Shown here: positions 1 to 64,000 of the stretch, piece by piece
How positions within the stretch are numbered: position 1 is the stretch's first letter
Layout of the letters: each line of letters starts with the position of its first letter
Origin: Pycnococcus provasolii
Taxonomy: Eukaryota; Chlorophyta; Pseudoscourfieldiophyceae; Pseudoscourfieldiales; Pycnococcaceae
Assembly: GCA_938743325.2 (NCBI GenBank)
Contig: OW568876.1
Location: 434,001-498,000 of the forward strand
Direction of reading: 5' to 3'
Length of the DNA stretch: 64,000 bases
Translations under genes and position numbers: made by a program
The notes under the pieces: model-generated
Databases searched by the model: none
Seen by the model: only the letters and a program-made list of their open reading frames with translations
Told to the model about the DNA's origin: nothing

Positions 1-567
1 CTTGTAAGTAGATGTGATAGGCATGCGGCCCTGCGTGTCGATTTCGCCCTTGTATCCCTTGGTCACGTTCGTGCCCGACTGCTCAAGCGACTGCTTTACA
101 CCATCGACCAAGCACGGCACGTTGTTGAAGTACCCGTCGCCTGGCGATGCATCCTTGGGCTTCTTGCCATTGCACGGGTTCACCGTAGACGTAGACGGCG
201 GAGTCTTCGTAGGAGACGAAGACGGGCTAGACGGCGAAGAGGACCCGTACGGGCTAGACGGCGAAGAGGACCCGTACTTCGTCGTCGCTGGCGTAGCCGC
301 TGGCGTGTAGCTCGACGGTGAGCTTGACGGCGAGCTTGAATACGAGCTCGACGTGGAGGAGAGAACCGCGTTCCCAAGTTTGAGCTTGCCCACCTGGTCG
401 TTTGTGTCCACGGCAATTGCGAGCGTTGCGGAGACAATCGCGAGAATCACCAGGGCGAAGGACGTGAGGAGGTAGAGCGTTCCCTTAGAGACTTGCACGA
501 CCTCGGCAGGGGCAGGCTTCGGCAGGGGCACGGCCGCCGTGTTTCCGTTCACTGTGTTGCTGGGCAT
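1..567 (-). CDS. Partial type II membrane protein with Ser/Pro stalk
   Basis: The frame opens with ATG at 567 and stays open for 189 codons to the left edge, so the C-terminus lies outside the window. A short Pro/Ala-rich cytosolic leader (PLPKPAPAE) is followed by one hydrophobic segment at about residues 42-62 (LYLLTSFALVILAIVSATLA), which fits a signal anchor. After this comes a low-complexity Ser/Pro stalk with repeats such as SSPSSPYGS at residues 75-130, then a more globular part with two Cys (NPCNGKK and VPCLVDG). I do not recognise the family. The layout resembles wall- or surface-directed algal proteins with an O-glycosylated linker, which is inference. Membrane topology is well supported; function is unknown. 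Confidence 0.6.
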   Translation of the reverse strand, partial: MPSNTVNGNTAAVPLPKPAPAEVVQVSKGTLYLLTSFALVILAIVSATLAIAVDTNDQVGKLKLGNAVLSSTSSSYSSSPSSSPSSYTPAATPATTKYGSSSPSSPYGSSSPSSPSSSPTKTPPSTSTVNPCNGKKPKDASPGDGYFNNVPCLVDGVKQSLEQSGTNVTKGYKGEIDTQGRMPITSTYK

Positions 568-1500
568 GGAGCACACGTACAATAATGGAAAGCTGTAAGG
601 CTGTGCAAGGCGGAGGTGACGGACTGTGCGACAGGGGGGCGACTACTAGAACTACGGGTGACGGACGGGGTCCAGGGAGAAGTTCCGATAGTTCTTACCA
701 AATACGCCGTACGCGAGAATACAACCCCCTTGCGGCGGACGGGACGGGACCCCCTAGGTGGCCTTCCCGTCCGGCTTTCCTGGAATGGGATCCCCAGGCT
801 GCCAGGGTGTGACAAGTCAAATGTCGACTACTACGCGACTTCGTTATATCACGAAGCACCTCAGACAAAGCTTCATAAATCGTTACCCTACCCGGTATCT
901 TACTTACCAAATAGCAGACTGGCAAGGCAGTTGCCCCGACCTGTCGCCCCGTTGTTTCCCGTTGTTTTTGGTATTGTAGTATTAACGAATCCATGAAAGA
1001 AGAGAACATCGGCGCACCTCATCGGCGCCTGTTGTACCTGCACTGTATCCCCTCGAAGGTTTGCTTGACAGAGCTTGGCAGAGCCCGTTGCAGACCTCCT
1101 CCGTTGCAGGCGATGGCTTTCCAAGATTCCAAGAAGCACCTGGTGGCCGAACGGGTATCCCATCAATCTTGGGTGGGAAGGCGTGGGAAGGGTGGGCGGA
1201 AGTTTGTGAACTTTATAAGATATTTGGTACCCGGGTATCTGTCACGTTCACGTACCTGGCTGCCTGGGTACAACTCGTTGCCTGACATGAAGAATTATGT
1301 AGAGAATAGAGTAGTGGTAACCTCAACACTCATAACTCAAGCTTCATAACTTACCTCTACTCGCCTTAAGACGTACGCTTCGCCTTAAGGCTCGACGGCT
1401 CGACCACCATTACATATATATATTAGACTAGTCTATGGTACCGTACAGTCACAGTCACAGTCACGACGATGATGACGACGACGACGGCGACTTATGGTAT
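568..1500. other. Intergenic, no gene seen
   Basis: This stretch separates the head of the partial membrane protein from the tail of the RING gene. Short open frames are present but none has convincing composition. A small simple-sequence patch (CACAGT units, then GAC/GAT triplets) lies at about 1446-1490. Confidence 0.5.
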
Positions 1501-2637
1501 TTACACTTGTTTGAGATCTTCGAGGGAGCCAAACTCACCTCCGCGCACGTGTCTGTAGTGAACCTTGAGTAATGGAATCGAGCCAGCCGCAGAGTTGCTG
1601 CTTGCCTCAAGCCTCGGGAACACCAGGAGGTCGCGAATCTTTTGCTCACATAGCGAAACCACTTCGCCGCTGAGCGAGCGCAGCTCAATGTCGCCGTCGT
1701 TGACGCCTTTGTATCCATCCTCTCGAAGCATCTGCGCAACATACATGGCGGCATATCTAATCTCGAGCATTGGAGTGTCAAAAACGATGAAGCGCTGCAA
1801 AATTTGCGGCAGCGTGATGTCGTTTAATTCCTTTTTGAGCGCCCTCGGCAGTGTAATCAGCTCGATGCAAGCACTTCCCGTTGAGACAGCATCCGGTGGT
1901 GGTGTCGTCGTCCCTGCCGCCGCGGTGGACGCCGCGGCCTGGTGGCCTCCTCGTGGTCCAACCTTTGGCTTAGGTTGAGGTTGCGCGAATGTTTCGACGT
2001 CGTGCTTGTGGTCTGGGAAAAACTTTTCCATCAGTCTGAGCAGCACCTCGTCCTTGCCTACTGAATACTTGGTCACCGGGTGTTTTTGCGTCAGCGGCTT
2101 GTCACACTTTGGGCACTGCTCGAACTCGAAGTATTTGTTCCGCTTCGGGTGTGGGTTCACATAAAAGCAGTTGAAGCAGAAAGTGTGCACGCACTCACGC
2201 GTCGTCACGGGATTGTTCAGGAGCTGATTGCAAAGTGGGCACGTGAATCTCTGCTCGAGTTCTTGCCGCGACCTCTTCACGATGGTTCGCGGTCGCGCGA
2301 GCGCCGCCTTTGCCTGTGCCGCTGCTGCTGCCGCCGCCTCTCTCGCCTTTTTTGCAGCCTCCGCCTGTGCTGCCGCCGTCTCAGCTGCAGCTGCAGAGAC
2401 TCCCGCCTCCTCGTCAACTGCCCCTGGTGTCTCTGCTGCACCTGCAGTCAGTGGTGAGCCTGCAGGGGGCGACTCTGCTGCGGCGGGTCCCACACCCGCA
2501 TCAGTCGCACCATCAATGTCGTCGGAGGAGATCTGCGTGACATCCATGTCGTCGCGTACCGTGCGTGCGGTCTCAGAGGGGTTGACGAGATCTATGTCGA
2601 CATCAATGTCGACGTCAATGTCCAGATTAGGCGTCAT
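1501..2637 (-). CDS. RING-finger protein, DRIP/PCGF-like
   Basis: Predicted E3 ubiquitin ligase or Polycomb-type RING protein of 378 residues. The start chosen is ATG 2637; the upstream extension would need a TTG. The N-terminus has an alternating acidic repeat (DIDVDIDVDID), then an Ala-rich, probably helical stretch. The C3HC4 RING lies at about residues 133-180: CPLC, CVHTFCFNC and CPKC supply the ligands. Its wording (CPLCNQLLNNPVTT, ECVHTFC) resembles plant DRIP and animal PCGF RINGs. The last ~110 residues (from about FDTPMLEIRY) could be the RAWUL-type ubiquitin-like fold that follows the RING in those families, but this is only a guess from pattern. The gene is divergent from guanine deaminase; CCCTAA-type repeats in the shared promoter read TTAGGG on its sense strand. 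Confidence 0.75.
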   Translation of the reverse strand: MTPNLDIDVDIDVDIDLVNPSETARTVRDDMDVTQISSDDIDGATDAGVGPAAAESPPAGSPLTAGAAETPGAVDEEAGVSAAAAETAAAQAEAAKKAREAAAAAAAQAKAALARPRTIVKRSRQELEQRFTCPLCNQLLNNPVTTRECVHTFCFNCFYVNPHPKRNKYFEFEQCPKCDKPLTQKHPVTKYSVGKDEVLLRLMEKFFPDHKHDVETFAQPQPKPKVGPRGGHQAAASTAAAGTTTPPPDAVSTGSACIELITLPRALKKELNDITLPQILQRFIVFDTPMLEIRYAAMYVAQMLREDGYKGVNDGDIELRSLSGEVVSLCEQKIRDLLVFPRLEASSNSAAGSIPLLKVHYRHVRGGEFGSLEDLKQV

Positions 2638-2828
2638 TGATTTCACAGATAAAAGAGAGAGAGAGAGCACCAAAAAGGGCGCGCGTAATTCCGCCGAGGC
2701 TCCGGAGGGGAGAATGACGCCTAAATTTCACCAAGGGGGGGGGGGGGGGGAGAGGTGGGGGGGAGGGCGATTAACTTCCCCCTGGAAAGAACAGCCTGGG
2801 AAAATAAAGTTGTTTTGGGACGCCTTCG

Positions 2829-2929
2829 TAACCCCTAACCCTAGCTATCGTAGTCTATGAGTAAGGGTTTAGATCCACCTGTAGCTGTCCGTTTCCTGTA
2901 AACCCTAACGTGGGTTAGGGTTAGGGTTA
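2829..2929. repeat. Head-to-head TTAGGG-type repeats in a divergent promoter
   Basis: CCCTAACCC near 2832-2841 and CCCTAA at 2903-2908 face three GGGTTA units at 2912-2929. Each orientation gives TTAGGG on the sense strand of the nearer gene: RING (-) on the left, guanine deaminase (+) on the right. Confidence 0.8.
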
Positions 2930-3003
2930 CACCTTTGGTTGGGTCCCCTTTCAGCCTCGCCTCTTTACCGGTACTTTGCCATTGCGGCCCATTCTCTGGC
3001 GGG

Positions 3004-4410
3004 ATGGGCGCGATGGCGGCGCGAGCGCTCCGCGGCGCGGTCGCCTTCTGCGGGCCGTCCTTCGGTGACGGGGCAGTTGTCCTCGCGCCCGACGCGCTGC
3101 TCGCCGTCAGCGCGGGGGGCGCCTTGGTGGCGGCGGTGCGCGACGCCGGGGGCGCCGAGGGCGAGGCGCTCCTGAGGAGCCTCGAGGCGGGCGGCGTGCC
3201 CGTCACGTGCCTGCCCCGGGGCTCCGTGCTGCTGCCGGGGCTCGTGGACACGCACCTCCACGCGCCGCAGTTCAGCTTCACGGGGACCCGGACGGATACG
3301 GAGCTGATGCGGTGGCTCGACGAGACAACGTTCCCGGCGGAATCGGCGATGGCGAGCGAGGCGGCGGCGTCGGAGGTGTTCGGCAGGCTGGTGAGCAGAC
3401 TGCTCTCGCTCGGCACGACGGCGGCCCTCTACTTCAGCAGCGTGCACGTCAGGGCCGCCGTGCTGCTCGCGGAGCAGTGCGCGAGGCAGGGGCAGCGGGC
3501 AATCGTGGGCAAGGTGAGCATGGACCGCAACGCGCCGGACGGGACGGTGGAGAGGGACGCGGAGGAGGCGGTGAGGGCCGCGGCGGAGGCGGCGAGGGGG
3601 ATCCGGAGCATCGGGTCCAACCTCGTGGAGCCTGCGGTGACCCCCAGGTTCGTGCCGACGTGCTCGCCCGAGCTGCTCGAGGGGCTCGGGAGGCTGGCGC
3701 GGGAGGAGGGGCTCCTGGTGCAGAGCCACATCAGCGAGAGCGACGGGGAGTGCGCGTTCGTCGCAGCGCTCCATCCGGAGGAGCCGAGGGACACGGACCA
3801 GCTGGACAGGGCCGGCTTGCTGACCTCGAGAAGCGTCATGGCCCACGGCGTCAAACTCACGGCCACCGAACTCGCCGTCCTCGCGAGGCGTGGCGCGTCC
3901 CTCGCGCACTGCCCGCTCAGCAACTTCTATTTTGCGAACGGCTCGCTCAGGGCGAAGCGGGCTCTAAAGGCTGGGGTTAAGATGGGCCTCGGGACGGACA
4001 TCGCGGGCGGCATAAGCCCGTCGATGCTCGTCGCGGCACGCTCTGCAGTCGTCGCGTCGAGGGCGGTCATGCACGCGGAGAGCGAGCGGCTGCAGCGCGA
4101 GGAGGGCTGCTCGGCAGAGGAGGCGAACAACAGGGCTGAGGCCTCAGAGGCGCTCACGTGGCGCGACGCCCTGTGGCTCGCGACCGCGGGAGGCGCGGAT
4201 GCCCTCGGCCTGAACACGGGCCACTTCCGCGAGGGGGAGGCTTTCGACGCCCTGCTCGTGGACCTGACCGGCGCGGGCGTGTACGACGTGTTTCCCTCGA
4301 GCGACTCGAGCCTGGACGACTCGGTCGAGCGCTTCTTCAACCTCGGCGACGACCGAAACATCCGCGCCGTGGTTGTGCAGGGCGCTGTCGTGCGCGGCAG
4401 CCTGGGATAG
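3004..4410 (+). CDS. guaD: Guanine deaminase
   Basis: Amidohydrolase-superfamily enzyme converting guanine to xanthine and ammonia in purine salvage and nitrogen recovery. The expected metal and catalytic signatures are in order: PGLVDTHLHAPQ (HxH, about residues 84-86), LVQSHISES (His), MAHGVKLT (His) with HCPLSNFYFANG, and GLGTDIAGG (Asp). Length 468 matches the family (about 430-480). ATG 3004 is chosen; the frame upstream runs only from a TTG. The gene is visibly more GC-rich than its neighbours, with many consecutive GC-ending codons. It is followed within 10 bp by the recurrent 3' element (4419-4479). With PurF at 39445-41115 the window holds both the first purine-synthesis step and a salvage step, but they are not adjacent. 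Confidence 0.93.
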   Translation: MGAMAARALRGAVAFCGPSFGDGAVVLAPDALLAVSAGGALVAAVRDAGGAEGEALLRSLEAGGVPVTCLPRGSVLLPGLVDTHLHAPQFSFTGTRTDTELMRWLDETTFPAESAMASEAAASEVFGRLVSRLLSLGTTAALYFSSVHVRAAVLLAEQCARQGQRAIVGKVSMDRNAPDGTVERDAEEAVRAAAEAARGIRSIGSNLVEPAVTPRFVPTCSPELLEGLGRLAREEGLLVQSHISESDGECAFVAALHPEEPRDTDQLDRAGLLTSRSVMAHGVKLTATELAVLARRGASLAHCPLSNFYFANGSLRAKRALKAGVKMGLGTDIAGGISPSMLVAARSAVVASRAVMHAESERLQREEGCSAEEANNRAEASEALTWRDALWLATAGGADALGLNTGHFREGEAFDALLVDLTGAGVYDVFPSSDSSLDDSVERFFNLGDDRNIRAVVVQGAVVRGSLG

Positions 4411-4418
4411 CATCCCCT

Positions 4419-4479
4419 GAGATCCCTCATTCAGTAATGAAGTGTACTTTACTCTGTCCAGCGGTTGTCCATTCACACC
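4419..4479 (+). promoter_or_regulatory. Recurrent 3' element, copy 1 (after guanine deaminase)
   Basis: Begins GAGATCCCTCATTCAGTAATG, then GTACTTTACT, then GTCCATTCACACC. The same order of blocks recurs after six other genes in this window, always in the sense direction of the gene just ended. Confidence 0.75.
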
Positions 4480-5002
4480 ATGGGTATGAAATCCCTATCC
4501 ACGCGTGGAAACCACATTATGCATTGTAGACGCTGATCTGATCCACGACTTTGATCCACGCTGAAAGAAACCTGATGGAATGCGTGCCATCACAGATAGA
4601 CACAGTGGTGACACAGGTGACAACAGGTGACAGGTGACAAGCACAGCACACTGTGGTGGGGCATTCTCCGAAGGGGTGGGATCCCCCGTTGCACCGCTAA
4701 TTGGGTCGCACCCTTCTCTTCTTCCCCCGGGGGATTTTGATCTGCTTTTTTCACATCCCCCCCGCCTTCCCCGGTGCCTACTTCCTCCTCTTATTTTCCC
4801 TTCTCTTGCCCTCTCTTGCAAGGCCTCTTTCATCTTTCATCTCAAACTCAATCAAGGCGGCCCTTGATCGGTGATCGCTTAAGCCTTGAGTGAGCAACGG
4901 ATCGTGCAAGAGATCGTTGCAGTCGGCTTTCAGAGACCTTGCAAGCCGCCCTTCAAGGCTCGCAGTTTTTTCACGACTGTGTTAGAGTGTTTAGACCTCT
5001 CG
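4480..5002. other. Intergenic, no gene seen
   Basis: Region between the 3' element and the carrier gene. A pyrimidine-rich tract lies at about 4710-4840 and probably belongs to the carrier promoter or 5' leader. No coding sequence supported. Confidence 0.5.
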
Positions 5003-6196
5003 ATGGGCAGTGAGACACGCGAGACACGCAACGGGATGAACGCAGGTGGCTGGGCGAGGCAAAGAGCTGCTGGTGGTCGTCGCGTGTGCCGACGGCTCGC
5101 ACGACGAGGCGAAGTCCAAACCACGAAAGCGGCACCAAGGCAAACGCGACGCAATCACGCTTGCGAACCTCTCGTGGCTTCTTTGACTCTGCGGTGGGCT
5201 AAGCGAGAGTCCGTCGCATGCACGCCCGTGGTGGCGACGACAACGACGACGTACGCAAGCTTCAACCCGGCAACACGTGGCGCCGTCGCGGGTGCCATGG
5301 CTGGAACGCTCGTGAGCCTCTGCCTGCACCCCGTGGACACTGTCAAGACTGTGCTGCAGATGAACCGGGGAGGCAAACGTCAAATACATGGTGTCATCGC
5401 GGACATCGTGAAACGCGGGGGGGTGCGTGCCCTCTACGGCGGCATCATCGCCAACCTCGCGACGTCTGCGCCCACGTCGGCGATCTACGCATCAGCTTAC
5501 GAGGCAACCAAGGTGCGCATTTCGCCGAGGCTTTCCCGTGACCGGCAGTGGATTGCTCACTGCACCGCGGGTGCCACGGCTTCCGTCGCCACTAGCTTTG
5601 TGTACACACCGAGCGAGTGTGTCAAGCAGCGTGTTCAGGCTGGCCAGTATAAGCACAGCTTTGCCGCACTTGCCGGTGTGCTTCGCGACGAGGGGCCACG
5701 GCAGCTTTACCGAGGTTGGGGAGCGGTTCTGCTGCGCAATGTGCCGCACTCCGTGCTCAAGTTCCTCGCGTACGAGCAAGGCAAGGCGTTCGTACTGCGG
5801 CGGCAATCGTTGAGAAATGGAGGTGGCGGCGTTGTGGCAGAGCGAGCAGTATTGGCGCCGGCTTGGAACCTTGCGGTGGGTGCGTGTGCGGGATCCACCG
5901 CCGCGTTGTTCACAACCCCCTTCGACTTGGTGAAGACGCGCCTGCAGACGGATTCAGCGTACGCCGCAACGCACGCGTCCGCGTCGGCGACGCGGTACCG
6001 AGGCGTGGCGCACGTGCTTCGCACAATTGTGCAAGAGGAGGGCTTCCGCGGCCTCTATCGCGGCATCGGCCCTCGTTTGTTTATTTATTGCAGCCAAGGA
6101 GCGATCTTCTTCGGCAGCTACGAGCTCGCCAAGCACCTCTTTGACCGCCCTCCTGCGCAGAGTGCCGTTGGTGTTGGCGGCGGTGCGCGAAGTTGA
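5003..6196 (+). CDS. Mitochondrial carrier family (SLC25) protein
   Basis: Six-helix organelle inner-membrane carrier, 397 residues from ATG 5003. All three repeats show the signature: HPVDTVKT, TPSECVKQR and TPFDLVKTR, each followed by the GxxGLYRG-type end (GVRALYGGI, GPRQLYRGW, GFRGLYRGI). About 90 basic residues precede the first repeat; they are rich in Arg and Ala and poor in acid, so they may be a cleavable leader, unusual for classical carriers but known in some plant and algal ones. PVDTVKT combined with PSE.VKQR resembles S-adenosylmethionine and mitoferrin-like carriers. Substrate cannot be fixed without contact-residue alignment. It is in tandem with the FBPase gene. Confidence 0.88.
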   Translation: MGSETRETRNGMNAGGWARQRAAGGRRVCRRLARRGEVQTTKAAPRQTRRNHACEPLVASLTLRWAKRESVACTPVVATTTTTYASFNPATRGAVAGAMAGTLVSLCLHPVDTVKTVLQMNRGGKRQIHGVIADIVKRGGVRALYGGIIANLATSAPTSAIYASAYEATKVRISPRLSRDRQWIAHCTAGATASVATSFVYTPSECVKQRVQAGQYKHSFAALAGVLRDEGPRQLYRGWGAVLLRNVPHSVLKFLAYEQGKAFVLRRQSLRNGGGGVVAERAVLAPAWNLAVGACAGSTAALFTTPFDLVKTRLQTDSAYAATHASASATRYRGVAHVLRTIVQEEGFRGLYRGIGPRLFIYCSQGAIFFGSYELAKHLFDRPPAQSAVGVGGGARS

Positions 6197-6674
6197 TCGC
6201 CGCTGTATGTACAGTCAGTATGGATAGTACTAACTTAATCTAACATTTACAGTAAATTTTTGCGTACATATGAACCTTAACCAACGTACCGTACTGTAAC
6301 CCATTCACGTTGATAAGTACAGTGTGTACTGTACTGTGTGCTGTGTGCTGTATGTACTATGTACCTGACAACCAACATAACTATGGTGATTCAGCAACAG
6401 CAACGCCATTTGTGTCGTTTTGCCTGTTATTTGAACTGGGGGTTCGCCAGTCTTTTGCTTTTCCAGGGATGAATGGGGGGTTTGACTGTCTGCTCCCCTT
6501 AAAGTTAGACTTACCGGTAGGGTAGACTTCAGGGGGGGGATGCTGAGGTGGAACCTGCCCGTTTTTCATCGCTTGTGATTGTTGTCCCCCAGGCTCCTCC
6601 AATATTGTCCATCCCGGTGGTCACGCATCATCACACGTTTGTCGCCGTGTGATCCTCCTTTAGGCACAACACAA
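6197..6674. other. Intergenic with TACTGTAC-rich segment
   Basis: The segment 6310-6365 is a run of TGTACTGT / CTGTGTGC-type words, similar to words around 18400 and 50140. No coding sequence supported. Confidence 0.4.
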
Positions 6675-7943
6675 ATGAATGCTCACCTAGCAACGCACAA
6701 ATGGCGAACTGTTGCGCCCCCCCCTGCTCGTGTCACTCACATCCATGCCCGCACGACATCGATGACCGTCAAAGCAGCCTCGCGCGCAAACTTCGACGAC
6801 AAAGACAAAGACAGGCTAGCATCGGCGTCCACATACAAGATTCCAACGCCGAACGAGACGCCACTGCACATTCCCCTCACGCATGGACAAGGACCCTCGT
6901 ACGATTTCTTCGAAGGACGCAACCTTGCGCTCGAGCTCGTGCGCGTGACGGAGTCCGCGGCGCTGAGGTGCTCACAATGGTACGGCAGGGGAGACAAGAT
7001 AGCCGCGGATCAGGCTGCGGTTGACGGCATGCGCGCGGTGCTGCGGCACATAAAAATGAAAGGCACGATCGTTATCGGAGAGGGAGAGAAGGATGAGGCG
7101 CCCATGCTGTACAACGGAGAAATGGTTGGTGACGGGTCGTCGCCCGAGGTAGACGTCGCCGTCGACCCCGTCGATGGCACTACTATGACGGCGAACGGTG
7201 GACCCGGTGCTGTCAGCGTCATCGCCGTGGCGGAGAAGGGCGCAATGTTCAACCCAGGACCTGTTGTGTACATGGAAAAACTTGTCGTACCAGAAGAGGT
7301 GCACGCGTCTCACGTCCACCTCGACGACCCAATCAGCCAGACGATCCGTACGGTGGCGGTGGCCAAAAAGAAGGCAGTTGAAGATGTCGTCGTGTGCATT
7401 CTGCAGCGTCCGCGCCACGAAAAGATCATCAACGAAGTTCGTGCTGCTGGAGCGCGTGTGAAGTTGATCGAGGATGGCGACGTCGCCGCGTCGCTTGCAG
7501 TTTCGAAGCACGGCAGTGGAGTTGACATGGTCGTAGGCACAGGAGGAAGTCCTGAGGGTGTCATCACGGCGTGCGCCCTTCGTGCGCTCGGGGCGCATAT
7601 GCAGGCACGTCTTGCCCCGCGCGATAAAGAGGAGCGCAAAGCTGCGATCGCCTTTCTTGGTTCAGCTGATCGCGTGGACCGCGTCATGCACACTGCCGAT
7701 CTGTGTGGAGGCAAGGAGCTCTTCTTTGCCGCCACAGGAGTGACTGACGGCGAATTCCTGCGTGGCGTGCACTTCCACATGGGCGGCGCGTCGACGCACT
7801 CGATGGTCGTGCGCAACCTGAGCGGAACGGTTCGTTACATGGATACGCACCACAAGTGGGCGAAGCCGAGCATAACCAACCCACGCTTCCAGCAGCAGGC
7901 GGACATTTTGATGAGCAACAAGGGCGAGGAGGACGACAAGTAG
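6675..7943 (+). CDS. glpX: Class II (GlpX-type) fructose-1,6-bisphosphatase, probably plastid
   Basis: Phosphatase for fructose-1,6-bisphosphate; in cyanobacteria this family also dephosphorylates sedoheptulose-1,7-bisphosphate. The core begins at RNLALELVRVTESAALR and shows the family motifs WYGRGDKIAADQAAVDGMR, GEGEKDEAPMLYNGE and DPVDGTTMTANG, plus GTGGSPEGV. Metal ligands sit in the GEGEKDE and DPVDGTT segments. ATG 6675 gives 422 residues; the first ~45 are basic and hydroxyl-rich (APPPARVTHIHARTTS), fitting a transit peptide. Green plants normally use the unrelated class I FBPase/SBPase, so a plastid GlpX would be notable; targeting is inference. Followed 37 bp after the stop by the recurrent 3' element. 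Confidence 0.92.
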   Translation: MNAHLATHKWRTVAPPPARVTHIHARTTSMTVKAASRANFDDKDKDRLASASTYKIPTPNETPLHIPLTHGQGPSYDFFEGRNLALELVRVTESAALRCSQWYGRGDKIAADQAAVDGMRAVLRHIKMKGTIVIGEGEKDEAPMLYNGEMVGDGSSPEVDVAVDPVDGTTMTANGGPGAVSVIAVAEKGAMFNPGPVVYMEKLVVPEEVHASHVHLDDPISQTIRTVAVAKKKAVEDVVVCILQRPRHEKIINEVRAAGARVKLIEDGDVAASLAVSKHGSGVDMVVGTGGSPEGVITACALRALGAHMQARLAPRDKEERKAAIAFLGSADRVDRVMHTADLCGGKELFFAATGVTDGEFLRGVHFHMGGASTHSMVVRNLSGTVRYMDTHHKWAKPSITNPRFQQQADILMSNKGEEDDK

Positions 7944-7980
7944 GGCGCTCGAGGTGGAAGGAGGACAAGGAGGTCAAACT

Positions 7981-8060
7981 GAGATCCCTCATTCATCAGT
8001 AATGTCCAAGTTGCACTTTAGATTGTCCAACGAAAGGTCGTCCATGAATTCATTCACACC
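7981..8060 (+). promoter_or_regulatory. Recurrent 3' element, copy 2 (after FBPase)
   Basis: Begins GAGATCCCTCATTCATCAGTAATG, keeps GCACTTTAGATTGTCCAACG, and ends GGTCGTCCATGAATTCATTCACACC. Its first ten bases are identical to copy 1 after an unrelated gene. Confidence 0.75.
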
Positions 8061-8638
8061 TTTCATTCACCACTCATCATCTCAAAAGTAGCATGCATCG
8101 CGTTTTTTTTTTGTACAACATCAACATGGCGCTGATTTCGAAGCTACTACTATACCTCGAACGAAATCACCGCCATGTATGTCGTTGCGGCAAGAGCTCC
8201 ACTTCCAAGGCGCTCGTACAGTACCTGTCGCACACACAACTGCGCCCATAAAGGTACCTGTCGTCGCCATCACCACAACTGGTCACAACCACCAACCCCA
8301 TGAACACGACGAAATCCTGAAGGCCGTTCAAGCGTCACACACTTACATTTATAAGGGAGAACCCCGAACTGCAGACAGAGTACCCGTAAATGAACCCCGA
8401 ATTCACATGATTCCGTTGTTGATCTTTTAGATTTTGGTAAGTTTGGGATGAGAGAATCCCGCACCCCCTTGCCACCTAGACTTTTGTACACGCGCAGTTC
8501 GTTTTGTTGAAGTGTGTTGCAAACCCTTGCTTGTTGCGAAGCCTATCCCCGTATCCCCATAAAGGTATCCGCCGGGATACGTATTGTATTGTTGTTACGA
8601 CACTGTTACTCGTAATAAATAAATAACCACTGGTCACC
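8061..8638. other. Intergenic, no gene seen
   Basis: Separates FBPase from formaldehyde dehydrogenase. An AT-rich patch (TAATAAATAAATAACC) lies just before the next ATG. No coding sequence supported. Confidence 0.5.
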
Positions 8639-10222
8639 ATGCTCCGCCGTGGTGGATCAAGTGCGCTCAACTCACTCACTGGTATAGGACTCGTCGCGCG
8701 TTCAGGCTCAGGAACGCCAGCAGCGTATACGGCTGCGCTTGGCGTATCATCGTCGTCGTCGTCGCTTCAAGGAGAATGCGCGCACGCCAACGGGTGTCTG
8801 TGCACGTCGTGTTGTGCGGGAAATGGCAACCCTAGACGTGGCATCAGCACCGCGGCCGCGGCGGACGTCCTGTCAGCTCCGCGGCGATCCCGCTCACGCG
8901 CAGTGGGTCACGGCCACGGTCTCTCATGTCCGTGCGAAAGCTGTGCGGAAACCAACTCTCGGGTGTCGTCAAAGCGTGGCATCAGCTCCGCGGCGGACTC
9001 AGGAAACCGAGGCGTCGTGTTCATGGCGGCCGGTGAAGTCGAAGTGAAGCCCATCGACTTTCCCAAGCTCGAGCTCGACAGCATGTCCAGCCCCGTCCCG
9101 AGCGAGAGGCAGAAGCGCAAGTGCGAGCACGGCGTCATCCTCAAGGTGACGACGACGAACATTTGCGGTTCTGACCAGCACATGGTGCGCGGGCGCACGT
9201 CGCTCACCGGCGGATATATGGTCCTCGGACACGAGATCACCGGAGAGGTGATCGAGTGCGGCAAGGACGTCGAGTACATCAAGGAGGGTGACCTGTGCAG
9301 CGTGCCGTTCAACATTGCGTGCGGACGCTGTGTCATGTGCAAGGCAGGACACACGGGCGTCTGCCTGAACGTGAACCCTGGCCGAGCGGGCGCGGCATAC
9401 GGCTACGTTGACATGGGTGGCTGGATTGGCGGCCAGTCGGAGTACGTCATGGTTCCGTACGCGGACTTCAACCTTCTGAAGTTCCCTGACAAGGACCAAG
9501 CCTTGGAGAAGATCAAGCACCTCACGCTGCTGAGCGACATCTTCCCCACCGGCTACCACGGCGCGGTGTCCGCCGGCGTCGGGCCGGGCAAGATCGCGTA
9601 CGTCGCCGGCGCCGGACCGGTTGGCCTCGCCTGCGCGGCATCTTGTCAGCTTCTCGGCGCCGCCGTCGTGATTGTCGGCGACATGATCCCCGAGCGCCTC
9701 GAGCAGGCGAAGTCGTTCGGGTGCGAGGTGGTTGACATCAAAAAGGGTCCCGTCAAGGACCAGATTGCGGAGATCCTCGGCACGCCGGAGGTTGACTGCG
9801 CGATCGACTGCGTCGGCTTCGAGGCGCGCGGATGCGGCCACAACCACGGAACGGAGAAGCCTGCCCAGGTGCTGAACGACTGCATGGAGATCACCAAGGC
9901 TGCCGGTGGCATTGGCATTCCAGGCCTGTACGTGACGGAGGACCCCGGTGGTGTGGATGACAACGCGAGGACTGGCAGCCTCGCGATGCGCCTCGGCTTG
10001 GGATGGAGCAAGAGCCAGCACTTCGTGACAGGCCAGTGTCCCGTGATGCGCTACCACCGCGACCTGATGAATGCCATCCTCTACGATAAGATTGACATTG
10101 CAGGTGCGGTGAATGCGAAGGTCATCAGCTTGGAGGAGGCGCCTGCGGGTTACAAGGACTTCGACAAGGGTGCCGCGGTGAAGTACGTCATTGACCCGCA
10201 CGGAACGACGATGAAGCACTGA
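8639..10222 (+). CDS. fdhA: Zinc formaldehyde dehydrogenase, glutathione-independent (FdhA-like), organelle-targeted
   Basis: Medium-chain dehydrogenase that oxidises formaldehyde with NAD+, related to bacterial FdhA. The catalytic zinc region reads NICGSDQH and GHEITGEV. The structural zinc loop is CGRCVMCKAGHTGVC. The Rossmann motif is GAGPVGLACA. GRAGAAYGYVDMGGWIGGQ and the long central insertion are typical of the FdhA subgroup rather than of S-hydroxymethylglutathione dehydrogenase. Bacterial FdhA is about 400 residues; this protein has 527 because of a ~127-residue leader. The leader contains two similar units, HANGCLCTSC...RRGIST and HGHGLSCPCESC...KRGISS, basic and Cys-rich, possibly an organelle presequence. 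ATG 8639 lies in a good context (CACCATG). Confidence 0.92.
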   Translation: MLRRGGSSALNSLTGIGLVARSGSGTPAAYTAALGVSSSSSSLQGECAHANGCLCTSCCAGNGNPRRGISTAAAADVLSAPRRSRSRAVGHGHGLSCPCESCAETNSRVSSKRGISSAADSGNRGVVFMAAGEVEVKPIDFPKLELDSMSSPVPSERQKRKCEHGVILKVTTTNICGSDQHMVRGRTSLTGGYMVLGHEITGEVIECGKDVEYIKEGDLCSVPFNIACGRCVMCKAGHTGVCLNVNPGRAGAAYGYVDMGGWIGGQSEYVMVPYADFNLLKFPDKDQALEKIKHLTLLSDIFPTGYHGAVSAGVGPGKIAYVAGAGPVGLACAASCQLLGAAVVIVGDMIPERLEQAKSFGCEVVDIKKGPVKDQIAEILGTPEVDCAIDCVGFEARGCGHNHGTEKPAQVLNDCMEITKAAGGIGIPGLYVTEDPGGVDDNARTGSLAMRLGLGWSKSQHFVTGQCPVMRYHRDLMNAILYDKIDIAGAVNAKVISLEEAPAGYKDFDKGAAVKYVIDPHGTTMKH

Positions 10223-10396
10223 GAACCAAAAGAAACAAATGAATAGATAAATTTATCGGGACAAGGGAGGACGTGAGTGAACGAGTGGGTGCTCTGAGGA
10301 AGGCGTCGCCTTTATATATGAAAGAAAAGTAGAAGGCAATCTTGTTTTACACTTTTTACACTTTGCTAATAGAATCTAGCGCGGTGACAAGAGTGT

Positions 10397-10795
10397 CTAT
10401 CTGTTAGCGGCCGTATTGGATCGTTTCCACTCTGAGACTCGACGTCCGCACTTGAGCATGTACAGTTCACTCTGCAGGAAAAATAGTCCGAACGCAGGAA
10501 TTGCGACGCATGCTGTTCGACCTGAGGGTCCCAGTGCCCTAGCGACGGATGGAGATGTTTTGAGAGCCGCGAACATGAGTGCGGACGACGTCGCTGCAGC
10601 AGCTGCAAAGTACTTGAATCCGTGCACGAACGCCTCGGATCGGCATGCGTCAACGAGTTGAGCGTGTTGTTGTTCAAACGGAAGCTTGAGCGAATCGTCC
10701 GTGATTGTGAGACTGTTCGACATGGTGTGTCTTGGTTGTCCTGTGAGCGCGGAGGATTCAGGTTGCTGTGGTTCCTGAGGTGGCGAGCGCGCCAT
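10397..10795 (-). CDS. Small membrane protein, ENOD93-like
   Basis: Protein of 132 residues from ATG 10795, or 108 from ATG 10723 (MSNSLTITDD). Two hydrophobic helices are predicted: FKYFAAAAATSSALMFAALK and a stretch near CVAIPAFGLFFLQSELYML. The order CRSEAFVHGFKYF...P...A...FGLFF...LKCGRR resembles the plant early-nodulin-93 family, whose members are about 100 residues and mitochondrial (related to HIG1-type proteins). The match is by eye and modest. It shares a ~200 bp promoter with the fibrillin gene and converges on formaldehyde dehydrogenase. A longer frame up to about 11041 exists but overlaps the fibrillin start and is probably not translated. Confidence 0.5.
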   Translation of the reverse strand: MARSPPQEPQQPESSALTGQPRHTMSNSLTITDDSLKLPFEQQHAQLVDACRSEAFVHGFKYFAAAAATSSALMFAALKTSPSVARALGPSGRTACVAIPAFGLFFLQSELYMLKCGRRVSEWKRSNTAANR

Positions 10796-10997
10796 GAAGG
10801 ATGAAGGGCGAGAACGACGCCGGGCAGCCGAATGACAAAATGAGACTGTGTCGAGGCCAGAAGTCGAGGCATGAATGGGGGTTAGTCTAACTTCAGGCAA
10901 TGATGAATGAGTGCAATGAGTTCGGGGTTGGAGGCCCCTTTCGTCCCAGTTCCCACTTGTACTTCTGGCCACAAACACAAAACTTCGTGTCGTGGCC

Positions 10998-12005
10998 ATG
11001 CTGGGCACCAATAATGCGTCGCATGCATCTCGCGTCAACACTACGAATATTAGGGCGTCTCGATGTCGATGTCAGAAAACGTCCTGTCGTCGTTTTCCAA
11101 GAAGCTATCTACGCAATACGCCGGCTGCACTGGCAGCAGCTGAAGATTCAACGCCATCATCAGTGGCGGACGCTGCTGGGGAAGTAACCTTAGGAGAATC
11201 CTACGAAGAGGATCGAGCACTTCAGCGTCTGCTCACATTGTGCGCATCCACAAACAGAGGCGCGGATGCTGGACCGACACGCAGAGGGGAGGTCGAGGAG
11301 GCTTGCGTAGAACTCGAACGACTCGCCGCAGCAAAGGATGCTGTAGGAGAGTACCTGCCCGACGTACTTGACGGACTCTGGAGACTGCAGTACACGACGG
11401 CGGCGGACGTCACGTCCATCCTCGACTTGAAAACGAACCAAGTCGCTCGTGTTGGCGGCATCTTCCAGAAGTTCAGCAGAGACGACGATGGAACGCTCGT
11501 CGTCGAGAATATCACAGAGTTTGGACCGCGCGAAGTGCCCCCAACCGAGGTGGAGACGCCCTTGGGTACCATCCCTATCCCCACCTTCTGGGATCCAAAT
11601 ATTCTACTGAGCGAAGTCGACGACGCAGTGACGTTCACCGTGCGTGCGACGTACGACGTCGCGAGCGGACGACGCATTCGCCTCAAGTTTCAGGAGGCTC
11701 GTGTCAGCGACGTGTCCATCTCGTCGCTCGCGGAGGCGGTCGTCGCGCCCGCCCTGCTCCCTCGAGGACAGCTGCAGATGGAAATTTTGCAGTCCATACG
11801 TGACTTGGACATAAGCGTGCCACTCAGCACATCTACGTCAGGTACGAGCGCCGGTGGAGATCGTTCGTTCTGGTCGCCGCTGCCAAGCAACAACGCCGAG
11901 AGTTCCCCAGGAGCATCGTACGTCATTACACCAGTCTGCGGAGGATCGGCATTTGTCGGCCGTGCCGTGGGCACGAGCGGTAGATTCGTGTTCACGAAAG
12001 AGTGA
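10998..12005 (+). CDS. Plastid lipid-associated protein (PAP/fibrillin)
   Basis: Lipocalin-like lipid-binding protein of plastoglobules or thylakoids, 335 residues from ATG 10998. The first ~60 residues are a plastid-type leader rich in Ser, Arg and Cys. The PAP domain begins around residue 75 (ALQRLLTLCASTNRG) and shows the diagnostic LDGLWRLQYTT, a middle VGGIFQKFS, and the closing YVITPVCGGSAF...FVFTKE, which corresponds to the usual family ending. Length and layout fit well. The role is probably carotenoid or quinone handling and photoprotection, but the subfamily is not resolved. It converges on the WRC gene with 150 bp between stops. Confidence 0.85.
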   Translation: MLGTNNASHASRVNTTNIRASRCRCQKTSCRRFPRSYLRNTPAALAAAEDSTPSSVADAAGEVTLGESYEEDRALQRLLTLCASTNRGADAGPTRRGEVEEACVELERLAAAKDAVGEYLPDVLDGLWRLQYTTAADVTSILDLKTNQVARVGGIFQKFSRDDDGTLVVENITEFGPREVPPTEVETPLGTIPIPTFWDPNILLSEVDDAVTFTVRATYDVASGRRIRLKFQEARVSDVSISSLAEAVVAPALLPRGQLQMEILQSIRDLDISVPLSTSTSGTSAGGDRSFWSPLPSNNAESSPGASYVITPVCGGSAFVGRAVGTSGRFVFTKE

Positions 12006-12158
12006 GGTGAAAAATCTTTTTTCCTTGTTACAAAATGCTTGATCAGAATGCTGTTTCAAGTTCCTAGCTTGTCGTTTCAATGTCAATGCAGTGGGTTGTG
12101 GGTGTGGGTGTGAAAACTCAGAAGAGATGAAAGCTACCTTAGCTTTTCGGCTCCCGCG

Positions 12159-12989
12159 TTAGAGGCCGAACACCTTGATGACGCGTGGCGCCGTCTTGCG
12201 AAAGTCTTGAAAGTCGTAGTCAAAGACGTTTGCAATCCAAGCCAGCGCGTCCTTCGTGAGGAACGGGCTCTCCAACATGTGCTGCACCTTCTCCTGCAGC
12301 TCCGCCGCCGAGCATCCAGTCTTCTTGAAGTGCTCGACGAGAATCAGCTTGAGGATCGCTTCGCCGCGTATGGTAGCGATGTGCTTTTCCTCCATCATGT
12401 TCGCTTGTGCAGCCGCCGTCACAGCCGCCGTCTGCGCCGTGCGTTGCTTCTTCGCCTCGTCGGTCGCTTTCTTCGCCGTGCGCACCTTCTTGCCTTCGGC
12501 GGCTGGCAAGGGTGGCGGGGTGTTGCCAGCCGCTTCATGACGCGGGCGCTTGGGAGCGCGCTTTCCCACGCCGTATTCGCCTTTTGCAGGCGCCGGGTAT
12601 CTAGGCTTTGCAGGAGGTGCGCCGTGCTGCGAGGTGCTGTGCCTCTGCCGCTCGGCGCGGTGATACGTGCAGTACACGTCGCCAGGCGCCGCGTCGTTCT
12701 TGCACTGCCTTCCCGGCCCCTTGCACCTCTGGCATTGCCTGCGTTTCGACGTGTTGAGGCCACCACTCGCATTGGCAGCACCGGCACCACCACCAAGGGT
12801 ATGGTTTGTCGCCGCCGTCTTCCCTTTGCTGCTTTTCGCAAGATTGCTAACCTCCATAGATGGCACAGAGTTCTTCTGAGAATTCTTCTGAGAATTCTTC
12901 GGAGATGGCGATGGCAATGGCAATGGTGGCGCTGATGTGAATGCCAGTGAAGTTTTGTTAGCTCCTGCCAGTGGAGTCATTGACGTCAT
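12159..12989 (-). CDS. WRC-domain protein
   Basis: Predicted nuclear DNA-binding protein of 276 residues, starting at ATG 12989 (a second ATG lies at 12980). Residues around RRQCQRCKGPGRQCKND...VYCTYH show C-x9-C-x10-C-x2-H, exactly the spacing of the plant WRC zinc motif, with basic residues after the His as in that family. The middle is Lys/Arg-rich (VGKRAPKRPRHE, GKKVRTAKKA), giving likely nuclear localisation. The C-terminal ~80 residues (from about IATIRGEAILKLI to IKVFGL) form a compact, well-composed domain that I cannot name. No QLQ domain is seen, so it is not a canonical growth-regulating factor. Repeats PKNSQKNSQKNS lie near the N-terminus. Confidence 0.7.
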   Translation of the reverse strand: MTSMTPLAGANKTSLAFTSAPPLPLPSPSPKNSQKNSQKNSVPSMEVSNLAKSSKGKTAATNHTLGGGAGAANASGGLNTSKRRQCQRCKGPGRQCKNDAAPGDVYCTYHRAERQRHSTSQHGAPPAKPRYPAPAKGEYGVGKRAPKRPRHEAAGNTPPPLPAAEGKKVRTAKKATDEAKKQRTAQTAAVTAAAQANMMEEKHIATIRGEAILKLILVEHFKKTGCSAAELQEKVQHMLESPFLTKDALAWIANVFDYDFQDFRKTAPRVIKVFGL

Positions 12990-13554
12990 CGAGAGAATGA
13001 GAGGGAGAGAGCCTACTCTTAATGAGAATGAGCCGAGCGACGAGTAACGCTGTGTGCTTTGTGTACTTTGTGTACTTTGTGACGTGACCCCTGAAGTGGT
13101 TGGGCGGAGAAACACCACACCCCTGGCTGGAGGGAGACGAAACGCCGAAAGAAAGGTACGGGTCCTCGGAGGGGCCTCGGAGGGGAGGGGGAAAGCCCAA
13201 AAGCAGTGACCTTGATGGGACGCACCCGGCACCGCACTGGGTGGGATTGGACGGGTGTTAGGGTTAGGGTTAGGGTTACGGGGTTAGGGTTAGGGTTACG
13301 GCTGGACTTCGGGGGTCATCCCGGGGGCGGGGGGAGGGAAAGGGCGAAGCAGGAAGCCCAACATGGAAGAGGGGACGCACCGCACGGGACGGGACGGGTT
13401 AGGGTTTTAGGAGGGGTGTTAGGGTTAGGGTTAGGGTTAGTCTGCCCCCTTTCTTTGTCTGAATGAAGTGACCTGTCGTCTGTCGCCGGGCGCACATATT
13501 CTCGCTCATATTCATCCATTCCGACGCTCGCCCGTCGTCATCGTCATCATCACC
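12990..13554. other. Divergent promoter region between WRC and AP2 genes
   Basis: Contains two TTAGGG arrays listed separately, a triple GTGTACTTT patch at 13055-13080 and G-rich runs. No gene seen. Confidence 0.55.
13255..13440 (+). repeat. Two TTAGGG-type arrays upstream of the AP2 gene
   Basis: Arrays at 13255-13300 (two blocks split by ACGG) and 13397-13440, both reading TTAGGG on the + strand, which is the sense strand of the AP2 gene starting at 13555. Confidence 0.85.
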
Positions 13555-14640
13555 ATGCCGCCTTCCTCCTCTCCGGCTCGCCGTGATGCCGCTCATGATG
13601 CTCATACAGCTGCTCATGAAGAGAAGCATGTTCTGCCGTATGATGATGTTTTGTTGCCAATCCTCCCTCCATTCCCCACTGTTGGTCCATCAACATCGAA
13701 TGAGGCTGCTATGATGATGGCGACTCCTCGTCGTATCATCTCGTGGGATACGAACAAAAAGCAGATGAGATTCACGACTCCGACGCCGGAAGGCAAGTCA
13801 CGCAAGCGCACTGCTGGCACATTTGACAGTGATGGCACGCACCACCATCCGCCGCTGGAAAAGAAGAGCGACGCCTCAAACAAAGTCGACGACGTTTCTC
13901 CTCTTGCAGCAACGGAGATGCAACCTCGTGCCCGACCTCGCAAAAGTCCTCTGCCAAGTCGCGTACCGGCTGCCGCTGCTGTGGTGCAACAAACGGCACA
14001 GCCTCTTGCCATTGCATCGTCGGAAGGAGCCGAATACCGCGGAGTGTATTGGATGCAAAAGCGTCAAAACTTCCATGCACAAGTCAAAACTTCCAACGGC
14101 AAGACACTCTACGTCGGGCGGTCCGCTGATGCCAAAGAGGCAGCGTTCATGCGCGATCGCGCTTGGCGCGACTTGGGCAAGGATCCGTCTAAATTGAACT
14201 TCGACGACACGGTACCGATACCTGACGAGTACCTCGCCTCGGTGGCTAAAGCCAGCAAGAAAACATGGGACTTTCTTGTGGGGCAACAAACTGCGCAACA
14301 ACCGTCGTCAGCGCCATCGGCAGAGAATGAGGATGATGGTGGTGCTCTTCTTGAAGCCGCTCAGCACGAGCACGAGATTCCTCTTGCGGCAGATGACGAC
14401 GACGAGGATGGTGGTGCTCTTCTTGAAGCCGCTCAGCACGATCACGAGGTTCCTCCTGCGGCAGCCTCCTCTCCAACCACCACCATCATCAACAACCACT
14501 ACCACTACCACTACCACTACCACTACAACATTCACAACGGCGCGTCGGCGACGTTTCACATAAACAACAACAGCTCCCCCGCCGCCGCCGGCATACCCAA
14601 CACCCATCATCATGTCGCGCAATCACCATCCGCTGAATGA
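13555..14640 (+). CDS. Single AP2/ERF-domain transcription factor
   Basis: Sequence-specific DNA-binding regulator of 361 residues from ATG 13555 (context CACCATG). One AP2 domain lies at about residues 160-217: EYRGVYWMQKRQNFHAQVK, then KTLYVGRSADAKEAAFMRDR and LNFDD. The YRGV start, the central aromatic/basic strand and the helix with AA...RD fit; the usual WAAEIR is replaced by FHAQVK, which is common in algal members. Upstream is a basic patch (SRKRTAG). Downstream is an in-frame duplication, GGALLEAAQHEHEIP and GGALLEAAQHDHEVP, then a His/Tyr tract (YHYHYHYHY). Regulon unknown. The recurrent 3' element's end block follows at 14742-14758. Confidence 0.85.
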   Translation: MPPSSSPARRDAAHDAHTAAHEEKHVLPYDDVLLPILPPFPTVGPSTSNEAAMMMATPRRIISWDTNKKQMRFTTPTPEGKSRKRTAGTFDSDGTHHHPPLEKKSDASNKVDDVSPLAATEMQPRARPRKSPLPSRVPAAAAVVQQTAQPLAIASSEGAEYRGVYWMQKRQNFHAQVKTSNGKTLYVGRSADAKEAAFMRDRAWRDLGKDPSKLNFDDTVPIPDEYLASVAKASKKTWDFLVGQQTAQQPSSAPSAENEDDGGALLEAAQHEHEIPLAADDDDEDGGALLEAAQHDHEVPPAAASSPTTTIINNHYHYHYHYHYNIHNGASATFHINNNSSPAAAGIPNTHHHVAQSPSAE

Positions 14641-14974
14641 GGTGAAAGATGCAGCGGAGACTCTTCTTCTTTGCCATGGAATTTTTGTAAAATCAAAGCT
14701 GTAACAGTTGCAAGCTTCACAACAACTTGTCATTCCGTACGGTCGTCCATTCACACCAGCGCATTCACATGTATCATCCAGCCCATTCATTGGTAAAATG
14801 CAGGGTACAACACAATCTTTTAGGTACAGCACGCACGCGACGACGCCACCCTCCTCAACTCAACGTCGAGCTGGGCGCATGCTTATATGCTCCGACATGA
14901 TTCAGAAAGAAACGTGTGTGTGTGTGTGTTTATTACGTGAGTGAGGCCTTAATATTAGGTGGTGTAACCTTAAT
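14641..14974. other. Convergent intergenic AP2/FolD
   Basis: Holds the partial 3' element and a (GT)n tract at 14912-14928. No gene seen. Confidence 0.5.
14701..14758 (+). promoter_or_regulatory. Recurrent 3' element, partial copy (after AP2 gene)
   Basis: Only the second half is clear: ACTTGTCATTCCGTACGGTCGTCCATTCACACC, sharing GGTCGTCCATTCACACC with the others; the CAGTAATG block is not conserved. Confidence 0.5.
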
Positions 14975-16165
14975 TTATTTTACAGTGTGTGTGTTTTTGT
15001 TTTTGTTTTTTGAATTTGAAAAAATATGTTGGTGCTGCCGTTCCCACGCGGCGATGACGTTTTCAACCAGAAAGGCTACCGTTAGCGGGCCAACGCCGCC
15101 AGGTACCGGGCTCACCGCTAGCGCGGGACTTTCGGCGGCGAACACGCTCGCGTGCACGTCGCCAAGCACTTGGTAGTCGTTTCCACTCGACAGGCTGCCC
15201 TCAACGGTGATGCCCACGTCCACGACCACCGCGCCGGGACTGATCAAGTCCGCTGTCAGATAGCCTGGTGCGCCGACGGCAGTAAAAATGATCTCCGCGC
15301 CGCGCGTGAGCCTAGACACGTGCTCGCGCGCCGCGTGTGCATCCTCCTCCGGCACGCTGTCCGGGTGCACGATCGGTGCGAGTGCTGCCCTCGACACGAG
15401 GCTCACAGACGACGCGCCGAGCGCGCGCAGGAGAAGTGCAAGAGGCAGTCCAGCTGTAGAGCCGTCCCCAAGCACACAGCACGCTCGACCGACGACGCTG
15501 TGACCGTGTGCCATTAAGAGCCCGACGGCGGCGCGTGGTGCGCAGGGGAGCATTGCACTCGGGACAGAAACGCGGCCGTCATCATCGTCGTCGTCGTCGT
15601 CGTCGTCGTAGTGTGAAACAGGTGCGGCGGTGGAAACGACGGCAACGGGCGGGCTGTGATCCCACGTGTGCATGGCGAACATCCTTGGGTGCAACATGCC
15701 GTCGTTCGCAAACGCCTGCGCTAGCAGGCCCATGTGTAGAGGGTGCATGCCGTCGACGTCTTTCGCGACACCTACCGATGTCGTCACCATCCTTGAGTCC
15801 ACCTGAGGTGGCAGCGGCAGTTGGCAGAACACGCCGCTGATGTGGGTTTGTCTGCGTAGGTTTCGTATTGCCTGAGCAATGTCGCTCGTCGATGAAGTCT
15901 CGCTCATGCGCACGAGCTGGAAGTTGACGCCCGTTGTCTCGCACGCCTCTCGCTTGCGCCGCATGTACAACTCTGCGTCCGGTCGATTTCCCACGAGCAC
16001 CGCCGCGAGCGCGGGTGGCTCGACTCCTCGACCAACTCCTTTCACGACTCTGCTGCGCAGGTGCTCGAATGCCGCACGCACGACCGACGCGCCGTGAAGG
16101 AGCTGCGGGCGCCCTGAAGGTGGCGCACATGACGACGCACATGTTGCACGCATGAGAGGTTCCAT
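14975..16165 (-). CDS. folD: Bifunctional methylenetetrahydrofolate dehydrogenase/cyclohydrolase
   Basis: One-carbon enzyme interconverting 5,10-methylene- and 10-formyl-tetrahydrofolate. Residues 67-71 give the substrate Tyr/Lys pair (YMRRK) after AAVLVGNRPDAEL; GVFCQLPLP and KDVDGMHPLHMG are the family motifs; the NADP fold shows GHSVVGRACCVLGDGSTAG, and the end PVPGGVGPLTVAFLVENV is diagnostic. The protein has 396 residues against about 290-300 for bacterial FolD. The excess is a ~50-residue insertion before the Rossmann half, including ten consecutive Asp near residue 190, plus a Lys/Asn tail (SKNKNKNTHTVK). A short Ala/Ser-rich leader could target an organelle. ATG 16165. Confidence 0.92.
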   Translation of the reverse strand: MEPLMRATCASSCAPPSGRPQLLHGASVVRAAFEHLRSRVVKGVGRGVEPPALAAVLVGNRPDAELYMRRKREACETTGVNFQLVRMSETSSTSDIAQAIRNLRRQTHISGVFCQLPLPPQVDSRMVTTSVGVAKDVDGMHPLHMGLLAQAFANDGMLHPRMFAMHTWDHSPPVAVVSTAAPVSHYDDDDDDDDDDGRVSVPSAMLPCAPRAAVGLLMAHGHSVVGRACCVLGDGSTAGLPLALLLRALGASSVSLVSRAALAPIVHPDSVPEEDAHAAREHVSRLTRGAEIIFTAVGAPGYLTADLISPGAVVVDVGITVEGSLSSGNDYQVLGDVHASVFAAESPALAVSPVPGGVGPLTVAFLVENVIAAWERQHQHIFSNSKNKNKNTHTVK

Positions 16166-16362
16166 CGCGAGCCAGGAACGGGGGAGGGAGGTTCTGGAGG
16201 GAGGGGGGGGGGAGGGGGGAGGGAAGAATTAGGCCGACCTGGTGTGGATCCCCCCCTGGCAGCTGGAGGGAAAATCCAGAGGGGAACACGGCACTGCTCT
16301 CTCTCCCCTCTCCCCTCTCCATAGGAAGCTTGTTCGGCGCAAACCAACCACGGGTCGCTTTC

Positions 16363-16665
16363 ATGGCGCAGCAGCGCGGCATGAAAGGTAATGGCGCGCC
16401 TTCTTCGTCTTCTTCACTCACGTCGGACTTGGTGCTGTCAGTCTTGTCGTCCAAGGTGACTTCTCTTGATAATGTGCAATCGTCCGCACTCGCGTCACTA
16501 GCTCGCCTGCGCCAGGAGGAGGCGCTCATTCGCGAAGAACTTGCGTCGAGGAATCGGGGGGAAGACGAAGGAGCTCACCACATGTTCATGTTGACACCTG
16601 CACCTGCACCTGCACCTGCACCTGCCGCCGACTTGTTTGCCGCCAACGGGACGACGTTGCCGTGA
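16363..16665 (+). CDS. Small hypothetical protein with coiled-coil stretch
   Basis: A 100-residue frame from ATG 16363, divergent from FolD. The middle (VTSLDNVQSSALASLARLRQ) has heptad-like spacing and a helical, acidic-basic composition that looks coding. The end carries five Pro-Ala units from CACCTG hexamers, then LFAANGTTLP. I do not recognise a family. It may be a real short gene or the first exon of a spliced one; no downstream exon was identified. Confidence 0.35.
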   Translation: MAQQRGMKGNGAPSSSSSLTSDLVLSVLSSKVTSLDNVQSSALASLARLRQEEALIREELASRNRGEDEGAHHMFMLTPAPAPAPAPAADLFAANGTTLP

Positions 16666-17066
16666 GCCGAAAGGTCTCCACTCGCTTTGGGCCAGCATAT
16701 GTCACACGCATCCGCTGGAGCGCAGCACGTCGATGCGCGGACGAGTGGCGCCACCGCACTTGTTGACGCAACCGCTTATCTAGCATGCGGGTGTAGGACT
16801 CTCGAAAAGCGAGGCGGAGACGAGCGTATTTCACGCGCGTGTCATCAATGCTGGGTGGAACTTTATATAATACCAAGTGTGTGTTTGTGTATTGTGTGTG
16901 TAAAGTAAACTTTAGTGCAAGCCTCAACTCCAAGATAGCTCTCCTTCTGCCAAAAATTGAAGAATGTGAAAGGTGTGAATCGACGACCTGTTGGACGAAG
17001 TAAAGCCAGTTCCATTACTGAATGAGCGATCTTAGTGACTAGTTGTGTTGTGTTGTGGTAAAATTG
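16666..17066. other. Intergenic; holds the DedA 3' element
   Basis: No coding sequence supported. A (GT)n patch lies at 16878-16903 and the reverse-oriented 3' element of the DedA gene at 16972-17032. Confidence 0.5.
16972..17032 (-). promoter_or_regulatory. Recurrent 3' element, copy 4 (after DedA gene, minus strand)
   Basis: On the minus strand: AGATCGCTCATTCAGTAATG, then CTTTACTTCGTCCAACAGG, then TCGTCGATTCACACC. Lies 35 bp beyond the DedA stop, showing that the element follows gene orientation. Confidence 0.8.
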
Positions 17067-18122
17067 CTAGCTGCTGCGGCGACTTGCCCTCATGCTCGAC
17101 AGTACCTCGAATATTACCGGGACTACGCTAACGAGCACAATGAGTAGCATCGCAATGGAGAAATTATTCTTGACGATTGGCAAATTCCCAGCGAAGTATC
17201 CTAGACCTGTGAAGCCAAACACCCATATGGCTGCGCCGCCAACGTTGAAAGCCGCAAATTTGCTGTATGCCATGCGCGCAACTCCCGCGACGAACGGCGC
17301 GAAAGTGCGCACGATGGGAACGAAGCGTGCGAGCACCACAGCCTTGCCTCCGTACTTGTCGTAGAATGCCTCCGTGTTTGCGACAGGCTTCGCTAACGTC
17401 TTGGGGTACCGCTCGACGAGAACGCGTCCGAAGTACTTGCCAATGGCGTAGTTCACGGCGTCGCCGAGCACGGCGGCGGCAAAGAGCAGCGGTGCAAGCA
17501 GTGTGAGCTGAAAGACTCCTTTAGCCGCAAAGGCGCCGCACGCGAAGAGTAGGGAGTCGCCGGGCAGAAACGGGGTGACCACGAGTCCCGTCTCGGCGAA
17601 CACGATGGCGAAGAGGATGGCGTACGTTAGACCTCCGTACTCCGTTGCGACGCTGGCGAGGTGCTTGTCGAAGTGCAGGACGAACGAAATGATGCCCGAC
17701 AGCGCAGAGGATGACGATGCGGCTGTGGTTGTCGCAGCGGTCGCACTCGCGAGCGCATGCGATAGCGGCGTTGAGACTGCGAGAACGAGTGCGGCCACCA
17801 GACAAGCAAGTAACGCCTTTGCAGGTCCTCCCCCTCTGCGAACCTTTGCGACTACCATTGCCGCATTAGCACCCATGTTGTCACGCTGTTGGCGCTGCCC
17901 GTGCTCCAGCACTCCTGATTGTGCTGGTCCTGGAGCGTCCGACTGTGCCGTGCACACGTGCGAAATTGTTGCCCGCCCACTCACTTGGCGACAAGCACGA
18001 GTAGCCTTGTTGTGGGCACGTGCTGGTACACGCCATGCCCTCCTGCATGCTTGGACTTTGGCGTACGCCGCAGACGACGACGACGGCGGCGGCGCCTTCC
18101 CGTTCACGCGGACGCCACGCAT
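17067..18122 (-). CDS. DedA/VTT-domain membrane protein, probably plastid
   Basis: DedA (SNARE-associated/VTT) family integral membrane protein, 351 residues from ATG 18122. The family domain occupies about residues 145-325: GLTYAILFAIVFAETGLVVTPFLPGDSLLF, GDAVNYAIGKYFGR and ARFVPIVRTFAPFVAGVARM, with the conserved E...PGDS and R..P..R...P..AG residues present. About 110 residues of Arg/Ala/Ser-rich leader with a hydrophobic segment (ALLACLVAALVLAV) precede it, fitting plastid or thylakoid import. Bacterial relatives are lipid scramblases or transporters; the cargo here is unknown. In tandem with the SET gene and followed by the recurrent 3' element. Confidence 0.85.
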   Translation of the reverse strand: MRGVRVNGKAPPPSSSSAAYAKVQACRRAWRVPARAHNKATRACRQVSGRATISHVCTAQSDAPGPAQSGVLEHGQRQQRDNMGANAAMVVAKVRRGGGPAKALLACLVAALVLAVSTPLSHALASATAATTTAASSSSALSGIISFVLHFDKHLASVATEYGGLTYAILFAIVFAETGLVVTPFLPGDSLLFACGAFAAKGVFQLTLLAPLLFAAAVLGDAVNYAIGKYFGRVLVERYPKTLAKPVANTEAFYDKYGGKAVVLARFVPIVRTFAPFVAGVARMAYSKFAAFNVGGAAIWVFGFTGLGYFAGNLPIVKNNFSIAMLLIVLVSVVPVIFEVLSSMRASRRSS

Positions 18123-18425
18123 GTGTCCAGACTTGTGGACTGGTCTGTGGATAGGCGCCGTTATCCCAACAAAACCGGGATTTTTTTAGGTGGTATTTTT
18201 GGGTGTGCAAAAGTGGGGGTTTGTAGCCTACCAAATACCAAAATGACACGTCAGACGACCTGGTCAGACGTCTCCCAGAAGGTCTTGAGTCAAATCAAAT
18301 ATTTTTTACTGTAAGTATGTCACAAAAACAAAAAATAAACATCGTCGATCCCAACCTCATAACTAACTACCGACGGGTATTTATCTCACACACCGACCTA
18401 CTGTACTGTACCTCCTCGTACGTGT
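18123..18425. other. Intergenic DedA/SET genes
   Basis: AT-richer spacer, with TACTGTACTGTACC near 18399-18412. No gene seen. Confidence 0.45.
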
Positions 18426-21400
18426 CTAGTTCAGCCACTTGCGGCAATTGCTACTTCCACAGTAGCACGCCATCTTCTCAGGACCTGGCTCCTCGTTCAG
18501 CTGGTAGTCATACGTGATCTCCTCGTCCACGCTGATCGAGCGCAGCGCGTACACGACAATCTTGCACCCATGCTCAATGCGAGCACCGCAGCTGGGATCG
18601 CATGAGTGGTTGATGAAGCGCGCGGCGTTGCCAAGGTGCATCGCATCAACAACCAAGTCGTCGTTGATGCGAAACAGGTACGTCGACTCGCAGCCGCCTC
18701 CGTTTTGGTGATGCAGTGCACTGGCTGCCATCACGCTGTCTTTGCTGGGAGCGCAGCCTGCTCCAACTGGCCACGACATGTGCATCGATCGAAGGATACG
18801 CGATCCAAAATTCATGGAAGCGTCGCCGGCGGGTGTTGACGACGATGCTAGCCACGAAGGGTAGCGGCAGCACGGTCCGAAACACACGAACGACGAGGAC
18901 GCGCTCACATGTGTTGTGCATGTTTCGCCGTTGCGCATCGCGGCATGTGCAGCAACGTGAGTAGCAAGGATGTGGTCGCGCCTCTCCTCCATGCGTCGCT
19001 CGCGTACATCCGCCACCGTGTTGCGGATCAGCTCGCCCGTGTACTCCGCGACGATCTCGCCCATCGCGAACGGCGTCGAGGCGTACAGGCCAAGCCCGGC
19101 TATGCCGCTCGCACCAACGTACGTGCGCACGCGGCTCGCGCGGCTTGCCTGTAGCACGGACTCGAACGTCGTCAACCCAGGCGCCGCCGCTGCCGCCGCC
19201 GCCGTCGTCGTCTGGGCCAACGCGGCGGGCAGTGGCGGTGGACCAGCCCTCAGGTTGAACGCAGAGGCACCAAGACATGCACCAACCGCGGGTTGCAGAG
19301 CCTCGCTTTCCACGCTTTTTGTCGCGCGTACGCCGACGCCGATCATGCGAGCGACTCTTCCGCATGTCCTTGTCGAGGGCTCCATCTCCTGCTGATTGGG
19401 TCTCCAGCTCGCGTGCGTGTGCTTGTGCACGAGCAGTGCGGTCGTGCTCAAGGCTCTCGCGCACGGCGGTTGTGCCACCTCGTCTGACACTGGCACCTCG
19501 TGCTGCAGCAGCATACTCGGCAGCTCTGGAACTTGGCGACGTCCCGGCTCTCCGGCATCTTCATCAGCGGCGACGCCGCCGTCATACGTCTGCGCCGTTC
19601 CACGCACTCCCCAGCCATTCTTGCCTCGCGCGAGCCTCGTTCCTCTGCGGAGCTGCGCAGGCGTCCACGTGCGGTGCTTCTCGCACGTGGACGAGAAGGT
19701 GAGGGTGCCTTCCTTGCCCATGTCGCAGCGCAGAAGGCCCTTGCTTTTCATCAGTGCACACCGAGGATGGTACGCCACCGCGCACTTCTTGTGGCTGCAC
19801 TGGATTGGCACCCCAACTCCCACCGCGCGTTGGCAGTACACACACTTCAGGGCGGATATTGCAAACTTGTTGAATCTGGGCAGGCCGAAGTGGCTCATTG
19901 TCAGCGGATTGTCGGTTCGGATGCGCTGGGTCCACAGCGCGCACGTCGTGTGGACCCACTCACGGTGTGAAAGGTTGGCATCTTTCGGATGCACCGGCGT
20001 CCACTCGTCGGCGCGTTCCTTACTTCCTGCGTCGGTGGTATTGCCAGAGAACGAGTCATCACGAGCAGCTACGAGCTGCGCACCTGCTGCCGCGGTGCGG
20101 AGCGCCACGGAGCGCATTTGCGCGGGAGCCTCGTCCAGCGCCTTATTCAGATGAGTGGCAAGCTGGCGTGCCGCCTGCGTTCCAAGGTCGAGTTGCGCCA
20201 TCGGGCCGCCACTGAGCAGGCAGATGGCGCACACCTTCGGTGGTTGGGCCGCCGCGTCTGAGGGCCCGGCAGCCTGCGCAACACGCTCGTCGTGCGAACA
20301 GGCGTGGCACAGCCAAGCGGCGGACGAGAGGTCCTGCACGCCGTAGCACGCCTGGTGCACGTGAATGCCGCACCGATCGCACGACACGATGCGATTGCCG
20401 GGGCAGCTGCCGCCATGTCCGCACACCTCGCACAAAGGGGTACCGCTGCCGCCGCTGTTGTTGTTGCCGCTGGTAGCTGCGTCCATCGCAACGGGTGCAC
20501 CATTTCCCTCAAGCGCCACCAACGATTTCGTGTACATGTTGAGCGGTGGAACCTCAACTAGAGCACACGGCGCTGGAGGCAGTGGCGGCGTTGGCACTTT
20601 GCCGCGTCGCGTCGCATCCGTTGCCGTTGCCGTCGTTTCAGGCGCCGGAAAGTGCCTGCGGCATGGTCTCGGCCTGTTATTTGTATTTTGGTAAATGCCG
20701 CACGCGTTGCACAGTACCTTGCTCGTCTTGCGGCACCTCCGCCAGGTTGGGGTAGAGTCCGTGCCGCAGTTCTCGCATCGGCACTTCCAGGAGTTCGTGC
20801 CGGCCAGTCCAGGAGATATGTCCTGTTCACGCGGCGGTGGTGGTAGTGGCGCAGGTGCCGCCGCGGTCACTTCGACCCTGCGCTTTTTCACGGGTCGTGC
20901 AGTGACGCTCATCATCGTCGGCGATGGCGCCTCCTCTCCATCCGCCGCATCGCGCATATGCCAGGTTGACACACTCTCCGACGTATCGTTGATGCGCAGG
21001 ACGTATCTCCATCCGGTGGAGCGTCGAGGTTCCTCGAGTCCCATGTGAGCGAGATACTGCGTGGGTTGGAAGAAACCTGCCAATCTGTCACTCGTGCGCT
21101 TTTGCCTGCAGGTATCGCAAAAGCACAGGATTCGCTCGTCGTTGCGCCTAAAATACAGCACGGCTGCGTGACCTTCCGTGGATGTGTGCACGGCAACAAT
21201 GGCAGGATGGTTGGCATCCTTGGCGTGTTGCGTGGCAGCGATTGTTGCGCACGCTTGCTGTCCCGCGCCTCTGCTGCTGCTGCTGCTGCTGCTGCTGTCC
21301 ACGGCACCGTTCACGAATGGCAGTCGGTGCAGTCGGCGCACGAGTCGCGAGACTCGCCTTTCTTCGTTGTTCTCCTCTTCCGGAACGTGCGTTACTTCAG

Positions 21401-21716
21401 CGGGTCGTTTTTTGACAAGGCGTGGTAGTGCGAGAGGCGGCTCGACGACGTGTACACGCACGGCACTTTTCAACCTGTGAGCAATGAGAGCGATATTCCC
21501 AAACGACTCGTCGAGCGAAGGAATCATCACGCGTCCATGAGCGGCGAAATTACCTTTGGGAGCGGCGTCGCACACCATCAAATCAGCAAAGGAGAGCTGA
21601 GCCTCATGGCGTCTTGACTGATCCATCCCTATCCCTGTAGACGCTCCATGCTTATTATGTTTCTCAAGTTGAGATTGCACTAAATTAAAGAGTGCCCCAT
21701 TGGCGACGGGCGCCAT
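18426..21716 (-). CDS. Trithorax-like histone methyltransferase with GATA finger, PHD, extended PHD and SET
   Basis: Predicted histone H3 lysine methyltransferase, 1096 residues from ATG 21716. Order: poly-Ser at 141-148; a Cys-containing block (FCDTC...YLAHMG) at 198-240; a GATA-type zinc finger at 314-350 (CENCGTDSTPTWRRC, LCNACGIY); a PHD finger at 429-473 (CEVCGHGG, SCDRCGIHVHQACYG); an extended PHD at 496-690 (CAICLL, WVHTTCALW, CSHKKCAVAYHPRCA); SET from 863 (GLGLYAS, GEIVAEYTGE, RFINHSCDPSC, EEITYDYQ) and post-SET CYCGSSNC at 1083-1090. PHD-ePHD-SET is the plant ATX layout; the GATA finger is an unusual addition. About 98 residues interrupt SET between RRMEERRD and YLFRINDD; this could be a surface insertion or a retained in-frame intron. 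No PWWP or FYR domain recognised. Confidence 0.9.
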   Translation of the reverse strand: MAPVANGALFNLVQSQLEKHNKHGASTGIGMDQSRRHEAQLSFADLMVCDAAPKGNFAAHGRVMIPSLDESFGNIALIAHRLKSAVRVHVVEPPLALPRLVKKRPAEVTHVPEEENNEERRVSRLVRRLHRLPFVNGAVDSSSSSSSSRGAGQQACATIAATQHAKDANHPAIVAVHTSTEGHAAVLYFRRNDERILCFCDTCRQKRTSDRLAGFFQPTQYLAHMGLEEPRRSTGWRYVLRINDTSESVSTWHMRDAADGEEAPSPTMMSVTARPVKKRRVEVTAAAPAPLPPPPREQDISPGLAGTNSWKCRCENCGTDSTPTWRRCRKTSKVLCNACGIYQNTNNRPRPCRRHFPAPETTATATDATRRGKVPTPPLPPAPCALVEVPPLNMYTKSLVALEGNGAPVAMDAATSGNNNSGGSGTPLCEVCGHGGSCPGNRIVSCDRCGIHVHQACYGVQDLSSAAWLCHACSHDERVAQAAGPSDAAAQPPKVCAICLLSGGPMAQLDLGTQAARQLATHLNKALDEAPAQMRSVALRTAAAGAQLVAARDDSFSGNTTDAGSKERADEWTPVHPKDANLSHREWVHTTCALWTQRIRTDNPLTMSHFGLPRFNKFAISALKCVYCQRAVGVGVPIQCSHKKCAVAYHPRCALMKSKGLLRCDMGKEGTLTFSSTCEKHRTWTPAQLRRGTRLARGKNGWGVRGTAQTYDGGVAADEDAGEPGRRQVPELPSMLLQHEVPVSDEVAQPPCARALSTTALLVHKHTHASWRPNQQEMEPSTRTCGRVARMIGVGVRATKSVESEALQPAVGACLGASAFNLRAGPPPLPAALAQTTTAAAAAAAPGLTTFESVLQASRASRVRTYVGASGIAGLGLYASTPFAMGEIVAEYTGELIRNTVADVRERRMEERRDHILATHVAAHAAMRNGETCTTHVSASSSFVCFGPCCRYPSWLASSSTPAGDASMNFGSRILRSMHMSWPVGAGCAPSKDSVMAASALHHQNGGGCESTYLFRINDDLVVDAMHLGNAARFINHSCDPSCGARIEHGCKIVVYALRSISVDEEITYDYQLNEEPGPEKMACYCGSSNCRKWLN

Positions 21717-22270
21717 TTCTTGGTTGGGCGCGCACTGTACCTTGACTTGAATTCTTCTGGGGCGTGCGGGGGGGGGACAAAACCAAAAAAACAGTCTGCT
21801 TTGCTGATCTGGGGGGGGGGATGAAGGGACTTCAACCAGTCACGAGTGGTGTTTTTGAGGGGACGTTTTGACGGATCCAGATCCACGGATTCGGGGAATT
21901 GGAATGGGGGTTTGATTTCGGGGTTGGGAGGATGGCGAAACAACGGAGGTAAACAACATCATGGTCGGAATGGTCGGAATGATCACAACTGCTTTCGATT
22001 TCAAGGGGCTTGGGTTAGGGGGGTACGGCTTTCCGGTTCGGGTTTCTACGCATAGTCTATGTAAGAGGAGAAGGAGGAGGTGTTAGGGTTACTAATTAGG
22101 GTTGTTAGGGTTAGGGTGTTAGGGTTAGGGTTACGTGCTTTCTTTCTTTTTTTCCCCCCTTTGCTTTTGTGTTTCTTTTGGCTGGTTCTTTTTTCCCTTT
22201 TTATTAGTCTATCTTATCATTTCCCGTCGTCGTTTTTGGGAACACAAGAGTTTGGTAACTTCTTCAACCC
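21717..22270. other. Divergent promoter between SET and SulP genes
   Basis: Contains two G-runs (21769-21777 and 21811-21820), then the TTAGGG array listed separately and a long T/C-rich tract at 22136-22200. No gene seen. Confidence 0.5.
22013..22132 (+). repeat. TTAGGG-type repeats upstream of SulP gene
   Basis: One unit near 22014 and an interrupted array at 22082-22132, TTAGGG on the sense strand of the transporter gene 140 bp downstream. Confidence 0.85.
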
Positions 22271-25200
22271 ATGAACATGAAGAAGGTTGCTGTTGTGTCG
22301 TCAATGTCGTCGCCTTCTGGTGGTGGTGGTGGTGGTGGTGGTGGTGGTGGTGGTGGTGGTGGTGGTGGTGGTGGTAAACGTCCTCGGCCGTTTCGGTTTC
22401 GGTGTAGCTTATTAAGGGTTCATAGGACTACGGAGCCTACGGAGCGATATGGTGAGCGATATGATGGACATCCATGGAGAAGATCAAGGGTTGGTCTGGT
22501 TGCCATGAGTCATGTTCATGCATCTGGTGACTTGTGTCTTGCTGCACGTCCTCTCTCTTCTGGTGCACCTGGTGGTGACGACTCGCCGAAGAAGACATCT
22601 TTATCTTTATCTCGCAGCACGACAAAGAGACAGTCTTTGTCTCGCCCTCACAGGCTCGCATTCCTGAGCCTCAAGAGAACAACATCCATGGATACGACAT
22701 CCAGGAGGAGTTTTAGGTGTGCAGCATCATCCACGTCGTCAACAGTACCGTCAACTCCAGACAAATTGTCGAATGATGATAAAGGTGGAGGAGGAGCAGG
22801 AGGTAATGGAGGAGGTAATGGAGGATTCGCCATCGACGCCAGCGGCATTCTCGCAGGCCTAACGACGTCCGTCAGCTCTGTCGTATTCTCTATCAGCTTC
22901 GCCACGCTCATATACTCCGGACCAGGGGCGCCCGACGACGCACTCAGCCGGGGCGTCGACGTCTGCCTATTCAGCAGCGCGGTGGCTGCGTTCGGGCTTG
23001 GTATCGCAAGCAGGTTCAGCGGCGCCATCGGCGAGATGCAGGATGGACCAAGCGCTCTCAGCGGGCTCATCGCCGTGCGCATCTTCGCCGACGAATCGCT
23101 TTCTGACACTGCCAAGGTTGCGACACTAGAGGCTTGCCTTCACCTTGCGACGCTAGGAACGGCCGCTGCCCTCGCATTCCTCGGCACGCTGCGCCTTGGA
23201 AGCCTCGTGCGCGTCATACCAAGCCCCGTGCTTGGCGGGTTCCTCGCGGGCACTGGGTGGGTGCTTCTGTGCGGCTCGTACAAGGTGATGACAGGCCTTT
23301 CAGCAGACTTTGATGGCATCTCGCAAGGTATCAACAACCCGGACATCTTCTGGCTCGAGGTCGTGCCTGGCATAGCCTTCGGAGCGAGCCTCGCGTGGGC
23401 GCGTGACGTCTTCAAGTCCAGGTGGATCGTGCCCGCGTGGGTCATATGCGGCATCGCGACCTGGTACGCCGCGGCGCTAGTAATTGGCGGACGGTCACCC
23501 GCCGATCTCCTTGACGCCGGCGTTCTGCTGGGGCCGCTGCCACTGCCCACGGGCGCTGCGGCGGCTAACGCCCTACCGCTTGGCATCCCCACGCCTCTCT
23601 GGTTCGACCCGGAGCGATTCGCGGCGGTCGACTGGGCGTACGTTTTGAGAAGCTTGCCCGATCTGGCGACCATAACGGCACTCGCCGTTACAGGCATGCT
23701 GCTGAACGTGTCCGGTATCGAGCTTGCGTGCGGCCGTGACGCAAATGTGTCTTACGAAATGCAGGCGAACGGACTTACGAATCTAGTCAGCTCTGCGTCG
23801 GGAGCTCTTGTTCACTACCCTGGCCTGGCAAGCACGAAGCTCGCTTTTGAGACCATCTCAGGAGGCTCCGATGAGGCGGCGGCGCGAGATCGGCGTGTGT
23901 TTCCCTCACCGGGGATCGTCACCGGAGCGATTTATATGCTCATCCTCGCGCTGCATCCAGATGCAATAAACTACCTGCCCCGCTCGATCGTTGGGGGCAT
24001 TTTACTCTCTCTCGGCATCTCCTTCTTCTACGAGTGGGCCATCCAGGGCGCAACTCGCCTGCCTCGTCCCGAGTATGCGGTTGTGATCATTATTCTCGTT
24101 GCCATAGCCCTGTTTGGCTACCTGCCCGGCGTTGCCGTTGGCGTCGTGTCGGCGTTCGTCGTCTTCGTGGCTGACTACAGCCGCGTTCCTATCGTGCGAT
24201 TTCCATTCGAACTTGGCGGCCCAAACCCTCTCTTCAGCTCCAAATCGCGGTCGAAATTCGAACGTGCGGCTCTGCAGTCAAATGGTCAGTCGGCATACGG
24301 GCTGGTCTTGCAGGGCTACATTTTCTTCGGTACCGCATTTCGACTGCTCGAGCAGATCAGGTCGAGGCACACGAGCTTGGTCGAGGAGACCGGAACGGGC
24401 ATTCGGTGGCTCGTTCTCGACTTCCGCTACGTCGTCGGCATCGACGGTAGCGCAATCAGCGCTATCAACAAGATCCGCAACTTCGCGATTGAGAACGACG
24501 TTACCATCGTGCTAACAGATATGAGAACCGCCGTTGGGGTTGATCGCGTTGTGGCTGTTATCGTCTCGGGCGAGGATTTGACCGCGGGCCTTCGCGAAAT
24601 TGCGGTGAGCGAGAAGCAGCAAGAGAAGGAGTACTGGAATGAGGTTCTCAAATTCGCGGAGACGGAGCGCCGGGAGAACAAGCAGAACAGGCTGAGAGTC
24701 AAGGTGCTTCCTGAGCTCGACAATGGGCTTCAATACGTCGAGGCGAAGATTCTGGCAGAGAGTGTTCCTCTATTCATGCAGAACGGGGGTCTCAGCGGAC
24801 CTCAGCTGACACTCCAGGCGATTGTCAGCGCAGTAGGAAGGACAGACGAGCAGCGGGCGCAATTCCAGAATTGCTGGAGTGAGGTTGAGTTCAATGAGGG
24901 CGACGTGGTTTGTCGGCGAGGTGACGTAGCTGACATCATATATTTTATCGAGTCGGCAGAGGTCCAGGCGCTTTGGGCTCCAAATGTGACAATTGAAATC
25001 AACCACAACTTCCTAGGTGCCGCTGGCTTCTACTCTACGAGCGGCTTCGGCGCGGTGCGTTTCGCGGATGTGGTTGTGACTCGCAGCGGTCGCGGCTACA
25101 AGATCAGCGCAGAAGCATTGCGCGATCTCGACACAGAAGCTCCATCTCTCACCAGCAGGTTCCATCGCATCATGGCTGCTCATCTTGCGGACACGCTCAT

Positions 25201-25288
25201 CAGCCGCAACAAGGTGCTCGCTCAGTATCAGGATAATGAGAAGCAGGATGATAATCCTACACAGCTCGATTCCCCAGATTTGTCCTAA
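22271..25288 (+). CDS. SulP/SLC26 anion transporter with STAS and cyclic-nucleotide-binding-like domains
   Basis: Membrane transporter of 1005 residues from ATG 22271. Residues 17-36 are a run of about 19 Gly from a (GGT)n tract, followed by ~130 Arg/Ser-rich residues that may form a leader. The SulP membrane domain covers about 187-643 (GFLAGTGWVLLCGSYKVMTG, NVSGIELACGRDANVSYEMQ, YLPGVAVGVVSAFVVFVADY). A STAS domain follows at 667-757 (GYIFFGTAFRLLEQIR, LVLDFRYVVGIDGSAISAI). A cNMP-binding-like fold lies at 863-953 (FNEGDVVCRRGDVADIIYFIES). SulP-STAS-cNMP proteins are known from fungi (vacuolar basic amino acid type) and algae, so sulfate is not assured as substrate. The recurrent 3' element follows immediately. 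Confidence 0.9.
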   Translation: MNMKKVAVVSSMSSPSGGGGGGGGGGGGGGGGGGGKRPRPFRFRCSLLRVHRTTEPTERYGERYDGHPWRRSRVGLVAMSHVHASGDLCLAARPLSSGAPGGDDSPKKTSLSLSRSTTKRQSLSRPHRLAFLSLKRTTSMDTTSRRSFRCAASSTSSTVPSTPDKLSNDDKGGGGAGGNGGGNGGFAIDASGILAGLTTSVSSVVFSISFATLIYSGPGAPDDALSRGVDVCLFSSAVAAFGLGIASRFSGAIGEMQDGPSALSGLIAVRIFADESLSDTAKVATLEACLHLATLGTAAALAFLGTLRLGSLVRVIPSPVLGGFLAGTGWVLLCGSYKVMTGLSADFDGISQGINNPDIFWLEVVPGIAFGASLAWARDVFKSRWIVPAWVICGIATWYAAALVIGGRSPADLLDAGVLLGPLPLPTGAAAANALPLGIPTPLWFDPERFAAVDWAYVLRSLPDLATITALAVTGMLLNVSGIELACGRDANVSYEMQANGLTNLVSSASGALVHYPGLASTKLAFETISGGSDEAAARDRRVFPSPGIVTGAIYMLILALHPDAINYLPRSIVGGILLSLGISFFYEWAIQGATRLPRPEYAVVIIILVAIALFGYLPGVAVGVVSAFVVFVADYSRVPIVRFPFELGGPNPLFSSKSRSKFERAALQSNGQSAYGLVLQGYIFFGTAFRLLEQIRSRHTSLVEETGTGIRWLVLDFRYVVGIDGSAISAINKIRNFAIENDVTIVLTDMRTAVGVDRVVAVIVSGEDLTAGLREIAVSEKQQEKEYWNEVLKFAETERRENKQNRLRVKVLPELDNGLQYVEAKILAESVPLFMQNGGLSGPQLTLQAIVSAVGRTDEQRAQFQNCWSEVEFNEGDVVCRRGDVADIIYFIESAEVQALWAPNVTIEINHNFLGAAGFYSTSGFGAVRFADVVVTRSGRGYKISAEALRDLDTEAPSLTSRFHRIMAAHLADTLISRNKVLAQYQDNEKQDDNPTQLDSPDLS
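22319..22375 (+). repeat. (GGT)19 trinucleotide repeat encoding poly-Gly
   Basis: Uninterrupted GGT triplets inside the N-terminus of the SulP gene, likely length-polymorphic. Confidence 0.9.
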
Positions 25289-25322
25289 GACTGCGTAATG
25301 CAATGTACTTTACTTTTTACTG
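25289..25322 (+). promoter_or_regulatory. Recurrent 3' element, short copy (after SulP gene)
   Basis: GTAATGCAATGTACTTTACT at 25295-25314 matches copy 1 (GTAATGAAGTGTACTTTACT) at 18 of 20 positions. It fills most of the 50 bp between two convergent stop codons. Confidence 0.65.
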
Positions 25323-25338
25323 GTCAAATGCCACTCGC

Positions 25339-28300
25339 TCAATTGTCGTCGTCGTCGTCGTCGTCGTCGTCGACAACCACCGGAGCCGCGCCTGACGTGC
25401 CTGCGCGGTCCGCCGCCACGCCGAGAACATTCTGGTATGAAGCGAGGTCCACGCCCTGAGCATTCAGCAGGTCGATCAGCGCACGTCGTGCCTCGCATAG
25501 CGGCGTGTTTAGGATGCGTGCCAGCTGCGCGCGAGCCCTTAGCATCTTCGAGTCAGGCTCCTCACACAGCTGCGCGTACGAGATGCGAACGCCCTTTTGC
25601 ACATCCGCTAGGGCGTTTTTCAGCTTCTTCGACACGGTCTCGGCAAGAGTCTTGACAAGTCCGGAAACCTCGCCGGCGCACGACTTCATCATTGTTGTTC
25701 GATTATTGTCGACGAAAGTTTCGAATGAATCTGCACGTCGGCGGTGGCTCCCACTGCCTACAAATGCATATCCCGTTTGGTATGCCGGTGTACAGAATGA
25801 TTTGATTTTCGGTGCTGCTGAGCGTGATGCCTCACGCTGGGCTTCTTGCGCATGAGCCTTGAAGCCGTCAATCTTCTCATCGAGGGTCGCCATCAGATTC
25901 GCAGGGATGACAAAGCGGCTGCTGCTACTCGCTCCTCCAGCCGACGACGTCGAGACATCTTGACCTAGAAGCATGCCGCGCACTGAATTGGAGACCTCCT
26001 CCGATACACCTTCACTCAGTTTTGCCGAAATGATGGTGTTTGCTGCATCGCCCACAGCTTTCAGGTGATCGTTCAGAGCAGAAGATGCCTCAGCCTTGGC
26101 GCTGTCGATTGCCTCGCCGAGCGACGAGGCGAACACCTTCTCCCATCCGGACGCTGCTGCGCTCATGATGGGCTCAGAAATCATTTCGTTGAAGTTGATA
26201 CGCCACTCACCAAGTCTTCGAAACGTAGCCTTGTAGGTGCTCCAATTGATTCCACCATTTTGAGGAGATTTGGACCAGCTCCTAACGATGGCGCTCACGC
26301 TCGCCTCGCCATCCGACGCTCCACGCTTCAGGGCCGATAGCACTGAGTCGTTGAGCTTCGCAGAAAGCTTGCTGTGAAAACGATTCGAAGCACCATTCAT
26401 CATTTCTCGGAGCTGCATTTCCTTCTTTACGATGGCCGCACGAATCTGAGGCCGGAGATTCTGGACGATGGCGCCTGCATTCTTACCTGCACCTGCGGAA
26501 TCCACGCTGTGCTGGCACATCTGATGCACTTGCAACAGGAACCCGGCGACACTCGCAGCATGTCTCCGAGCATGCACAGCTCTGCGGTCGAGTGTGCTCT
26601 CGCTAGCATGAGCCATTAGATTGGGGATTTGAGTCTCGTCCTCGGTCGACCACAGCCGTGCCACAGGCGCCGCCGATGCAGACGACGACGACGAACCGGC
26701 TCCGTGCGCGGTGCGTTTCAACCCGCGCAGTGCCTGGTAGTCCCTTGCGCTGACAGTAAAGACGGGCAGGTAAAATCGCTTGGCGATATCGTCGCGGTCG
26801 ACAACACCGCCGCTCGCAGCTTGCACCTCAGCGACGCCGTCCAAGAAGTCCTTTTGGATGCGCATTTTGCAGTACTTGTTGCGTCGATCTGCAGCCTCAG
26901 CGCGCGTCGACTCGGATAGACCAAAGTTCTGTGCAAGCTCAGATCCAAGCACCTCATCGGTTTGGGTTGCGATGAAGGCAAGTCCGCCGGCAGAAGCGCC
27001 GCCTTCGCCGGGCGCAGATGCCATGCCGTCCATGAATAGCATGCGCCGAAAAGTCGTGCCGAGGAGGTCCTTTGCGATGCGATCGTCAACAGCTCTCTTG
27101 ATGTTGCTCACGATCCACACACCGTCAGCATTGCGAAGGTACTCGCGCACCACCTTGTCTCGTGCGCTGTCAGAGTCGCCAACGCCAGGTGAGTCGACGA
27201 GCTCAAGACCACACTTCAGATTTGTCCACGCCGCAGATGCCATGCGCACCTGTTTGACGATCGGCCAAAAGGCGCCGCCTTCCTGAACTTCGTTGGACGA
27301 ATCAACGTATCGCTCCACGAGGCGACGGAGTTGGCCAGCCGTTGGTGCCCGGAGTGTTTTGCTCTGTCCGAGCAACCGCGTAACTCGCTGATCGCGCAGG
27401 AGCTTCGCGCGTAGCATAGGGACCATCATCGGCTTGTACACAGCGCGCCCGTTGCGGTACTCGCCTGTGGGAACCTGGCTGTGCGTGTACGTCTCTCCGT
27501 AAACGGCAAGGAGCTTGCAGAAAGACGCGTATTGTGGGCGCTCGGGGTCCATTGTGAGGTAGGCGCGACCTTCGTCGGTCTGCAACTCGCTGAGAAGTCC
27601 GTCGAGTTCGCTAATCCATGCATCTTGCGAAATGAAGTCGACGACTGCTTCGTACGGATTAGGGTCGTCGACGGGTATGCCGCGCGCGTGACGCAGTGTC
27701 ACTATAGCAGCTGTGGAGGCGCGCATTCCATTCGTCGGCAGAGCATCCGCTTCGTTGAGCATGGCGTTCAGCAGCGTACTTTTACCAGCTCCTGTGGCTC
27801 CACACACGACGACGCTGCTTATAGAAAGTTCGGTGAACTTTTTCAGCTTCTTCACCTCCTCCAAGTTTGCTTGGACGATTTCTTTCGAAGCGTAGTGGGG
27901 TTGGTCAAGCAGCGCAGACGCCACCTTCTTTGCTACCCACGTGTTTATGCCCACCGCGGCAGCCTCGGCGTTGAGCAGGTCATCCACCTCCTCCTCGGTG
28001 CGAACAGAGAGGGGCTTCTCGTGCATCGAAAGGTTGGCTTCCAGGGTCGCATCGTCGATGCCATTCGACGAGGGTGGTCGGTGCGGCTGCGCTGGAGCCG
28101 CTGGAGCCGTGTTGACAAATGGCGGTGCCATTGGCGCCTTGCCCTTCGGGTCGGCGGGCATCGCCGGCACCGGCGCCGGCGCCGGCGCCATGTCAGCGTG
28201 AGCGTCAACGTCTACAGCAGCTTGCGCTAGCATCGGCACGGCTGACACGGCGGTCGTCGTTGCGGCTGGCGGTGCGATTGAGGTGATGAGATTCGCGGCG

Positions 28301-29337
28301 GACGGCGGGTGCGTGGCATACGTCGTCCGAGCTGGCGCTGCCGCTGGAATGCTCGCCTGTGCCTTGCCAAAGTACTCGTCGAGACGCATCTTCAGTCTTC
28401 GTCGCGGCCCAAAAAGCTTGAGTCCAAAGACGTCACGCAGGTCGTCCTCCTCCATGGTTTTGAGTGTGTTTACGTCGATATCTTCCTGTGCAATCGCCAA
28501 ATCTATCTGCTCCGCGTACTTCATAGAGTCCAAGGGAGGTAAAAGCGAACGCACAAGATTTCGAGTCGCAGTGCTCTCCCCATCATCATCCGCACTAGCC
28601 CCATCTTCTTCTTCTTCGTCGTCGTCGTCAGCCGTTGAAGGCTTCTCTGCCGCCGTTGACTTTTTCTTTAGCGTCTTCTTCGCCTTTCCCGACGGAGGTG
28701 GCGGCGGAGGGGGAGCAGCGCCGTTCGCGTCATTCATCTCTTCGTCCTGCTCCTGCTCGTTCGCTTCCATCTCCGCTTGAAGTCTCGCCTGCTCAGCCTC
28801 AAACGCCTCAATGGCCGCATCCATTGGTAATTTTCCCGTGTCCTGGAACGCTTTGAGCGACTCGAGAGCTGCTTTCTGCATTTCCTCCGTCATTTGTTTC
28901 GACTTGGGCTGCGATAGATACCTCTCTTCGTCCCACGGCGTCATTTCCGACTTCACGTGAAATCCCCACGGGTACTTCTCTTCGCCGAAGTAGTGAACGA
29001 GAATCTTGTTCTTCGGACCTATTACGTTGTACCTCACGGGGTCGCATATGACGGAAGCGAAAACGTTTTTGCCGTGGCTAGTCAAGACGACGGTTCCCAA
29101 GTCCGTGCTGACATCAGCCTTGGCGTTCGCGCCGTCGCCTTGGTTTTTCGCCAGTTTCTTTCCCCCGCTACCGTTCCCCATCATGATTGAACGCTCGCCA
29201 TCATCCTGACCTTCAAGCTCTTCATCAGGTTTCACGGGTGGCTCCTCGACGACAAAAGAGGAATGTTTTCTCTTACCCAAGAGCACCACCGCACCAAGAG
29301 CAGAGGACATCAGAGCTGGCATGTCGGAGATCGGCAT
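25339..29337 (-). CDS. Large dynamin-like GTPase with PWWP-like and SAM domains (SLIP-GC-like)
   Basis: Predicted nuclear large GTPase, 1332 residues from ATG 29337 (upstream frame begins only with GTG). Order: basic N-terminus (LGKRKHS); PWWP-like module at about 91-141 (VFASVICDP, KILVHYFGEEKYPWGFH, PWDEE); Glu-rich coiled coil 150-200; Lys patch KAKKTLKKK; acidic run; SAM domain at 270-324 (MKYAEQIDLAIAQEDID, EEDDLRDVFGLKLFGPRRRL); Pro/Ala linker; GTPase with G1 GATGAGKS (513-520), G3 DSPGVGD (715-721), G4 TQTD (791-794); long helical C-terminus; tail PVVVD followed by Asp residues. The GTPase matches the SLIP-GC-type nuclear GTPases by motif wording (LPTNGMRA). It is head-to-head with a second, shorter paralogue. 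Substrate and partners unknown; chromatin association is inferred from PWWP. Confidence 0.85.
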   Translation of the reverse strand: MPISDMPALMSSALGAVVLLGKRKHSSFVVEEPPVKPDEELEGQDDGERSIMMGNGSGGKKLAKNQGDGANAKADVSTDLGTVVLTSHGKNVFASVICDPVRYNVIGPKNKILVHYFGEEKYPWGFHVKSEMTPWDEERYLSQPKSKQMTEEMQKAALESLKAFQDTGKLPMDAAIEAFEAEQARLQAEMEANEQEQDEEMNDANGAAPPPPPPPSGKAKKTLKKKSTAAEKPSTADDDDEEEEDGASADDDGESTATRNLVRSLLPPLDSMKYAEQIDLAIAQEDIDVNTLKTMEEDDLRDVFGLKLFGPRRRLKMRLDEYFGKAQASIPAAAPARTTYATHPPSAANLITSIAPPAATTTAVSAVPMLAQAAVDVDAHADMAPAPAPVPAMPADPKGKAPMAPPFVNTAPAAPAQPHRPPSSNGIDDATLEANLSMHEKPLSVRTEEEVDDLLNAEAAAVGINTWVAKKVASALLDQPHYASKEIVQANLEEVKKLKKFTELSISSVVVCGATGAGKSTLLNAMLNEADALPTNGMRASTAAIVTLRHARGIPVDDPNPYEAVVDFISQDAWISELDGLLSELQTDEGRAYLTMDPERPQYASFCKLLAVYGETYTHSQVPTGEYRNGRAVYKPMMVPMLRAKLLRDQRVTRLLGQSKTLRAPTAGQLRRLVERYVDSSNEVQEGGAFWPIVKQVRMASAAWTNLKCGLELVDSPGVGDSDSARDKVVREYLRNADGVWIVSNIKRAVDDRIAKDLLGTTFRRMLFMDGMASAPGEGGASAGGLAFIATQTDEVLGSELAQNFGLSESTRAEAADRRNKYCKMRIQKDFLDGVAEVQAASGGVVDRDDIAKRFYLPVFTVSARDYQALRGLKRTAHGAGSSSSSASAAPVARLWSTEDETQIPNLMAHASESTLDRRAVHARRHAASVAGFLLQVHQMCQHSVDSAGAGKNAGAIVQNLRPQIRAAIVKKEMQLREMMNGASNRFHSKLSAKLNDSVLSALKRGASDGEASVSAIVRSWSKSPQNGGINWSTYKATFRRLGEWRINFNEMISEPIMSAAASGWEKVFASSLGEAIDSAKAEASSALNDHLKAVGDAANTIISAKLSEGVSEEVSNSVRGMLLGQDVSTSSAGGASSSSRFVIPANLMATLDEKIDGFKAHAQEAQREASRSAAPKIKSFCTPAYQTGYAFVGSGSHRRRADSFETFVDNNRTTMMKSCAGEVSGLVKTLAETVSKKLKNALADVQKGVRISYAQLCEEPDSKMLRARAQLARILNTPLCEARRALIDLLNAQGVDLASYQNVLGVAADRAGTSGAAPVVVDDDDDDDDDN

Positions 29338-30010
29338 GTGTATGTATGTGTATGTAAAATAGCAGAAACCAAATATGTTGATGGGGACAAATCCTGCTGA
29401 TGCGGGACAAATAATGAAATAAATGACAGGGACAAGCGCGCGCGAAACGAGACTTGCAAAGCAGGCAAGGCAGGAGGGGCCCAAGGAACTCCAAGGCACT
29501 CTCGAAGCAGGTCCCAGAAGAATTCAGAGGCGTACCAAACGTCCGGCGAGTAAAAAAAGACCCCCCCTTGCACTCTCTCCTTGCACACCGGCCGCGAGCT
29601 TGCCAGAGCTTGCAAGAGTGTTTCTTGCAGGGACCCTTCGCGTTCGGGCTCTTGACCACCTTAATCAACGTGATGCAACACCGGCCGGTGTGCAACACAG
29701 CAACAGCAAGGCCGCAAGGGACCTGTGCATTTGTGCAAGGAATTAGGAGCGTGCGAGGGACCTGTGCAAGGGGGGGACATTTTTAATTTTTTTCTAAGGT
29801 AAGAATAGTCGGAGGTTTGGTAAAAGCAAGGCCGAAGCAAAGGGGGGAAGAATTCAGAGGCCTACCCGTACTGGCCGGATTGTTCCCACGTGTCGCCTAG
29901 AATTTCAAACCCATCCATCTTGGGAAAACCATCATCATTGGTCTGCGCGTCTTGTAATCTCTTGAGCCTCGCAAAGCTTGTTGCCCGTGTTTGCTTGTAG
30001 TCAGTCAGTC
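29338..30010. promoter_or_regulatory. Shared head-to-head promoter of the two GTPase genes
   Basis: A 673 bp region between the two ATGs. It contains related words on both flanks (AGAAGAATTCAGAGGC at 29516 and GAAGAATTCAGAGGCCTACC at 29847), a direct repeat of at least 15 bp. A G-run and T-run lie at 29768-29790. No third gene seen. Confidence 0.55.
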
Positions 30011-32398
30011 ATGATGGCTTGCACTCCTGGCATGCCCAGCCATGTTCACGAATGTTGTCTCTCACACGCTGACATCAACGGCGTCTTCGTGGACTTATTA
30101 TTCAAGAGAGAGGAGGGTGTCAGCAGCTTGTCAGGTGGTGGTAGGAACTTGGTCGTCAACAACAACGTTTCAAGAACCAAAGATTCACATTGTACAGGGA
30201 ACCAGCAAGAACCTCTTAACACATCTCAAATTAACTCCATGCTCGCACTAGCCTCCGACGAAGAACTCTGCGCCTCGTCGCTGGCCACAGCCTCGCCACA
30301 ACACCTGCTTGCACTTCTGCCTCGTGTCGAAAATAAACTTGTGGCTTTGAGAGTGTGGTCGCTCGTGAGGGCGGCGAAGACGACGCAAGGACGCTTGCGC
30401 GCTATGTGCTCTGAGACCAACGAGTGCGCGATCGCTGAAGCGCGAAAGCTCCAAGACGAAAATGTTGCTGATTCGGTAGCCTCAATAATCAGGAAAGTTG
30501 AAGGCATTCTTTTTGCTGTTTGGACTCTCGACGATGCGAGCGGCGTGACTGAGATTTTAAGCTTAAGCACGGAACCAAACGTCAGCCGCTTGTTGTGCCA
30601 AGTCTCCGTACTGACGCAGCTTCGCGGTGGATACGTGAATGACGGCACCGGCGACGTTGTCGTCGGTATTTTGGGTGCGACAGGCGCGGGCAAGTCGTCG
30701 CTCTTCAACGCCCTGCTGCTTGAGCGCAGCGTCCTTCCAACGTCTGGCGCACGCGCATGCACTGCAAGCGCGGTCGAGTTAGGCTTCAACGACAAATGGG
30801 CTGAAGACGCGGCAGCTGCCGTCGCGTGGGGAAGAGCAGCAGAAAAGGCACCATACGTGTGCACCGTCGAAACCATCTCAAAGGAGACTTGGAAAAGCGA
30901 GTGCGAAACTTTGCTCGGCAGTCTCAAGCGCAGCCAAGCAGACAACTCCATCCTGCCGCCCGCAGCTTCTGCATCGAGCGCCACCAAGGAGGCGTGGGAT
31001 AAAGTGCGGTCAGTCTATGGCACTGTCCTCGAGCCAACAGAGCTTGGCGAGGCATTGGAAGATGCATTGCATTTGAATTCCGAATTCCAATCTAGTGTTG
31101 GATCCACGCGCGTGCGCGAGGCGACGGATCGCGTGCGCAAAGCCTTGAGCCGCCGCTTCGTCGTGCAGGCTTGGACGGCTGAAGAGTGCCGGTTAAAGGT
31201 GCTTGAATACGTCGATAGTCCCACGGATGCGGCGAATGGGGCAATGTGGCCGCTCGTCTCGCGCGTGGAGGTTCTGGGACCGTGGATGTCGCTCGCATGT
31301 GGCGTGCGCCTCCTCGATACGCCGGGAATTGGTGATGGCAATGCTGCGAGAAGCGAGGTCGTGAAGGGCCATCTCGCGCGCGCCGACTCTGTACTGCTTG
31401 CGTCCAACTGTCGACGAGGTGTCGACGATGCTCACGTCGCGAAGTGGCTCAACGCAGACGTGAAGCGACTGCTTGCCGGAGCCGACTTGTGCGAGGAGGT
31501 GCCGAGGGGAAGCCTCGCTTTGTGCTTCACCCAGACGGACGTTCTCAATGTCGAAGAGGTTGTGGACAATCTGCGCCTGAAGCTGGATGACAATCTCTCG
31601 GCTGCTGAGCGCGCACGCCAATGCGCCCTGGCACGCAACGACTTTGTGAAAACGCGCGCGCTAAAGTCATTTCGAGAAAGCAGCAGGATCGCGACAGGAG
31701 GTAATGTAGACGCATCTGGGGACAAGACATGGCCGCTCGAGTGCTTCACTGTCAGTGCGGTCGACTACCAACGTCTTTCCGGTCTTCGCGATGCTGTGCA
31801 AGATGGCGAGCATGTTTTCGCCGAGCTGGAGGAGACACAGGTGCCGATGCTACAAAGTTGGCTCGTCGATACAACGAAGAGGATCCGAAACGCTTGGCGG
31901 AAACGCTCAGCATTACGCCGCATGAGCCTCACGCATTTGTCGGAGAATGTGCGAGAAGCGCTCAGTATCATGCGCCTCTCCCCAGCATCTCTCACAATGG
32001 GAAATCTTTTGCTCGGTGCTCAGGCACTCGCAGCGAAGAGAATGCAAGACGAGGAGGACTATGCAGAAGGTGGTGTGGAGAAATCAAGTGCAGGTGGCGG
32101 GGGGGCATCGTCATCAAAGAAGCCATGGCCCGCACGCAAGTCTTCGAACCAGAGGGTACCCACGATGATGGAGCGGCACTTGAAAAAGAATCAGCGAGCC
32201 GCGAATGCCTTACTTGCATTTAAAAAGAACCGAAACAGCACTGTCTTAGGCAATGCACTGTCACCACCATCGAGCAAGAAGCCGCGCATCGATAGCAGTG
32301 CAATTGGCACACGCGTCGAGACGGTTGACCTCACCGGCGATGATCTCACGTCACTGCCAAAAACATCGGAGCCCGTCGTCGTGGACCTCACCCTATAA
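30011..32398 (+). CDS. Dynamin-like GTPase, paralogue of the neighbouring gene (SLIP-GC-like)
   Basis: Large GTPase of 795 residues from ATG 30011. G1 is GATGAGKS (222-229), followed by LPTSGARACTASAVEL as switch I region; G3 is DTPGIGD (436-442); G4 is TQTD (507-510). Between G1 and G3 it shares with its neighbour the unusual block ending EYVDS...GAMWPLV..V, and after G3 the block SN-x-R-x-VDD. Unlike the neighbour it lacks PWWP and SAM modules; the first ~200 residues are helical. The C-terminus is basic (KKPRID) and ends with two VDLT motifs (772-775 and 791-794, the last as PVVVDLTL), which look like SUMO-interaction motifs. Probably arose by duplication and inversion. Function unknown. 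Confidence 0.83.
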   Translation: MMACTPGMPSHVHECCLSHADINGVFVDLLFKREEGVSSLSGGGRNLVVNNNVSRTKDSHCTGNQQEPLNTSQINSMLALASDEELCASSLATASPQHLLALLPRVENKLVALRVWSLVRAAKTTQGRLRAMCSETNECAIAEARKLQDENVADSVASIIRKVEGILFAVWTLDDASGVTEILSLSTEPNVSRLLCQVSVLTQLRGGYVNDGTGDVVVGILGATGAGKSSLFNALLLERSVLPTSGARACTASAVELGFNDKWAEDAAAAVAWGRAAEKAPYVCTVETISKETWKSECETLLGSLKRSQADNSILPPAASASSATKEAWDKVRSVYGTVLEPTELGEALEDALHLNSEFQSSVGSTRVREATDRVRKALSRRFVVQAWTAEECRLKVLEYVDSPTDAANGAMWPLVSRVEVLGPWMSLACGVRLLDTPGIGDGNAARSEVVKGHLARADSVLLASNCRRGVDDAHVAKWLNADVKRLLAGADLCEEVPRGSLALCFTQTDVLNVEEVVDNLRLKLDDNLSAAERARQCALARNDFVKTRALKSFRESSRIATGGNVDASGDKTWPLECFTVSAVDYQRLSGLRDAVQDGEHVFAELEETQVPMLQSWLVDTTKRIRNAWRKRSALRRMSLTHLSENVREALSIMRLSPASLTMGNLLLGAQALAAKRMQDEEDYAEGGVEKSSAGGGGASSSKKPWPARKSSNQRVPTMMERHLKKNQRAANALLAFKKNRNSTVLGNALSPPSSKKPRIDSSAIGTRVETVDLTGDDLTSLPKTSEPVVVDLTL

Positions 32399-32482
32399 AG
32401 ATTTGTTGTAAATTTCATGTATCCTCTCGACACATTCCCTAAAAAAAAGAAGGGAGAAAAAAAGGTGGTGGTGGTGGTGGGC

Positions 32483-33733
32483 TTACACGTTAACTTCCTT
32501 CTCAGCCGCCGCCTCCTCCTCCTCAGCCGCCTCCTCGTCCTCCTCGTCGTCCTCAGCCGCCTCCTCCTCGTCCTCCTCCTCATCACCAGCCTCCGTCGCC
32601 GCCTTCTTTTGCTTGTATTTGCTCGGTTTGCCGCCGCCTTCGTCGCTTTTCAACGAGCCCTTCTCAAAGGTTGGTGACAGCACCATCGCCATCTGGTTGC
32701 CAACCATCTTCGCTGCCATATCAATTTTGTACGAATCCTCCTCGAGCTCCTCTAGCATCCGATCAAACAGCCTCGTGCCATTCTCCTTGAAGTCCAACTC
32801 GCGGCCGCGAAATTGGCATACAATGCGAACCTTGTCGCCAGCCTTGAGAAACTTGATGGCACTTCGCAGGCGTACTTGATAATCGTGCTCCGCGATATTC
32901 GGGCGCAGCTTGAGCTCCTTCAGGTCCACCGCTGACTCGCGCTGCTTCTTGCGCTGCTCTTTCGCGCCCTTGGCGCGCTGAAACTTGAGCTTGCCATAGT
33001 CCATGATTTGGCACACTGGCGGGTCCGCATTCGGGCTGACGCACACGAGGTCGAGACCAGCCTCCTCAGCCATGTCTCGTGCCGTGTTGCTGCTGACGAT
33101 ACCCAGCTGTCCCTTGTCCGCGTCGAGCAAGCGCACTTCGGGGAATCTGATGTAGTCGTTGATCATGTCGTCCGGTTCCAAGTCAAGCTGTCGATATCCA
33201 CGACCACGCCCTCTTCCCCCTCCTCGTCCGCGTCCTCCTCCTCGCCCACGTCCTCGTCCGCGTCCTCCTCCTCGTCCGCGTCCACCACGAGCGGCGCATG
33301 TGACGTTGCGACGGTCTTGTGCCGTGCAACTCCTATTCTCATCAATGGACGTCCACGCCCGCGGCGCGATAGCTGGAACGACGGCACTGACTGACGCAAC
33401 CGCACACGACGTCGACACGGCACGTGTTGTTATTGTCGTTGAAGTTGAAGTTGAAGTTGATGCAGCAATCATCACATTGTTGTTGATGCGGTCCCTTCGA
33501 GAAGGGTAGAGCAACGCGGGGTGGAATCCTACGCCTACGACAAGGCGCTGACAAGGCGCAGTGTTATGATGAGGTCCCTGTGAAGTGGCAACACTACTAC
33601 TGACCCCCCGTGCACCATAAGCGCCGCCGCAACCGCGACCACCACCACCACCACCGCGACCACCACCACCTGTTCTGCGAGGATGCTGGCCTAAAGAAGC
33701 GCCGTGCCCTCGTCCGCCGCTCACTCGCATCAT
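32483..33733 (-). CDS. infC: Translation initiation factor IF-3, plastid type
   Basis: Organelle initiation factor that binds the small ribosomal subunit and proofreads start codon choice. From ATG 33733 the protein has 416 residues. A ~150-residue leader contains poly-Ser/Thr and an Arg-Gly array (GRGRGGGRGRG). The IF-3 N-domain shows EVRLLDADKGQLGIVSSNTA and PPVCQIMDYGKLKFQ; the C-domain shows KELKLRPNIAEHDYQVRLRSA, KVRIVCQFRGREL and the final KMVGNQMAMVLSP. The tail is strongly acidic (Glu/Asp/Ala runs), as in plastid IF-3 of algae. It is converged upon by GTPase 2 (84 bp between stops) and lies in tandem upstream of Rsm22. Confidence 0.93.
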   Translation of the reverse strand: MMRVSGGRGHGASLGQHPRRTGGGGRGGGGGGRGCGGAYGARGVSSSVATSQGPHHNTAPCQRLVVGVGFHPALLYPSRRDRINNNVMIAASTSTSTSTTITTRAVSTSCAVASVSAVVPAIAPRAWTSIDENRSCTAQDRRNVTCAARGGRGRGGGRGRGRGRGGGRGRGGGRGRGRGYRQLDLEPDDMINDYIRFPEVRLLDADKGQLGIVSSNTARDMAEEAGLDLVCVSPNADPPVCQIMDYGKLKFQRAKGAKEQRKKQRESAVDLKELKLRPNIAEHDYQVRLRSAIKFLKAGDKVRIVCQFRGRELDFKENGTRLFDRMLEELEEDSYKIDMAAKMVGNQMAMVLSPTFEKGSLKSDEGGGKPSKYKQKKAATEAGDEEEDEEEAAEDDEEDEEAAEEEEAAAEKEVNV

Positions 33734-34069
33734 ACTGTGTTCGAACACGGAGGCTGAGAATGAGAATGAGAATGACGCTGCGAGGCTTTTGACGCGACGG
33801 CGGGACCCGCGGGGTGACGGAAACCTCCAAACCAGGTTCAGGAAGGAAATTGGATAAGAAGAACATCAGGGGCAAGTCCGGAGGGGATACCGGTTTCCCA
33901 AATTAGTACTTAGGAAGTACCAGAAGTCTAAACAAAAGGATTAGCAGGGCACCGATGATGGGACGTCTGATTATTCGGGTTTGGGTGATGCATATATATA
34001 ACATCATAGTGGTAGGCATGGTGATGTTTGATAAGTGATGTACAAAATAATAGCTAGTCACATACATTA
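33734..34069. other. Intergenic IF-3/Rsm22
   Basis: Spacer between tandem minus-strand genes with a TATATATA patch at about 33992-33999 on the + strand. No gene seen. Confidence 0.45.
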
Positions 34070-36892
34070 TTACAGGCTCTTCAAGAGGTCATCTTGGATA
34101 CCCTGTGCGAATTTGAATACGCCTGTGGGAAACGCGTCACCCCACTTCAGCTTGCGACTCCATTTGTAGACCAAAGGACCTTGTTTGCCACGCGAAATAA
34201 TCGTCCTTTCAATTATACCAGGAGGGACGTAACGTGCCGCTTGAGACTCGATGTCGTCACGTTTCTTACGTGCGGCGAGCCATACCTGCTGAGTGAGAAA
34301 GTCGGCATCCGTAGCCTCACCGGGACGACACACGTCTACGATGACGTGCCGTTTGCGTTTAAGCGGAGGACGCACGAGGCGGCCCCACTCACGACTGCCC
34401 TTTCGATCAGCATTCTGAACCGAATCCAAAACCGCGGCGTGCGCGTCGAAGAGAGTTCGCTGTCCAAATCCCATCTCTGTGAGCGAGCGATCGAGCATAT
34501 CCTGGGTGGTTTCCTCTTCGAAAATGGGCGTGTCTTTCGCGCGGCTCTCCTCGTAGTCATACTTGATGGACTTGTATGCGGCGACCACCACATCTGGATC
34601 TGTCTGCGATGCCACCGCAGTAGTCTCGGGCTGCTGCTCCGTTACCACAGTATTCGCCACGCTTTCAGCCTCGCCCTCACCCAAAAGGTGTTCGCGTTGC
34701 AGATGTGCGTCAAAGTGTCCGGCAGCCTTTGCCGCGTCTAGATGCGCCACCTTGAGCAGCTCCTCATTCGCGACCGTTACTCCCATACTCGCCGTGACGC
34801 CTGCAACAGGCTTGCGGTAGATGACAATGTAGCTAAACTTTTCGTCCTGATAGTCGCGCGCCAGTCGCTTTTCGCCGCGAAAGTCTACCAGATCGCGCGG
34901 TGCGCCGCCGAATGGGCCCGAGCCGAATCCAGCTGCACTGCCGTGGCCACGAGCTTCGCGCAGCTGCAGATCTCGCGTACGCAACTTGAATGACGCAGTC
35001 CTTGGCACATGGCTCTTCAGTTCTCGAAGAAGTTGCGGGCGGCGTACGCGCTGAGCGAAGTGGCACCAGCCAGTCTTCCGTCGCGATGCCTCGTCCGTAC
35101 TCTCGTCGATGGCATCGCCGTATGGGCAAGCGCCGGCGTGAAAGCAAGGTGCAATGACCGTGGCACCAATTGGCGCCGTGCGCGGGTAATTGGGAAAGCC
35201 GCCACCTTCGGCGCCGGCGCCGCGCTTCATCTCGGGTGGAGTCGCACGTGCATGCTCGGCAAGTTCCGTGAATGCGCTTCTGAGGGCATGGCTTGCCTCG
35301 GGCGACAGCTCGTGCACGGGTTCGTTCGCCTTGGCGATAAGATTTGACGTACTTTTCTTGCCAAGGCCAAGCTGCTCCGCGCGAATGGCTACAAGTTCCC
35401 CGCTGCCATCATCCAGACTTTCGAGCTTTGTTGTCAGCGAGGAGATGTGATCGAGGGCGACGCGGCGTGCACGGCGTACCACTGCAGATCCTCGGGGCGT
35501 TCCCGGCTCCACCACGACAAGGTAACCTCCACGCTCAGGGCATAGCATGCCAGCAAGCTGCCGCACGACGCGGTCGCGTTCGTAGTCATCCTCAAGTTCG
35601 CCGAGGCTATAGCTCGCCACAGCTAGCTCGAAGGGCGCTGTGGTTCGCCGCATCCTGCTTGGTGGCGGAAGCGTCGGTATGAATGACACGCCCGTGGGGT
35701 ACTCGAATTGATCGAATTCGTCGTTGAGGCGAGCGCGCACACTGCGCGTGTCGTACCCACGATCGTGGTCATTGCTGCCGTCGTCCTTGTCCATGTCGTC
35801 GTTCTCGCGAAAGCGCACGCCACGCTCGCCGAATATGCCGTCACGGTGCGCCGGCGAATTCTGCTTTGGGTTCCCTGGCCGCACGCCAAGCATGAATTTG
35901 GCATCCTGACGCATCGCACGGCTTGGTTCGATGGCCAGAACGCGCTTGCTGATGGATCCGTCGCCGAAGACGTGCTTTGCGGCGTAGTAGCTCGGCAGGT
36001 GTCCGGCACCAAAGTCAACCATGCTGCAAGGCTGTGCGCGAGGGTGCGCATCGACGATCGAGCGGAACACGCGCGCGAGCGCCGCCGCGGCCACCGGCGT
36101 GCGCACAGCAGCGTACGCGACGGACTCGGAGTAACCGTACGCCTCATCGGCGCCCGCGGCAGACGCCGCTCGCCGCACGTCCATCGACGATACGTTCCTT
36201 GCACGTGGCTTGATGGCGTATTCGCGCAAAGCCTCTGCGACAGGTCCGTCAGGGTCGCCAACGTACCGAGCCACGTCCATCGCGCTCACCTTGCTTCCTC
36301 CTCGTCTGCCTGCCGACGGTCCCAACGGGGCTGCCCCTTTTGCCTTCTCCAGGGCGCTGTCCACGCCTTTCACGCGCGTTCTCCTGTCCCTGCGCAGGTC
36401 CTCCGGTGCGTGCCTCAGGCTTGCGTTCCTGAGTCTCCACTGCAGCACGAGCGCGTGCTTTCTTAGGTGCCTAGCGTTCTTCCCTCGCACGAGCTCGCGC
36501 ATTCCGCTGTCAAGCTTTTCGGGCACAATAAAGAGTCTGGACGCGGCGATGCCCGTCGCTCTCTTCATTGCCGCGGTCAACGCTCGAGCGGTGAGTGCGT
36601 TTCGAAACCTGTCGTCTACCAGCGCGTCTTTCAGTTGGGTGGGCATCGGGGGCGGGGGAGGGACGCTGACGGCACCCACACGAGATGCTGGCGGCGGAGG
36701 AGGAGGAGATGCACCACCATGAGATGCTAACGGCGTGAGAGGCGGTGAGGGTGGTGCACCCCCCCCACAGAAGGTTCGCGACATGGAGGACAATGAAGCG
36801 AAGGCAGAACATGAACGCCAAGACACCGATGAGGCACGATCCACCACCAGACGTGATGCTGCCATGTTTTGGATGACGCCCGCCGCCATCAT
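34070..36892 (-). CDS. RSM22: Mitochondrial ribosome-assembly methyltransferase-like protein Rsm22/METTL17
   Basis: SAM-fold protein of 940 residues (ATG 36892) that in yeast and humans is needed for assembly of the mitochondrial small ribosomal subunit. The Rossmann core reads MVDFGAGHLPSYYAAKHVFG, then VLAIEPSRAM and ELAVASYSLGEL. The family-specific iron-sulfur region shows VIAPCFHAGACPYGD and GWCHFAQRVRRP, followed by EKFSYIVIYRKP. The N-terminus carries a Pro-rich leader (PPSPPLTPLASHGG), fitting mitochondrial import. It is longer than yeast Rsm22 (about 630), through insertions between the Rossmann strands and a C-terminal extension of ~250 residues ending in KWGDAFPTGVFKFAQG. Divergent from LpxC. 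Confidence 0.87.
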   Translation of the reverse strand: MMAAGVIQNMAASRLVVDRASSVSWRSCSAFASLSSMSRTFCGGGAPPSPPLTPLASHGGASPPPPPPASRVGAVSVPPPPPMPTQLKDALVDDRFRNALTARALTAAMKRATGIAASRLFIVPEKLDSGMRELVRGKNARHLRKHALVLQWRLRNASLRHAPEDLRRDRRTRVKGVDSALEKAKGAAPLGPSAGRRGGSKVSAMDVARYVGDPDGPVAEALREYAIKPRARNVSSMDVRRAASAAGADEAYGYSESVAYAAVRTPVAAAALARVFRSIVDAHPRAQPCSMVDFGAGHLPSYYAAKHVFGDGSISKRVLAIEPSRAMRQDAKFMLGVRPGNPKQNSPAHRDGIFGERGVRFRENDDMDKDDGSNDHDRGYDTRSVRARLNDEFDQFEYPTGVSFIPTLPPPSRMRRTTAPFELAVASYSLGELEDDYERDRVVRQLAGMLCPERGGYLVVVEPGTPRGSAVVRRARRVALDHISSLTTKLESLDDGSGELVAIRAEQLGLGKKSTSNLIAKANEPVHELSPEASHALRSAFTELAEHARATPPEMKRGAGAEGGGFPNYPRTAPIGATVIAPCFHAGACPYGDAIDESTDEASRRKTGWCHFAQRVRRPQLLRELKSHVPRTASFKLRTRDLQLREARGHGSAAGFGSGPFGGAPRDLVDFRGEKRLARDYQDEKFSYIVIYRKPVAGVTASMGVTVANEELLKVAHLDAAKAAGHFDAHLQREHLLGEGEAESVANTVVTEQQPETTAVASQTDPDVVVAAYKSIKYDYEESRAKDTPIFEEETTQDMLDRSLTEMGFGQRTLFDAHAAVLDSVQNADRKGSREWGRLVRPPLKRKRHVIVDVCRPGEATDADFLTQQVWLAARKKRDDIESQAARYVPPGIIERTIISRGKQGPLVYKWSRKLKWGDAFPTGVFKFAQGIQDDLLKSL

Positions 36893-37488
36893 GCTCCCTG
36901 CACGTGGAAAAGACGGGAGGGAGGGATTGGGCAGGCTCGACCGTATGGTAGGAGGAGTGCTTGGGGTACCACGAAATACTGTACCGAGGGGAAATACCAC
37001 GGTCCACGGAAACCCAACCCCGAAACTAAACCCGGTTAACCCCGAAACCCAACCCCGAAACCCAACCCCGAAACCCGGTTAACCCCGAAACCCGGTTAAC
37101 CCCGAAACGAAACCCGGTTAACCCAACCCCGAAACCCGGTTAACCCAACCACGAAACCCGGTTAACCCAACCCCGAAACCCGGTAAACCCCGAAACGAAA
37201 CCCGGTTAACCCCGAAACCCAACCCCGAAACCCAACCCGGTTAACCCAACCCCGAAACCCGGTTAACCCCGAAACCCAACCCCGAAACCCAGCTGAAACC
37301 CAGCCCTAAAACCCAAATCCACCCTGCTCTTGCGGGGATCCCCTCGAGGTCCAAGGAAATTAACCAGGTTCCTTTTTGAGAATTGCGGGTTCCTTTTTTT
37401 CCTCCGCCTCCGCCTCTCTGTTGTGGATAATTCCCTCCTCGTTTCATTCTTCCGAAACTTCTTGGCGGCGGCTTTTAGCTGTTCCAAC
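36893..37488. other. Divergent promoter Rsm22/LpxC
   Basis: Mostly the degenerate C-rich repeat listed separately, then a T/C-rich leader before the LpxC ATG. No gene seen. Confidence 0.5.
37009..37314. repeat. Degenerate GAAACCCGGTTAACCC tandem array
   Basis: About 300 bp built from variable alternation of CCGAAACCC, GGTTAACCC and CAACCC words, unit about 12-22 bp. On the minus strand it is G-rich and sense for Rsm22. It resembles a drifted relative of the TTAGGG arrays found at the same kind of position in other gene pairs. Confidence 0.85.
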
Positions 37489-39351
37489 ATGTCTTCTTTC
37501 TCTCCCTCTCCCTCCAAGTCTATCATTGATAAGTCTCGTGGTATGCGTGTGCGTGTGCGTGGTGGTTCATTCGTCAATGTGCACGCCAATGCCAGGTTCA
37601 GGTTGCCTCGGTTCATGCTGCCTGGGGGTCGTTCAGGTTCACGTGTCGGTCGTGCCCCCGCTCAGGTTGGGTTCGGGTCTGTGGTTAGGGTCCCTGGGGG
37701 GGCTCACATTCATGTGTGTGGACGACACATTGGATTTGTGTGCGCGTCAATGGCAGGTGGAAATAACAATGTCAACATCATGGCCTCATCAGCACAGACA
37801 ACGATCCCTGACTCCGACGTAAGCGGTCTCGTAAGCACTAATGAGGACAAAGTGATGTGCCAGCAGACGCTTAGACGCTCGTTCGTACGCGTGGGAACGG
37901 GACTTCACTCGGGAACGACAGTGGCGGTGCGTGTGAGGCCAGCAAGGGCGGGAGAAGGGCGCTACTTCGTGCGCGTCGACTCGCAGAACACATTCGACGA
38001 AACAACCGGCGCGGGTGCCAACGACGTTCCGGAGTGGGTGCTGACGCCGCCAAGCGACGACAACAACGCTGAGCAAGGAGAGAGCGACGACGAAAGAGAG
38101 CTCAAGCGCATCTTCGCACTTCTGGAAAGCGAGAATGCGATGCTGGATGCCGAGGCGCGCGGCGAACTCAAGTGGATTCACCACCAGGACGAGGAGGGTG
38201 CCGCATCAAAGCGCTGGCGCTCCGAAAGCGGCTCCTCGGAGATCAAGCCATTTGACAACAGTCTTCCTCACGTCACCGCCACACTCGACCGCGTGTCGAA
38301 GGAGGAGCTTCGCCTGTCAACACGCCTTCTCGCCAAGCTCGACACCTTCGAAACAAATCCAGAGGATCCCGTCATGCATCGCCTTCTCCGCGAGCGGCCG
38401 TTTGACCGCGTGCCCGCGTCGTATGGCGAGGACATGACGGTGAAGAAGGACCGCATCGACGCGGAGACGGGACGTCCAAAGACAGGAGCGCTTCCCGTGG
38501 ACGCTTCGAACCCTCTGCTTTGGAGCCCGTCCGACCCGCGTCTGCTTCACGAGGTTTCGACGTGCGAGCACCTGCTCTCCGCCCTGCAGATGTGCGGCAT
38601 CGACAACGCGCGCATCGAGCTCTATGGTACGGGATACCGGTGCGGAGATTTCCAGTATGGATTCGAGATGCCACTTCTCGACGGTTCGGCGCTCGAGTGG
38701 GCTCGCGGGATCGCGCACGCAGGCCTGGCGCCCGCGCGCGACGAGGACGGCAATACGCGGCAGCGCCTGGTGATGAAGGTCAAGGAGACCATCTCCGTGC
38801 GCCGTGGCGACGCTTTCGTGACGGCATATCCCAGCGATGTGCTGCGCGTTTCGTACGGCATCGACTTTTCCGCGCGAAGCCGTGCCATCGGAACGCAGTG
38901 GTTCTCGTGGAGTCCCGTGGATTCGAACGAGGGGTCGAGTGATCCCGCATCTCTGCTCGATGCCGCAAGCTCTCCCGAGTCATGGGCTCTGGCGCAGGAC
39001 AACAGCTATCTGAATGCGGTGGCACCCGCACGTACTTTTTGCCTACAGGAGGATGTCGAGGCGATGCTCGAGGCGGGACTCATACAGGGCGCGAGCGCAC
39101 GAAGTGCGCTAGTCGCAGGACCGGACACGTGGCTGAACCCTGACATGCTGAGATTCCGCACGGACGAGCCAGCACGTCACAAGGTGCTCGACCTGCTCGG
39201 CGACCTGAGCTTGCTTGGCGCGCGGGGTCAGTGTGGCGTCCCAGTCGCACATATTGTTGCATACCGAGCTGGCCACGAGTTGCACCGGCAGTTTGCGCTC
39301 GAGCTGCTAAGTGCTTGGGAGGACGGCGCGGTAGAGTGGGTGACAGGTTGA
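37489..39351 (+). CDS. lpxC: UDP-3-O-acyl-N-acetylglucosamine deacetylase (LpxC), with large insertion
   Basis: Zinc deacetylase, the committed step of lipid A-type synthesis; plants and algae keep the pathway in organelles. From ATG 37489 the protein has 620 residues, against about 305 in E. coli. A ~125-residue leader precedes QQTLRRSFVRVGTGLHSG. The catalytic Glu-His is in VSTCEHLLSAL (about 360-361); GIDNARIEL and PLLDGSALEW follow. The second zinc site is RHKVLDLLGDL (His 564, Asp 568) and the general-base His is in AGHELHRQF (about 596). About 170 residues, acidic then basic, separate the first strand from the CEH motif, more than any domain I know in LpxC. A 3' element follows at the stop. 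Confidence 0.9.
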   Translation: MSSFSPSPSKSIIDKSRGMRVRVRGGSFVNVHANARFRLPRFMLPGGRSGSRVGRAPAQVGFGSVVRVPGGAHIHVCGRHIGFVCASMAGGNNNVNIMASSAQTTIPDSDVSGLVSTNEDKVMCQQTLRRSFVRVGTGLHSGTTVAVRVRPARAGEGRYFVRVDSQNTFDETTGAGANDVPEWVLTPPSDDNNAEQGESDDERELKRIFALLESENAMLDAEARGELKWIHHQDEEGAASKRWRSESGSSEIKPFDNSLPHVTATLDRVSKEELRLSTRLLAKLDTFETNPEDPVMHRLLRERPFDRVPASYGEDMTVKKDRIDAETGRPKTGALPVDASNPLLWSPSDPRLLHEVSTCEHLLSALQMCGIDNARIELYGTGYRCGDFQYGFEMPLLDGSALEWARGIAHAGLAPARDEDGNTRQRLVMKVKETISVRRGDAFVTAYPSDVLRVSYGIDFSARSRAIGTQWFSWSPVDSNEGSSDPASLLDAASSPESWALAQDNSYLNAVAPARTFCLQEDVEAMLEAGLIQGASARSALVAGPDTWLNPDMLRFRTDEPARHKVLDLLGDLSLLGARGQCGVPVAHIVAYRAGHELHRQFALELLSAWEDGAVEWVTG

Positions 39352-39432
39352 GATCTGTCTGATTGCTTATTCAGTAATGGAATGGAGATTACTTCGTCCA
39401 ACGGTCGGACGTCCGTTCCCACCATTCACACA
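39350..39432 (+). promoter_or_regulatory. Recurrent 3' element, copy 5 (after LpxC)
   Basis: GAGATCTGTCTGATTG, then CTTATTCAGTAATGG, then ATTACTTCGTCCAACGGTCGG, then ACGTCCG and CCATTCACAC. Overlaps the LpxC stop codon region and nearly reaches the PurF stop on the other strand. Confidence 0.8.
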
Positions 39433-39444
39433 GGGGGGTTGATC

Positions 39445-41115
39445 TCATGAGATTACCGCCTCCGACCTGGAAGCACGGTCAGAGACTTCCTGCGCTTCCA
39501 AGTATTCCGCGTCAACGTCGGGCAGGTAATGGCCTGTGAAGCAGCTAGCCTCGAAATCAACGATGTTCGGGTTCAGCTCGCGTCCCGCCTCCAGCAGGTC
39601 ATCAACTGTCTGAAAGATGATGCCATCGGCACCGAGGCGCTCGCACAGCTCCTCCTCGGTGAGGTTCGCCATCACAAGTTCCCGCTTGCTGGGCATGTCG
39701 ACGCCATACACGTTCGCGTGCTTCACAGGAGGCGAGGCGGAGGCGAGGTACACGCGCTTGGCACCCGCCTTGCGCACCATGTTGACAATCTGGCTCATCG
39801 TCGTTCCGCGTACGATCGAGTCGTCGACGAGAAGCACATTCTTGCCCTCGAAGACTGCGCTCATCGCATTCAGCTTGCGGCGCACGGAGCTCGAGCGCGT
39901 CTTCTGGTCTGGCATGATGAACGTGCGCCCGATGTACCGATTCTTCACGAGGCCTTCACGATACGGCAGGCCGAGCTCCGAGGAAATTTGGATGCACGCG
40001 GGTCGTGAGCCGTCTGGCACAGGAACGACGACGTCGATTGGCCACTTCGTCTCCTGAATTTTCCGAGCCAGTCTCGTTCCCATCGCCAGCTGATACTCGT
40101 ACACGGAGATGTCGTTCAGCACGCTGTCGGGGCGAGCGAGGTAAATGTACTCGAATACGCACGGCTTGAGCTCCGATTTCTCCGAAACCTGCTCCGATGT
40201 GATGTTTCCTTCCTGATCGATGATGACACACTCACCCGGCGCCACGTCGCGCAGGTGCGTCATCTCGAGCGGACCGAATGTGCAGTCCTCGGACGCGACT
40301 GCGTACTCCCAGCCTTTGTCGCTGTCCACCGGCGCCCGCCTTCCGATGGACAGAGGTCGCACGCCGTACGGGTCGCGGAAGGCGAGCAGGCCAACACCGT
40401 CGATGATTGCCACGACGCTGTACGCACCCTTGAGCACCGACATGCACTCCTTGACCGCGTCGATGACGAGTCGCTGGATGTTGGTTTCGGGATCGCAGCA
40501 GTCGTTCAAAACGCACTTCTGGTGCTGCCTGTGGATGGCATCCGCAAGAACGTTAAGGAGCACCTCGCTGTCACTCGAGGTTCTCAGGTGTCTGTTGAAG
40601 AAGCTGTCCGTGCCGCGCAGAATCTCGCGCAGCTCGTCGGCGTTCGTGAGGTTTCCGTTGTGCACGAGGTAGATGCCGAGCGGCGAGTTGACGAAGAATG
40701 GCTGCGCGTCGGACGCTAGCACGCCACCGGCGGTGGGGTAGCGCACGTGCCCGATCCCTATCCGCCCTGCCGAAGCCATCTTCTGCATTTCCTTCTCCCC
40801 AAACACGTCGCTGACGAGTCCCTTGTCCTTGATTTCCGTGAAGTGCGTACCATCGTACGTGACCATGCCTGATGCGTCTTGTCCTCGGTGCTGGAGCATG
40901 AGCAGTGCTTCGTAGATATCTTTCGAGCATCCCCCGGAGCCAGGCTGCAGGACGACGCCGACAATGCCGCAAGCACGAGAAACTTCCTGACGACGAGGGC
41001 GACGAGAAACACGACGAGGGGCACGACGACCTAACCCTAACCCACGACGACCATGACCATGAGCACACAGACGACCACCAACATCATAGGCACGAAGACG
41101 AGCCTGGAGCGACAT
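39445..41115 (-). CDS. purF: Amidophosphoribosyltransferase
   Basis: First committed enzyme of de novo purine synthesis, transferring glutamine amide nitrogen to PRPP. ATG 41115 gives 556 residues. After a ~48-residue Arg-rich leader the N-terminal nucleophile is Cys49 in ACGIVGVV, which implies cleavage of the leader just before Cys, as in plant plastid enzymes. The glutaminase domain shows MLQHRGQDASGM, GHVRYPTAGG and LVHNGNLTN; the PRTase domain shows VPVPDGSRPACIQ and VLLVDDSIVRGTT. Part of the leader (GLGLGR, about residues 25-30) is encoded by TTAGGG-type repeat units. Strongly supported. Confidence 0.95.
   Translation of the reverse strand: MSLQARLRAYDVGGRLCAHGHGRRGLGLGRRAPRRVSRRPRRQEVSRACGIVGVVLQPGSGGCSKDIYEALLMLQHRGQDASGMVTYDGTHFTEIKDKGLVSDVFGEKEMQKMASAGRIGIGHVRYPTAGGVLASDAQPFFVNSPLGIYLVHNGNLTNADELREILRGTDSFFNRHLRTSSDSEVLLNVLADAIHRQHQKCVLNDCCDPETNIQRLVIDAVKECMSVLKGAYSVVAIIDGVGLLAFRDPYGVRPLSIGRRAPVDSDKGWEYAVASEDCTFGPLEMTHLRDVAPGECVIIDQEGNITSEQVSEKSELKPCVFEYIYLARPDSVLNDISVYEYQLAMGTRLARKIQETKWPIDVVVPVPDGSRPACIQISSELGLPYREGLVKNRYIGRTFIMPDQKTRSSSVRRKLNAMSAVFEGKNVLLVDDSIVRGTTMSQIVNMVRKAGAKRVYLASASPPVKHANVYGVDMPSKRELVMANLTEEELCERLGADGIIFQTVDDLLEAGRELNPNIVDFEASCFTGHYLPDVDAEYLEAQEVSDRASRSEAVIS
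41030..41043 (-). repeat. TTAGGG repeats inside the PurF leader
   Basis: CCTAACCCTAACCC on the + strand; on the sense (minus) strand it reads GGGTTAGGGTTAGG in phase with the frame and encodes Gly-Leu-Gly-Leu. Confidence 0.8.
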
Positions 41116-41384
41116 TATTGGTTTCTAAGAGTATTCTATTCTTCGTGGAAATTATTTCCAAGGGGGAAAGGAAAGCGCGTCGTGAAGTTGAAAAAATGGC
41201 GCCGCCAACAAACTTGGGGGAGGGCAGAAGGGGAGGGCAAATTCGGAAGAATGCCAATCGGGACAACAGGTTGGCCGTTGGGGGATGGATTTTTCCGGGA
41301 GCTTGGCGTATTTGAGGATTTCCCTCTAACCCCTAGTTCTACTTTTTAGGTTTTACCTTTCTGTCCGCTCATCTGTCCGCTCAT
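41116..41384. other. Intergenic, no gene seen
   Basis: PurF promoter side. CCTCTAACCCCTAG at 41324-41337 is a weak relative of the C-rich repeats. No coding sequence supported. Confidence 0.4.
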
Positions 41385-42260
41385 TGTTGGAAACCACCGG
41401 CCTATGACTTCCTTGTTTTGGTGTTGAAGAATGTCATTGAGTGCTGATTCGCTAGAGCTGTATTGATTGAATTCAATTTCTCTTCTGATTCGTCAGAAGT
41501 GGATCGCGTGGATCCTCCGTCACTAGAATTTCCATCATCATCGTTGTGATCAGATTGCGATTCGTCAGGAGGAGCAGGACATGTCGGACAAACTGCGTAT
41601 GCTGTGCGCTTGTTGGTCGATGTCTTGCTTGGTCGGCTGAGCTTTTGATTGCGACCAGGAAACTTTGGCCGCGGAAGCGTACCGTTTTCATGCTGCGCCT
41701 GGACCGCTTTGCATTTGTATGTTCCATCTTCGTTCTTATCGTACTTGCGGTGCTCTGTTGATCCGCACTCCCTGTGAGACCTCCGGGGTTTGGGGCACTC
41801 CGCCTTGATGGAGGGTGTTTCCTAACCCCCACATCTACTGATTGGGGACCCCGGATGGGCATTTGATTTAGATTCTAGAGGATTAGGTTTGTACTCGACG
41901 TCTACCAAGAAATCCGTGCCTCCGACCAGCGAATCCCGACGTATGACGAGCTCAAGGAGAAAGTTCTCAGCTTCTTTCGTCGTAAGCTCTCTCTAAAAGG
42001 GAACGGGCAACCCGCAGACAAACGAGAGAAACGCAAACGCCAGGACGAGGTACCCGATGCCAAGGCTTTCAACACCAATCCCGGCTATGAAAACAAAGGA
42101 AATCGGGGAGGCAAGGAGCAAGGGCGATCCGCCCGTCTAGAGAGCAGTCGACAGGACAGGACGGCAGCTATTAAAAATTTTTTTTTAGCCGCCTCTGACC
42201 TTGAGAGAAGGTGCGCTGCGCGCACCCTGACCAACACCGTTCTGGGATGAGTGTTCTGTC
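41385..42260. mobile_element. Retroelement-like fossil region
   Basis: Begins with TGTTGGAAACCACCGGCC, identical to the presumed LTR terminus at 57740. Two stretches with protein-like composition follow. One on the minus strand (41402-41823) has Cys/His pairs (ECGSTEHRKYDKN, YAVCPTC) and an acidic Ser-rich end; one on the + strand (41877-42249) is Lys/Arg-rich (VLDVYQEIRASDQRIPTYDE). Neither has a usable start, and no reverse transcriptase or integrase motif is seen. It looks broken, probably parts of gag-like or element-borne genes; a decayed host gene is an alternative. Age cannot be judged from one copy. Confidence 0.35.
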
Positions 42261-42866
42261 CCGAGTAATCTCGTCGTCGATCGTCCACGGCGGAAGGCAG
42301 GACCACCGGCGTACGCCAAGCCGAGTGCACGAATGTGTCCAATTGAAGAGAGTCGGCTATCAACGCCGTTTCAGCCAGCATGCGGGCGTGCGTGCCGAGA
42401 GGTTGGATGGTCCGGACGTTGGGAAACCAAAACCCAAGCCGGACTAAGCCGGACCCCAAAGGACAGGCCAGGCCAAAAATGCACCAAGCAACGGTGTATC
42501 CCCCAAGGCGGGTGAAAAAGAACAAGGGGGAGTTTGTTTGGCCGAGGACCTTTTCCCCCTCGGCCCCTCCGCCCGTTATTTGTTCGCCATTTATTGAATG
42601 CGAAACATGTCACGCCTCCTGCATGTGTTCGTGAGTGAGTGCCCAGTGGTGGTTCGGAGTAGTCAGTGCAGCTTACTTCTTTTGCAGGCTTGTATGGTAC
42701 CTTGGCTCCTTTCGTTCATTGATTGGCTCGCTCATTGATTCGTCCTCATCAATCACTGCACGCGTTGGTCGGTTGGTCCTCATCATACCTGATAGATTGG
42801 CAGCGCGCAGGCGTTTGTTGATTGGCTCATACAAAACAGTATACCATAATAGTGGTAGTAACGAAG
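42261..42866. other. Intergenic, no gene seen
   Basis: Upstream region of the secreted repeat protein. Contains direct-repeat-like words ATTGATTGGCTC / GATTGGCTCATA (42720, 42820). No coding sequence supported. Confidence 0.4.
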
Positions 42867-43922
42867 ATGATGACGACGAATGTCAGGAACATGCGATCGA
42901 TCGTCACGGCGTCATCAGCCGTTCTGGTCGCTCTGCTTGCTGTCGTCGTAATGCTCAGTGCCGTGAGTGGTGTGAGCGCAGACAAATCGACGACGACGAC
43001 TTATGAGACGACGAAGTACGTTGATGAATACAACTCAGGCTACTACGGTGATGAATACAAATCAGGCTACTATCCCAAGTACAAGTGGTGGGCGCCGTGG
43101 ACGTGGAAGTACAGCAGCAACAAGTACAATGACAACAAGTACGACTCTGGATACGACTCTGGATACAGCAAAAAGAAGTACGGCTCTGGATACAGCAAGT
43201 ACGACTCTGGATACGGCTACAGCAAGTACGACTCTAAATATGGAGTTGGGCCGTACTATGGGAAGCAGTACGAGCAGGACGAGCACTACCCGTGCGACAC
43301 GTTCTACCCCAAGCCGAAGTGGTACTCGCCGTTTACATGGAAGTATCGCAAGTATGCCAAGTTTGACTACTACTCTGGTCCTTGCGAAGTAAAGAAGGAA
43401 GAACACTGTCTTCCCTTCTGGGGAAAAGATCTTCCTGACGATGCGAGTGAAGCTACTTGGTACACTGCCACTCACGCTTCTGGTGGTGGTGGGTGCCATG
43501 GTGGTGCCAAAAATGGGTGCAGCACGGCCGACATGGGTGGTGATGCCAGCACGGGTGGTGATACCCGTCGTCGTCAGCTTCTCAACCGTCCTAACCCGCG
43601 GCCCCTATACGAAACTCAGTACTTCTATGCGAAGTCAGAAGCGCATGGCTTGACGTTCACTCTCACGAATCACTACTACTACAATGAAAAGTGGGTATGT
43701 GCGATTGACGATATCAGCCGCAAGAGTGCAATTTGTACGATGGCTGGACACTTTGGAGGAAGCTATTCTACACCTGAAAAGTGCATCCTTACGTTTAAAA
43801 CGCATCAAAAGGGTGGAAAGTGCATTCCACACCACATGAAACTCGACTGTGGGAAGCCACCGTACGTTGAAACGAGCAAATTCAGCAAGATTGACTACCG
43901 TGACATTCCCCACAAGGACATC

Positions 43923-43961
<39 letters not shown>

Positions 43962-43963
43962 GC

Positions 43964-43997
<34 letters not shown>

Positions 43998-45631
43998 TGT
44001 GCGACTACTACGACAACAACAACAACAACGCACGCTTTTGAGGAGTGCACTGCTTGTGTATCAGGTTTGTCGCTTGGTGATACCAAGTATACCTCGTGCG
44101 ACCCCGTGCCATTCGGCTCAGGAGAACCGATCACCCTGGAGGAGATCGAGGGTGACATCAGCAGTCTTCCCGGCGGCAATACTTCTGCCATCACCGTCGT
44201 GTCATTCCCATGCATGACTAACTCGTCCCAGCAGGTGTTTTTTGACTTTCGATCTGGAGAACTCCCAAATCTTGCGGAGGTTCGCTTCGCCAACTGGGTG
44301 ACAGGACCGAACAGTTTTTTCAGTGTACGTACGCTCCTCCTTCCTTTCCTTTCCCTCCTTCTTCTTCGTGCTCTGCCTTATGTTCTTCTACAATAATATG
44401 GCGTGTCTTCGACAGAACACACACATTCCATTTGGTAGCACCTCACTAACAAACCAATCACATATTCACAACAACACAACAACCATTCGTATCACCAAAC
44501 AACAAATAACAACAACAACAATAGTTCGACGGTTTTGGGGAAAGCTCTTTGACGAGCATCTACGCGCCTCGTCTTACGGGTAACCCGAACCTGAGCGTCC
44601 AAGTACGTATCCCTTTCAAAAGCACAATCGACTTTTCAACTGATTGCACAAAACTCACCATGTACTCACCACTCAACGACACATATACAACACACACCTC
44701 TCTAAACACACAGATCGACGGCAACCCAGTGCTCACCACCGTGAACTTGTCTGCGCTGAAGGAGGCGAAAAACGTCGTCGTACGTCTTACTCTATCTTTT
44801 GTCTTATTATTCCTTGCTTTTTGTGTGTTCTTCCACCATAACAAATCGTATCACTCAAGTGCTGCATGTGAAATTCACTCACTCACTCTTCTTCCTTACA
44901 AAACTTCCATACAACAAACAAATCAACAGATGTCTGGCAATCCTAAACTCGTCGACGTCAAGCTCTCTGAGTTGACGACAGTGGCGGCTTCCCTCAGGGT
45001 ACGTGACAACCCATCATCAAATGGATTCATCGTCGTCACAAGAACAATAGCACCAAAACTTACAGTACCACCTTTCAATCCAAACAAAACAACAACAGAT
45101 CAATGACAACGAGAACCTCGTCGGCATCAGCATTCCTGTGCTGGAGACATCGAGTTCTTTTTTTCAGGTACGCAACGAGTGACAACAACCCGTCATCGCC
45201 GCCGACCCCCCCACCCTTCTATTATTTGTTTTGCTTCTCCGATGTCTACTATCTACCTCCTTTCATCTTTTCCCACACAGCAGATACATTCATCGTCACA
45301 ACAACACCAAACTCACCTCCTACCCTCCATCCTTTTTCCCTCTGACAATCTATCCCTCCTTCCAATCTTACAGGTTATCGGCAACAGAAATCTCCGGACG
45401 CTCTGCGCACCCAAACTTGTAGATGGAGGTGATGTGTGCATCGGCGACAAAAGCGACCAACCATCGCTCGACGCGGACCTGAGTTCGTTAGTGACTGGAT
45501 CATTCACCGGATTTTCTGATGATTGCTATGGAGGAATCGATCCTCCTCCTCTGGCTGTCGACAACATCTGCGGAGTGGATCCAGGCGGTCTCTTCACCGC
45601 AATTGGATGCCCGTCGAACGCATGCGCATGA
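42867..45631 (+). CDS. Secreted Tyr-rich, poly-Thr, exon-modular repeat protein (six exons)
   Basis: Spliced gene; exons 42867-44324, 44525-44602, 44714-44779, 44930-44998, 45099-45167, 45374-45631, giving 665 residues. Every intron is phase 0 with donor GTACGT or GTACGC and acceptor AG. A signal peptide (VLVALLAVVVMLSAVSGVSA) leads to a Tyr/Lys/Gly repeat region (KYDSGY, YSKYDSGYGY), two Trp-rich copies (KWWAPWTWKY, KWYSPFTWKY), a Cys-bearing domain, then a poly-Thr linker at about 351-388. Exons 3-6 each start one repeat of the form I-x-GN-P-x-L-x-x-V-x-L-S-x-L (IDGNPVLTTVNLSAL, MSGNPKLVDVKLSEL, INDNENLVGISIPVL, VIGNRNLRTLCAPKL), like receptor-L/BspA-type leucine repeats. Likely extracellular matrix or adhesion; function is inferred only. 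Confidence 0.8.
43919..44030 (+). repeat. (ACA)n tract encoding poly-Thr
   Basis: Nearly pure ACA triplets interrupted by GCA, TGT and ACT codons; forms the probable O-glycosylated linker of the secreted protein. Confidence 0.9.
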
Positions 45632-45639
45632 GAACAACC

Positions 45640-45674
<35 letters not shown>

Positions 45675-46564
45675 CGCACCAACAACCCTAACCCATCACC
45701 ACAGCTGGATGCTCGGTGACGTCCAAAGCCTGCAAAAATCCCAAAAATACCAAAAATACCAAAAAGGAAAAAAAAAACAAGCCTTAAATCACGATCTACG
45801 TGAGGATGGAGATAATAATCCGCTGACGACGAGCGAGTAGTAGTCGGCATTTTTGACCAGTTTTGCCGTCCTCATCCACTACTGAGTGAGCAGGAATAAG
45901 CACAAAAGCAGAAGGAATGCTAGCAGAGAGAGAGAGAGAATACACACACACACACACACACACACAGAGTGAGAGAGTTTGGTGACAAACACTTTTTGTT
46001 TTTTGAAATTTCTTGCAGCCAAGAAAAGAATCACCACAGTTTGTGTTTTCTTTTGTGTGTAATCACCAATCAACTACATCAAAATTTCAACTACCTGTAC
46101 ATTCGAATCTTACAAAACTAGTTACACAGCAGGTGTCTCTCTACTAGTACAGTAGAACACACGGTGGCGCATCTCTATCTTGCACATGATGATGCGCAAG
46201 AAGCACGAAACACCTGATTTTAATTTTATAACATTGGCGTGTGTGTTTCGAAAGAAAGAAAGTGTTGTGTTAGAAATTTTCCATCGCATTTATGTATACA
46301 ATCAACCATAAAGGATCGTCGTGTTTGTTTGATCGAGGAATCAGAAACAAATTTGTGAATTTGTCAAGCGCCGGCCACGGCGTAGTACGCCATCGAGAGG
46401 TGGAATGCACCCGCGGATACGTTCACGTTTAATTTGACTCCGTAAACGGAACGACCGACGAATGTAGTGGGTGTCCCTTCGTCTGCCGCGGCACACGGAC
46501 GTCATCATTTTCCTCGAAGAAATAAAAAAACAACCTGGGCAAACAAAACAAGTCACGCACCTTT
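45632..46564. other. Convergent intergenic with simple repeats
   Basis: Holds (CAA)n at 45635-45676, AAAATACC triplicate at 45734-45760 and (AC)n at 45940-45966. No gene seen; the reverse-strand frames here are low-complexity. Confidence 0.5.
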
Positions 46565-48394
46565 CTATTTGCAGGATGCTGGTAGGGGAGGAATTTCGCT
46601 CTCAAAGGTGCAGCCATCAGATTGCGAAGATGATATGCTTGCAGCAAAACCAAATTTCACCCTCTTCTCCGTGCCTAGCAGCTTGAGGGCCCACAACGGA
46701 TTGTCTTCGGCGCCAGCGGAAGGCCTTCGACGCTTTCTCTTCTTGCATCTGCTAAGCGCAGCCAGCTGCTTGTCGAGCACATGCGATGCCTGAGATAGCA
46801 CTCGCTCCGCCTCCACGTCGCTGCTTAGCTCGACGAATGCGCTGCCGTAAAAACCGCAAGTTGACGGGTCAATCGCCCATAACACGCGCTCCACATTCAC
46901 CGCACCATCGCAGCAGCGCACCACAAATTCGCGCAGCGTCGATGCGCGGACGTGCAGTGGCAATTTTCCGAAAAAAATGCGGCGATTCGGGGAGAACTTT
47001 GTGCCGACGTGACTTGTGCTACCCTGCGTGAATTCCGTCTCCGACTTTGCGGTAGCATCAGCCTCCATTGCTGCATTTTGCAGAAATGCTGGCCTCTGCT
47101 TGGGAGCCGTGTATCCCTCGGTGCACAGCGGGCATCGCAAAAGACTTCGCGAGCACTTAGGGGCGCAGGCTGGGCAAACTATCACTGGTACCTTGCACTC
47201 GCGCATCGCGCAGTGAAATTGCCCTCGGTACAATGCGTAAGGTCTCGCGCAGACGCAGCATTTTGGCTGTGGTGGCTCCACAGCTGCCGCAGTTGTCTCA
47301 CGTCGACTCAACACTTCGCCTGCGATCGCCTCCGCGAGCTGGTCAGATCCCATGGGCTTACCCGCAAGGTCCACCAGGTTGTGATTCTCTGGAAGCTGCT
47401 CCTGGCGCCTGTCGAATAGGTAGTTCATGCCCGTCCAATAACCGCCGGACGGGAACGTCTTCAGGTACCGCTCGATGCCGCCGCGAACGTGCGATACTCC
47501 CTGAACCTTGAAGCCATCATCCTCACTCGTCATCTTATTCAGCAGTGCCGTCGCCCTTTCGCATCGGATTCCTCCCGTGCAGTACATGAGAACCTCCTTG
47601 CCCTGCAGCTTTTGCTTTGTTTCCTCGGAGTTCAGCCACGCCGCAAACTCGCCGGAGTTTCGCATCCTCGGGTCCACGAGCTGCGCACCTCCCGGTGGCG
47701 GTCTGATGTGCCCCACCGCCGTCTCGTAGGCATTTCTCACGTCGACGACGACGGCGTTCGGGTTCTGTAAGCACTTGTGGTATTCAGTCGCCTCCAGGTG
47801 CGTCCCACCGTACTCACGCAGGCTGGGCGCCTTGGCTCCCTCGAGGCCGTACGCGACGAGCTCGTCCACCTTTCGCAGTGTTAGCGCCTTGAACCTCTCT
47901 GTGGCTGGCAAGTTGTCAGTGATTTTGAAGTCCGTTTCGCGGAATACCGGGTCGACTTCTCGCAGAGCCTCGCAGAACTTGCGTATGTTTTCTGCGCAGG
48001 CTGTTAGCGTGCAGTTGAGTCCCTCGCGTGCGCATCGCCCTCGTCCCGTGACGTGTAATGATGTGGCTAGGGAGATGATTTCTTTTAGTCTAGCCTTGTG
48101 GACAGAAGGTGTCCACGCGGGGTCGACGTACTGGTAGAAGAGGACGATTGATGTGGAGCACACAGACGACGAGGCGTTTTGATTTGTGGGAATGGACGGG
48201 AGCGGTGCGCTGTTGGACGTCGGGCGCGCCTGCCACGCGTGTACCACGACTTCACGCGTGTCTTCAACGTGCACGACATCTGTGCCCATGACCATGAACA
48301 GTCTCAACAACGCGGCGGCGGAAGGGCGGCGGGTGGAAGGGCGGCGGCGGATACGGATAACCCTAACCCTAACCCTAACCCTAACCCTAACCAT
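46565..48394 (-). CDS. trhO: TrhO/TSTD2-like rhodanese protein with C-terminal zinc and RRM-like domains
   Basis: Homologue of the bacterial tRNA uridine-34 5-hydroxylase TrhO (UPF0176) and animal TSTD2. ATG 48394 gives 609 residues, of which 2-12 (VRVRVRVRVRV) are encoded by the TTAGGG array; ATG 48295 is an alternative start. Order: UPF0176 N-domain at about 84-185 (VLFYQYVDPAW, GRCAREGLNCTL); rhodanese domain with VVVDVRNAYE and active-site loop MYCTGGIRCERAT; Cys-rich zinc region (CCVCARPY, CAMRECKVPVIVCPAC, CPLC); then RRM-like at about 470-545 (RRIFFGKLPLHVRAST, YGSAFVELSS); basic tail CKKRKRRRPS. The RRM-like addition suggests RNA targeting and is not part of bacterial TrhO. Divergent from the next small gene. 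Confidence 0.87.
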   Translation of the reverse strand: MVRVRVRVRVRVIRIRRRPSTRRPSAAALLRLFMVMGTDVVHVEDTREVVVHAWQARPTSNSAPLPSIPTNQNASSSVCSTSIVLFYQYVDPAWTPSVHKARLKEIISLATSLHVTGRGRCAREGLNCTLTACAENIRKFCEALREVDPVFRETDFKITDNLPATERFKALTLRKVDELVAYGLEGAKAPSLREYGGTHLEATEYHKCLQNPNAVVVDVRNAYETAVGHIRPPPGGAQLVDPRMRNSGEFAAWLNSEETKQKLQGKEVLMYCTGGIRCERATALLNKMTSEDDGFKVQGVSHVRGGIERYLKTFPSGGYWTGMNYLFDRRQEQLPENHNLVDLAGKPMGSDQLAEAIAGEVLSRRETTAAAVEPPQPKCCVCARPYALYRGQFHCAMRECKVPVIVCPACAPKCSRSLLRCPLCTEGYTAPKQRPAFLQNAAMEADATAKSETEFTQGSTSHVGTKFSPNRRIFFGKLPLHVRASTLREFVVRCCDGAVNVERVLWAIDPSTCGFYGSAFVELSSDVEAERVLSQASHVLDKQLAALSRCKKRKRRRPSAGAEDNPLWALKLLGTEKRVKFGFAASISSSQSDGCTFESEIPPLPASCK

Positions 48395-48408
48395 TTTTAA
48401 ACCCTAAC
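48357..48408 (-). repeat. TTAGGG array at and within the TrhO start
   Basis: CCCTAA units at 48361-48390 plus one at 48402-48407 on the + strand. The minus strand is sense; ATG 48394 is directly followed by five GTTAGG-phase units translated as Val-Arg. Confidence 0.85.
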
Positions 48409-48625
48409 GGGGGATCCCCAGTCCCCCCTCAACCCACCTCTGGTATTTTTACTATTTTCCTTTTCTGGGGGGGAGCCATAGAGCCATTTCTGTCGTTGGC
48501 ACCGAACGCATCGCATCAGCAGATCTCCGTCCGTGGGCCGTGTGCACACGGCATATCTCGGTCACGACTGTAGGTAGGTACTCTAAGGTTAGCTAGGGAG
48601 TGCACACCTTTTACGGTCCGCATTC

Positions 48626-48994
48626 ATGGGCCGCGAGGAGTCCGTCGCACAGGCGAAGGCTGCGCAGAAGGAGAAGGAGATCGCGGCGCACGCCAAGAAG
48701 GAAGCGCGCAAGGATGCACAGTGGGCCGTGGGATCGAAAGATACGAGCAAGGAGGACGCAGATGCCTCTAAGTTGGAGGCGAAGAGGGTTGCCGAAGCTG
48801 AGAAGAAAGCTCAGGAGGTTTCGGAGGGTGGCGCTGCAACCTCGAGCGGCGGCGGCGGCGGCGTGGTGATGAAGAAGTGCAAGGACTGCGGTCAGAAGTA
48901 CAACGTCAACAGCAAGAAGGGTTGTCAGAACTGCATCGACTTGTTGTTTGGCGGCGGCGTGTCCGGCAAGGCCAAAGGCAAGAGCCGTAAGTAG
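48626..48994 (+). CDS. Small basic protein with C-terminal four-Cys zinc motif
   Basis: A 122-residue protein from ATG 48626. The first 65 residues are a highly charged Ala/Lys/Glu helix (AKAAQKEKEIAAHAKKEARK) likely to be a single long coiled coil. After a Gly/Ser linker comes KKCKDCGQKYNVNSKKGCQNC, a C-x2-C...C-x2-C pair able to bind zinc, and a Lys/Gly tail (GKAKGKSRK) suitable for RNA or nucleolar binding. I do not recognise a named family. Codon use and the ordered domain change support a real gene; the TrhO gene lies head-to-head 230 bp away. Confidence 0.6.
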   Translation: MGREESVAQAKAAQKEKEIAAHAKKEARKDAQWAVGSKDTSKEDADASKLEAKRVAEAEKKAQEVSEGGAATSSGGGGGVVMKKCKDCGQKYNVNSKKGCQNCIDLLFGGGVSGKAKGKSRK

Positions 48995-49371
48995 GACTTA
49001 CAGTGGTCTGTCTATCATAAGTGTGTAAGTAAGTATGATGAAAGTGAGTGAGAGACCTGTTGCACGCATCGGAACGGGAGCCATCCATTCACCCGGTCGC
49101 AAACAAACACAGATAAGAAGGGAGGGGGTCCGAACCCGAACCCGAACCCGGTCCCTTTTGGTTTGTGCGGCCTAATATGATCCCGCCCCCCCTGACAGGT
49201 CCCCCCTGCCCCTGGTACACAGCTTGCACGTTTGGGCGCGCGTTCACTGCTATGCGCCCTCGCACACAGCGTCCAACGCGTCTTGTACCGCGCCATGCGC
49301 GAAGCCATGAGCGCCAGAAAGGTAGCGTCTACAAGCTTGCGTGGCATGACTCGGCTTATCTCGATTTTCAG
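48995..49371. other. Intergenic with CCGAACC repeat
   Basis: CCGAACCCGAACCCGAACCC at 49131-49150 is a short C-rich relative of the array near 37009. No gene seen. Confidence 0.4.
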
Positions 49372-49821
49372 CTAATTTTGTGCTACCTGCCGCTTTCGCT
49401 TGCGTCGCACGACGTGTGCGGCCGAGCTCAAGTATCGTCGCACAGTCGCACTCGCCTCGGCCACTTCGGCGTCCACGACGTCCGGCATGGCGATGAGCTC
49501 GACCTGACTTACAAATGGAATTTGGTCAAAATTCGGGAGGCGTTCAAAAATCGGGCGGCAATGTGTTAACGTCCGAAGCGTGGAAGAATCTGAGGAAGTT
49601 TCACGCGTCTTTGCGACGTGGGCACCGTGCATCGTTTTTGCGGAGTGGCGGTGGTCACGCTTCGACGTGGATGTTGTCATCATGGGCAAGATCAACTCGA
49701 CAATCTCGTCGAGGTTCTTGCCGGCGTTGGCAAGAACCTTGACCGTGGCGCGGAGCTCGAGGTGTAACTCTCCTTTCTTCCTTGCCATACGCGGTCCACG
49801 CTTGCCTGCCGTGCGTCCCAT
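49372..49821 (-). CDS. Hypothetical protein in repeat-rich region
   Basis: A 149-residue frame from ATG 49821 (longer in-frame starts exist at 49935 and beyond). The N-terminus is basic (GRTAGKRGPRMARKKGE) and is followed by a helix-rich segment (ELRATVKVLANAGKNLDEIV) reminiscent of the first helix-turn-helix of some transposases, then low-complexity Ser/Thr and a basic end (VVRRKRKRQ). It overlaps a copy of the GACTTACAAATG word that recurs in the adjoining foldback element, so it may be part of a decayed DNA transposon. Family not recognised. Confidence 0.3.
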   Translation of the reverse strand: MGRTAGKRGPRMARKKGELHLELRATVKVLANAGKNLDEIVELILPMMTTSTSKRDHRHSAKTMHGAHVAKTRETSSDSSTLRTLTHCRPIFERLPNFDQIPFVSQVELIAMPDVVDAEVAEASATVRRYLSSAAHVVRRKRKRQVAQN

Positions 49822-50141
49822 GGCGCCAATGGCGGTTTGAAAATTGTCAGGGAAGGGGTGACCGGGATCCCCCCCCCCGGTCAGCCCCCGGTCGGAATTT
49901 CCCCCCCCCGCAGTTTTCGGGAAAATCACGACCATTTTCTTCAGTTCATACCACCCTCGCGTTTCGGCACTATCCGTTGGTTTCACGGAAACGCTGAAAG
50001 CTACCTTAATACGCAAATGCCCCAGTTTTTCCAGTTCGATAGAACCAAAGATCACTCAATTCTGACCGGTTATCACAAAGTTATCCCTTGAAAACCGGTC
50101 ACCGTACCGTAAATTTAGCGGACCTCTGTACATACTGTACA

Positions 50142-50810
50142 GGTACAGTAGTTCTAGCTACAGTACTGTCTGAAATGATAAACGGACCGCCCATGTTAAA
50201 CGGACCGGATTTGTAAGTCAACCCCACAACTGGGCCGTCCCAAGTCCGTTTCACCCGTGGTTTGTGGCAGTGGTACACTATGGGTGTAGGCCTACTTGCA
50301 CACACATACCACGTAGAAAACCAACGCACGAGCTGCTCACAAATTCGCGACAAAACAGCGTTCCGCCATTAAAATCCGAAAATCCATTTGTAAGTCGGGG
50401 GGGAATTTGCCCCGACAGAAATCCGGGACCTATTTGGGAAACTCAGAATCCCTCTATTTTCCCCCGACTTCCAAATGCATGGGTACCCCCCCCCTGATCA
50501 GCATGGGGGAAAGGAATTCCATCGGGAAACCCAAATTTTACATTTCGACAACGGGACCCCCGTAGTCCGTTTAACATTTGGCGGCCATGGCGGAGTGTAC
50601 CACTTTGGCTGGTTGTGTACACGCGAGTGTTCGTTGTACCCCGTTCCTCGCGACGGCGTCGCATAGTCCACCCAAGGGCCTCGCCCAATGAGCACTTGTA
50701 CGGTAAAAAACCACCTGGTATGACACGACCATTGGGACGACTTACAAATGACCGGTCCGTTTATCATTTCAGACAGTACTGTACTGTAGAGGAATACAGT
50801 AGAACTACTG
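50142..50810. mobile_element. Foldback/MITE-like element with 31-bp perfect inverted repeats
   Basis: The words at 50159-50189 and 50753-50783 are perfect inverted copies (TACAGTACTGTCTGAAATGA onward, 31/31). Inside them a second inverted pair, ATTTGTAAGTC (50209-50219) and GACTTACAAAT (50739-50749), extends the symmetry; outside, CAGTAGTTCTA at 50146-50156 pairs with TAGAACTACTG at 50800-50810. No transposase frame lies within. A non-autonomous DNA element is the best explanation; target-site duplication not resolved. Confidence 0.7.
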
Positions 50811-51406
50811 ATCTCCTGCAAGAAACACTCGTGGCAAGCTCGTCCAGGCAAGGCAGCCACCTAGCTAGGGGCCCACCACTCCCTCCTGGCCTCCTCGAGG
50901 GGCCCACCACTCCTGGCCTCCTCCAGGCTCCAGCACGTGTCGGTCGTGCGTTGCATCGCACTGCACGGAACTGAACTGAACTGAAGATGTGCGGAGTGCT
51001 GCCTGGAGCCTCGAGCAAAGGCCGTGGCAACCTCCCAGGGGCAGGGGGGAGAATTATGCATGCATGGCTAATAATTTCGACGACAGAGCTCTCCCAGACG
51101 GCTAGCCAGAGCCCCTTCGAAGTTCCATCGCATCGCGATCATCGGCCGATCATCGGCGAGTTCCGCGGAGGTGTGCGAGTACATCAGTGCGAGTAGATTC
51201 GCACTGGAGACTTCGACTTCGACTTACCTCCCCTCGGCCATCAAACTCCAACTCCACTCGGCACTTGCCTCGGCCGCGAGCATCATCATCATAATAATAA
51301 TCATCGTAATCGTTTGTGAAAAGTAATCTCTGCTCGTTTGTCTTAAGCCTCCTCTTACAGTCTTAAGGTAGTTGTTTGGCCTCAACTTTCGTTACCTTTC
51401 GTTGCA
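50811..51406. other. Intergenic, no gene seen
   Basis: Includes an imperfect direct repeat, GGGGCCCACCACTCC / AGGGGCCCACCACTCCTGG, at 50870-50920. No coding sequence supported. Confidence 0.4.
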
Positions 51407-51602
51407 GTTCGTTCGTTGCAGTTCGTTCGTTGCAGTTCGTTCGTTGCAGTTCGTTCGTTGCAGTTCGTTCGTTGCAGTTCGTTCGTTGCAGTTCGTTCGT
51501 TGCAGTTCGTTCGTTGCAGTTCGTTCGTTGCAGTTCGTTCGTTGCAGTTCGTTCGTTGCAGTTCGTTCGTTGCAGTTCGTTCGTTGCAGTTCGTTCGTTG
51601 CA
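51407..51602. repeat. 14-bp minisatellite, 14 copies
   Basis: Unit GTTCGTTCGTTGCA repeated 14 times without visible variation over 196 bp, about 100 bp upstream of the HRGP gene. It is open in several frames only because of its periodicity. Confidence 0.95.
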
Positions 51603-51700
51603 GTTCGTTTCTTACCACTCCACTGCGATAGATAACAGCGAACGAAACATATTATCGTAGTAAGCTTAAGAGCATCTGACGAATCTTGAAGAAGGGAACC

Positions 51701-54700
51701 ATGAAGAAGTCCCCACGGCTCGTCTCCACGTTAAGAAGTGCCATCTTGCTGTCCGTCACGTTGACGCTGACGTTGACGATGGGAGGCACGCTCACGACGA
51801 CGGCGACAATGGCGCACGCCTACTCGTTCTACGGGCTGGACTCGCCACCGCCGCCTCCGCCACCGCCGCCGCCGTCGCCGCCGCCGCCGCCGCCGAACGT
51901 CTACGTCGTCTCCAGCACGGTGACTCTGACCGGTTACACTGCGACGACGTTTAACGAGGCGGCCAACACGGCAGCCTTCAAGACCGGTGTCAAGAACCAA
52001 ATTGCAAGCGTTGTCACCATCGACAGCAACGCAGTGGTCATCAGCAGCGTTTCCAACGCGGCGCGAAGGCACCTCTTACAGAATTCAGCTGTTGTTGTGT
52101 ACAAAGTGGAGCTTGCAACGACGATTCAGGCGTCGAACGCCGTCGCGTTGCTTGGTGACGCCCAAAAGACAAACCTTAAAAACGCGCTTGTGGCTGCGGG
52201 AATGGCTGCGCTGACAAACATCATCGTCACCGTGGCACCCAACTCGGCTGCACCTCCTCCGCCGCCGCCACCACCACCTCCTTCTCCTCCACCTTCACCA
52301 CCTCCATCTCCACCTCCATCTCCTCCACCTTCACCACCTCCACCTTCACCACCTCCCAGCCCGCCGCCGCCGCCGCCGCCGCCGCCGCCGAGCCCGCCGA
52401 GCCCGCCGCCGCCACCACCACCACCACCACCTCCGCCGCCGCCTTTGCCGAGCCCGCCGCCGAGCCCGCCGCCGAGCCCGCCGCCGAGCCCGCCGCCGAG
52501 CCCGCCGCCAAGTCCGCCGCCGAGCCCGCCGCCGCCACCACCAGATGCTTGCATTGCGGTTGGAACGTGCAGCCCGCCGCCGCCCAGCCCGCCGCCCAGC
52601 CCGCCGCCGCCCAGCCCGCCGCCTAGTCCGCCGCCGCCCAGCCCGCCGAGCCCGCCACCGCCCAGCCCGCCGCCCAGTCCGCCGCCGCCGCCTCAGTCGC
52701 CGCCACCCAGCCCGCCGCCTAGCCCGCCGCCCAGCCCGCCGCCCCCGCCTTTCCCCACTTCGCCGCCAATTCCGCCGCTCAAGGATTCGCCGCCTCCTCC
52801 TCCAACGTCGTCTCCTCCAAGCCCGCCGCCTCCCATGGAGGTTTGTCCCCCTGGACGCGTTCGCAATACCGAGACGCAGCAGTGTGATGACATCGATGGG
52901 TGCAAGCTGGCGCCTTGCTTTCCCGGAGTCAAGTGCACGGACGTGCCAGCTCCACAGAATGGTCGCACGTGTGGCGCTTGCCCTGAGCTGATGAGCGGCG
53001 ACGGCGTTACGTGCAAGATATCTTCCAATTTTGCGGTGGCAGATCGAATCTCCAAAGTTGGCGCGGAAAAACTTTCGAGTGTGCTTCTGGACATTATCGC
53101 AAGGCGCATGAATGCCACGGAGGGTAGCAGCCAAACAACAACGCCACTCATTGCCGCGGCAAGCTCGTCCATTCAGCTTGGTGGTACGACCGTTGACACC
53201 TTCGTCTCCAACATGGCACGATTTGGCCTTGTGAAGGGCATTGCCAATGCCATCAGTCGCAGTCAGAGTGATGTGGTTATTGACAAAATTGAAAATGGCG
53301 GGATGGTTCCGGCTGGTGGCAATAGCGGTCGCCACCGCCGCCGCCGTGAAATGCTGCAGCAGATGCAACCGACGACACTCGTTGCATTTACGATTCTCAC
53401 GGATGACTCAGGCAAGGAGGACGCAGCAGATATCGCGAAAATGGATGAAAGCCCTCTCCTGCGACCCACGCCAACCAGCGAGTTGCTGGCAAACGAAATC
53501 AACAGCGCGATCAATAACAATGGTTTGGCGAGCAGCATATCATTCGCACTCAAAACCATTGTGTCGCCTCCGCCGCCAGTGGTGGGAAGCACTCCGGCGG
53601 AGCCGCTAGGACTTGAGGTGATGAAGTGGGCAGGTTGCGTCGCGGAGAAAGGGTCCTCACCGTCGTCGCAGACGCCGACGCCTTCTAACCCTTCGCCGCC
53701 ACCTCCGAATGCCGTTACTTTGAATCTGCCACCTCCGCCGAGTCCGCCGCCTAGAGCACCGCGTGGGTTCTTCGAGTACCCGAGCGCAAACGCGACTGAG
53801 GCGTGCGCGCTGGAAACAACGAACGATGCCGCGGAACGCTACGCTGATGTATCTGCCGTGCTTGTCGCGGTAGAGGCTGTGGAAAAGCAACGCCAAGTCA
53901 ACGAAAGCGCGCGGCGCTTCCCGCCGCCGCGGCTGCCGCCGCCGCCTTCGCCGCCGCCTTCGCCACCGCCTCCGGGTACGGGTACGACAGCCACAACCAC
54001 AAGCGCGGTGAAGACCACCACCACGACGCTTTCGAACAAAGTCCTTGGCACGTCGAAGGATTCGGATGATGGATTGAGTGCAGGTGCGGTGGCTGGCATT
54101 GCTATCGGCGTTTCTCTTGCGGTGCTGCTCGTCGTTGGTTTGGCTGGAACCTACATTCTCAAGCTGGGGCCGTTTTCCTCTGCGCAAGGTGCTGCCAGTC
54201 CTCCTCCACCTCTAACGCCATATATTGGCTCCGCCGCCGCGGCGGCTGGCTCGGCGGCACCGACACCCCCACAGTACCGTGGAACGGGAAGTCCCACAAT
54301 ATCGGAACTTCCGCATGAGCTCGACCCTTATGACATCCTTGAGATTGCGCCAGGAGCTTCCATGGAGGAGATTCATGAGCAATACGAGCGTCTCAGGGCG
54401 AAATACGAGGAGGCGAAATCTCAGGTTACGGCTTCGCTTTCGGGAGATGCCATGTCTGGCGATGAACGCGGCGAGGAGGTGACGAGTGGTAGTAGGGGGG
54501 CAGGAGGCTCCTCGCCTCGCGGCGGCGATCCGGAGGCTGCGGCCGCCGCCAGTGCCGCAATTGACGCGAAGATTGCTAAAATGGAGGAGGCGAAGAAGGC
54601 GCTCGACGACCCGCAGACACGAGGTGCCATTGCGCTGAAGCGTCTCGAGCAGGCGTACAGGGCTGCACGTGAGAACGTTGTCGCGACAACGGGAAGTGTG

Positions 54701-54853
54701 AGAACCAGTGGTGGACCTGAGGTTGAGGCTCTGGTATCGTACCCGAGCGTGGGGGGTGATGCGACGGCGCACCCGGTGACTGAGTCATATGTTGGTGTGC
54801 CGGGTGTGGTGAGAGAGCATCAACGTCAGCAGGGCAATTGTTTGATCATGTGA
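51701..54853 (+). CDS. Pro-rich (HRGP/pherophorin-like) receptor-type protein with EGF module, TM helix and J-like cytosolic domain
   Basis: Single-pass surface protein, 1050 residues from ATG 51701. A signal peptide (LLSVTLTLTLTMGGT region) is followed by a short Pro run, then an algal SEA-like domain at about 65-180 (VSSTVTLTGYTATTFNEAA...ALVAAGM). Residues 183-380 are an SP(n) extensin-like rod typical of chlorophyte wall glycoproteins. An EGF-like module follows at about 380-437 (CPPGRVRNTETQQCDDIDGC, PCFPGVKCTDV). A second folded region and short Pro runs lead to a TM helix at about 793-818 (VAGIAIGVSLAVLLVVGLAG). The cytosolic tail has a J-domain-like unit from about 871 (DPYDILEIAPGASMEEIHEQ, KALDDPQTRGAI) that lacks HPD. 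Probably links wall and cytoplasm; role inferred. Confidence 0.82.
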   Translation: MKKSPRLVSTLRSAILLSVTLTLTLTMGGTLTTTATMAHAYSFYGLDSPPPPPPPPPPSPPPPPPNVYVVSSTVTLTGYTATTFNEAANTAAFKTGVKNQIASVVTIDSNAVVISSVSNAARRHLLQNSAVVVYKVELATTIQASNAVALLGDAQKTNLKNALVAAGMAALTNIIVTVAPNSAAPPPPPPPPPPSPPPSPPPSPPPSPPPSPPPPSPPPSPPPPPPPPPPSPPSPPPPPPPPPPPPPPLPSPPPSPPPSPPPSPPPSPPPSPPPSPPPPPPDACIAVGTCSPPPPSPPPSPPPPSPPPSPPPPSPPSPPPPSPPPSPPPPPQSPPPSPPPSPPPSPPPPPFPTSPPIPPLKDSPPPPPTSSPPSPPPPMEVCPPGRVRNTETQQCDDIDGCKLAPCFPGVKCTDVPAPQNGRTCGACPELMSGDGVTCKISSNFAVADRISKVGAEKLSSVLLDIIARRMNATEGSSQTTTPLIAAASSSIQLGGTTVDTFVSNMARFGLVKGIANAISRSQSDVVIDKIENGGMVPAGGNSGRHRRRREMLQQMQPTTLVAFTILTDDSGKEDAADIAKMDESPLLRPTPTSELLANEINSAINNNGLASSISFALKTIVSPPPPVVGSTPAEPLGLEVMKWAGCVAEKGSSPSSQTPTPSNPSPPPPNAVTLNLPPPPSPPPRAPRGFFEYPSANATEACALETTNDAAERYADVSAVLVAVEAVEKQRQVNESARRFPPPRLPPPPSPPPSPPPPGTGTTATTTSAVKTTTTTLSNKVLGTSKDSDDGLSAGAVAGIAIGVSLAVLLVVGLAGTYILKLGPFSSAQGAASPPPPLTPYIGSAAAAAGSAAPTPPQYRGTGSPTISELPHELDPYDILEIAPGASMEEIHEQYERLRAKYEEAKSQVTASLSGDAMSGDERGEEVTSGSRGAGGSSPRGGDPEAAAAASAAIDAKIAKMEEAKKALDDPQTRGAIALKRLEQAYRAARENVVATTGSVRTSGGPEVEALVSYPSVGGDATAHPVTESYVGVPGVVREHQRQQGNCLIM

Positions 54854-55201
54854 TGAATCAAAAGAAGGGGGTAGCATTGTTATTTTTGATGGTGTGGCAG
54901 CATTGGAAAAAAGTAGGGGTGTTCTTGTTAAATCTTGAGAGTTCTAAGTTAAGCATCCTTTTTTTTAATTTGTAAGGGCCTCATCTTTTTTTCTTACCTT
55001 ATAATTACAGTAGTCTTAAGGTAACAACGTGCGATACGCGTTAATTTTTATAACAACATTCAAATATGTGACAACAGAAACATTCGTTGAAAGCATTCTC
55101 AATAAACCTTGTTTATTGAACAAGGTGGTCCATCCAACAATATTTCTGATACAAGTGCTCCGTACTATCGTACATATATCCAAGTTACAATCATCTGATA
55201 A
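54854..55201. other. Convergent intergenic, no gene seen
   Basis: AT-rich spacer between HRGP and SGNH stops. AATAAA is present at 55101-55106 on the + strand, a possible poly(A) signal. Confidence 0.4.
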
Positions 55202-57109
55202 TCAGTCAGCGAGCGTCGCTAGCCCTGAAGCAGCATCTTCACCCTCCGCAAATCGTGCAAATTTCGAGCCACTTCCCACACTTCCAACACGAATCTCCTC
55301 CTCCGTATGGTACCCTGGAGCAGGGCCAATGCTGATGCCAATTAGCTTGAACTTGTAGCCTGCATTCGGAGGACGCTCGCCACCGAGAACCTCCACGCGC
55401 ACGATGCACGACTTGCCTTGGCTGACGAGAAAGCCGTACGTGGCGGCATAACTGATGCGAACACCCTCCATTGCCACCTGAGCATGCGCATCGAGCTTAC
55501 TTTTCTGACATGTGCAGCCTGACACGCACGTCACCTTCGCCGCGCCCATGTTCTCGTACGAAGTTAAATAGGTGAATGTGAGATATGCATCGTCAGACAC
55601 CCTTCTTGTCGTGTCCAAACGAAGCTGAACGTATGCACCCGCGCTGCGCGCTACCAGCCCAGGCTTATTGCTATTGCGACCTCCGTCGGCATACGGCGTG
55701 TATTCGAAGCCGTCCGCCACGTCTATATTCGGATACACGCTGCGTCCCCTTGGCTGATCTTCGGGAGCGTGGCTGAAGAGGAAGCATCTGCGCATCTCCG
55801 CCGGCTGCGGAGGCTTCACGTCCGTCGGCGGTGGCTCATCCGCACAGCGCCAGCGCGCGTGCGAGGCGTCGAGCACTGTCAGCAGCGCAGTTGCCATGAG
55901 CTCCGCCCCGCATTGATTCGGATGCACGCCATCGTTTGCCAACTCCTCCACGAGCAGCGAGCGCGATCTGAGCGCATCCTCGACGTACGTGTACAGATCG
56001 ACGTTTGGAAGATCAAGGCGCTCCGCAAGTGCCGCGACCTGATCACGCTTCAGATGATCCGACTTGTACGTTGGCCACTGATCCGCCGGTCCCGCCGCAG
56101 GCTCCTCGAAGAGCATGGGGCACAACGCGTTGGGCGCCGCTGTCGCATCGCCCGGACACGTCCAGATAGCATCGCGTGAAGTGCTTACCATGTCTGGTTG
56201 AGCGTCCTGCGCGCACGCGCCGCACAAATGAGCGAAAGTTGCAAGCACAACGAGCGGCCGAGACGGTAGCGCCTGCAGACGGCTTGCTAGCGCAAGCAGA
56301 CTGCGTCCTCTGATCGAGTCCAACGACCCAGGTTCGGCAGTTACGCCAAACTCCAGGAAATAGAGGTCGACGGTGTCCATATCTGGAAGTGTCAAGTCAA
56401 GAAGGCAGTGCTCGAAAGCGCGTGGTCCCGTAGCAGGCTGGCCGAGGTTGTACAGCGTGTGACTTCCGTTGCCACTTCGTGGTGGAAATCGAGCGGAAAG
56501 ACCGTCGACCACTTTGCGTGCCCAGCCCAAGCCTCTCTCTGGCTTGTTTCCTTCGACGACGCGCGCGCCGCATACGTGCGGAAACTTCTCAGCAAGGTGA
56601 GGCAGCGCGCGCGTGCACCCCGAGTCAGCGGCGACGCTCGAGCCGAGAACGGCGGCTGTGATCTCCTCCCCATTGCTCAGCTTGTGCCACAGCGACGCGC
56701 TGTTGTCAAGCGCGCCAACGCGCAAACCCTTGACCACCGCATTCGCATCGCCGTCTTTGCACACCAGCTTCTCGAGCTCGCGTGCCGACGCGACGGCCAG
56801 CGTCGCCACGGACGTTGCATCGCAGGCTTGCGCATCCACCTGACCGTGGCGGCGCGAATCACCTTGACTTGTCTCGACTCTTGTCTTGACTTGTGCCGTG
56901 CGCTCGTGGCGCGCGGATCTGGTTCGCTGTGGTAGGAGCGTGCTCGCGTAAGACACGCGCAACAAACCAAGCCAGACGACGATTACAAAAGGCAAAACAG
57001 ATACCCGACAGATACAGACGACCCTACCTTTACTAGAGCCCAAAGAATAATGAGACCCAATCATGAGCCCAATAATGGATATGCCTGCGCGACATCCGAA
57101 AACCGGCAT
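55202..57109 (-). CDS. Membrane-anchored SGNH/GDSL-type hydrolase
   Basis: Predicted esterase or acyl-hydrolase of 635 residues from ATG 57109. A hydrophobic segment (VSVLPFVIVVWLGLL, about 37-51) acts as signal anchor. The SGNH core begins at ITAAVLGSSVAADSGC, where GSS takes the place of the GDS nucleophile block; LYNLGQPATGP may supply the Gly/Asn block; DGVHPNQCGAELMA carries the Asp-His pair of block V. After the hydrolase, a C-terminal beta-rich module of ~190 residues (YVQLRLDTTRRVSDDAYLTF, VTCVSGCTCQKSK) resembles extracellular domains attached to algal and plant SGNH proteins. Substrate is unknown; a wall polysaccharide or glycoprotein is plausible. Adjacent to the HRGP surface protein, tail to tail. 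Confidence 0.72.
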   Translation of the reverse strand: MPVFGCRAGISIIGLMIGSHYSLGSSKGRVVCICRVSVLPFVIVVWLGLLRVSYASTLLPQRTRSARHERTAQVKTRVETSQGDSRRHGQVDAQACDATSVATLAVASARELEKLVCKDGDANAVVKGLRVGALDNSASLWHKLSNGEEITAAVLGSSVAADSGCTRALPHLAEKFPHVCGARVVEGNKPERGLGWARKVVDGLSARFPPRSGNGSHTLYNLGQPATGPRAFEHCLLDLTLPDMDTVDLYFLEFGVTAEPGSLDSIRGRSLLALASRLQALPSRPLVVLATFAHLCGACAQDAQPDMVSTSRDAIWTCPGDATAAPNALCPMLFEEPAAGPADQWPTYKSDHLKRDQVAALAERLDLPNVDLYTYVEDALRSRSLLVEELANDGVHPNQCGAELMATALLTVLDASHARWRCADEPPPTDVKPPQPAEMRRCFLFSHAPEDQPRGRSVYPNIDVADGFEYTPYADGGRNSNKPGLVARSAGAYVQLRLDTTRRVSDDAYLTFTYLTSYENMGAAKVTCVSGCTCQKSKLDAHAQVAMEGVRISYAATYGFLVSQGKSCIVRVEVLGGERPPNAGYKFKLIGISIGPAPGYHTEEEIRVGSVGSGSKFARFAEGEDAASGLATLAD

Positions 57110-57169
57110 GCATGTAATGGGTCCCAGTTGATGGCCGCCGGTCCCTTAAAGTTAACGGTCTATTCTATG

Positions 57170-57268
57170 CAAGTACCCTCAAATACACTCAAGCACCCTC
57201 ACATACCTCAAGTACCCTCAAGTACCCTCAAGTACAGTACAGGTCTCAAGTATCCTCAAGTACCCTAA
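57170..57268. repeat. CAAGTACCCT minisatellite
   Basis: About nine imperfect 10-bp units (CAAGTACCCT, CAAATACACT, CAAGCACCCT) just upstream of the SGNH hydrolase start, ending in CCCTAACCCCGAAC, again a C-rich/telomere-like word. Confidence 0.8.
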
Positions 57269-57529
57269 CCCCGAACAGAGTTTCCTCCTTCGATTCACCC
57301 CCCCCTGTCACACTTACCCTTTCACCGTCACCACAGAACGATCAGCACGGCACGCACGACGGACTTTTTATGTCTCCTCGCGACCTGCCGCCATGATCGA
57401 CACCCACCCTCATTCCCTGCCGTCCGTGCCTTCTCATCGCCGTTCATCTGACTTCACCGCTGCCACACTCAACATTCGCCACCACTCGTCCTCAAACGCA
57501 CCTCCCCTCCACACCTGTGAGGTGAACCC

Positions 57530-57739
57530 CTAAACGGGATCCGGTTGAGCTGTAAATGGAGGTGGGAGCTTCGGTAGCGGTGTAGGGAACCGTTCTTGAG
57601 GAGGAGGAGAAGGTGGTGGAGCATGTCTTACAAATGAAGGTGGAGGAAAAGCATTGTTAGGCGGTTGCTCTTCATTACCATTATTTTCATTGAAGCTTGA
57701 CGGCGGCTGTGATCCACCATTGTTTCCTCCATGGTCGGG
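57530..57739 (-). other. Orphan Pro/Asn-rich coding tail abutting the LTR-like end
   Basis: On the minus strand a frame ends with TAG at 57530-57532 and reads about 69 residues of coherent Asn/Pro/Gly-rich protein (GGNNGGSQPPSSFNENNGN, then PPPSPPPQERFPTPLP). No start lies within; it runs up to the presumed LTR terminus at 57740. It may be the end of a host gene split by the insertion, or part of another element. Confidence 0.3.
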
Positions 57740-58783
57740 TGTTGGAAACCACCGGCCAATACGTGGAGGGAGAGGACCACGGAGTGTTATAAGCTTAAAG
57801 GTAACTTAAGGTCGTCAGTGTTACACGAGATAACACTTAACAACAATAATAAACTCCGTACGTGGTTGTTTCCACCACGGAAACATGAACTTGATCGTCA
57901 TTCAGCTGAGAGGGGCGAATCGATTGGGGGTTTGTTTTGGTGAAACCCCCACTGGAGATTTGGTTTGTTTGGTTTTACGTCTTGACTTTTTCAGGACGTG
58001 GTGTATTTATAGTGGGTGACTGACAGCCCACTATAATCCCCCCCTTTGGAATAAACAACTCAAGACGTTTTCCATTGATGTAAAGATAGCGATCGTGTGA
58101 TCACGATCGCTCGACGCGCTTTGCTGCTGGCGCGCTGGCGGCGCGCTTCTTCTTTTCTTTACACTTGTAACTCATTCTTGACTTTTTACTTACTTTCACT
58201 CGACCACAACGTATGGCGTCTGAAGGTGATACCGGTGCCGGGGGCACACACCAAGAACACACACCACAACCTACAGGCAGTGGCTCGTTCCGTCATGGAA
58301 CCGGGTCCGCTGGTGAACAGCGCCCGGAACAACCACTGCTCAACGACGAGGAGCGCGAAGATCTAGTCGTCATCGCGCAAAACTCGCCGCTGGCGTCGCA
58401 GCGACTCAGCGCACGACGCGCACTGCTGGATGATGCGACACTACGCCATCAGCAGATGGAGGAGACAACGACAGCAACAGCGTCATCCCCAGGGATGCGT
58501 GTACTTGTCGCGAGGGCTCGGCGTGAACGCGACATGGCGCAGCAGGCTTTGGACAACGAACAAACAACAGCAGCTACGCCATCATCATCATTCCATTCAC
58601 AGGGATCGGAGTCGCCAACGCCGACACCACCACTACAACAAGTAGACCCAGATGCAACGACGATCGTCCTAACAAACAATCGCTTTGCGTTGCTGTCAGA
58701 TGATGCAGCGACAAATGGAAACAACAACAATGAGCCTCAACAACAACCCGGAATTCGACAACCCGTCCAAAATACCGTTGCTA

Positions 58784-58815
<32 letters not shown>

Positions 58816-59720
58816 CCTACGTGGAACGCACCACAACGTGGTATGCCAACAACAGCAGTAGGAGCACAACCGTTCGAAGGAGGAGCACAACCGTTCGAAG
58901 GAGGAGCACAACAATCAAGCGGAACAATGCCAATGCCCTGGCGAGCAGGAGTGGAACCTCCACTCGGCCACTACGGAGCGCCTGCTGTACATCCCCAAGC
59001 GATGCCAGGACAACCGCAAATTCCATCAGGTTTGCTGCTACCGCCGATGCCACCTCAAGTACCACAACAGCCGACGATACCACAGAGTATGCCACCAGGA
59101 GCGACGCTGCTACTGCAACAACAGACAATGTCGCACCCGTCTGGCGCCGGCATTCCGACGACAGCTGGGTATGCACAAAAATTCGAAAATGCGGGGGCCC
59201 AATGGGAAGCAGGAGGAGTCTCGGGAAGCATACCGCCGCTCGGAGGTGGAATCCCTCCCTTGGCACCCGGACAAAACCCCAATTGGCAAATGAATGGACA
59301 ACCCGGACCTGCCGGACAGCTACTTCAAACATGGCAACAACAGAACAACATTCCGCACTATCGATGTGACAAGCCGCAATTCACGGGCAATCCACACGAT
59401 TATGCGGAATATAGGGTCATGCTTGTCCCCCGAGGGAAAAAGGGAAATTAGCTTTTATTCTTGTTGTTTTGTTCTTGTAACGAAACGACGAGCCTTAACC
59501 TTAAGCGTTTCTTTCATTCATTCTTCTGTCTATTCTTTACCTTCTCTTTCGTACCCCACACACAGTGACGTATCCGCCTGACCGCCATGGATCCAGTAAG
59601 TTCCTGCCAGGCATGGGGAAATGGAGATGTTGACCGCGACGACAACCTCCTTCCTACCAACGATCCGTTCTTCGTTGGGCGCCACCACCTGTAATTACAC
59701 ATCTCGTGTAAGACTAAGGT
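57740..59720 (+). mobile_element. LTR-retroelement-like fossil with gag-like ORF
   Basis: Starts TGTTGGAAACCACCGGCC (shared with 41385). The first ~470 bp look LTR-like: a TATTTATAG box near 58010, an AATAAA at about 58051 and TG at the start. A frame from ATG 58213 to 59451 (412 residues) follows: Gln-rich, with two EGGAQPFEGGAQ units, ending CDKPQFTGNPHDYAEYRVM, wording found in gag proteins of LTR elements. No reverse transcriptase, integrase or protease motif and no clear 3' LTR are seen within the window, so it looks incomplete. Family assignment (copia-like by TGTTGG terminus) is tentative; age unknown. Confidence 0.45.
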
Positions 59721-60530
59721 TAGTTGGAGTTATTATTACTTCTTTCCATATCGTCGCACAACAGTCGTACTGTACCCAATCCAAAGGACGGGAATAGGCC
59801 GAGCCGCAGAGGGGTTCCCGATAGACTCCTTCTTACCCGTAGGAAGTAGTTGAGTCGTTGAGAGAATAGGGGCCAGAATAGCCCTGTTCTGTTCCTTCCC
59901 CAAATCACCCCAGTTTCTCCACTTTTAAGTTTTACGTCCCGTCATTCCCTTCCCTTCTTGCCTCCTCCCCAGGGGTTCTTTTTTCCGCCGCCGTTTTCCT
60001 CCGGGGTTTTGTTGCTTCACATAAAAGAATCTTTGGGAGAGGAATCCTCTCCTCCTTCATCACTCCCAAACGCACATGTGATATGATGATGGCTTCGTGT
60101 TTGCTTCGTCCTCTGCTAAGCGAGCCTGTTGGCTCCATCTCGCAGGGGTGCTCGCGGCAACACAACAATTATCCAGCAACAATTATCCGGTAGCTGCTGT
60201 GCTGGCTTCCTGACTGGGTCACGTGTTTGTGTGTTGTGTTTTCCCTAGTCGGAGAGCTGTTGCTTGTCTGTCCTCGAGGGTGTTTGTGTTTCTTTTAGCT
60301 TTTAGCTTTTAGTAGTTAGTGGAGTACTGCTTTTTGCTTTTAGTAGCACCTAACCCTTACCTGCATCTAATCTACTACGGTAAACGTTTCATTTTGTCAG
60401 TCATACCCTTAAGCAGTCGGAACATTCCTGGCGAGCTGGACTTCGTGAGAGTCTTGTTGGCAACAACAGAACAGAACAGAACAGAACAACAAGAACAGAA
60501 CAAGAACACTCATAAGCGGCAGTCTGATCG
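59721..60530. other. Intergenic, no gene seen
   Basis: Upstream region of the hydrolase gene. GAACA pentamers at 60468-60510 (ACAGAACAGAACAGAACAG) lie just before the start. No coding sequence supported. Confidence 0.45.
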
Positions 60531-62486
60531 ATGGCGCGACTTTATGGTCAGTCTATGTGGTGGTTCTTGAAGATACCTCTGTTGGTCACAATACTCGTTG
60601 TTAGGCTGGCGCAGCTGTGCTCGCCTGCCGAGACGTACCTGCTCGAGAGGTTGCAAATCATGCACCTCGCCGCGAATGAGCCGCCTCCTCCCGCTGACTT
60701 CAACGACGCCGTCCGCGTGCGTTCGCCGTTCGCCTCGGAGGATGGCGGGAACAACGCGTCGTTCGTTGAGGTGACGCTCTGCACATCCACCGACCCGGCA
60801 GCTTGCCCAGACTTCGCCGTGCTTGTACCGAAAACAAGGGATTCCTCCCTCGCACAGCGGCGCCGACTTCCTCTCATCTCGTTGGTGTACCCGCTCTTCG
60901 GCATGGACGCTGGAACGTGGGCGCGCGTCAAGGACTCAGCCACGCTCACGCACCTCGCAAGCCACGGGTTTGCCGTGGCGTATAGCCTGCACCACGCCAC
61001 GAGCGGCGTTCGTGCTTGCGCCAACTGCCACGGCATCGAGGCGTACCTGATGCATGCCGCTCATCCTGTCATGGGACTTCACGCGGTGCTCGCCGCAGCC
61101 TACCCCGACCTCTCGGGTCAAGCCTTTTCGGCGAATGCGAAGATGAAGACGCCGACGACGTCAACGTTTCGCTTGCCCGGAAGAAGAAAGAAGGCTGGGC
61201 GCGACGTGCCACCCTTCCCGGACAGCCGCGTGCAAACGATTCCGTACGACGCATCGGGAGTGGCGGCGGCGGATGCACTTCGCGGGCGTGTCGACGCGCA
61301 TCGAATGGCAATCAGCGGATTCTCCGTGGGCGGTGCGGTGGCTGCTAGCGTCGCGCGCACGTGCGCGGTGCAGGGCGAGGCGACTTGCGGTCAGGTGCGG
61401 TTTCGCAGCTTCGCGGCGCTCGCGCCAACGCCAGGCTTGCCGATTGAGCAGGGTGGTGTGGGCACGCGCGAGTCGATGTCCAACCTCACCGGCGCGCCCG
61501 GGCTGTCGGGTCTCATCGTCGCGGGCGAGAATGACCGCATGGGAGCAACCACGGACGGGGTGGACTTTCTCTACGAGCGGATGACGGACTCGCCGCGCGT
61601 CAGCGTGCTGATTCGTAACGCGAGCCATTGCTTCGTTGCCGCGCCGCCGTCGATCGAGTGCGGCGTGAATCCCGTGGAGACGACGCGCGACGCCTTCTCG
61701 CTGCCACCGCTGCCGAATCCTTACTTCAATAAGCAAATCGCGACGGCGCGCATGCTTCTCGCTCAATTCTTCACAGCCTCTTTGGGCGATGCACGCGACC
61801 CCAACGTTGCGGCGGCGGCGGCTGACATTTGGAGCGAGGATGGCACGATGAGCCGTGCAGCTAAGGCTACGCCGTGGCACCCTCTGAGCGCGGACGTTCT
61901 GGCGCTGGGACGCATGCGGCGAGATCCGGAGATGACTCTCCAGACGAGTAGTAGTGTCATCTCTGGTGGGCAACAACAGTGCGTGGACATGACGCTTTCC
62001 GTTCCCACAGAACAGCTCGCGGTGGATGAAGATGGACGTCAAAGCGAGTGGCGTGTTGGGCTGGCGGATGGTGGGATCCAGGAGGATGGTGAGATGGAGG
62101 GTGGTGGAACTCCGAGACGAGGTCTTCTGCAGTACGATCGATGGGTTGCTGGAGGAGGAGGAGGAGGAGGAGGAGGAGGAGGAGGAGGAGGGCAACAAGG
62201 GCAACAAGGGCAACAAGGGCAAGAGCAGCAGCAACAACAACAACAACAAGAGCAGCAGTCATATTTTCCCGTCGTCACGCCGGATGCGCCACTTCGCTTG
62301 ACCAACGCTGACTTTGTTCGCAACCAGGCTTCGTTCCGCGCTTGCGCTGTTGCTCCATCAAAAGCTGCACGCCGAGCAAAAGCTGCACGCGTCACGGTGG
62401 CAAAGGTGACATCGCCGACGGGACCCGGGTCGGAGGAAAGCGCCGCCGTGGTGGAGGCGTTGATAAGTAAGGTGATATGGTTGTAA
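60531..62486 (+). CDS. Alpha/beta hydrolase with signal anchor, lipase/esterase-like
   Basis: Serine hydrolase of 651 residues from ATG 60531. A signal anchor (FLKIPLLVTILVVRLAQL) places it in the secretory path or at a membrane. The fold shows PLISLVYPLFGMDAGTW (oxyanion strand), a nucleophile elbow ISGFSVGGAVAA (G-x-S-x-G), the acid in IVAGENDRMG and the catalytic His in IRNASHCFVA. The overall order resembles the chlorophyllase/dienelactone-hydrolase group of plants. Around residues 545-580 the C-terminal part carries poly-Gly (from GGA triplets), GQQ repeats and poly-Gln, then an unrecognised end. Substrate unknown. The recurrent 3' element follows 71 bp after the stop. Confidence 0.78.
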   Translation: MARLYGQSMWWFLKIPLLVTILVVRLAQLCSPAETYLLERLQIMHLAANEPPPPADFNDAVRVRSPFASEDGGNNASFVEVTLCTSTDPAACPDFAVLVPKTRDSSLAQRRRLPLISLVYPLFGMDAGTWARVKDSATLTHLASHGFAVAYSLHHATSGVRACANCHGIEAYLMHAAHPVMGLHAVLAAAYPDLSGQAFSANAKMKTPTTSTFRLPGRRKKAGRDVPPFPDSRVQTIPYDASGVAAADALRGRVDAHRMAISGFSVGGAVAASVARTCAVQGEATCGQVRFRSFAALAPTPGLPIEQGGVGTRESMSNLTGAPGLSGLIVAGENDRMGATTDGVDFLYERMTDSPRVSVLIRNASHCFVAAPPSIECGVNPVETTRDAFSLPPLPNPYFNKQIATARMLLAQFFTASLGDARDPNVAAAAADIWSEDGTMSRAAKATPWHPLSADVLALGRMRRDPEMTLQTSSSVISGGQQQCVDMTLSVPTEQLAVDEDGRQSEWRVGLADGGIQEDGEMEGGGTPRRGLLQYDRWVAGGGGGGGGGGGGGGQQGQQGQQGQEQQQQQQQQEQQSYFPVVTPDAPLRLTNADFVRNQASFRACAVAPSKAARRAKAARVTVAKVTSPTGPGSEESAAVVEALISKVIWL

Positions 62487-62797
62487 GTACATAATTCGGA
62501 TGCGATCTGGAAAAATGTGCGAAATTTTTGAATAAGAAGCGCGAAAGATGGTTGCTAAGATCGCTCAATTCAGTAACGTAATAGAGTTTACTTTGTCTAT
62601 TCGGCAGCGCCATATTCCGCAGCGCGCGTTTGTACATGTCACGAACGGAAGCAGAGGCGCCAAATGGAGGGAGAAAAAACGAGTCAACAATGTTCCGATC
62701 AGGTGGAGTACTTCCGATTTTCCGATTTCCGATTTCCGATACCAAATCGCAAACCCAGTCCCCACATTTGTCCATTATCCACAACAACATCCACACC
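62487..62797. other. Intergenic; 3' element and leader of the next gene
   Basis: The 3' element occupies 62558-62602. Three CCGATTT-type units lie at 62714-62740. An in-frame ATG at 62636 exists, but composition up to 62797 does not look coding. Confidence 0.45.
62558..62602 (+). promoter_or_regulatory. Recurrent 3' element, copy 7 (after alpha/beta hydrolase)
   Basis: AGATCGCTCAATTCAGTAACG, then GAGTTTACTTTGTC. Shares AGATCGCTCATTCAGTAA with the DedA copy; the GGTCGTCC block is lost. Confidence 0.65.
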
Positions 62798-63730
62798 ATG
62801 GCGGCGGCGGACAGCAGCGACTGCTCGTCGTGCGCGTCGCCTTGCTTCGGCACCGTCAAGGCGCACGGCACGCACGTCGTAGTGTGCGGCGGCGTGGACG
62901 TCGCCCTCCTCTCGGACTCGCACGTCGAGAAGAACGATACGTCGTTCGTTGGGCTACTGTCGTCTGCGCTTAAGACCTGTGGCGCGAAGGATGTTAAGCT
63001 GACTCTGTGTGACCGTGAGACTGGGCCCTTAAAGCCTTCGGTGGTGAGCCTGCGTACGATGGCGGCTCTATGCACGCTGCTTGCTGGCATGGCGTTCGTG
63101 TTCGCCGCGGATCTCATTCCGAACGTGTACGCCAGGTTGGCGGTGGCTCTGGCGACTGGCGTTGGGCCGGCGCTGCAGCTGACGAGACAGGCGGAGCAGG
63201 TAGCGGCGACGGAGAATTACGAGAAAACTGACGAGGCGACGGAGTGCCTTGTATTTGGAAGGCACGGGCGGCGCGCGACGTTCCGTGTGAGGCGAAGCCA
63301 GGTGAATGACTTTGCGCGTGCTCTGTCGGAGCGCGACGCGAGCGTTGACGTCCCCATCGCTCTGCCGCCGTTCAAGCCTCTCGACTCCCACGTACCGTCA
63401 AAGGTGATTTTAATTTGCACACACAAGGCACGTGACGCACGGTGTGGACGAGCGGGACCGTCGCTGGTTGCAGCCTGCCGCGACGCTGCCAAGGAGGTGA
63501 AAGCGGATGTTGCCGTTTACGGCTCAAGCCACATCGGTGGCCACAAGTTTGCCGGCGTTGCCATCGCGTATCCAGCTGGCGACTGGTACGGGCTCGTGAC
63601 GCAGCGCAACGGCGAGGAACTCGTGCGGTGCGTTGTGAGTGGCGAACGCTACTCCTCGAAGTTCAGAGGCAACGGGTTTACCGGAGAGGGCATCGAGGAG
63701 AAGAAGAAGGTGGCGGCGGATGACTTTTGA
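62798..63730 (+). CDS. Sucraseferredoxin-like (thioredoxin-like Fe-S) protein
   Basis: Protein of 310 residues from ATG 62798 (context CACCATGGCG) of the sucraseferredoxin/Aim32 family, thioredoxin-fold proteins that bind a [2Fe-2S] cluster. The N-terminus has CSSCASPC. The C-terminal half shows the family region VILICTHKARDARCG followed by YGSSHIGGHKFAGVAIAYP, where Cys residues and the H-x2-GH pair are the expected cluster or redox ligands, and GDWYGLV. Unusually, two hydrophobic segments (MAALCTLLAGMAFVFAADL and ARLAVALATGVGPAL) sit between the halves, so the protein may be membrane-associated. Yeast Aim32 acts in mitochondrial redox control; the role here is unknown. Tail-to-tail with the gene at the right edge. 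Confidence 0.75.
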   Translation: MAAADSSDCSSCASPCFGTVKAHGTHVVVCGGVDVALLSDSHVEKNDTSFVGLLSSALKTCGAKDVKLTLCDRETGPLKPSVVSLRTMAALCTLLAGMAFVFAADLIPNVYARLAVALATGVGPALQLTRQAEQVAATENYEKTDEATECLVFGRHGRRATFRVRRSQVNDFARALSERDASVDVPIALPPFKPLDSHVPSKVILICTHKARDARCGRAGPSLVAACRDAAKEVKADVAVYGSSHIGGHKFAGVAIAYPAGDWYGLVTQRNGEELVRCVVSGERYSSKFRGNGFTGEGIEEKKKVAADDF

Positions 63731-63792
63731 AAAAAAAAAAAAAAGAAGTGAAAGACGTCGGTTGGTTGTAAAGCTATTTTATTTACTTGCTG

Positions 63793-64000
63793 CTATTTGT
63801 TTTCGGCAGAAGGGCCGTGGAGGTACGACGCGAGGCTAAGCTTTTTCAGCGTACCGGACGTGAGGCTGTGAATGCCGTTGCAGAACGTGTTCATCTCATT
63901 CGCGATGAGGTACGCCGAAAGGCGCGTAGGCTCCGGTCCCGAACCGCGTCCCATGGGACCGTCATCGTCCGGCAGAGGCTCCTCGCCCGCCGCACGTCTC
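63793..64000 (-). CDS. Partial C-terminus of an unknown protein
   Basis: On the minus strand a frame enters from the right edge and ends at TAG (63793-63795), giving about 68 residues: acidic Pro/Gly linker (EEPLPDDDGPMG), then a helical end (TRLSAYLIANEMNTFCNGIH, then LKKLSLASYLHGPSAENK). Composition and the high-GC third positions look coding. Family not recognised from this fragment. The gap to the convergent stop at 63730 is 62 bp and contains a poly(A) run. Confidence 0.6.
   Translation of the reverse strand, partial: RRAAGEEPLPDDDGPMGRGSGPEPTRLSAYLIANEMNTFCNGIHSLTSGTLKKLSLASYLHGPSAENK

Follow-up and report, generated by a model that had tools for sequence, protein, structure and literature searches.

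Why do unrelated genes of a 32.3-Mb algal genome carry the same short block of sequence just past their stop codons? Within the window, the 64-kb stretch of DNA analysed here, the first-pass annotation had listed seven such blocks of about 60 bp, each 0–105 bp past a stop and in the sense direction, and had suggested either a conserved signal for 3′ processing or transcript stability, or a mobile element recruited as a terminator. The host is photosynthetic or of such descent, since a search for light-harvesting genes finds 51 chlorophyll-binding stretches above cut-off in its genome. The block proves to be one end of a transposon, and the question becomes what that end does for the genes that keep it.

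Copies in the 64-kb window

The window was scanned with a profile built from 53 5′ ends of the element and with a second profile of the whole element. A 5′-end stub at 4417–4481 (plus strand, model positions 1–65; 5′-end profile match 4418–4487, E 5e-22) lies 6 bp past the stop of an amidohydrolase ORF (2935–4410), and a longer 5′ part of the transposon at 7979–8341 (plus, positions 1–264; match 7980–8066, E 2e-9) lies 35 bp past that of a GlpX-type FBPase ORF (6579–7943). On the minus strand, an internally deleted copy at 16661–17035 (positions 1–73 and 304–659; match 16956–17034, E 1e-19) sits 31 bp past the stop of a VTT/DedA ORF (17067–18122, minus). The stub at 39357–39430 (plus; positions 5–70 matched from 39361, start extrapolated; match 39361–39431, E 2e-15) begins 5 bp past the LpxC stop and occupies most of the 93-bp gap between that stop at 39351 and a convergent ORF (39445–41115, minus). 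A short stub at 62555–62599 (plus, positions 1–44; match 62556–62598, E 2e-6) follows the stop of ORF 60531–62486 at 68 bp. The worn stub at 14739–14794 (plus) is recognisable over positions 45–95, with a partial 5′-end match (14739–14785, E 0.003, positions 45–86 only) and an extrapolated start at ~14695, 54 bp past the stop of ORF 13468–14640, which has no Pfam match.

The shared element is therefore real: the profile recovers five of the blocks first named, at E 5e-22 to 2e-6, and reversed control sequences yield one match of 3.0 bits. Six of the supposed seven copies are backed by the whole-element profile (that at 14739 in part), all in sense and at 6, 35, 31, 5, 68 and 54 bp from their stops. 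The seventh, placed by the first-pass annotation at 25289, is not backed; it is a doubtful remnant (25295–25316, plus, positions 18–39, E 0.12) that the whole-element profile does not match, in a 50-bp gap between convergent ORFs 22271–25288 (plus) and 25339–29499 (minus), adjoining a sulfate permease. By Pfam the genes are unrelated, as had been claimed. The length of about 60 bp describes the short stubs and fails for the copy running from 7979 to 8341, for the minus-strand copy running from 17035 to 16661 and for full-length copies elsewhere. Three further window matches, all on the minus strand (E 3.3 to 6.3), and a match in another stretch (L070, E 0.76) are at chance level.

Structure and class of the element

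The ~60-bp block is a stub, the 5′ end of a larger element. Full-length copies (L047, L056, L057 and L060) measure 981–1030 bp, carry imperfect terminal inverted repeats (TIRs; 17 of 23 positions agree between the two ends in all four) and are flanked by 8-bp target-site duplications, three exact and one matching at 7/8. Exact matches to a 14-bp core occur 235 times in the genome, and to its reversed control 0 times. Inverted repeats, 8-bp duplications and hundreds of dispersed copies together establish a mobile origin. The longest ATG ORFs of the four copies are 87, 96, 122 and 233 aa; one weak coding segment is found in one of them, and by ORF length there is no conserved coding capacity. 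We class the element as a nonautonomous DNA transposon with TIRs. MITEs are by usage shorter than about 800 bp, a length that 981–1030 bp exceeds, so we do not call it a MITE in the strict sense.

The termini read CTGAG (or CTAAG) at the 5′ end and CTAGG at the far end. TIRs of the hAT superfamily start with YARNG, to which these ends fit at four of five positions, an equivocal match; the 8-bp duplication agrees with a hAT feature. Genome searches for transposase domains gave a single hAT dimer match, barely above cut-off (24.9 versus 21.4 bits), and MULE matches of which 13 of 15 exceed the cut-off and which are not linked to the element. No KDZ match was found in the genome, in a search whose control gave no signal either.

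With one end intact and the other missing in many copies, we considered a retroposon inserted in antisense. SIDER-like retroposons lack TIRs and have target duplications around truncated copies too. Here the full-length copies have TIRs and 8-bp duplications, and 38 of 43 copies, the truncated ones, share no flank longer than 5 bp within the 24 bases around the estimated break that were compared, and on these grounds we rejected the retroposon. (The 43 derive from 66 copies, of which 46 rows at ≥84% identity to a reference were kept and three more dropped with a best match not at the 5′ end.) The five that do share such a flank are the four full-length copies and L059, whose flanks share 9 bp and which we judge to be an internally deleted copy. 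A tRNA-derived repeat was rejected, as ARAGORN finds 0 tRNA genes in the window and the termini and target duplications of the full-length copies point to a DNA transposon. So was a structured RNA: no Rfam model reaches its gathering score anywhere in the window, and the predicted folds of four stubs are no more stable than those of shuffled sequences (z −0.17 to 1.02).

Placement at gene ends and one-sided decay

Scanning 144 kb end to end (the window plus ten other stretches), we find all nine clear copies 5–88 bp past a sense stop; random placement within 105 bp has a chance of 3.0%, giving p ~2e-14. The three copies outside the window all fall within 105 bp of a sense stop (~3e-5 at the same rate). 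The nine leave out the 25295 remnant (E 0.12, directly past a stop), the L070 match (E 0.76, inside a coding segment) and the three chance-level window matches, two of which fall in coding segments while the third has no stop in the 400 bp upstream of it.

In a larger set of 66 copies, from which matches starting past model position 20 (such as that at 14739) and repeat fetches of the same place were dropped, 64 have a same-strand gene upstream, with genes called by codon usage only. The exceptions are L016 and L035; judged by eye, the gene at L035 may finish with a short plus-strand exon closed by the TGA of the element. The distance from stop to element has a median of 10 bp (n = 64), lying between −21 and +35 bp in 49 copies and at 1–16 bp in 29. 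No copy is in a divergent context. Convergent contexts account for 36 of the 66, and orientation is uninformative there because the 3′ ends of both neighbours face the element; the far end of L057, for instance, is only 39 bp from the convergent stop. Tandem gaps hold 18 sense and 2 antisense copies (p 2e-4), or 10 and 1 among better-scored calls (p 0.006). In both samples of the genome, then, the copies heed gene ends and strand, the opposite of the indifferent spread that the first-pass annotation had named as speaking against its claim.

Some of the genes end in the element itself. Bases 2–4 of the element are TGA or TAA in 46 of 66 copies and form the stop of the upstream gene in 8 of 64 (TGA in seven, TAA in one); in two more of the 64, the stop is the element's TAA at 19–21. 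Comparison with an empty site shows that L056 inserted into coding sequence, 46 bp ahead of where the native stop ends.

Decay is one-sided. Among the 40 best-scoring of 180 candidates found with an internal query, 38 reach the 5′ terminus (≤13 bp; two are ambiguous) and 6 reach the 3′ terminus (≤10 bp; Fisher p 8e-14). This query, 251 bp long, is closer to the 5′ than to the 3′ terminus and so exaggerates the contrast; even so, by our arithmetic, if every base were equally likely to be lost, about 9 of the 40 copies should lack their 5′ end. Contiguous 5′ homology stops at 57–95 bp in 17 of 34 copies that had not been selected as full-length; high-identity copies continue for hundreds of further bases. 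A 348-bp 5′ query finds 458 candidate places in the genome against 24 for a 3′ query of equal length. Of these 24 loci, a 5′ partner is present at 13 or more, and the 3′ terminus is intact at 6 (p 0.075); for the remaining 11, loss of the 5′ end is a possible explanation.

Proposed co-option as a gene end

Of the interpretation first offered, the mobile origin holds, and co-option as a transcript end gains backing from the one-sided decay. We favour, at a probability of roughly 0.6, the reading that the element's end carries a transcript-ending signal that genes have co-opted as their 3′ end; placement and one-sided retention are what we observe, and the function is what they suggest. The element would insert within a gene's final codons or within some tens of bases beyond them. 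Its sense-oriented 5′ terminus would then act as a complete gene end, bases 2–4 being read as stop and the first 65–75 bp putatively directing mRNA cleavage, polyadenylation and termination. Insertions that cut a gene off from its native 3′ end would be tolerated in sense orientation only, and because the gene would thereafter depend on the 5′ terminus, deletions would strip the rest and leave a stub of ~60–90 bp. Selection for such a 3′-end signal may underlie the decay. Counting against the proposal, the supposed 65–75-bp unit is incomplete in two window copies, those at 62555 and 14739. A search for a shared motif in native gene ends gave no clear signal among 37 ends, which are too few. 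More tentatively, and with the odds somewhat against it, the element could be a portable gene end, whose terminus (C-stop-G, as in CTGAG or CTAAG, with CTAGG at the other end) is followed by a 3′-end signal so that insertion at a gene end is harmless or useful; repeated waves would then have supplanted the original 3′ ends of a substantial fraction of the alga's genes, with 60–90-bp stubs as working terminators.

Position and orientation could instead be the work of the transposase, which would pick gene 3′ ends in fixed orientation, for example tethered to the termination machinery or to open 3′ chromatin, the stubs being useless to the host. All 31 copies of a mostly high-identity set (L039–L068) have a same-strand gene upstream, like older ones; the 5′ end faces the stop in four of four intact copies with target duplications; and the frequency of copies drops over some tens of bases from the stop (29 of 64 lie at 1–16 bp). 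Targeting leaves unexplained the retention of the 5′ end and the loss of the 3′ end, a loss after which no target duplication is seen (38 of 43 copies share no flank over 5 bp), and fixed orientation is unusual among eukaryotic TIR transposons. We regard it as unlikely, and as improbable that the copies are neutral leftovers in a compact genome whose 3′ flanks are the least harmful place, with position and sense arising from purging elsewhere. Element-free convergent gaps are indeed small (nine, of 11–764 bp, seven below 170 bp), so insertions there necessarily lie near stops, and 36 of 66 contexts are convergent; yet neutrality does not predict the sense bias of the tandem gaps, the concentration of distances at 1–16 bp rather than across the flank, or one-sided decay.

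Slightly less probable again is that the stub affects mRNA stability or translation, as SIDER2 does in Leishmania, rather than 3′-end formation. The stub would lie within the 3′ UTR if transcripts pass through it, and retroposons in such a role are known (PMC2323293); nearness to the stop and the filling of most of the convergent gap from 39351 to 39445 fit a gene end better, and the four stubs have no stable fold. That the block is a host 3′-end motif of independent origin is hardly tenable: stubs of ~60–90 bp, taken alone, would resemble such a motif, but full-length copies with TIRs and target duplications refute it for the family as a whole, as does the run of high-identity copies into hundreds of further bases.

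In the open-access literature we found no description of this repeat, nor of a DNA transposon adjoining stops in one orientation. Tn7 inserts in fixed orientation directly past a stop codon at bacterial attTn7, a single site with a dedicated recognition protein. The algal element resembles it in oriented placement past a stop, and differs in occupying many unrelated genes of a eukaryote. SIDER1 and SIDER2 are retroposons of Leishmania, of which SIDER2 affects mRNA stability (PMC2323293, PMC11520807). They too are mobile elements of a protist, degenerate and scattered in hundreds to more than a thousand copies, almost confined to 3′ UTRs and with host recycling proposed. Unlike them, the alga's element is a DNA transposon, bounded by TIRs and 8-bp target duplications, and one of its termini lies ~10 bp from the stop and is retained as a stub. 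MITEs in the 3′ UTRs of rice genes, which repress translation, are likewise nonautonomous DNA transposons that affect the host gene; the abstract makes no mention of a fixed orientation, of a stop codon supplied by the element or of decay at one end (PMC5338036). In mammals, too, mobile elements supply transcript ends to host genes; the cases considered here concern Alu and other human elements, not a single DNA-transposon terminus adjoining stops (PMC3517506, PMC4666398).

Our best reading of the extent is that hundreds to perhaps 2,000 genes may have co-opted the element. If the stub ends transcripts, a DNA transposon would have rewritten how genes end at their 3′ side, in a few to perhaps ten percent of them. 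It would then offer hundreds of natural replicates for the question of the minimal 3′-end signal, a way to ask how an element spares its host through position and orientation and at what pace native terminators are replaced, and a short terminator, already present in many copies, for expressing genes in the alga. The stretch studied here is richer in copies than others: its 64 kb hold 6 clear ones, and ten other stretches of 8 kb hold 3 between them.

Position and orientation of the element relative to stop codons

We scanned 144 kb end to end: the window, picked for its copies, and ten other 8-kb stretches chosen blind to them. All nine clear copies begin 5–88 bp past the stop of a coding segment on the same strand, bearing out the placement after sense stops that the first-pass annotation had proposed. 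Random positions fall within 105 bp after a stop in 3.0% of draws (nine of nine copies, binomial P = 1.9 × 10⁻¹⁴) and within 35 bp in 1.4% (six of nine copies, P = 6 × 10⁻¹⁰). Those lying outside the window, three in number, begin 8, 12 and 88 bp past a stop, for which the chance is about 3 × 10⁻⁵ at the same 3.0% rate. Chance-level matches were excluded from this test, and the start of the copy at 14739 is extrapolated.

We also searched the same sequence with a profile built from 53 5′ ends. It finds five window copies at E < 1 × 10⁻⁵, with those at 14739 and 25295 scoring 0.003 and 0.12. The E values of three further window matches lie between 3.3 and 6.3; a single match, of 3.0 bits, comes from the reversed sequences. 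A whole-element profile backs six of the seven window copies originally listed; the seventh, placed at 25289 and corresponding to the match at 25295, remains doubtful. The same profile recovers three copies in the ten stretches (L072, L074 and L077) and, on the reversed window, nothing at E up to 1.

We then assembled 66 copies, retrieved with the 5′ core, retrieved by full-length similarity or already lying in the stretches. The upstream segment is in sense in 64. By context, 36 copies are in convergent gaps and 18 are tandem-sense; a further 10 have no downstream call, 2 are tandem-antisense and none is divergent. Among the 64 sense copies the median distance from stop to element is 10 bp, with 49 at −21 to +35 bp, 29 at 1–16 bp and four beyond 105 bp. 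Because both genes' 3′ ends face the element in convergent gaps, orientation there is uninformative and the sense claim rests on the tandem gaps. These hold 18 sense against 2 antisense copies (P = 2 × 10⁻⁴, several downstream calls being weak), or 10 against one where the downstream call scores at least 28 (P = 0.006).

The element can itself supply the stop. Eight of the 64 copies have bases 2–4 as the gene stop (TGA in seven cases, TAA in L053), and two use a TAA at positions 19–21; across the whole set of 66, 46 copies carry TGA or TAA at positions 2–4. Joining the flanks of the copy L056 places its insertion inside coding sequence: without the element the frame would end 46 bp beyond the insertion point, and it now ends 4 bp into the element. 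In three other copies the insertion point lies past the native stop, by 28 bp (L057), 55 bp (L047) and 11 bp (L060).

Nested or tandem elements occur in L065, L066 and L068 (after position 1780). Two of these, L066 and L068, have a high-identity copy beside an apparent older stub with the same gene upstream, as if these gene ends had been hit twice.

Two genes beside window copies are of bacterial type. LpxC, of the lipid A pathway and here in a eukaryotic nuclear genome, occupies 37330–39351 (+) as a 673-aa ORF whose match to solved structures starts at residue 408. A GlpX fructose-1,6-bisphosphatase lies at 6579–7943 (+), with the family match running from ORF residue 114.

Structure and class of the full-length element

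The four full-length copies measure 981, 1023, 1029 and 1030 bp. The element had initially been described as about 60 bp long; stubs of that size exist, and copies extend far past it. The ends of the full-length copies are inverted repeats (17 of 23 positions matching). Three are flanked by exact 8-bp duplications, GTTTAGAT, CTTTTTGG and AAAAAAAC, and the fourth by an inexact one (CAAAAAAG versus CAAAAAAA). Their longest ATG frames vary from 87 to 233 aa. The element is a nonautonomous DNA transposon.

Genome searches for transposases gave one hAT match, barely above cut-off and without link to the element, and 13 MULE matches above cut-off, none tied to it; a KDZ search returned zero matches, though its control gave none either. 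MULE matches of equal score in 765-aa open frames at C6:968533, C8:472659, C13:258723 and C18:308439 could represent a recently active autonomous family.

One-sided retention and a proposed gene-end role

Decay is one-sided. An internal query (about positions 90–340) has 180 candidate places, of which the best 40 were scored. At the 5′ terminus 38 of the 40 come to within 13 bp, the coordinates of the other two (on C16 and C33) being ambiguous; at the 3′ terminus 6 come to within 10 bp (Fisher P = 8 × 10⁻¹⁴). This contrast is favoured by the query lying nearer the 5′ end. For a query of the last 348 bp all 24 candidates were scored, yielding 28 pieces from 24 loci. A 5′ partner some 700 bp off is present at 13 or more of these loci, and 6 keep the near 3′ terminus (P = 0.075); the 11 without a listed partner may have lost the 5′ end, or hold one that was overlooked. 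With a 5′ query of the same length the candidates number 458 against 24. Exact genome-wide counts, from patterns of unequal length, point the same way: 235 for the 14-bp 5′ core CTCATTCAGTAATG (113 and 122 on the two strands; reversed control, 0), 97 for a younger-type 5′ pattern, 4 for an internal 23-bp pattern and 8, one place being double-counted, for a 3′ 17-bp pattern.

In 38 of 43 copies no flank longer than 5 bp is shared within 24 bases beyond the estimated break, which places the loss of the far part after insertion. The five exceptions are the four full-length copies and L059, which has a 9-bp shared flank and is read as internally deleted. Among the 34 profile-matching copies of 35 not picked for full length, contiguous 5′ homology ends at 57–95 bp in 17. 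The patterns used for fetching, 23 to about 44 bp long, partly set the lower bound of this range but do not account for the pile-up above it.

Taken together, the position, the sense orientation, the use of stop codons and the retention of one side are explained most simply if the 5′ terminus is able to act as a gene end, which is probably how the element works. An element inserted no more than a few bases from a stop would separate a gene from its own 3′ signals, and would be tolerated if the terminus, as is predicted, supplied replacements; the rest of the element would then be free to be lost. The four stubs folded gave no stable RNA fold, and 37 native gene ends were too few for a motif comparison. 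Polarised insertion at gene ends, the main rival, accounts for the placement of young copies, since all 31 of the mostly high-identity set L039–L068 have a same-strand gene upstream, but it leaves unexplained why the far end, rather than the gene-side end, is lost.

Transcript ends derived from mobile elements are known in mammals. For a DNA transposon with one end adjoining stop codons in fixed orientation and kept as a stub, we found no precedent in the literature searched. The nearest case for 3′-UTR placement is that of the Leishmania SIDERs, which two reports (PMC2323293, PMC11520807) describe as a mobile family almost exclusively in 3′ UTRs, SIDER2 affecting mRNA stability; SIDERs are retroposons, whereas the element here is a DNA transposon. 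In rice, MITEs embedded in the 3′ UTRs of genes cause translational repression (PMC5338036).

Copy number and genomic setting

The genome comprises 32,333,900 bases in 46 contigs; the window corresponds to C16:434001–498000, and its GC is 57%. A pattern longer than the 14-bp core, taking in blocks two and three of the original description, matches the genome 127 times, double matches at single places included, against 0 in the control. Three copies in 80 kb outside the window suggest about 1,200 genome-wide (Poisson 95%, about 250 to 3,500); scaling up the nine found in 144 kb puts the figure at about 2,000, but the window was chosen for its copies. We called 44 coding segments across the ten stretches and 28 across the window. 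On that basis the share of gene ends affected would be on the order of a few to twelve percent, a rough figure given that segments may be exons.

Telomere-like repeats (CCCTAA/TTAGGG variants) adjoin two truncated copies past the element: L004, at 381 kb of the 1.49-Mb contig C1, and L041, less than 3 kb from the start of C6.

Chlorophyll a/b-binding stretches number 51 in the genome, every one above the family cut-off; the host is thus photosynthetic or of such descent. Two clusters of these genes lie at C31:133072–142609 and 360395–368369, with 12 equal-score stretches on both strands.
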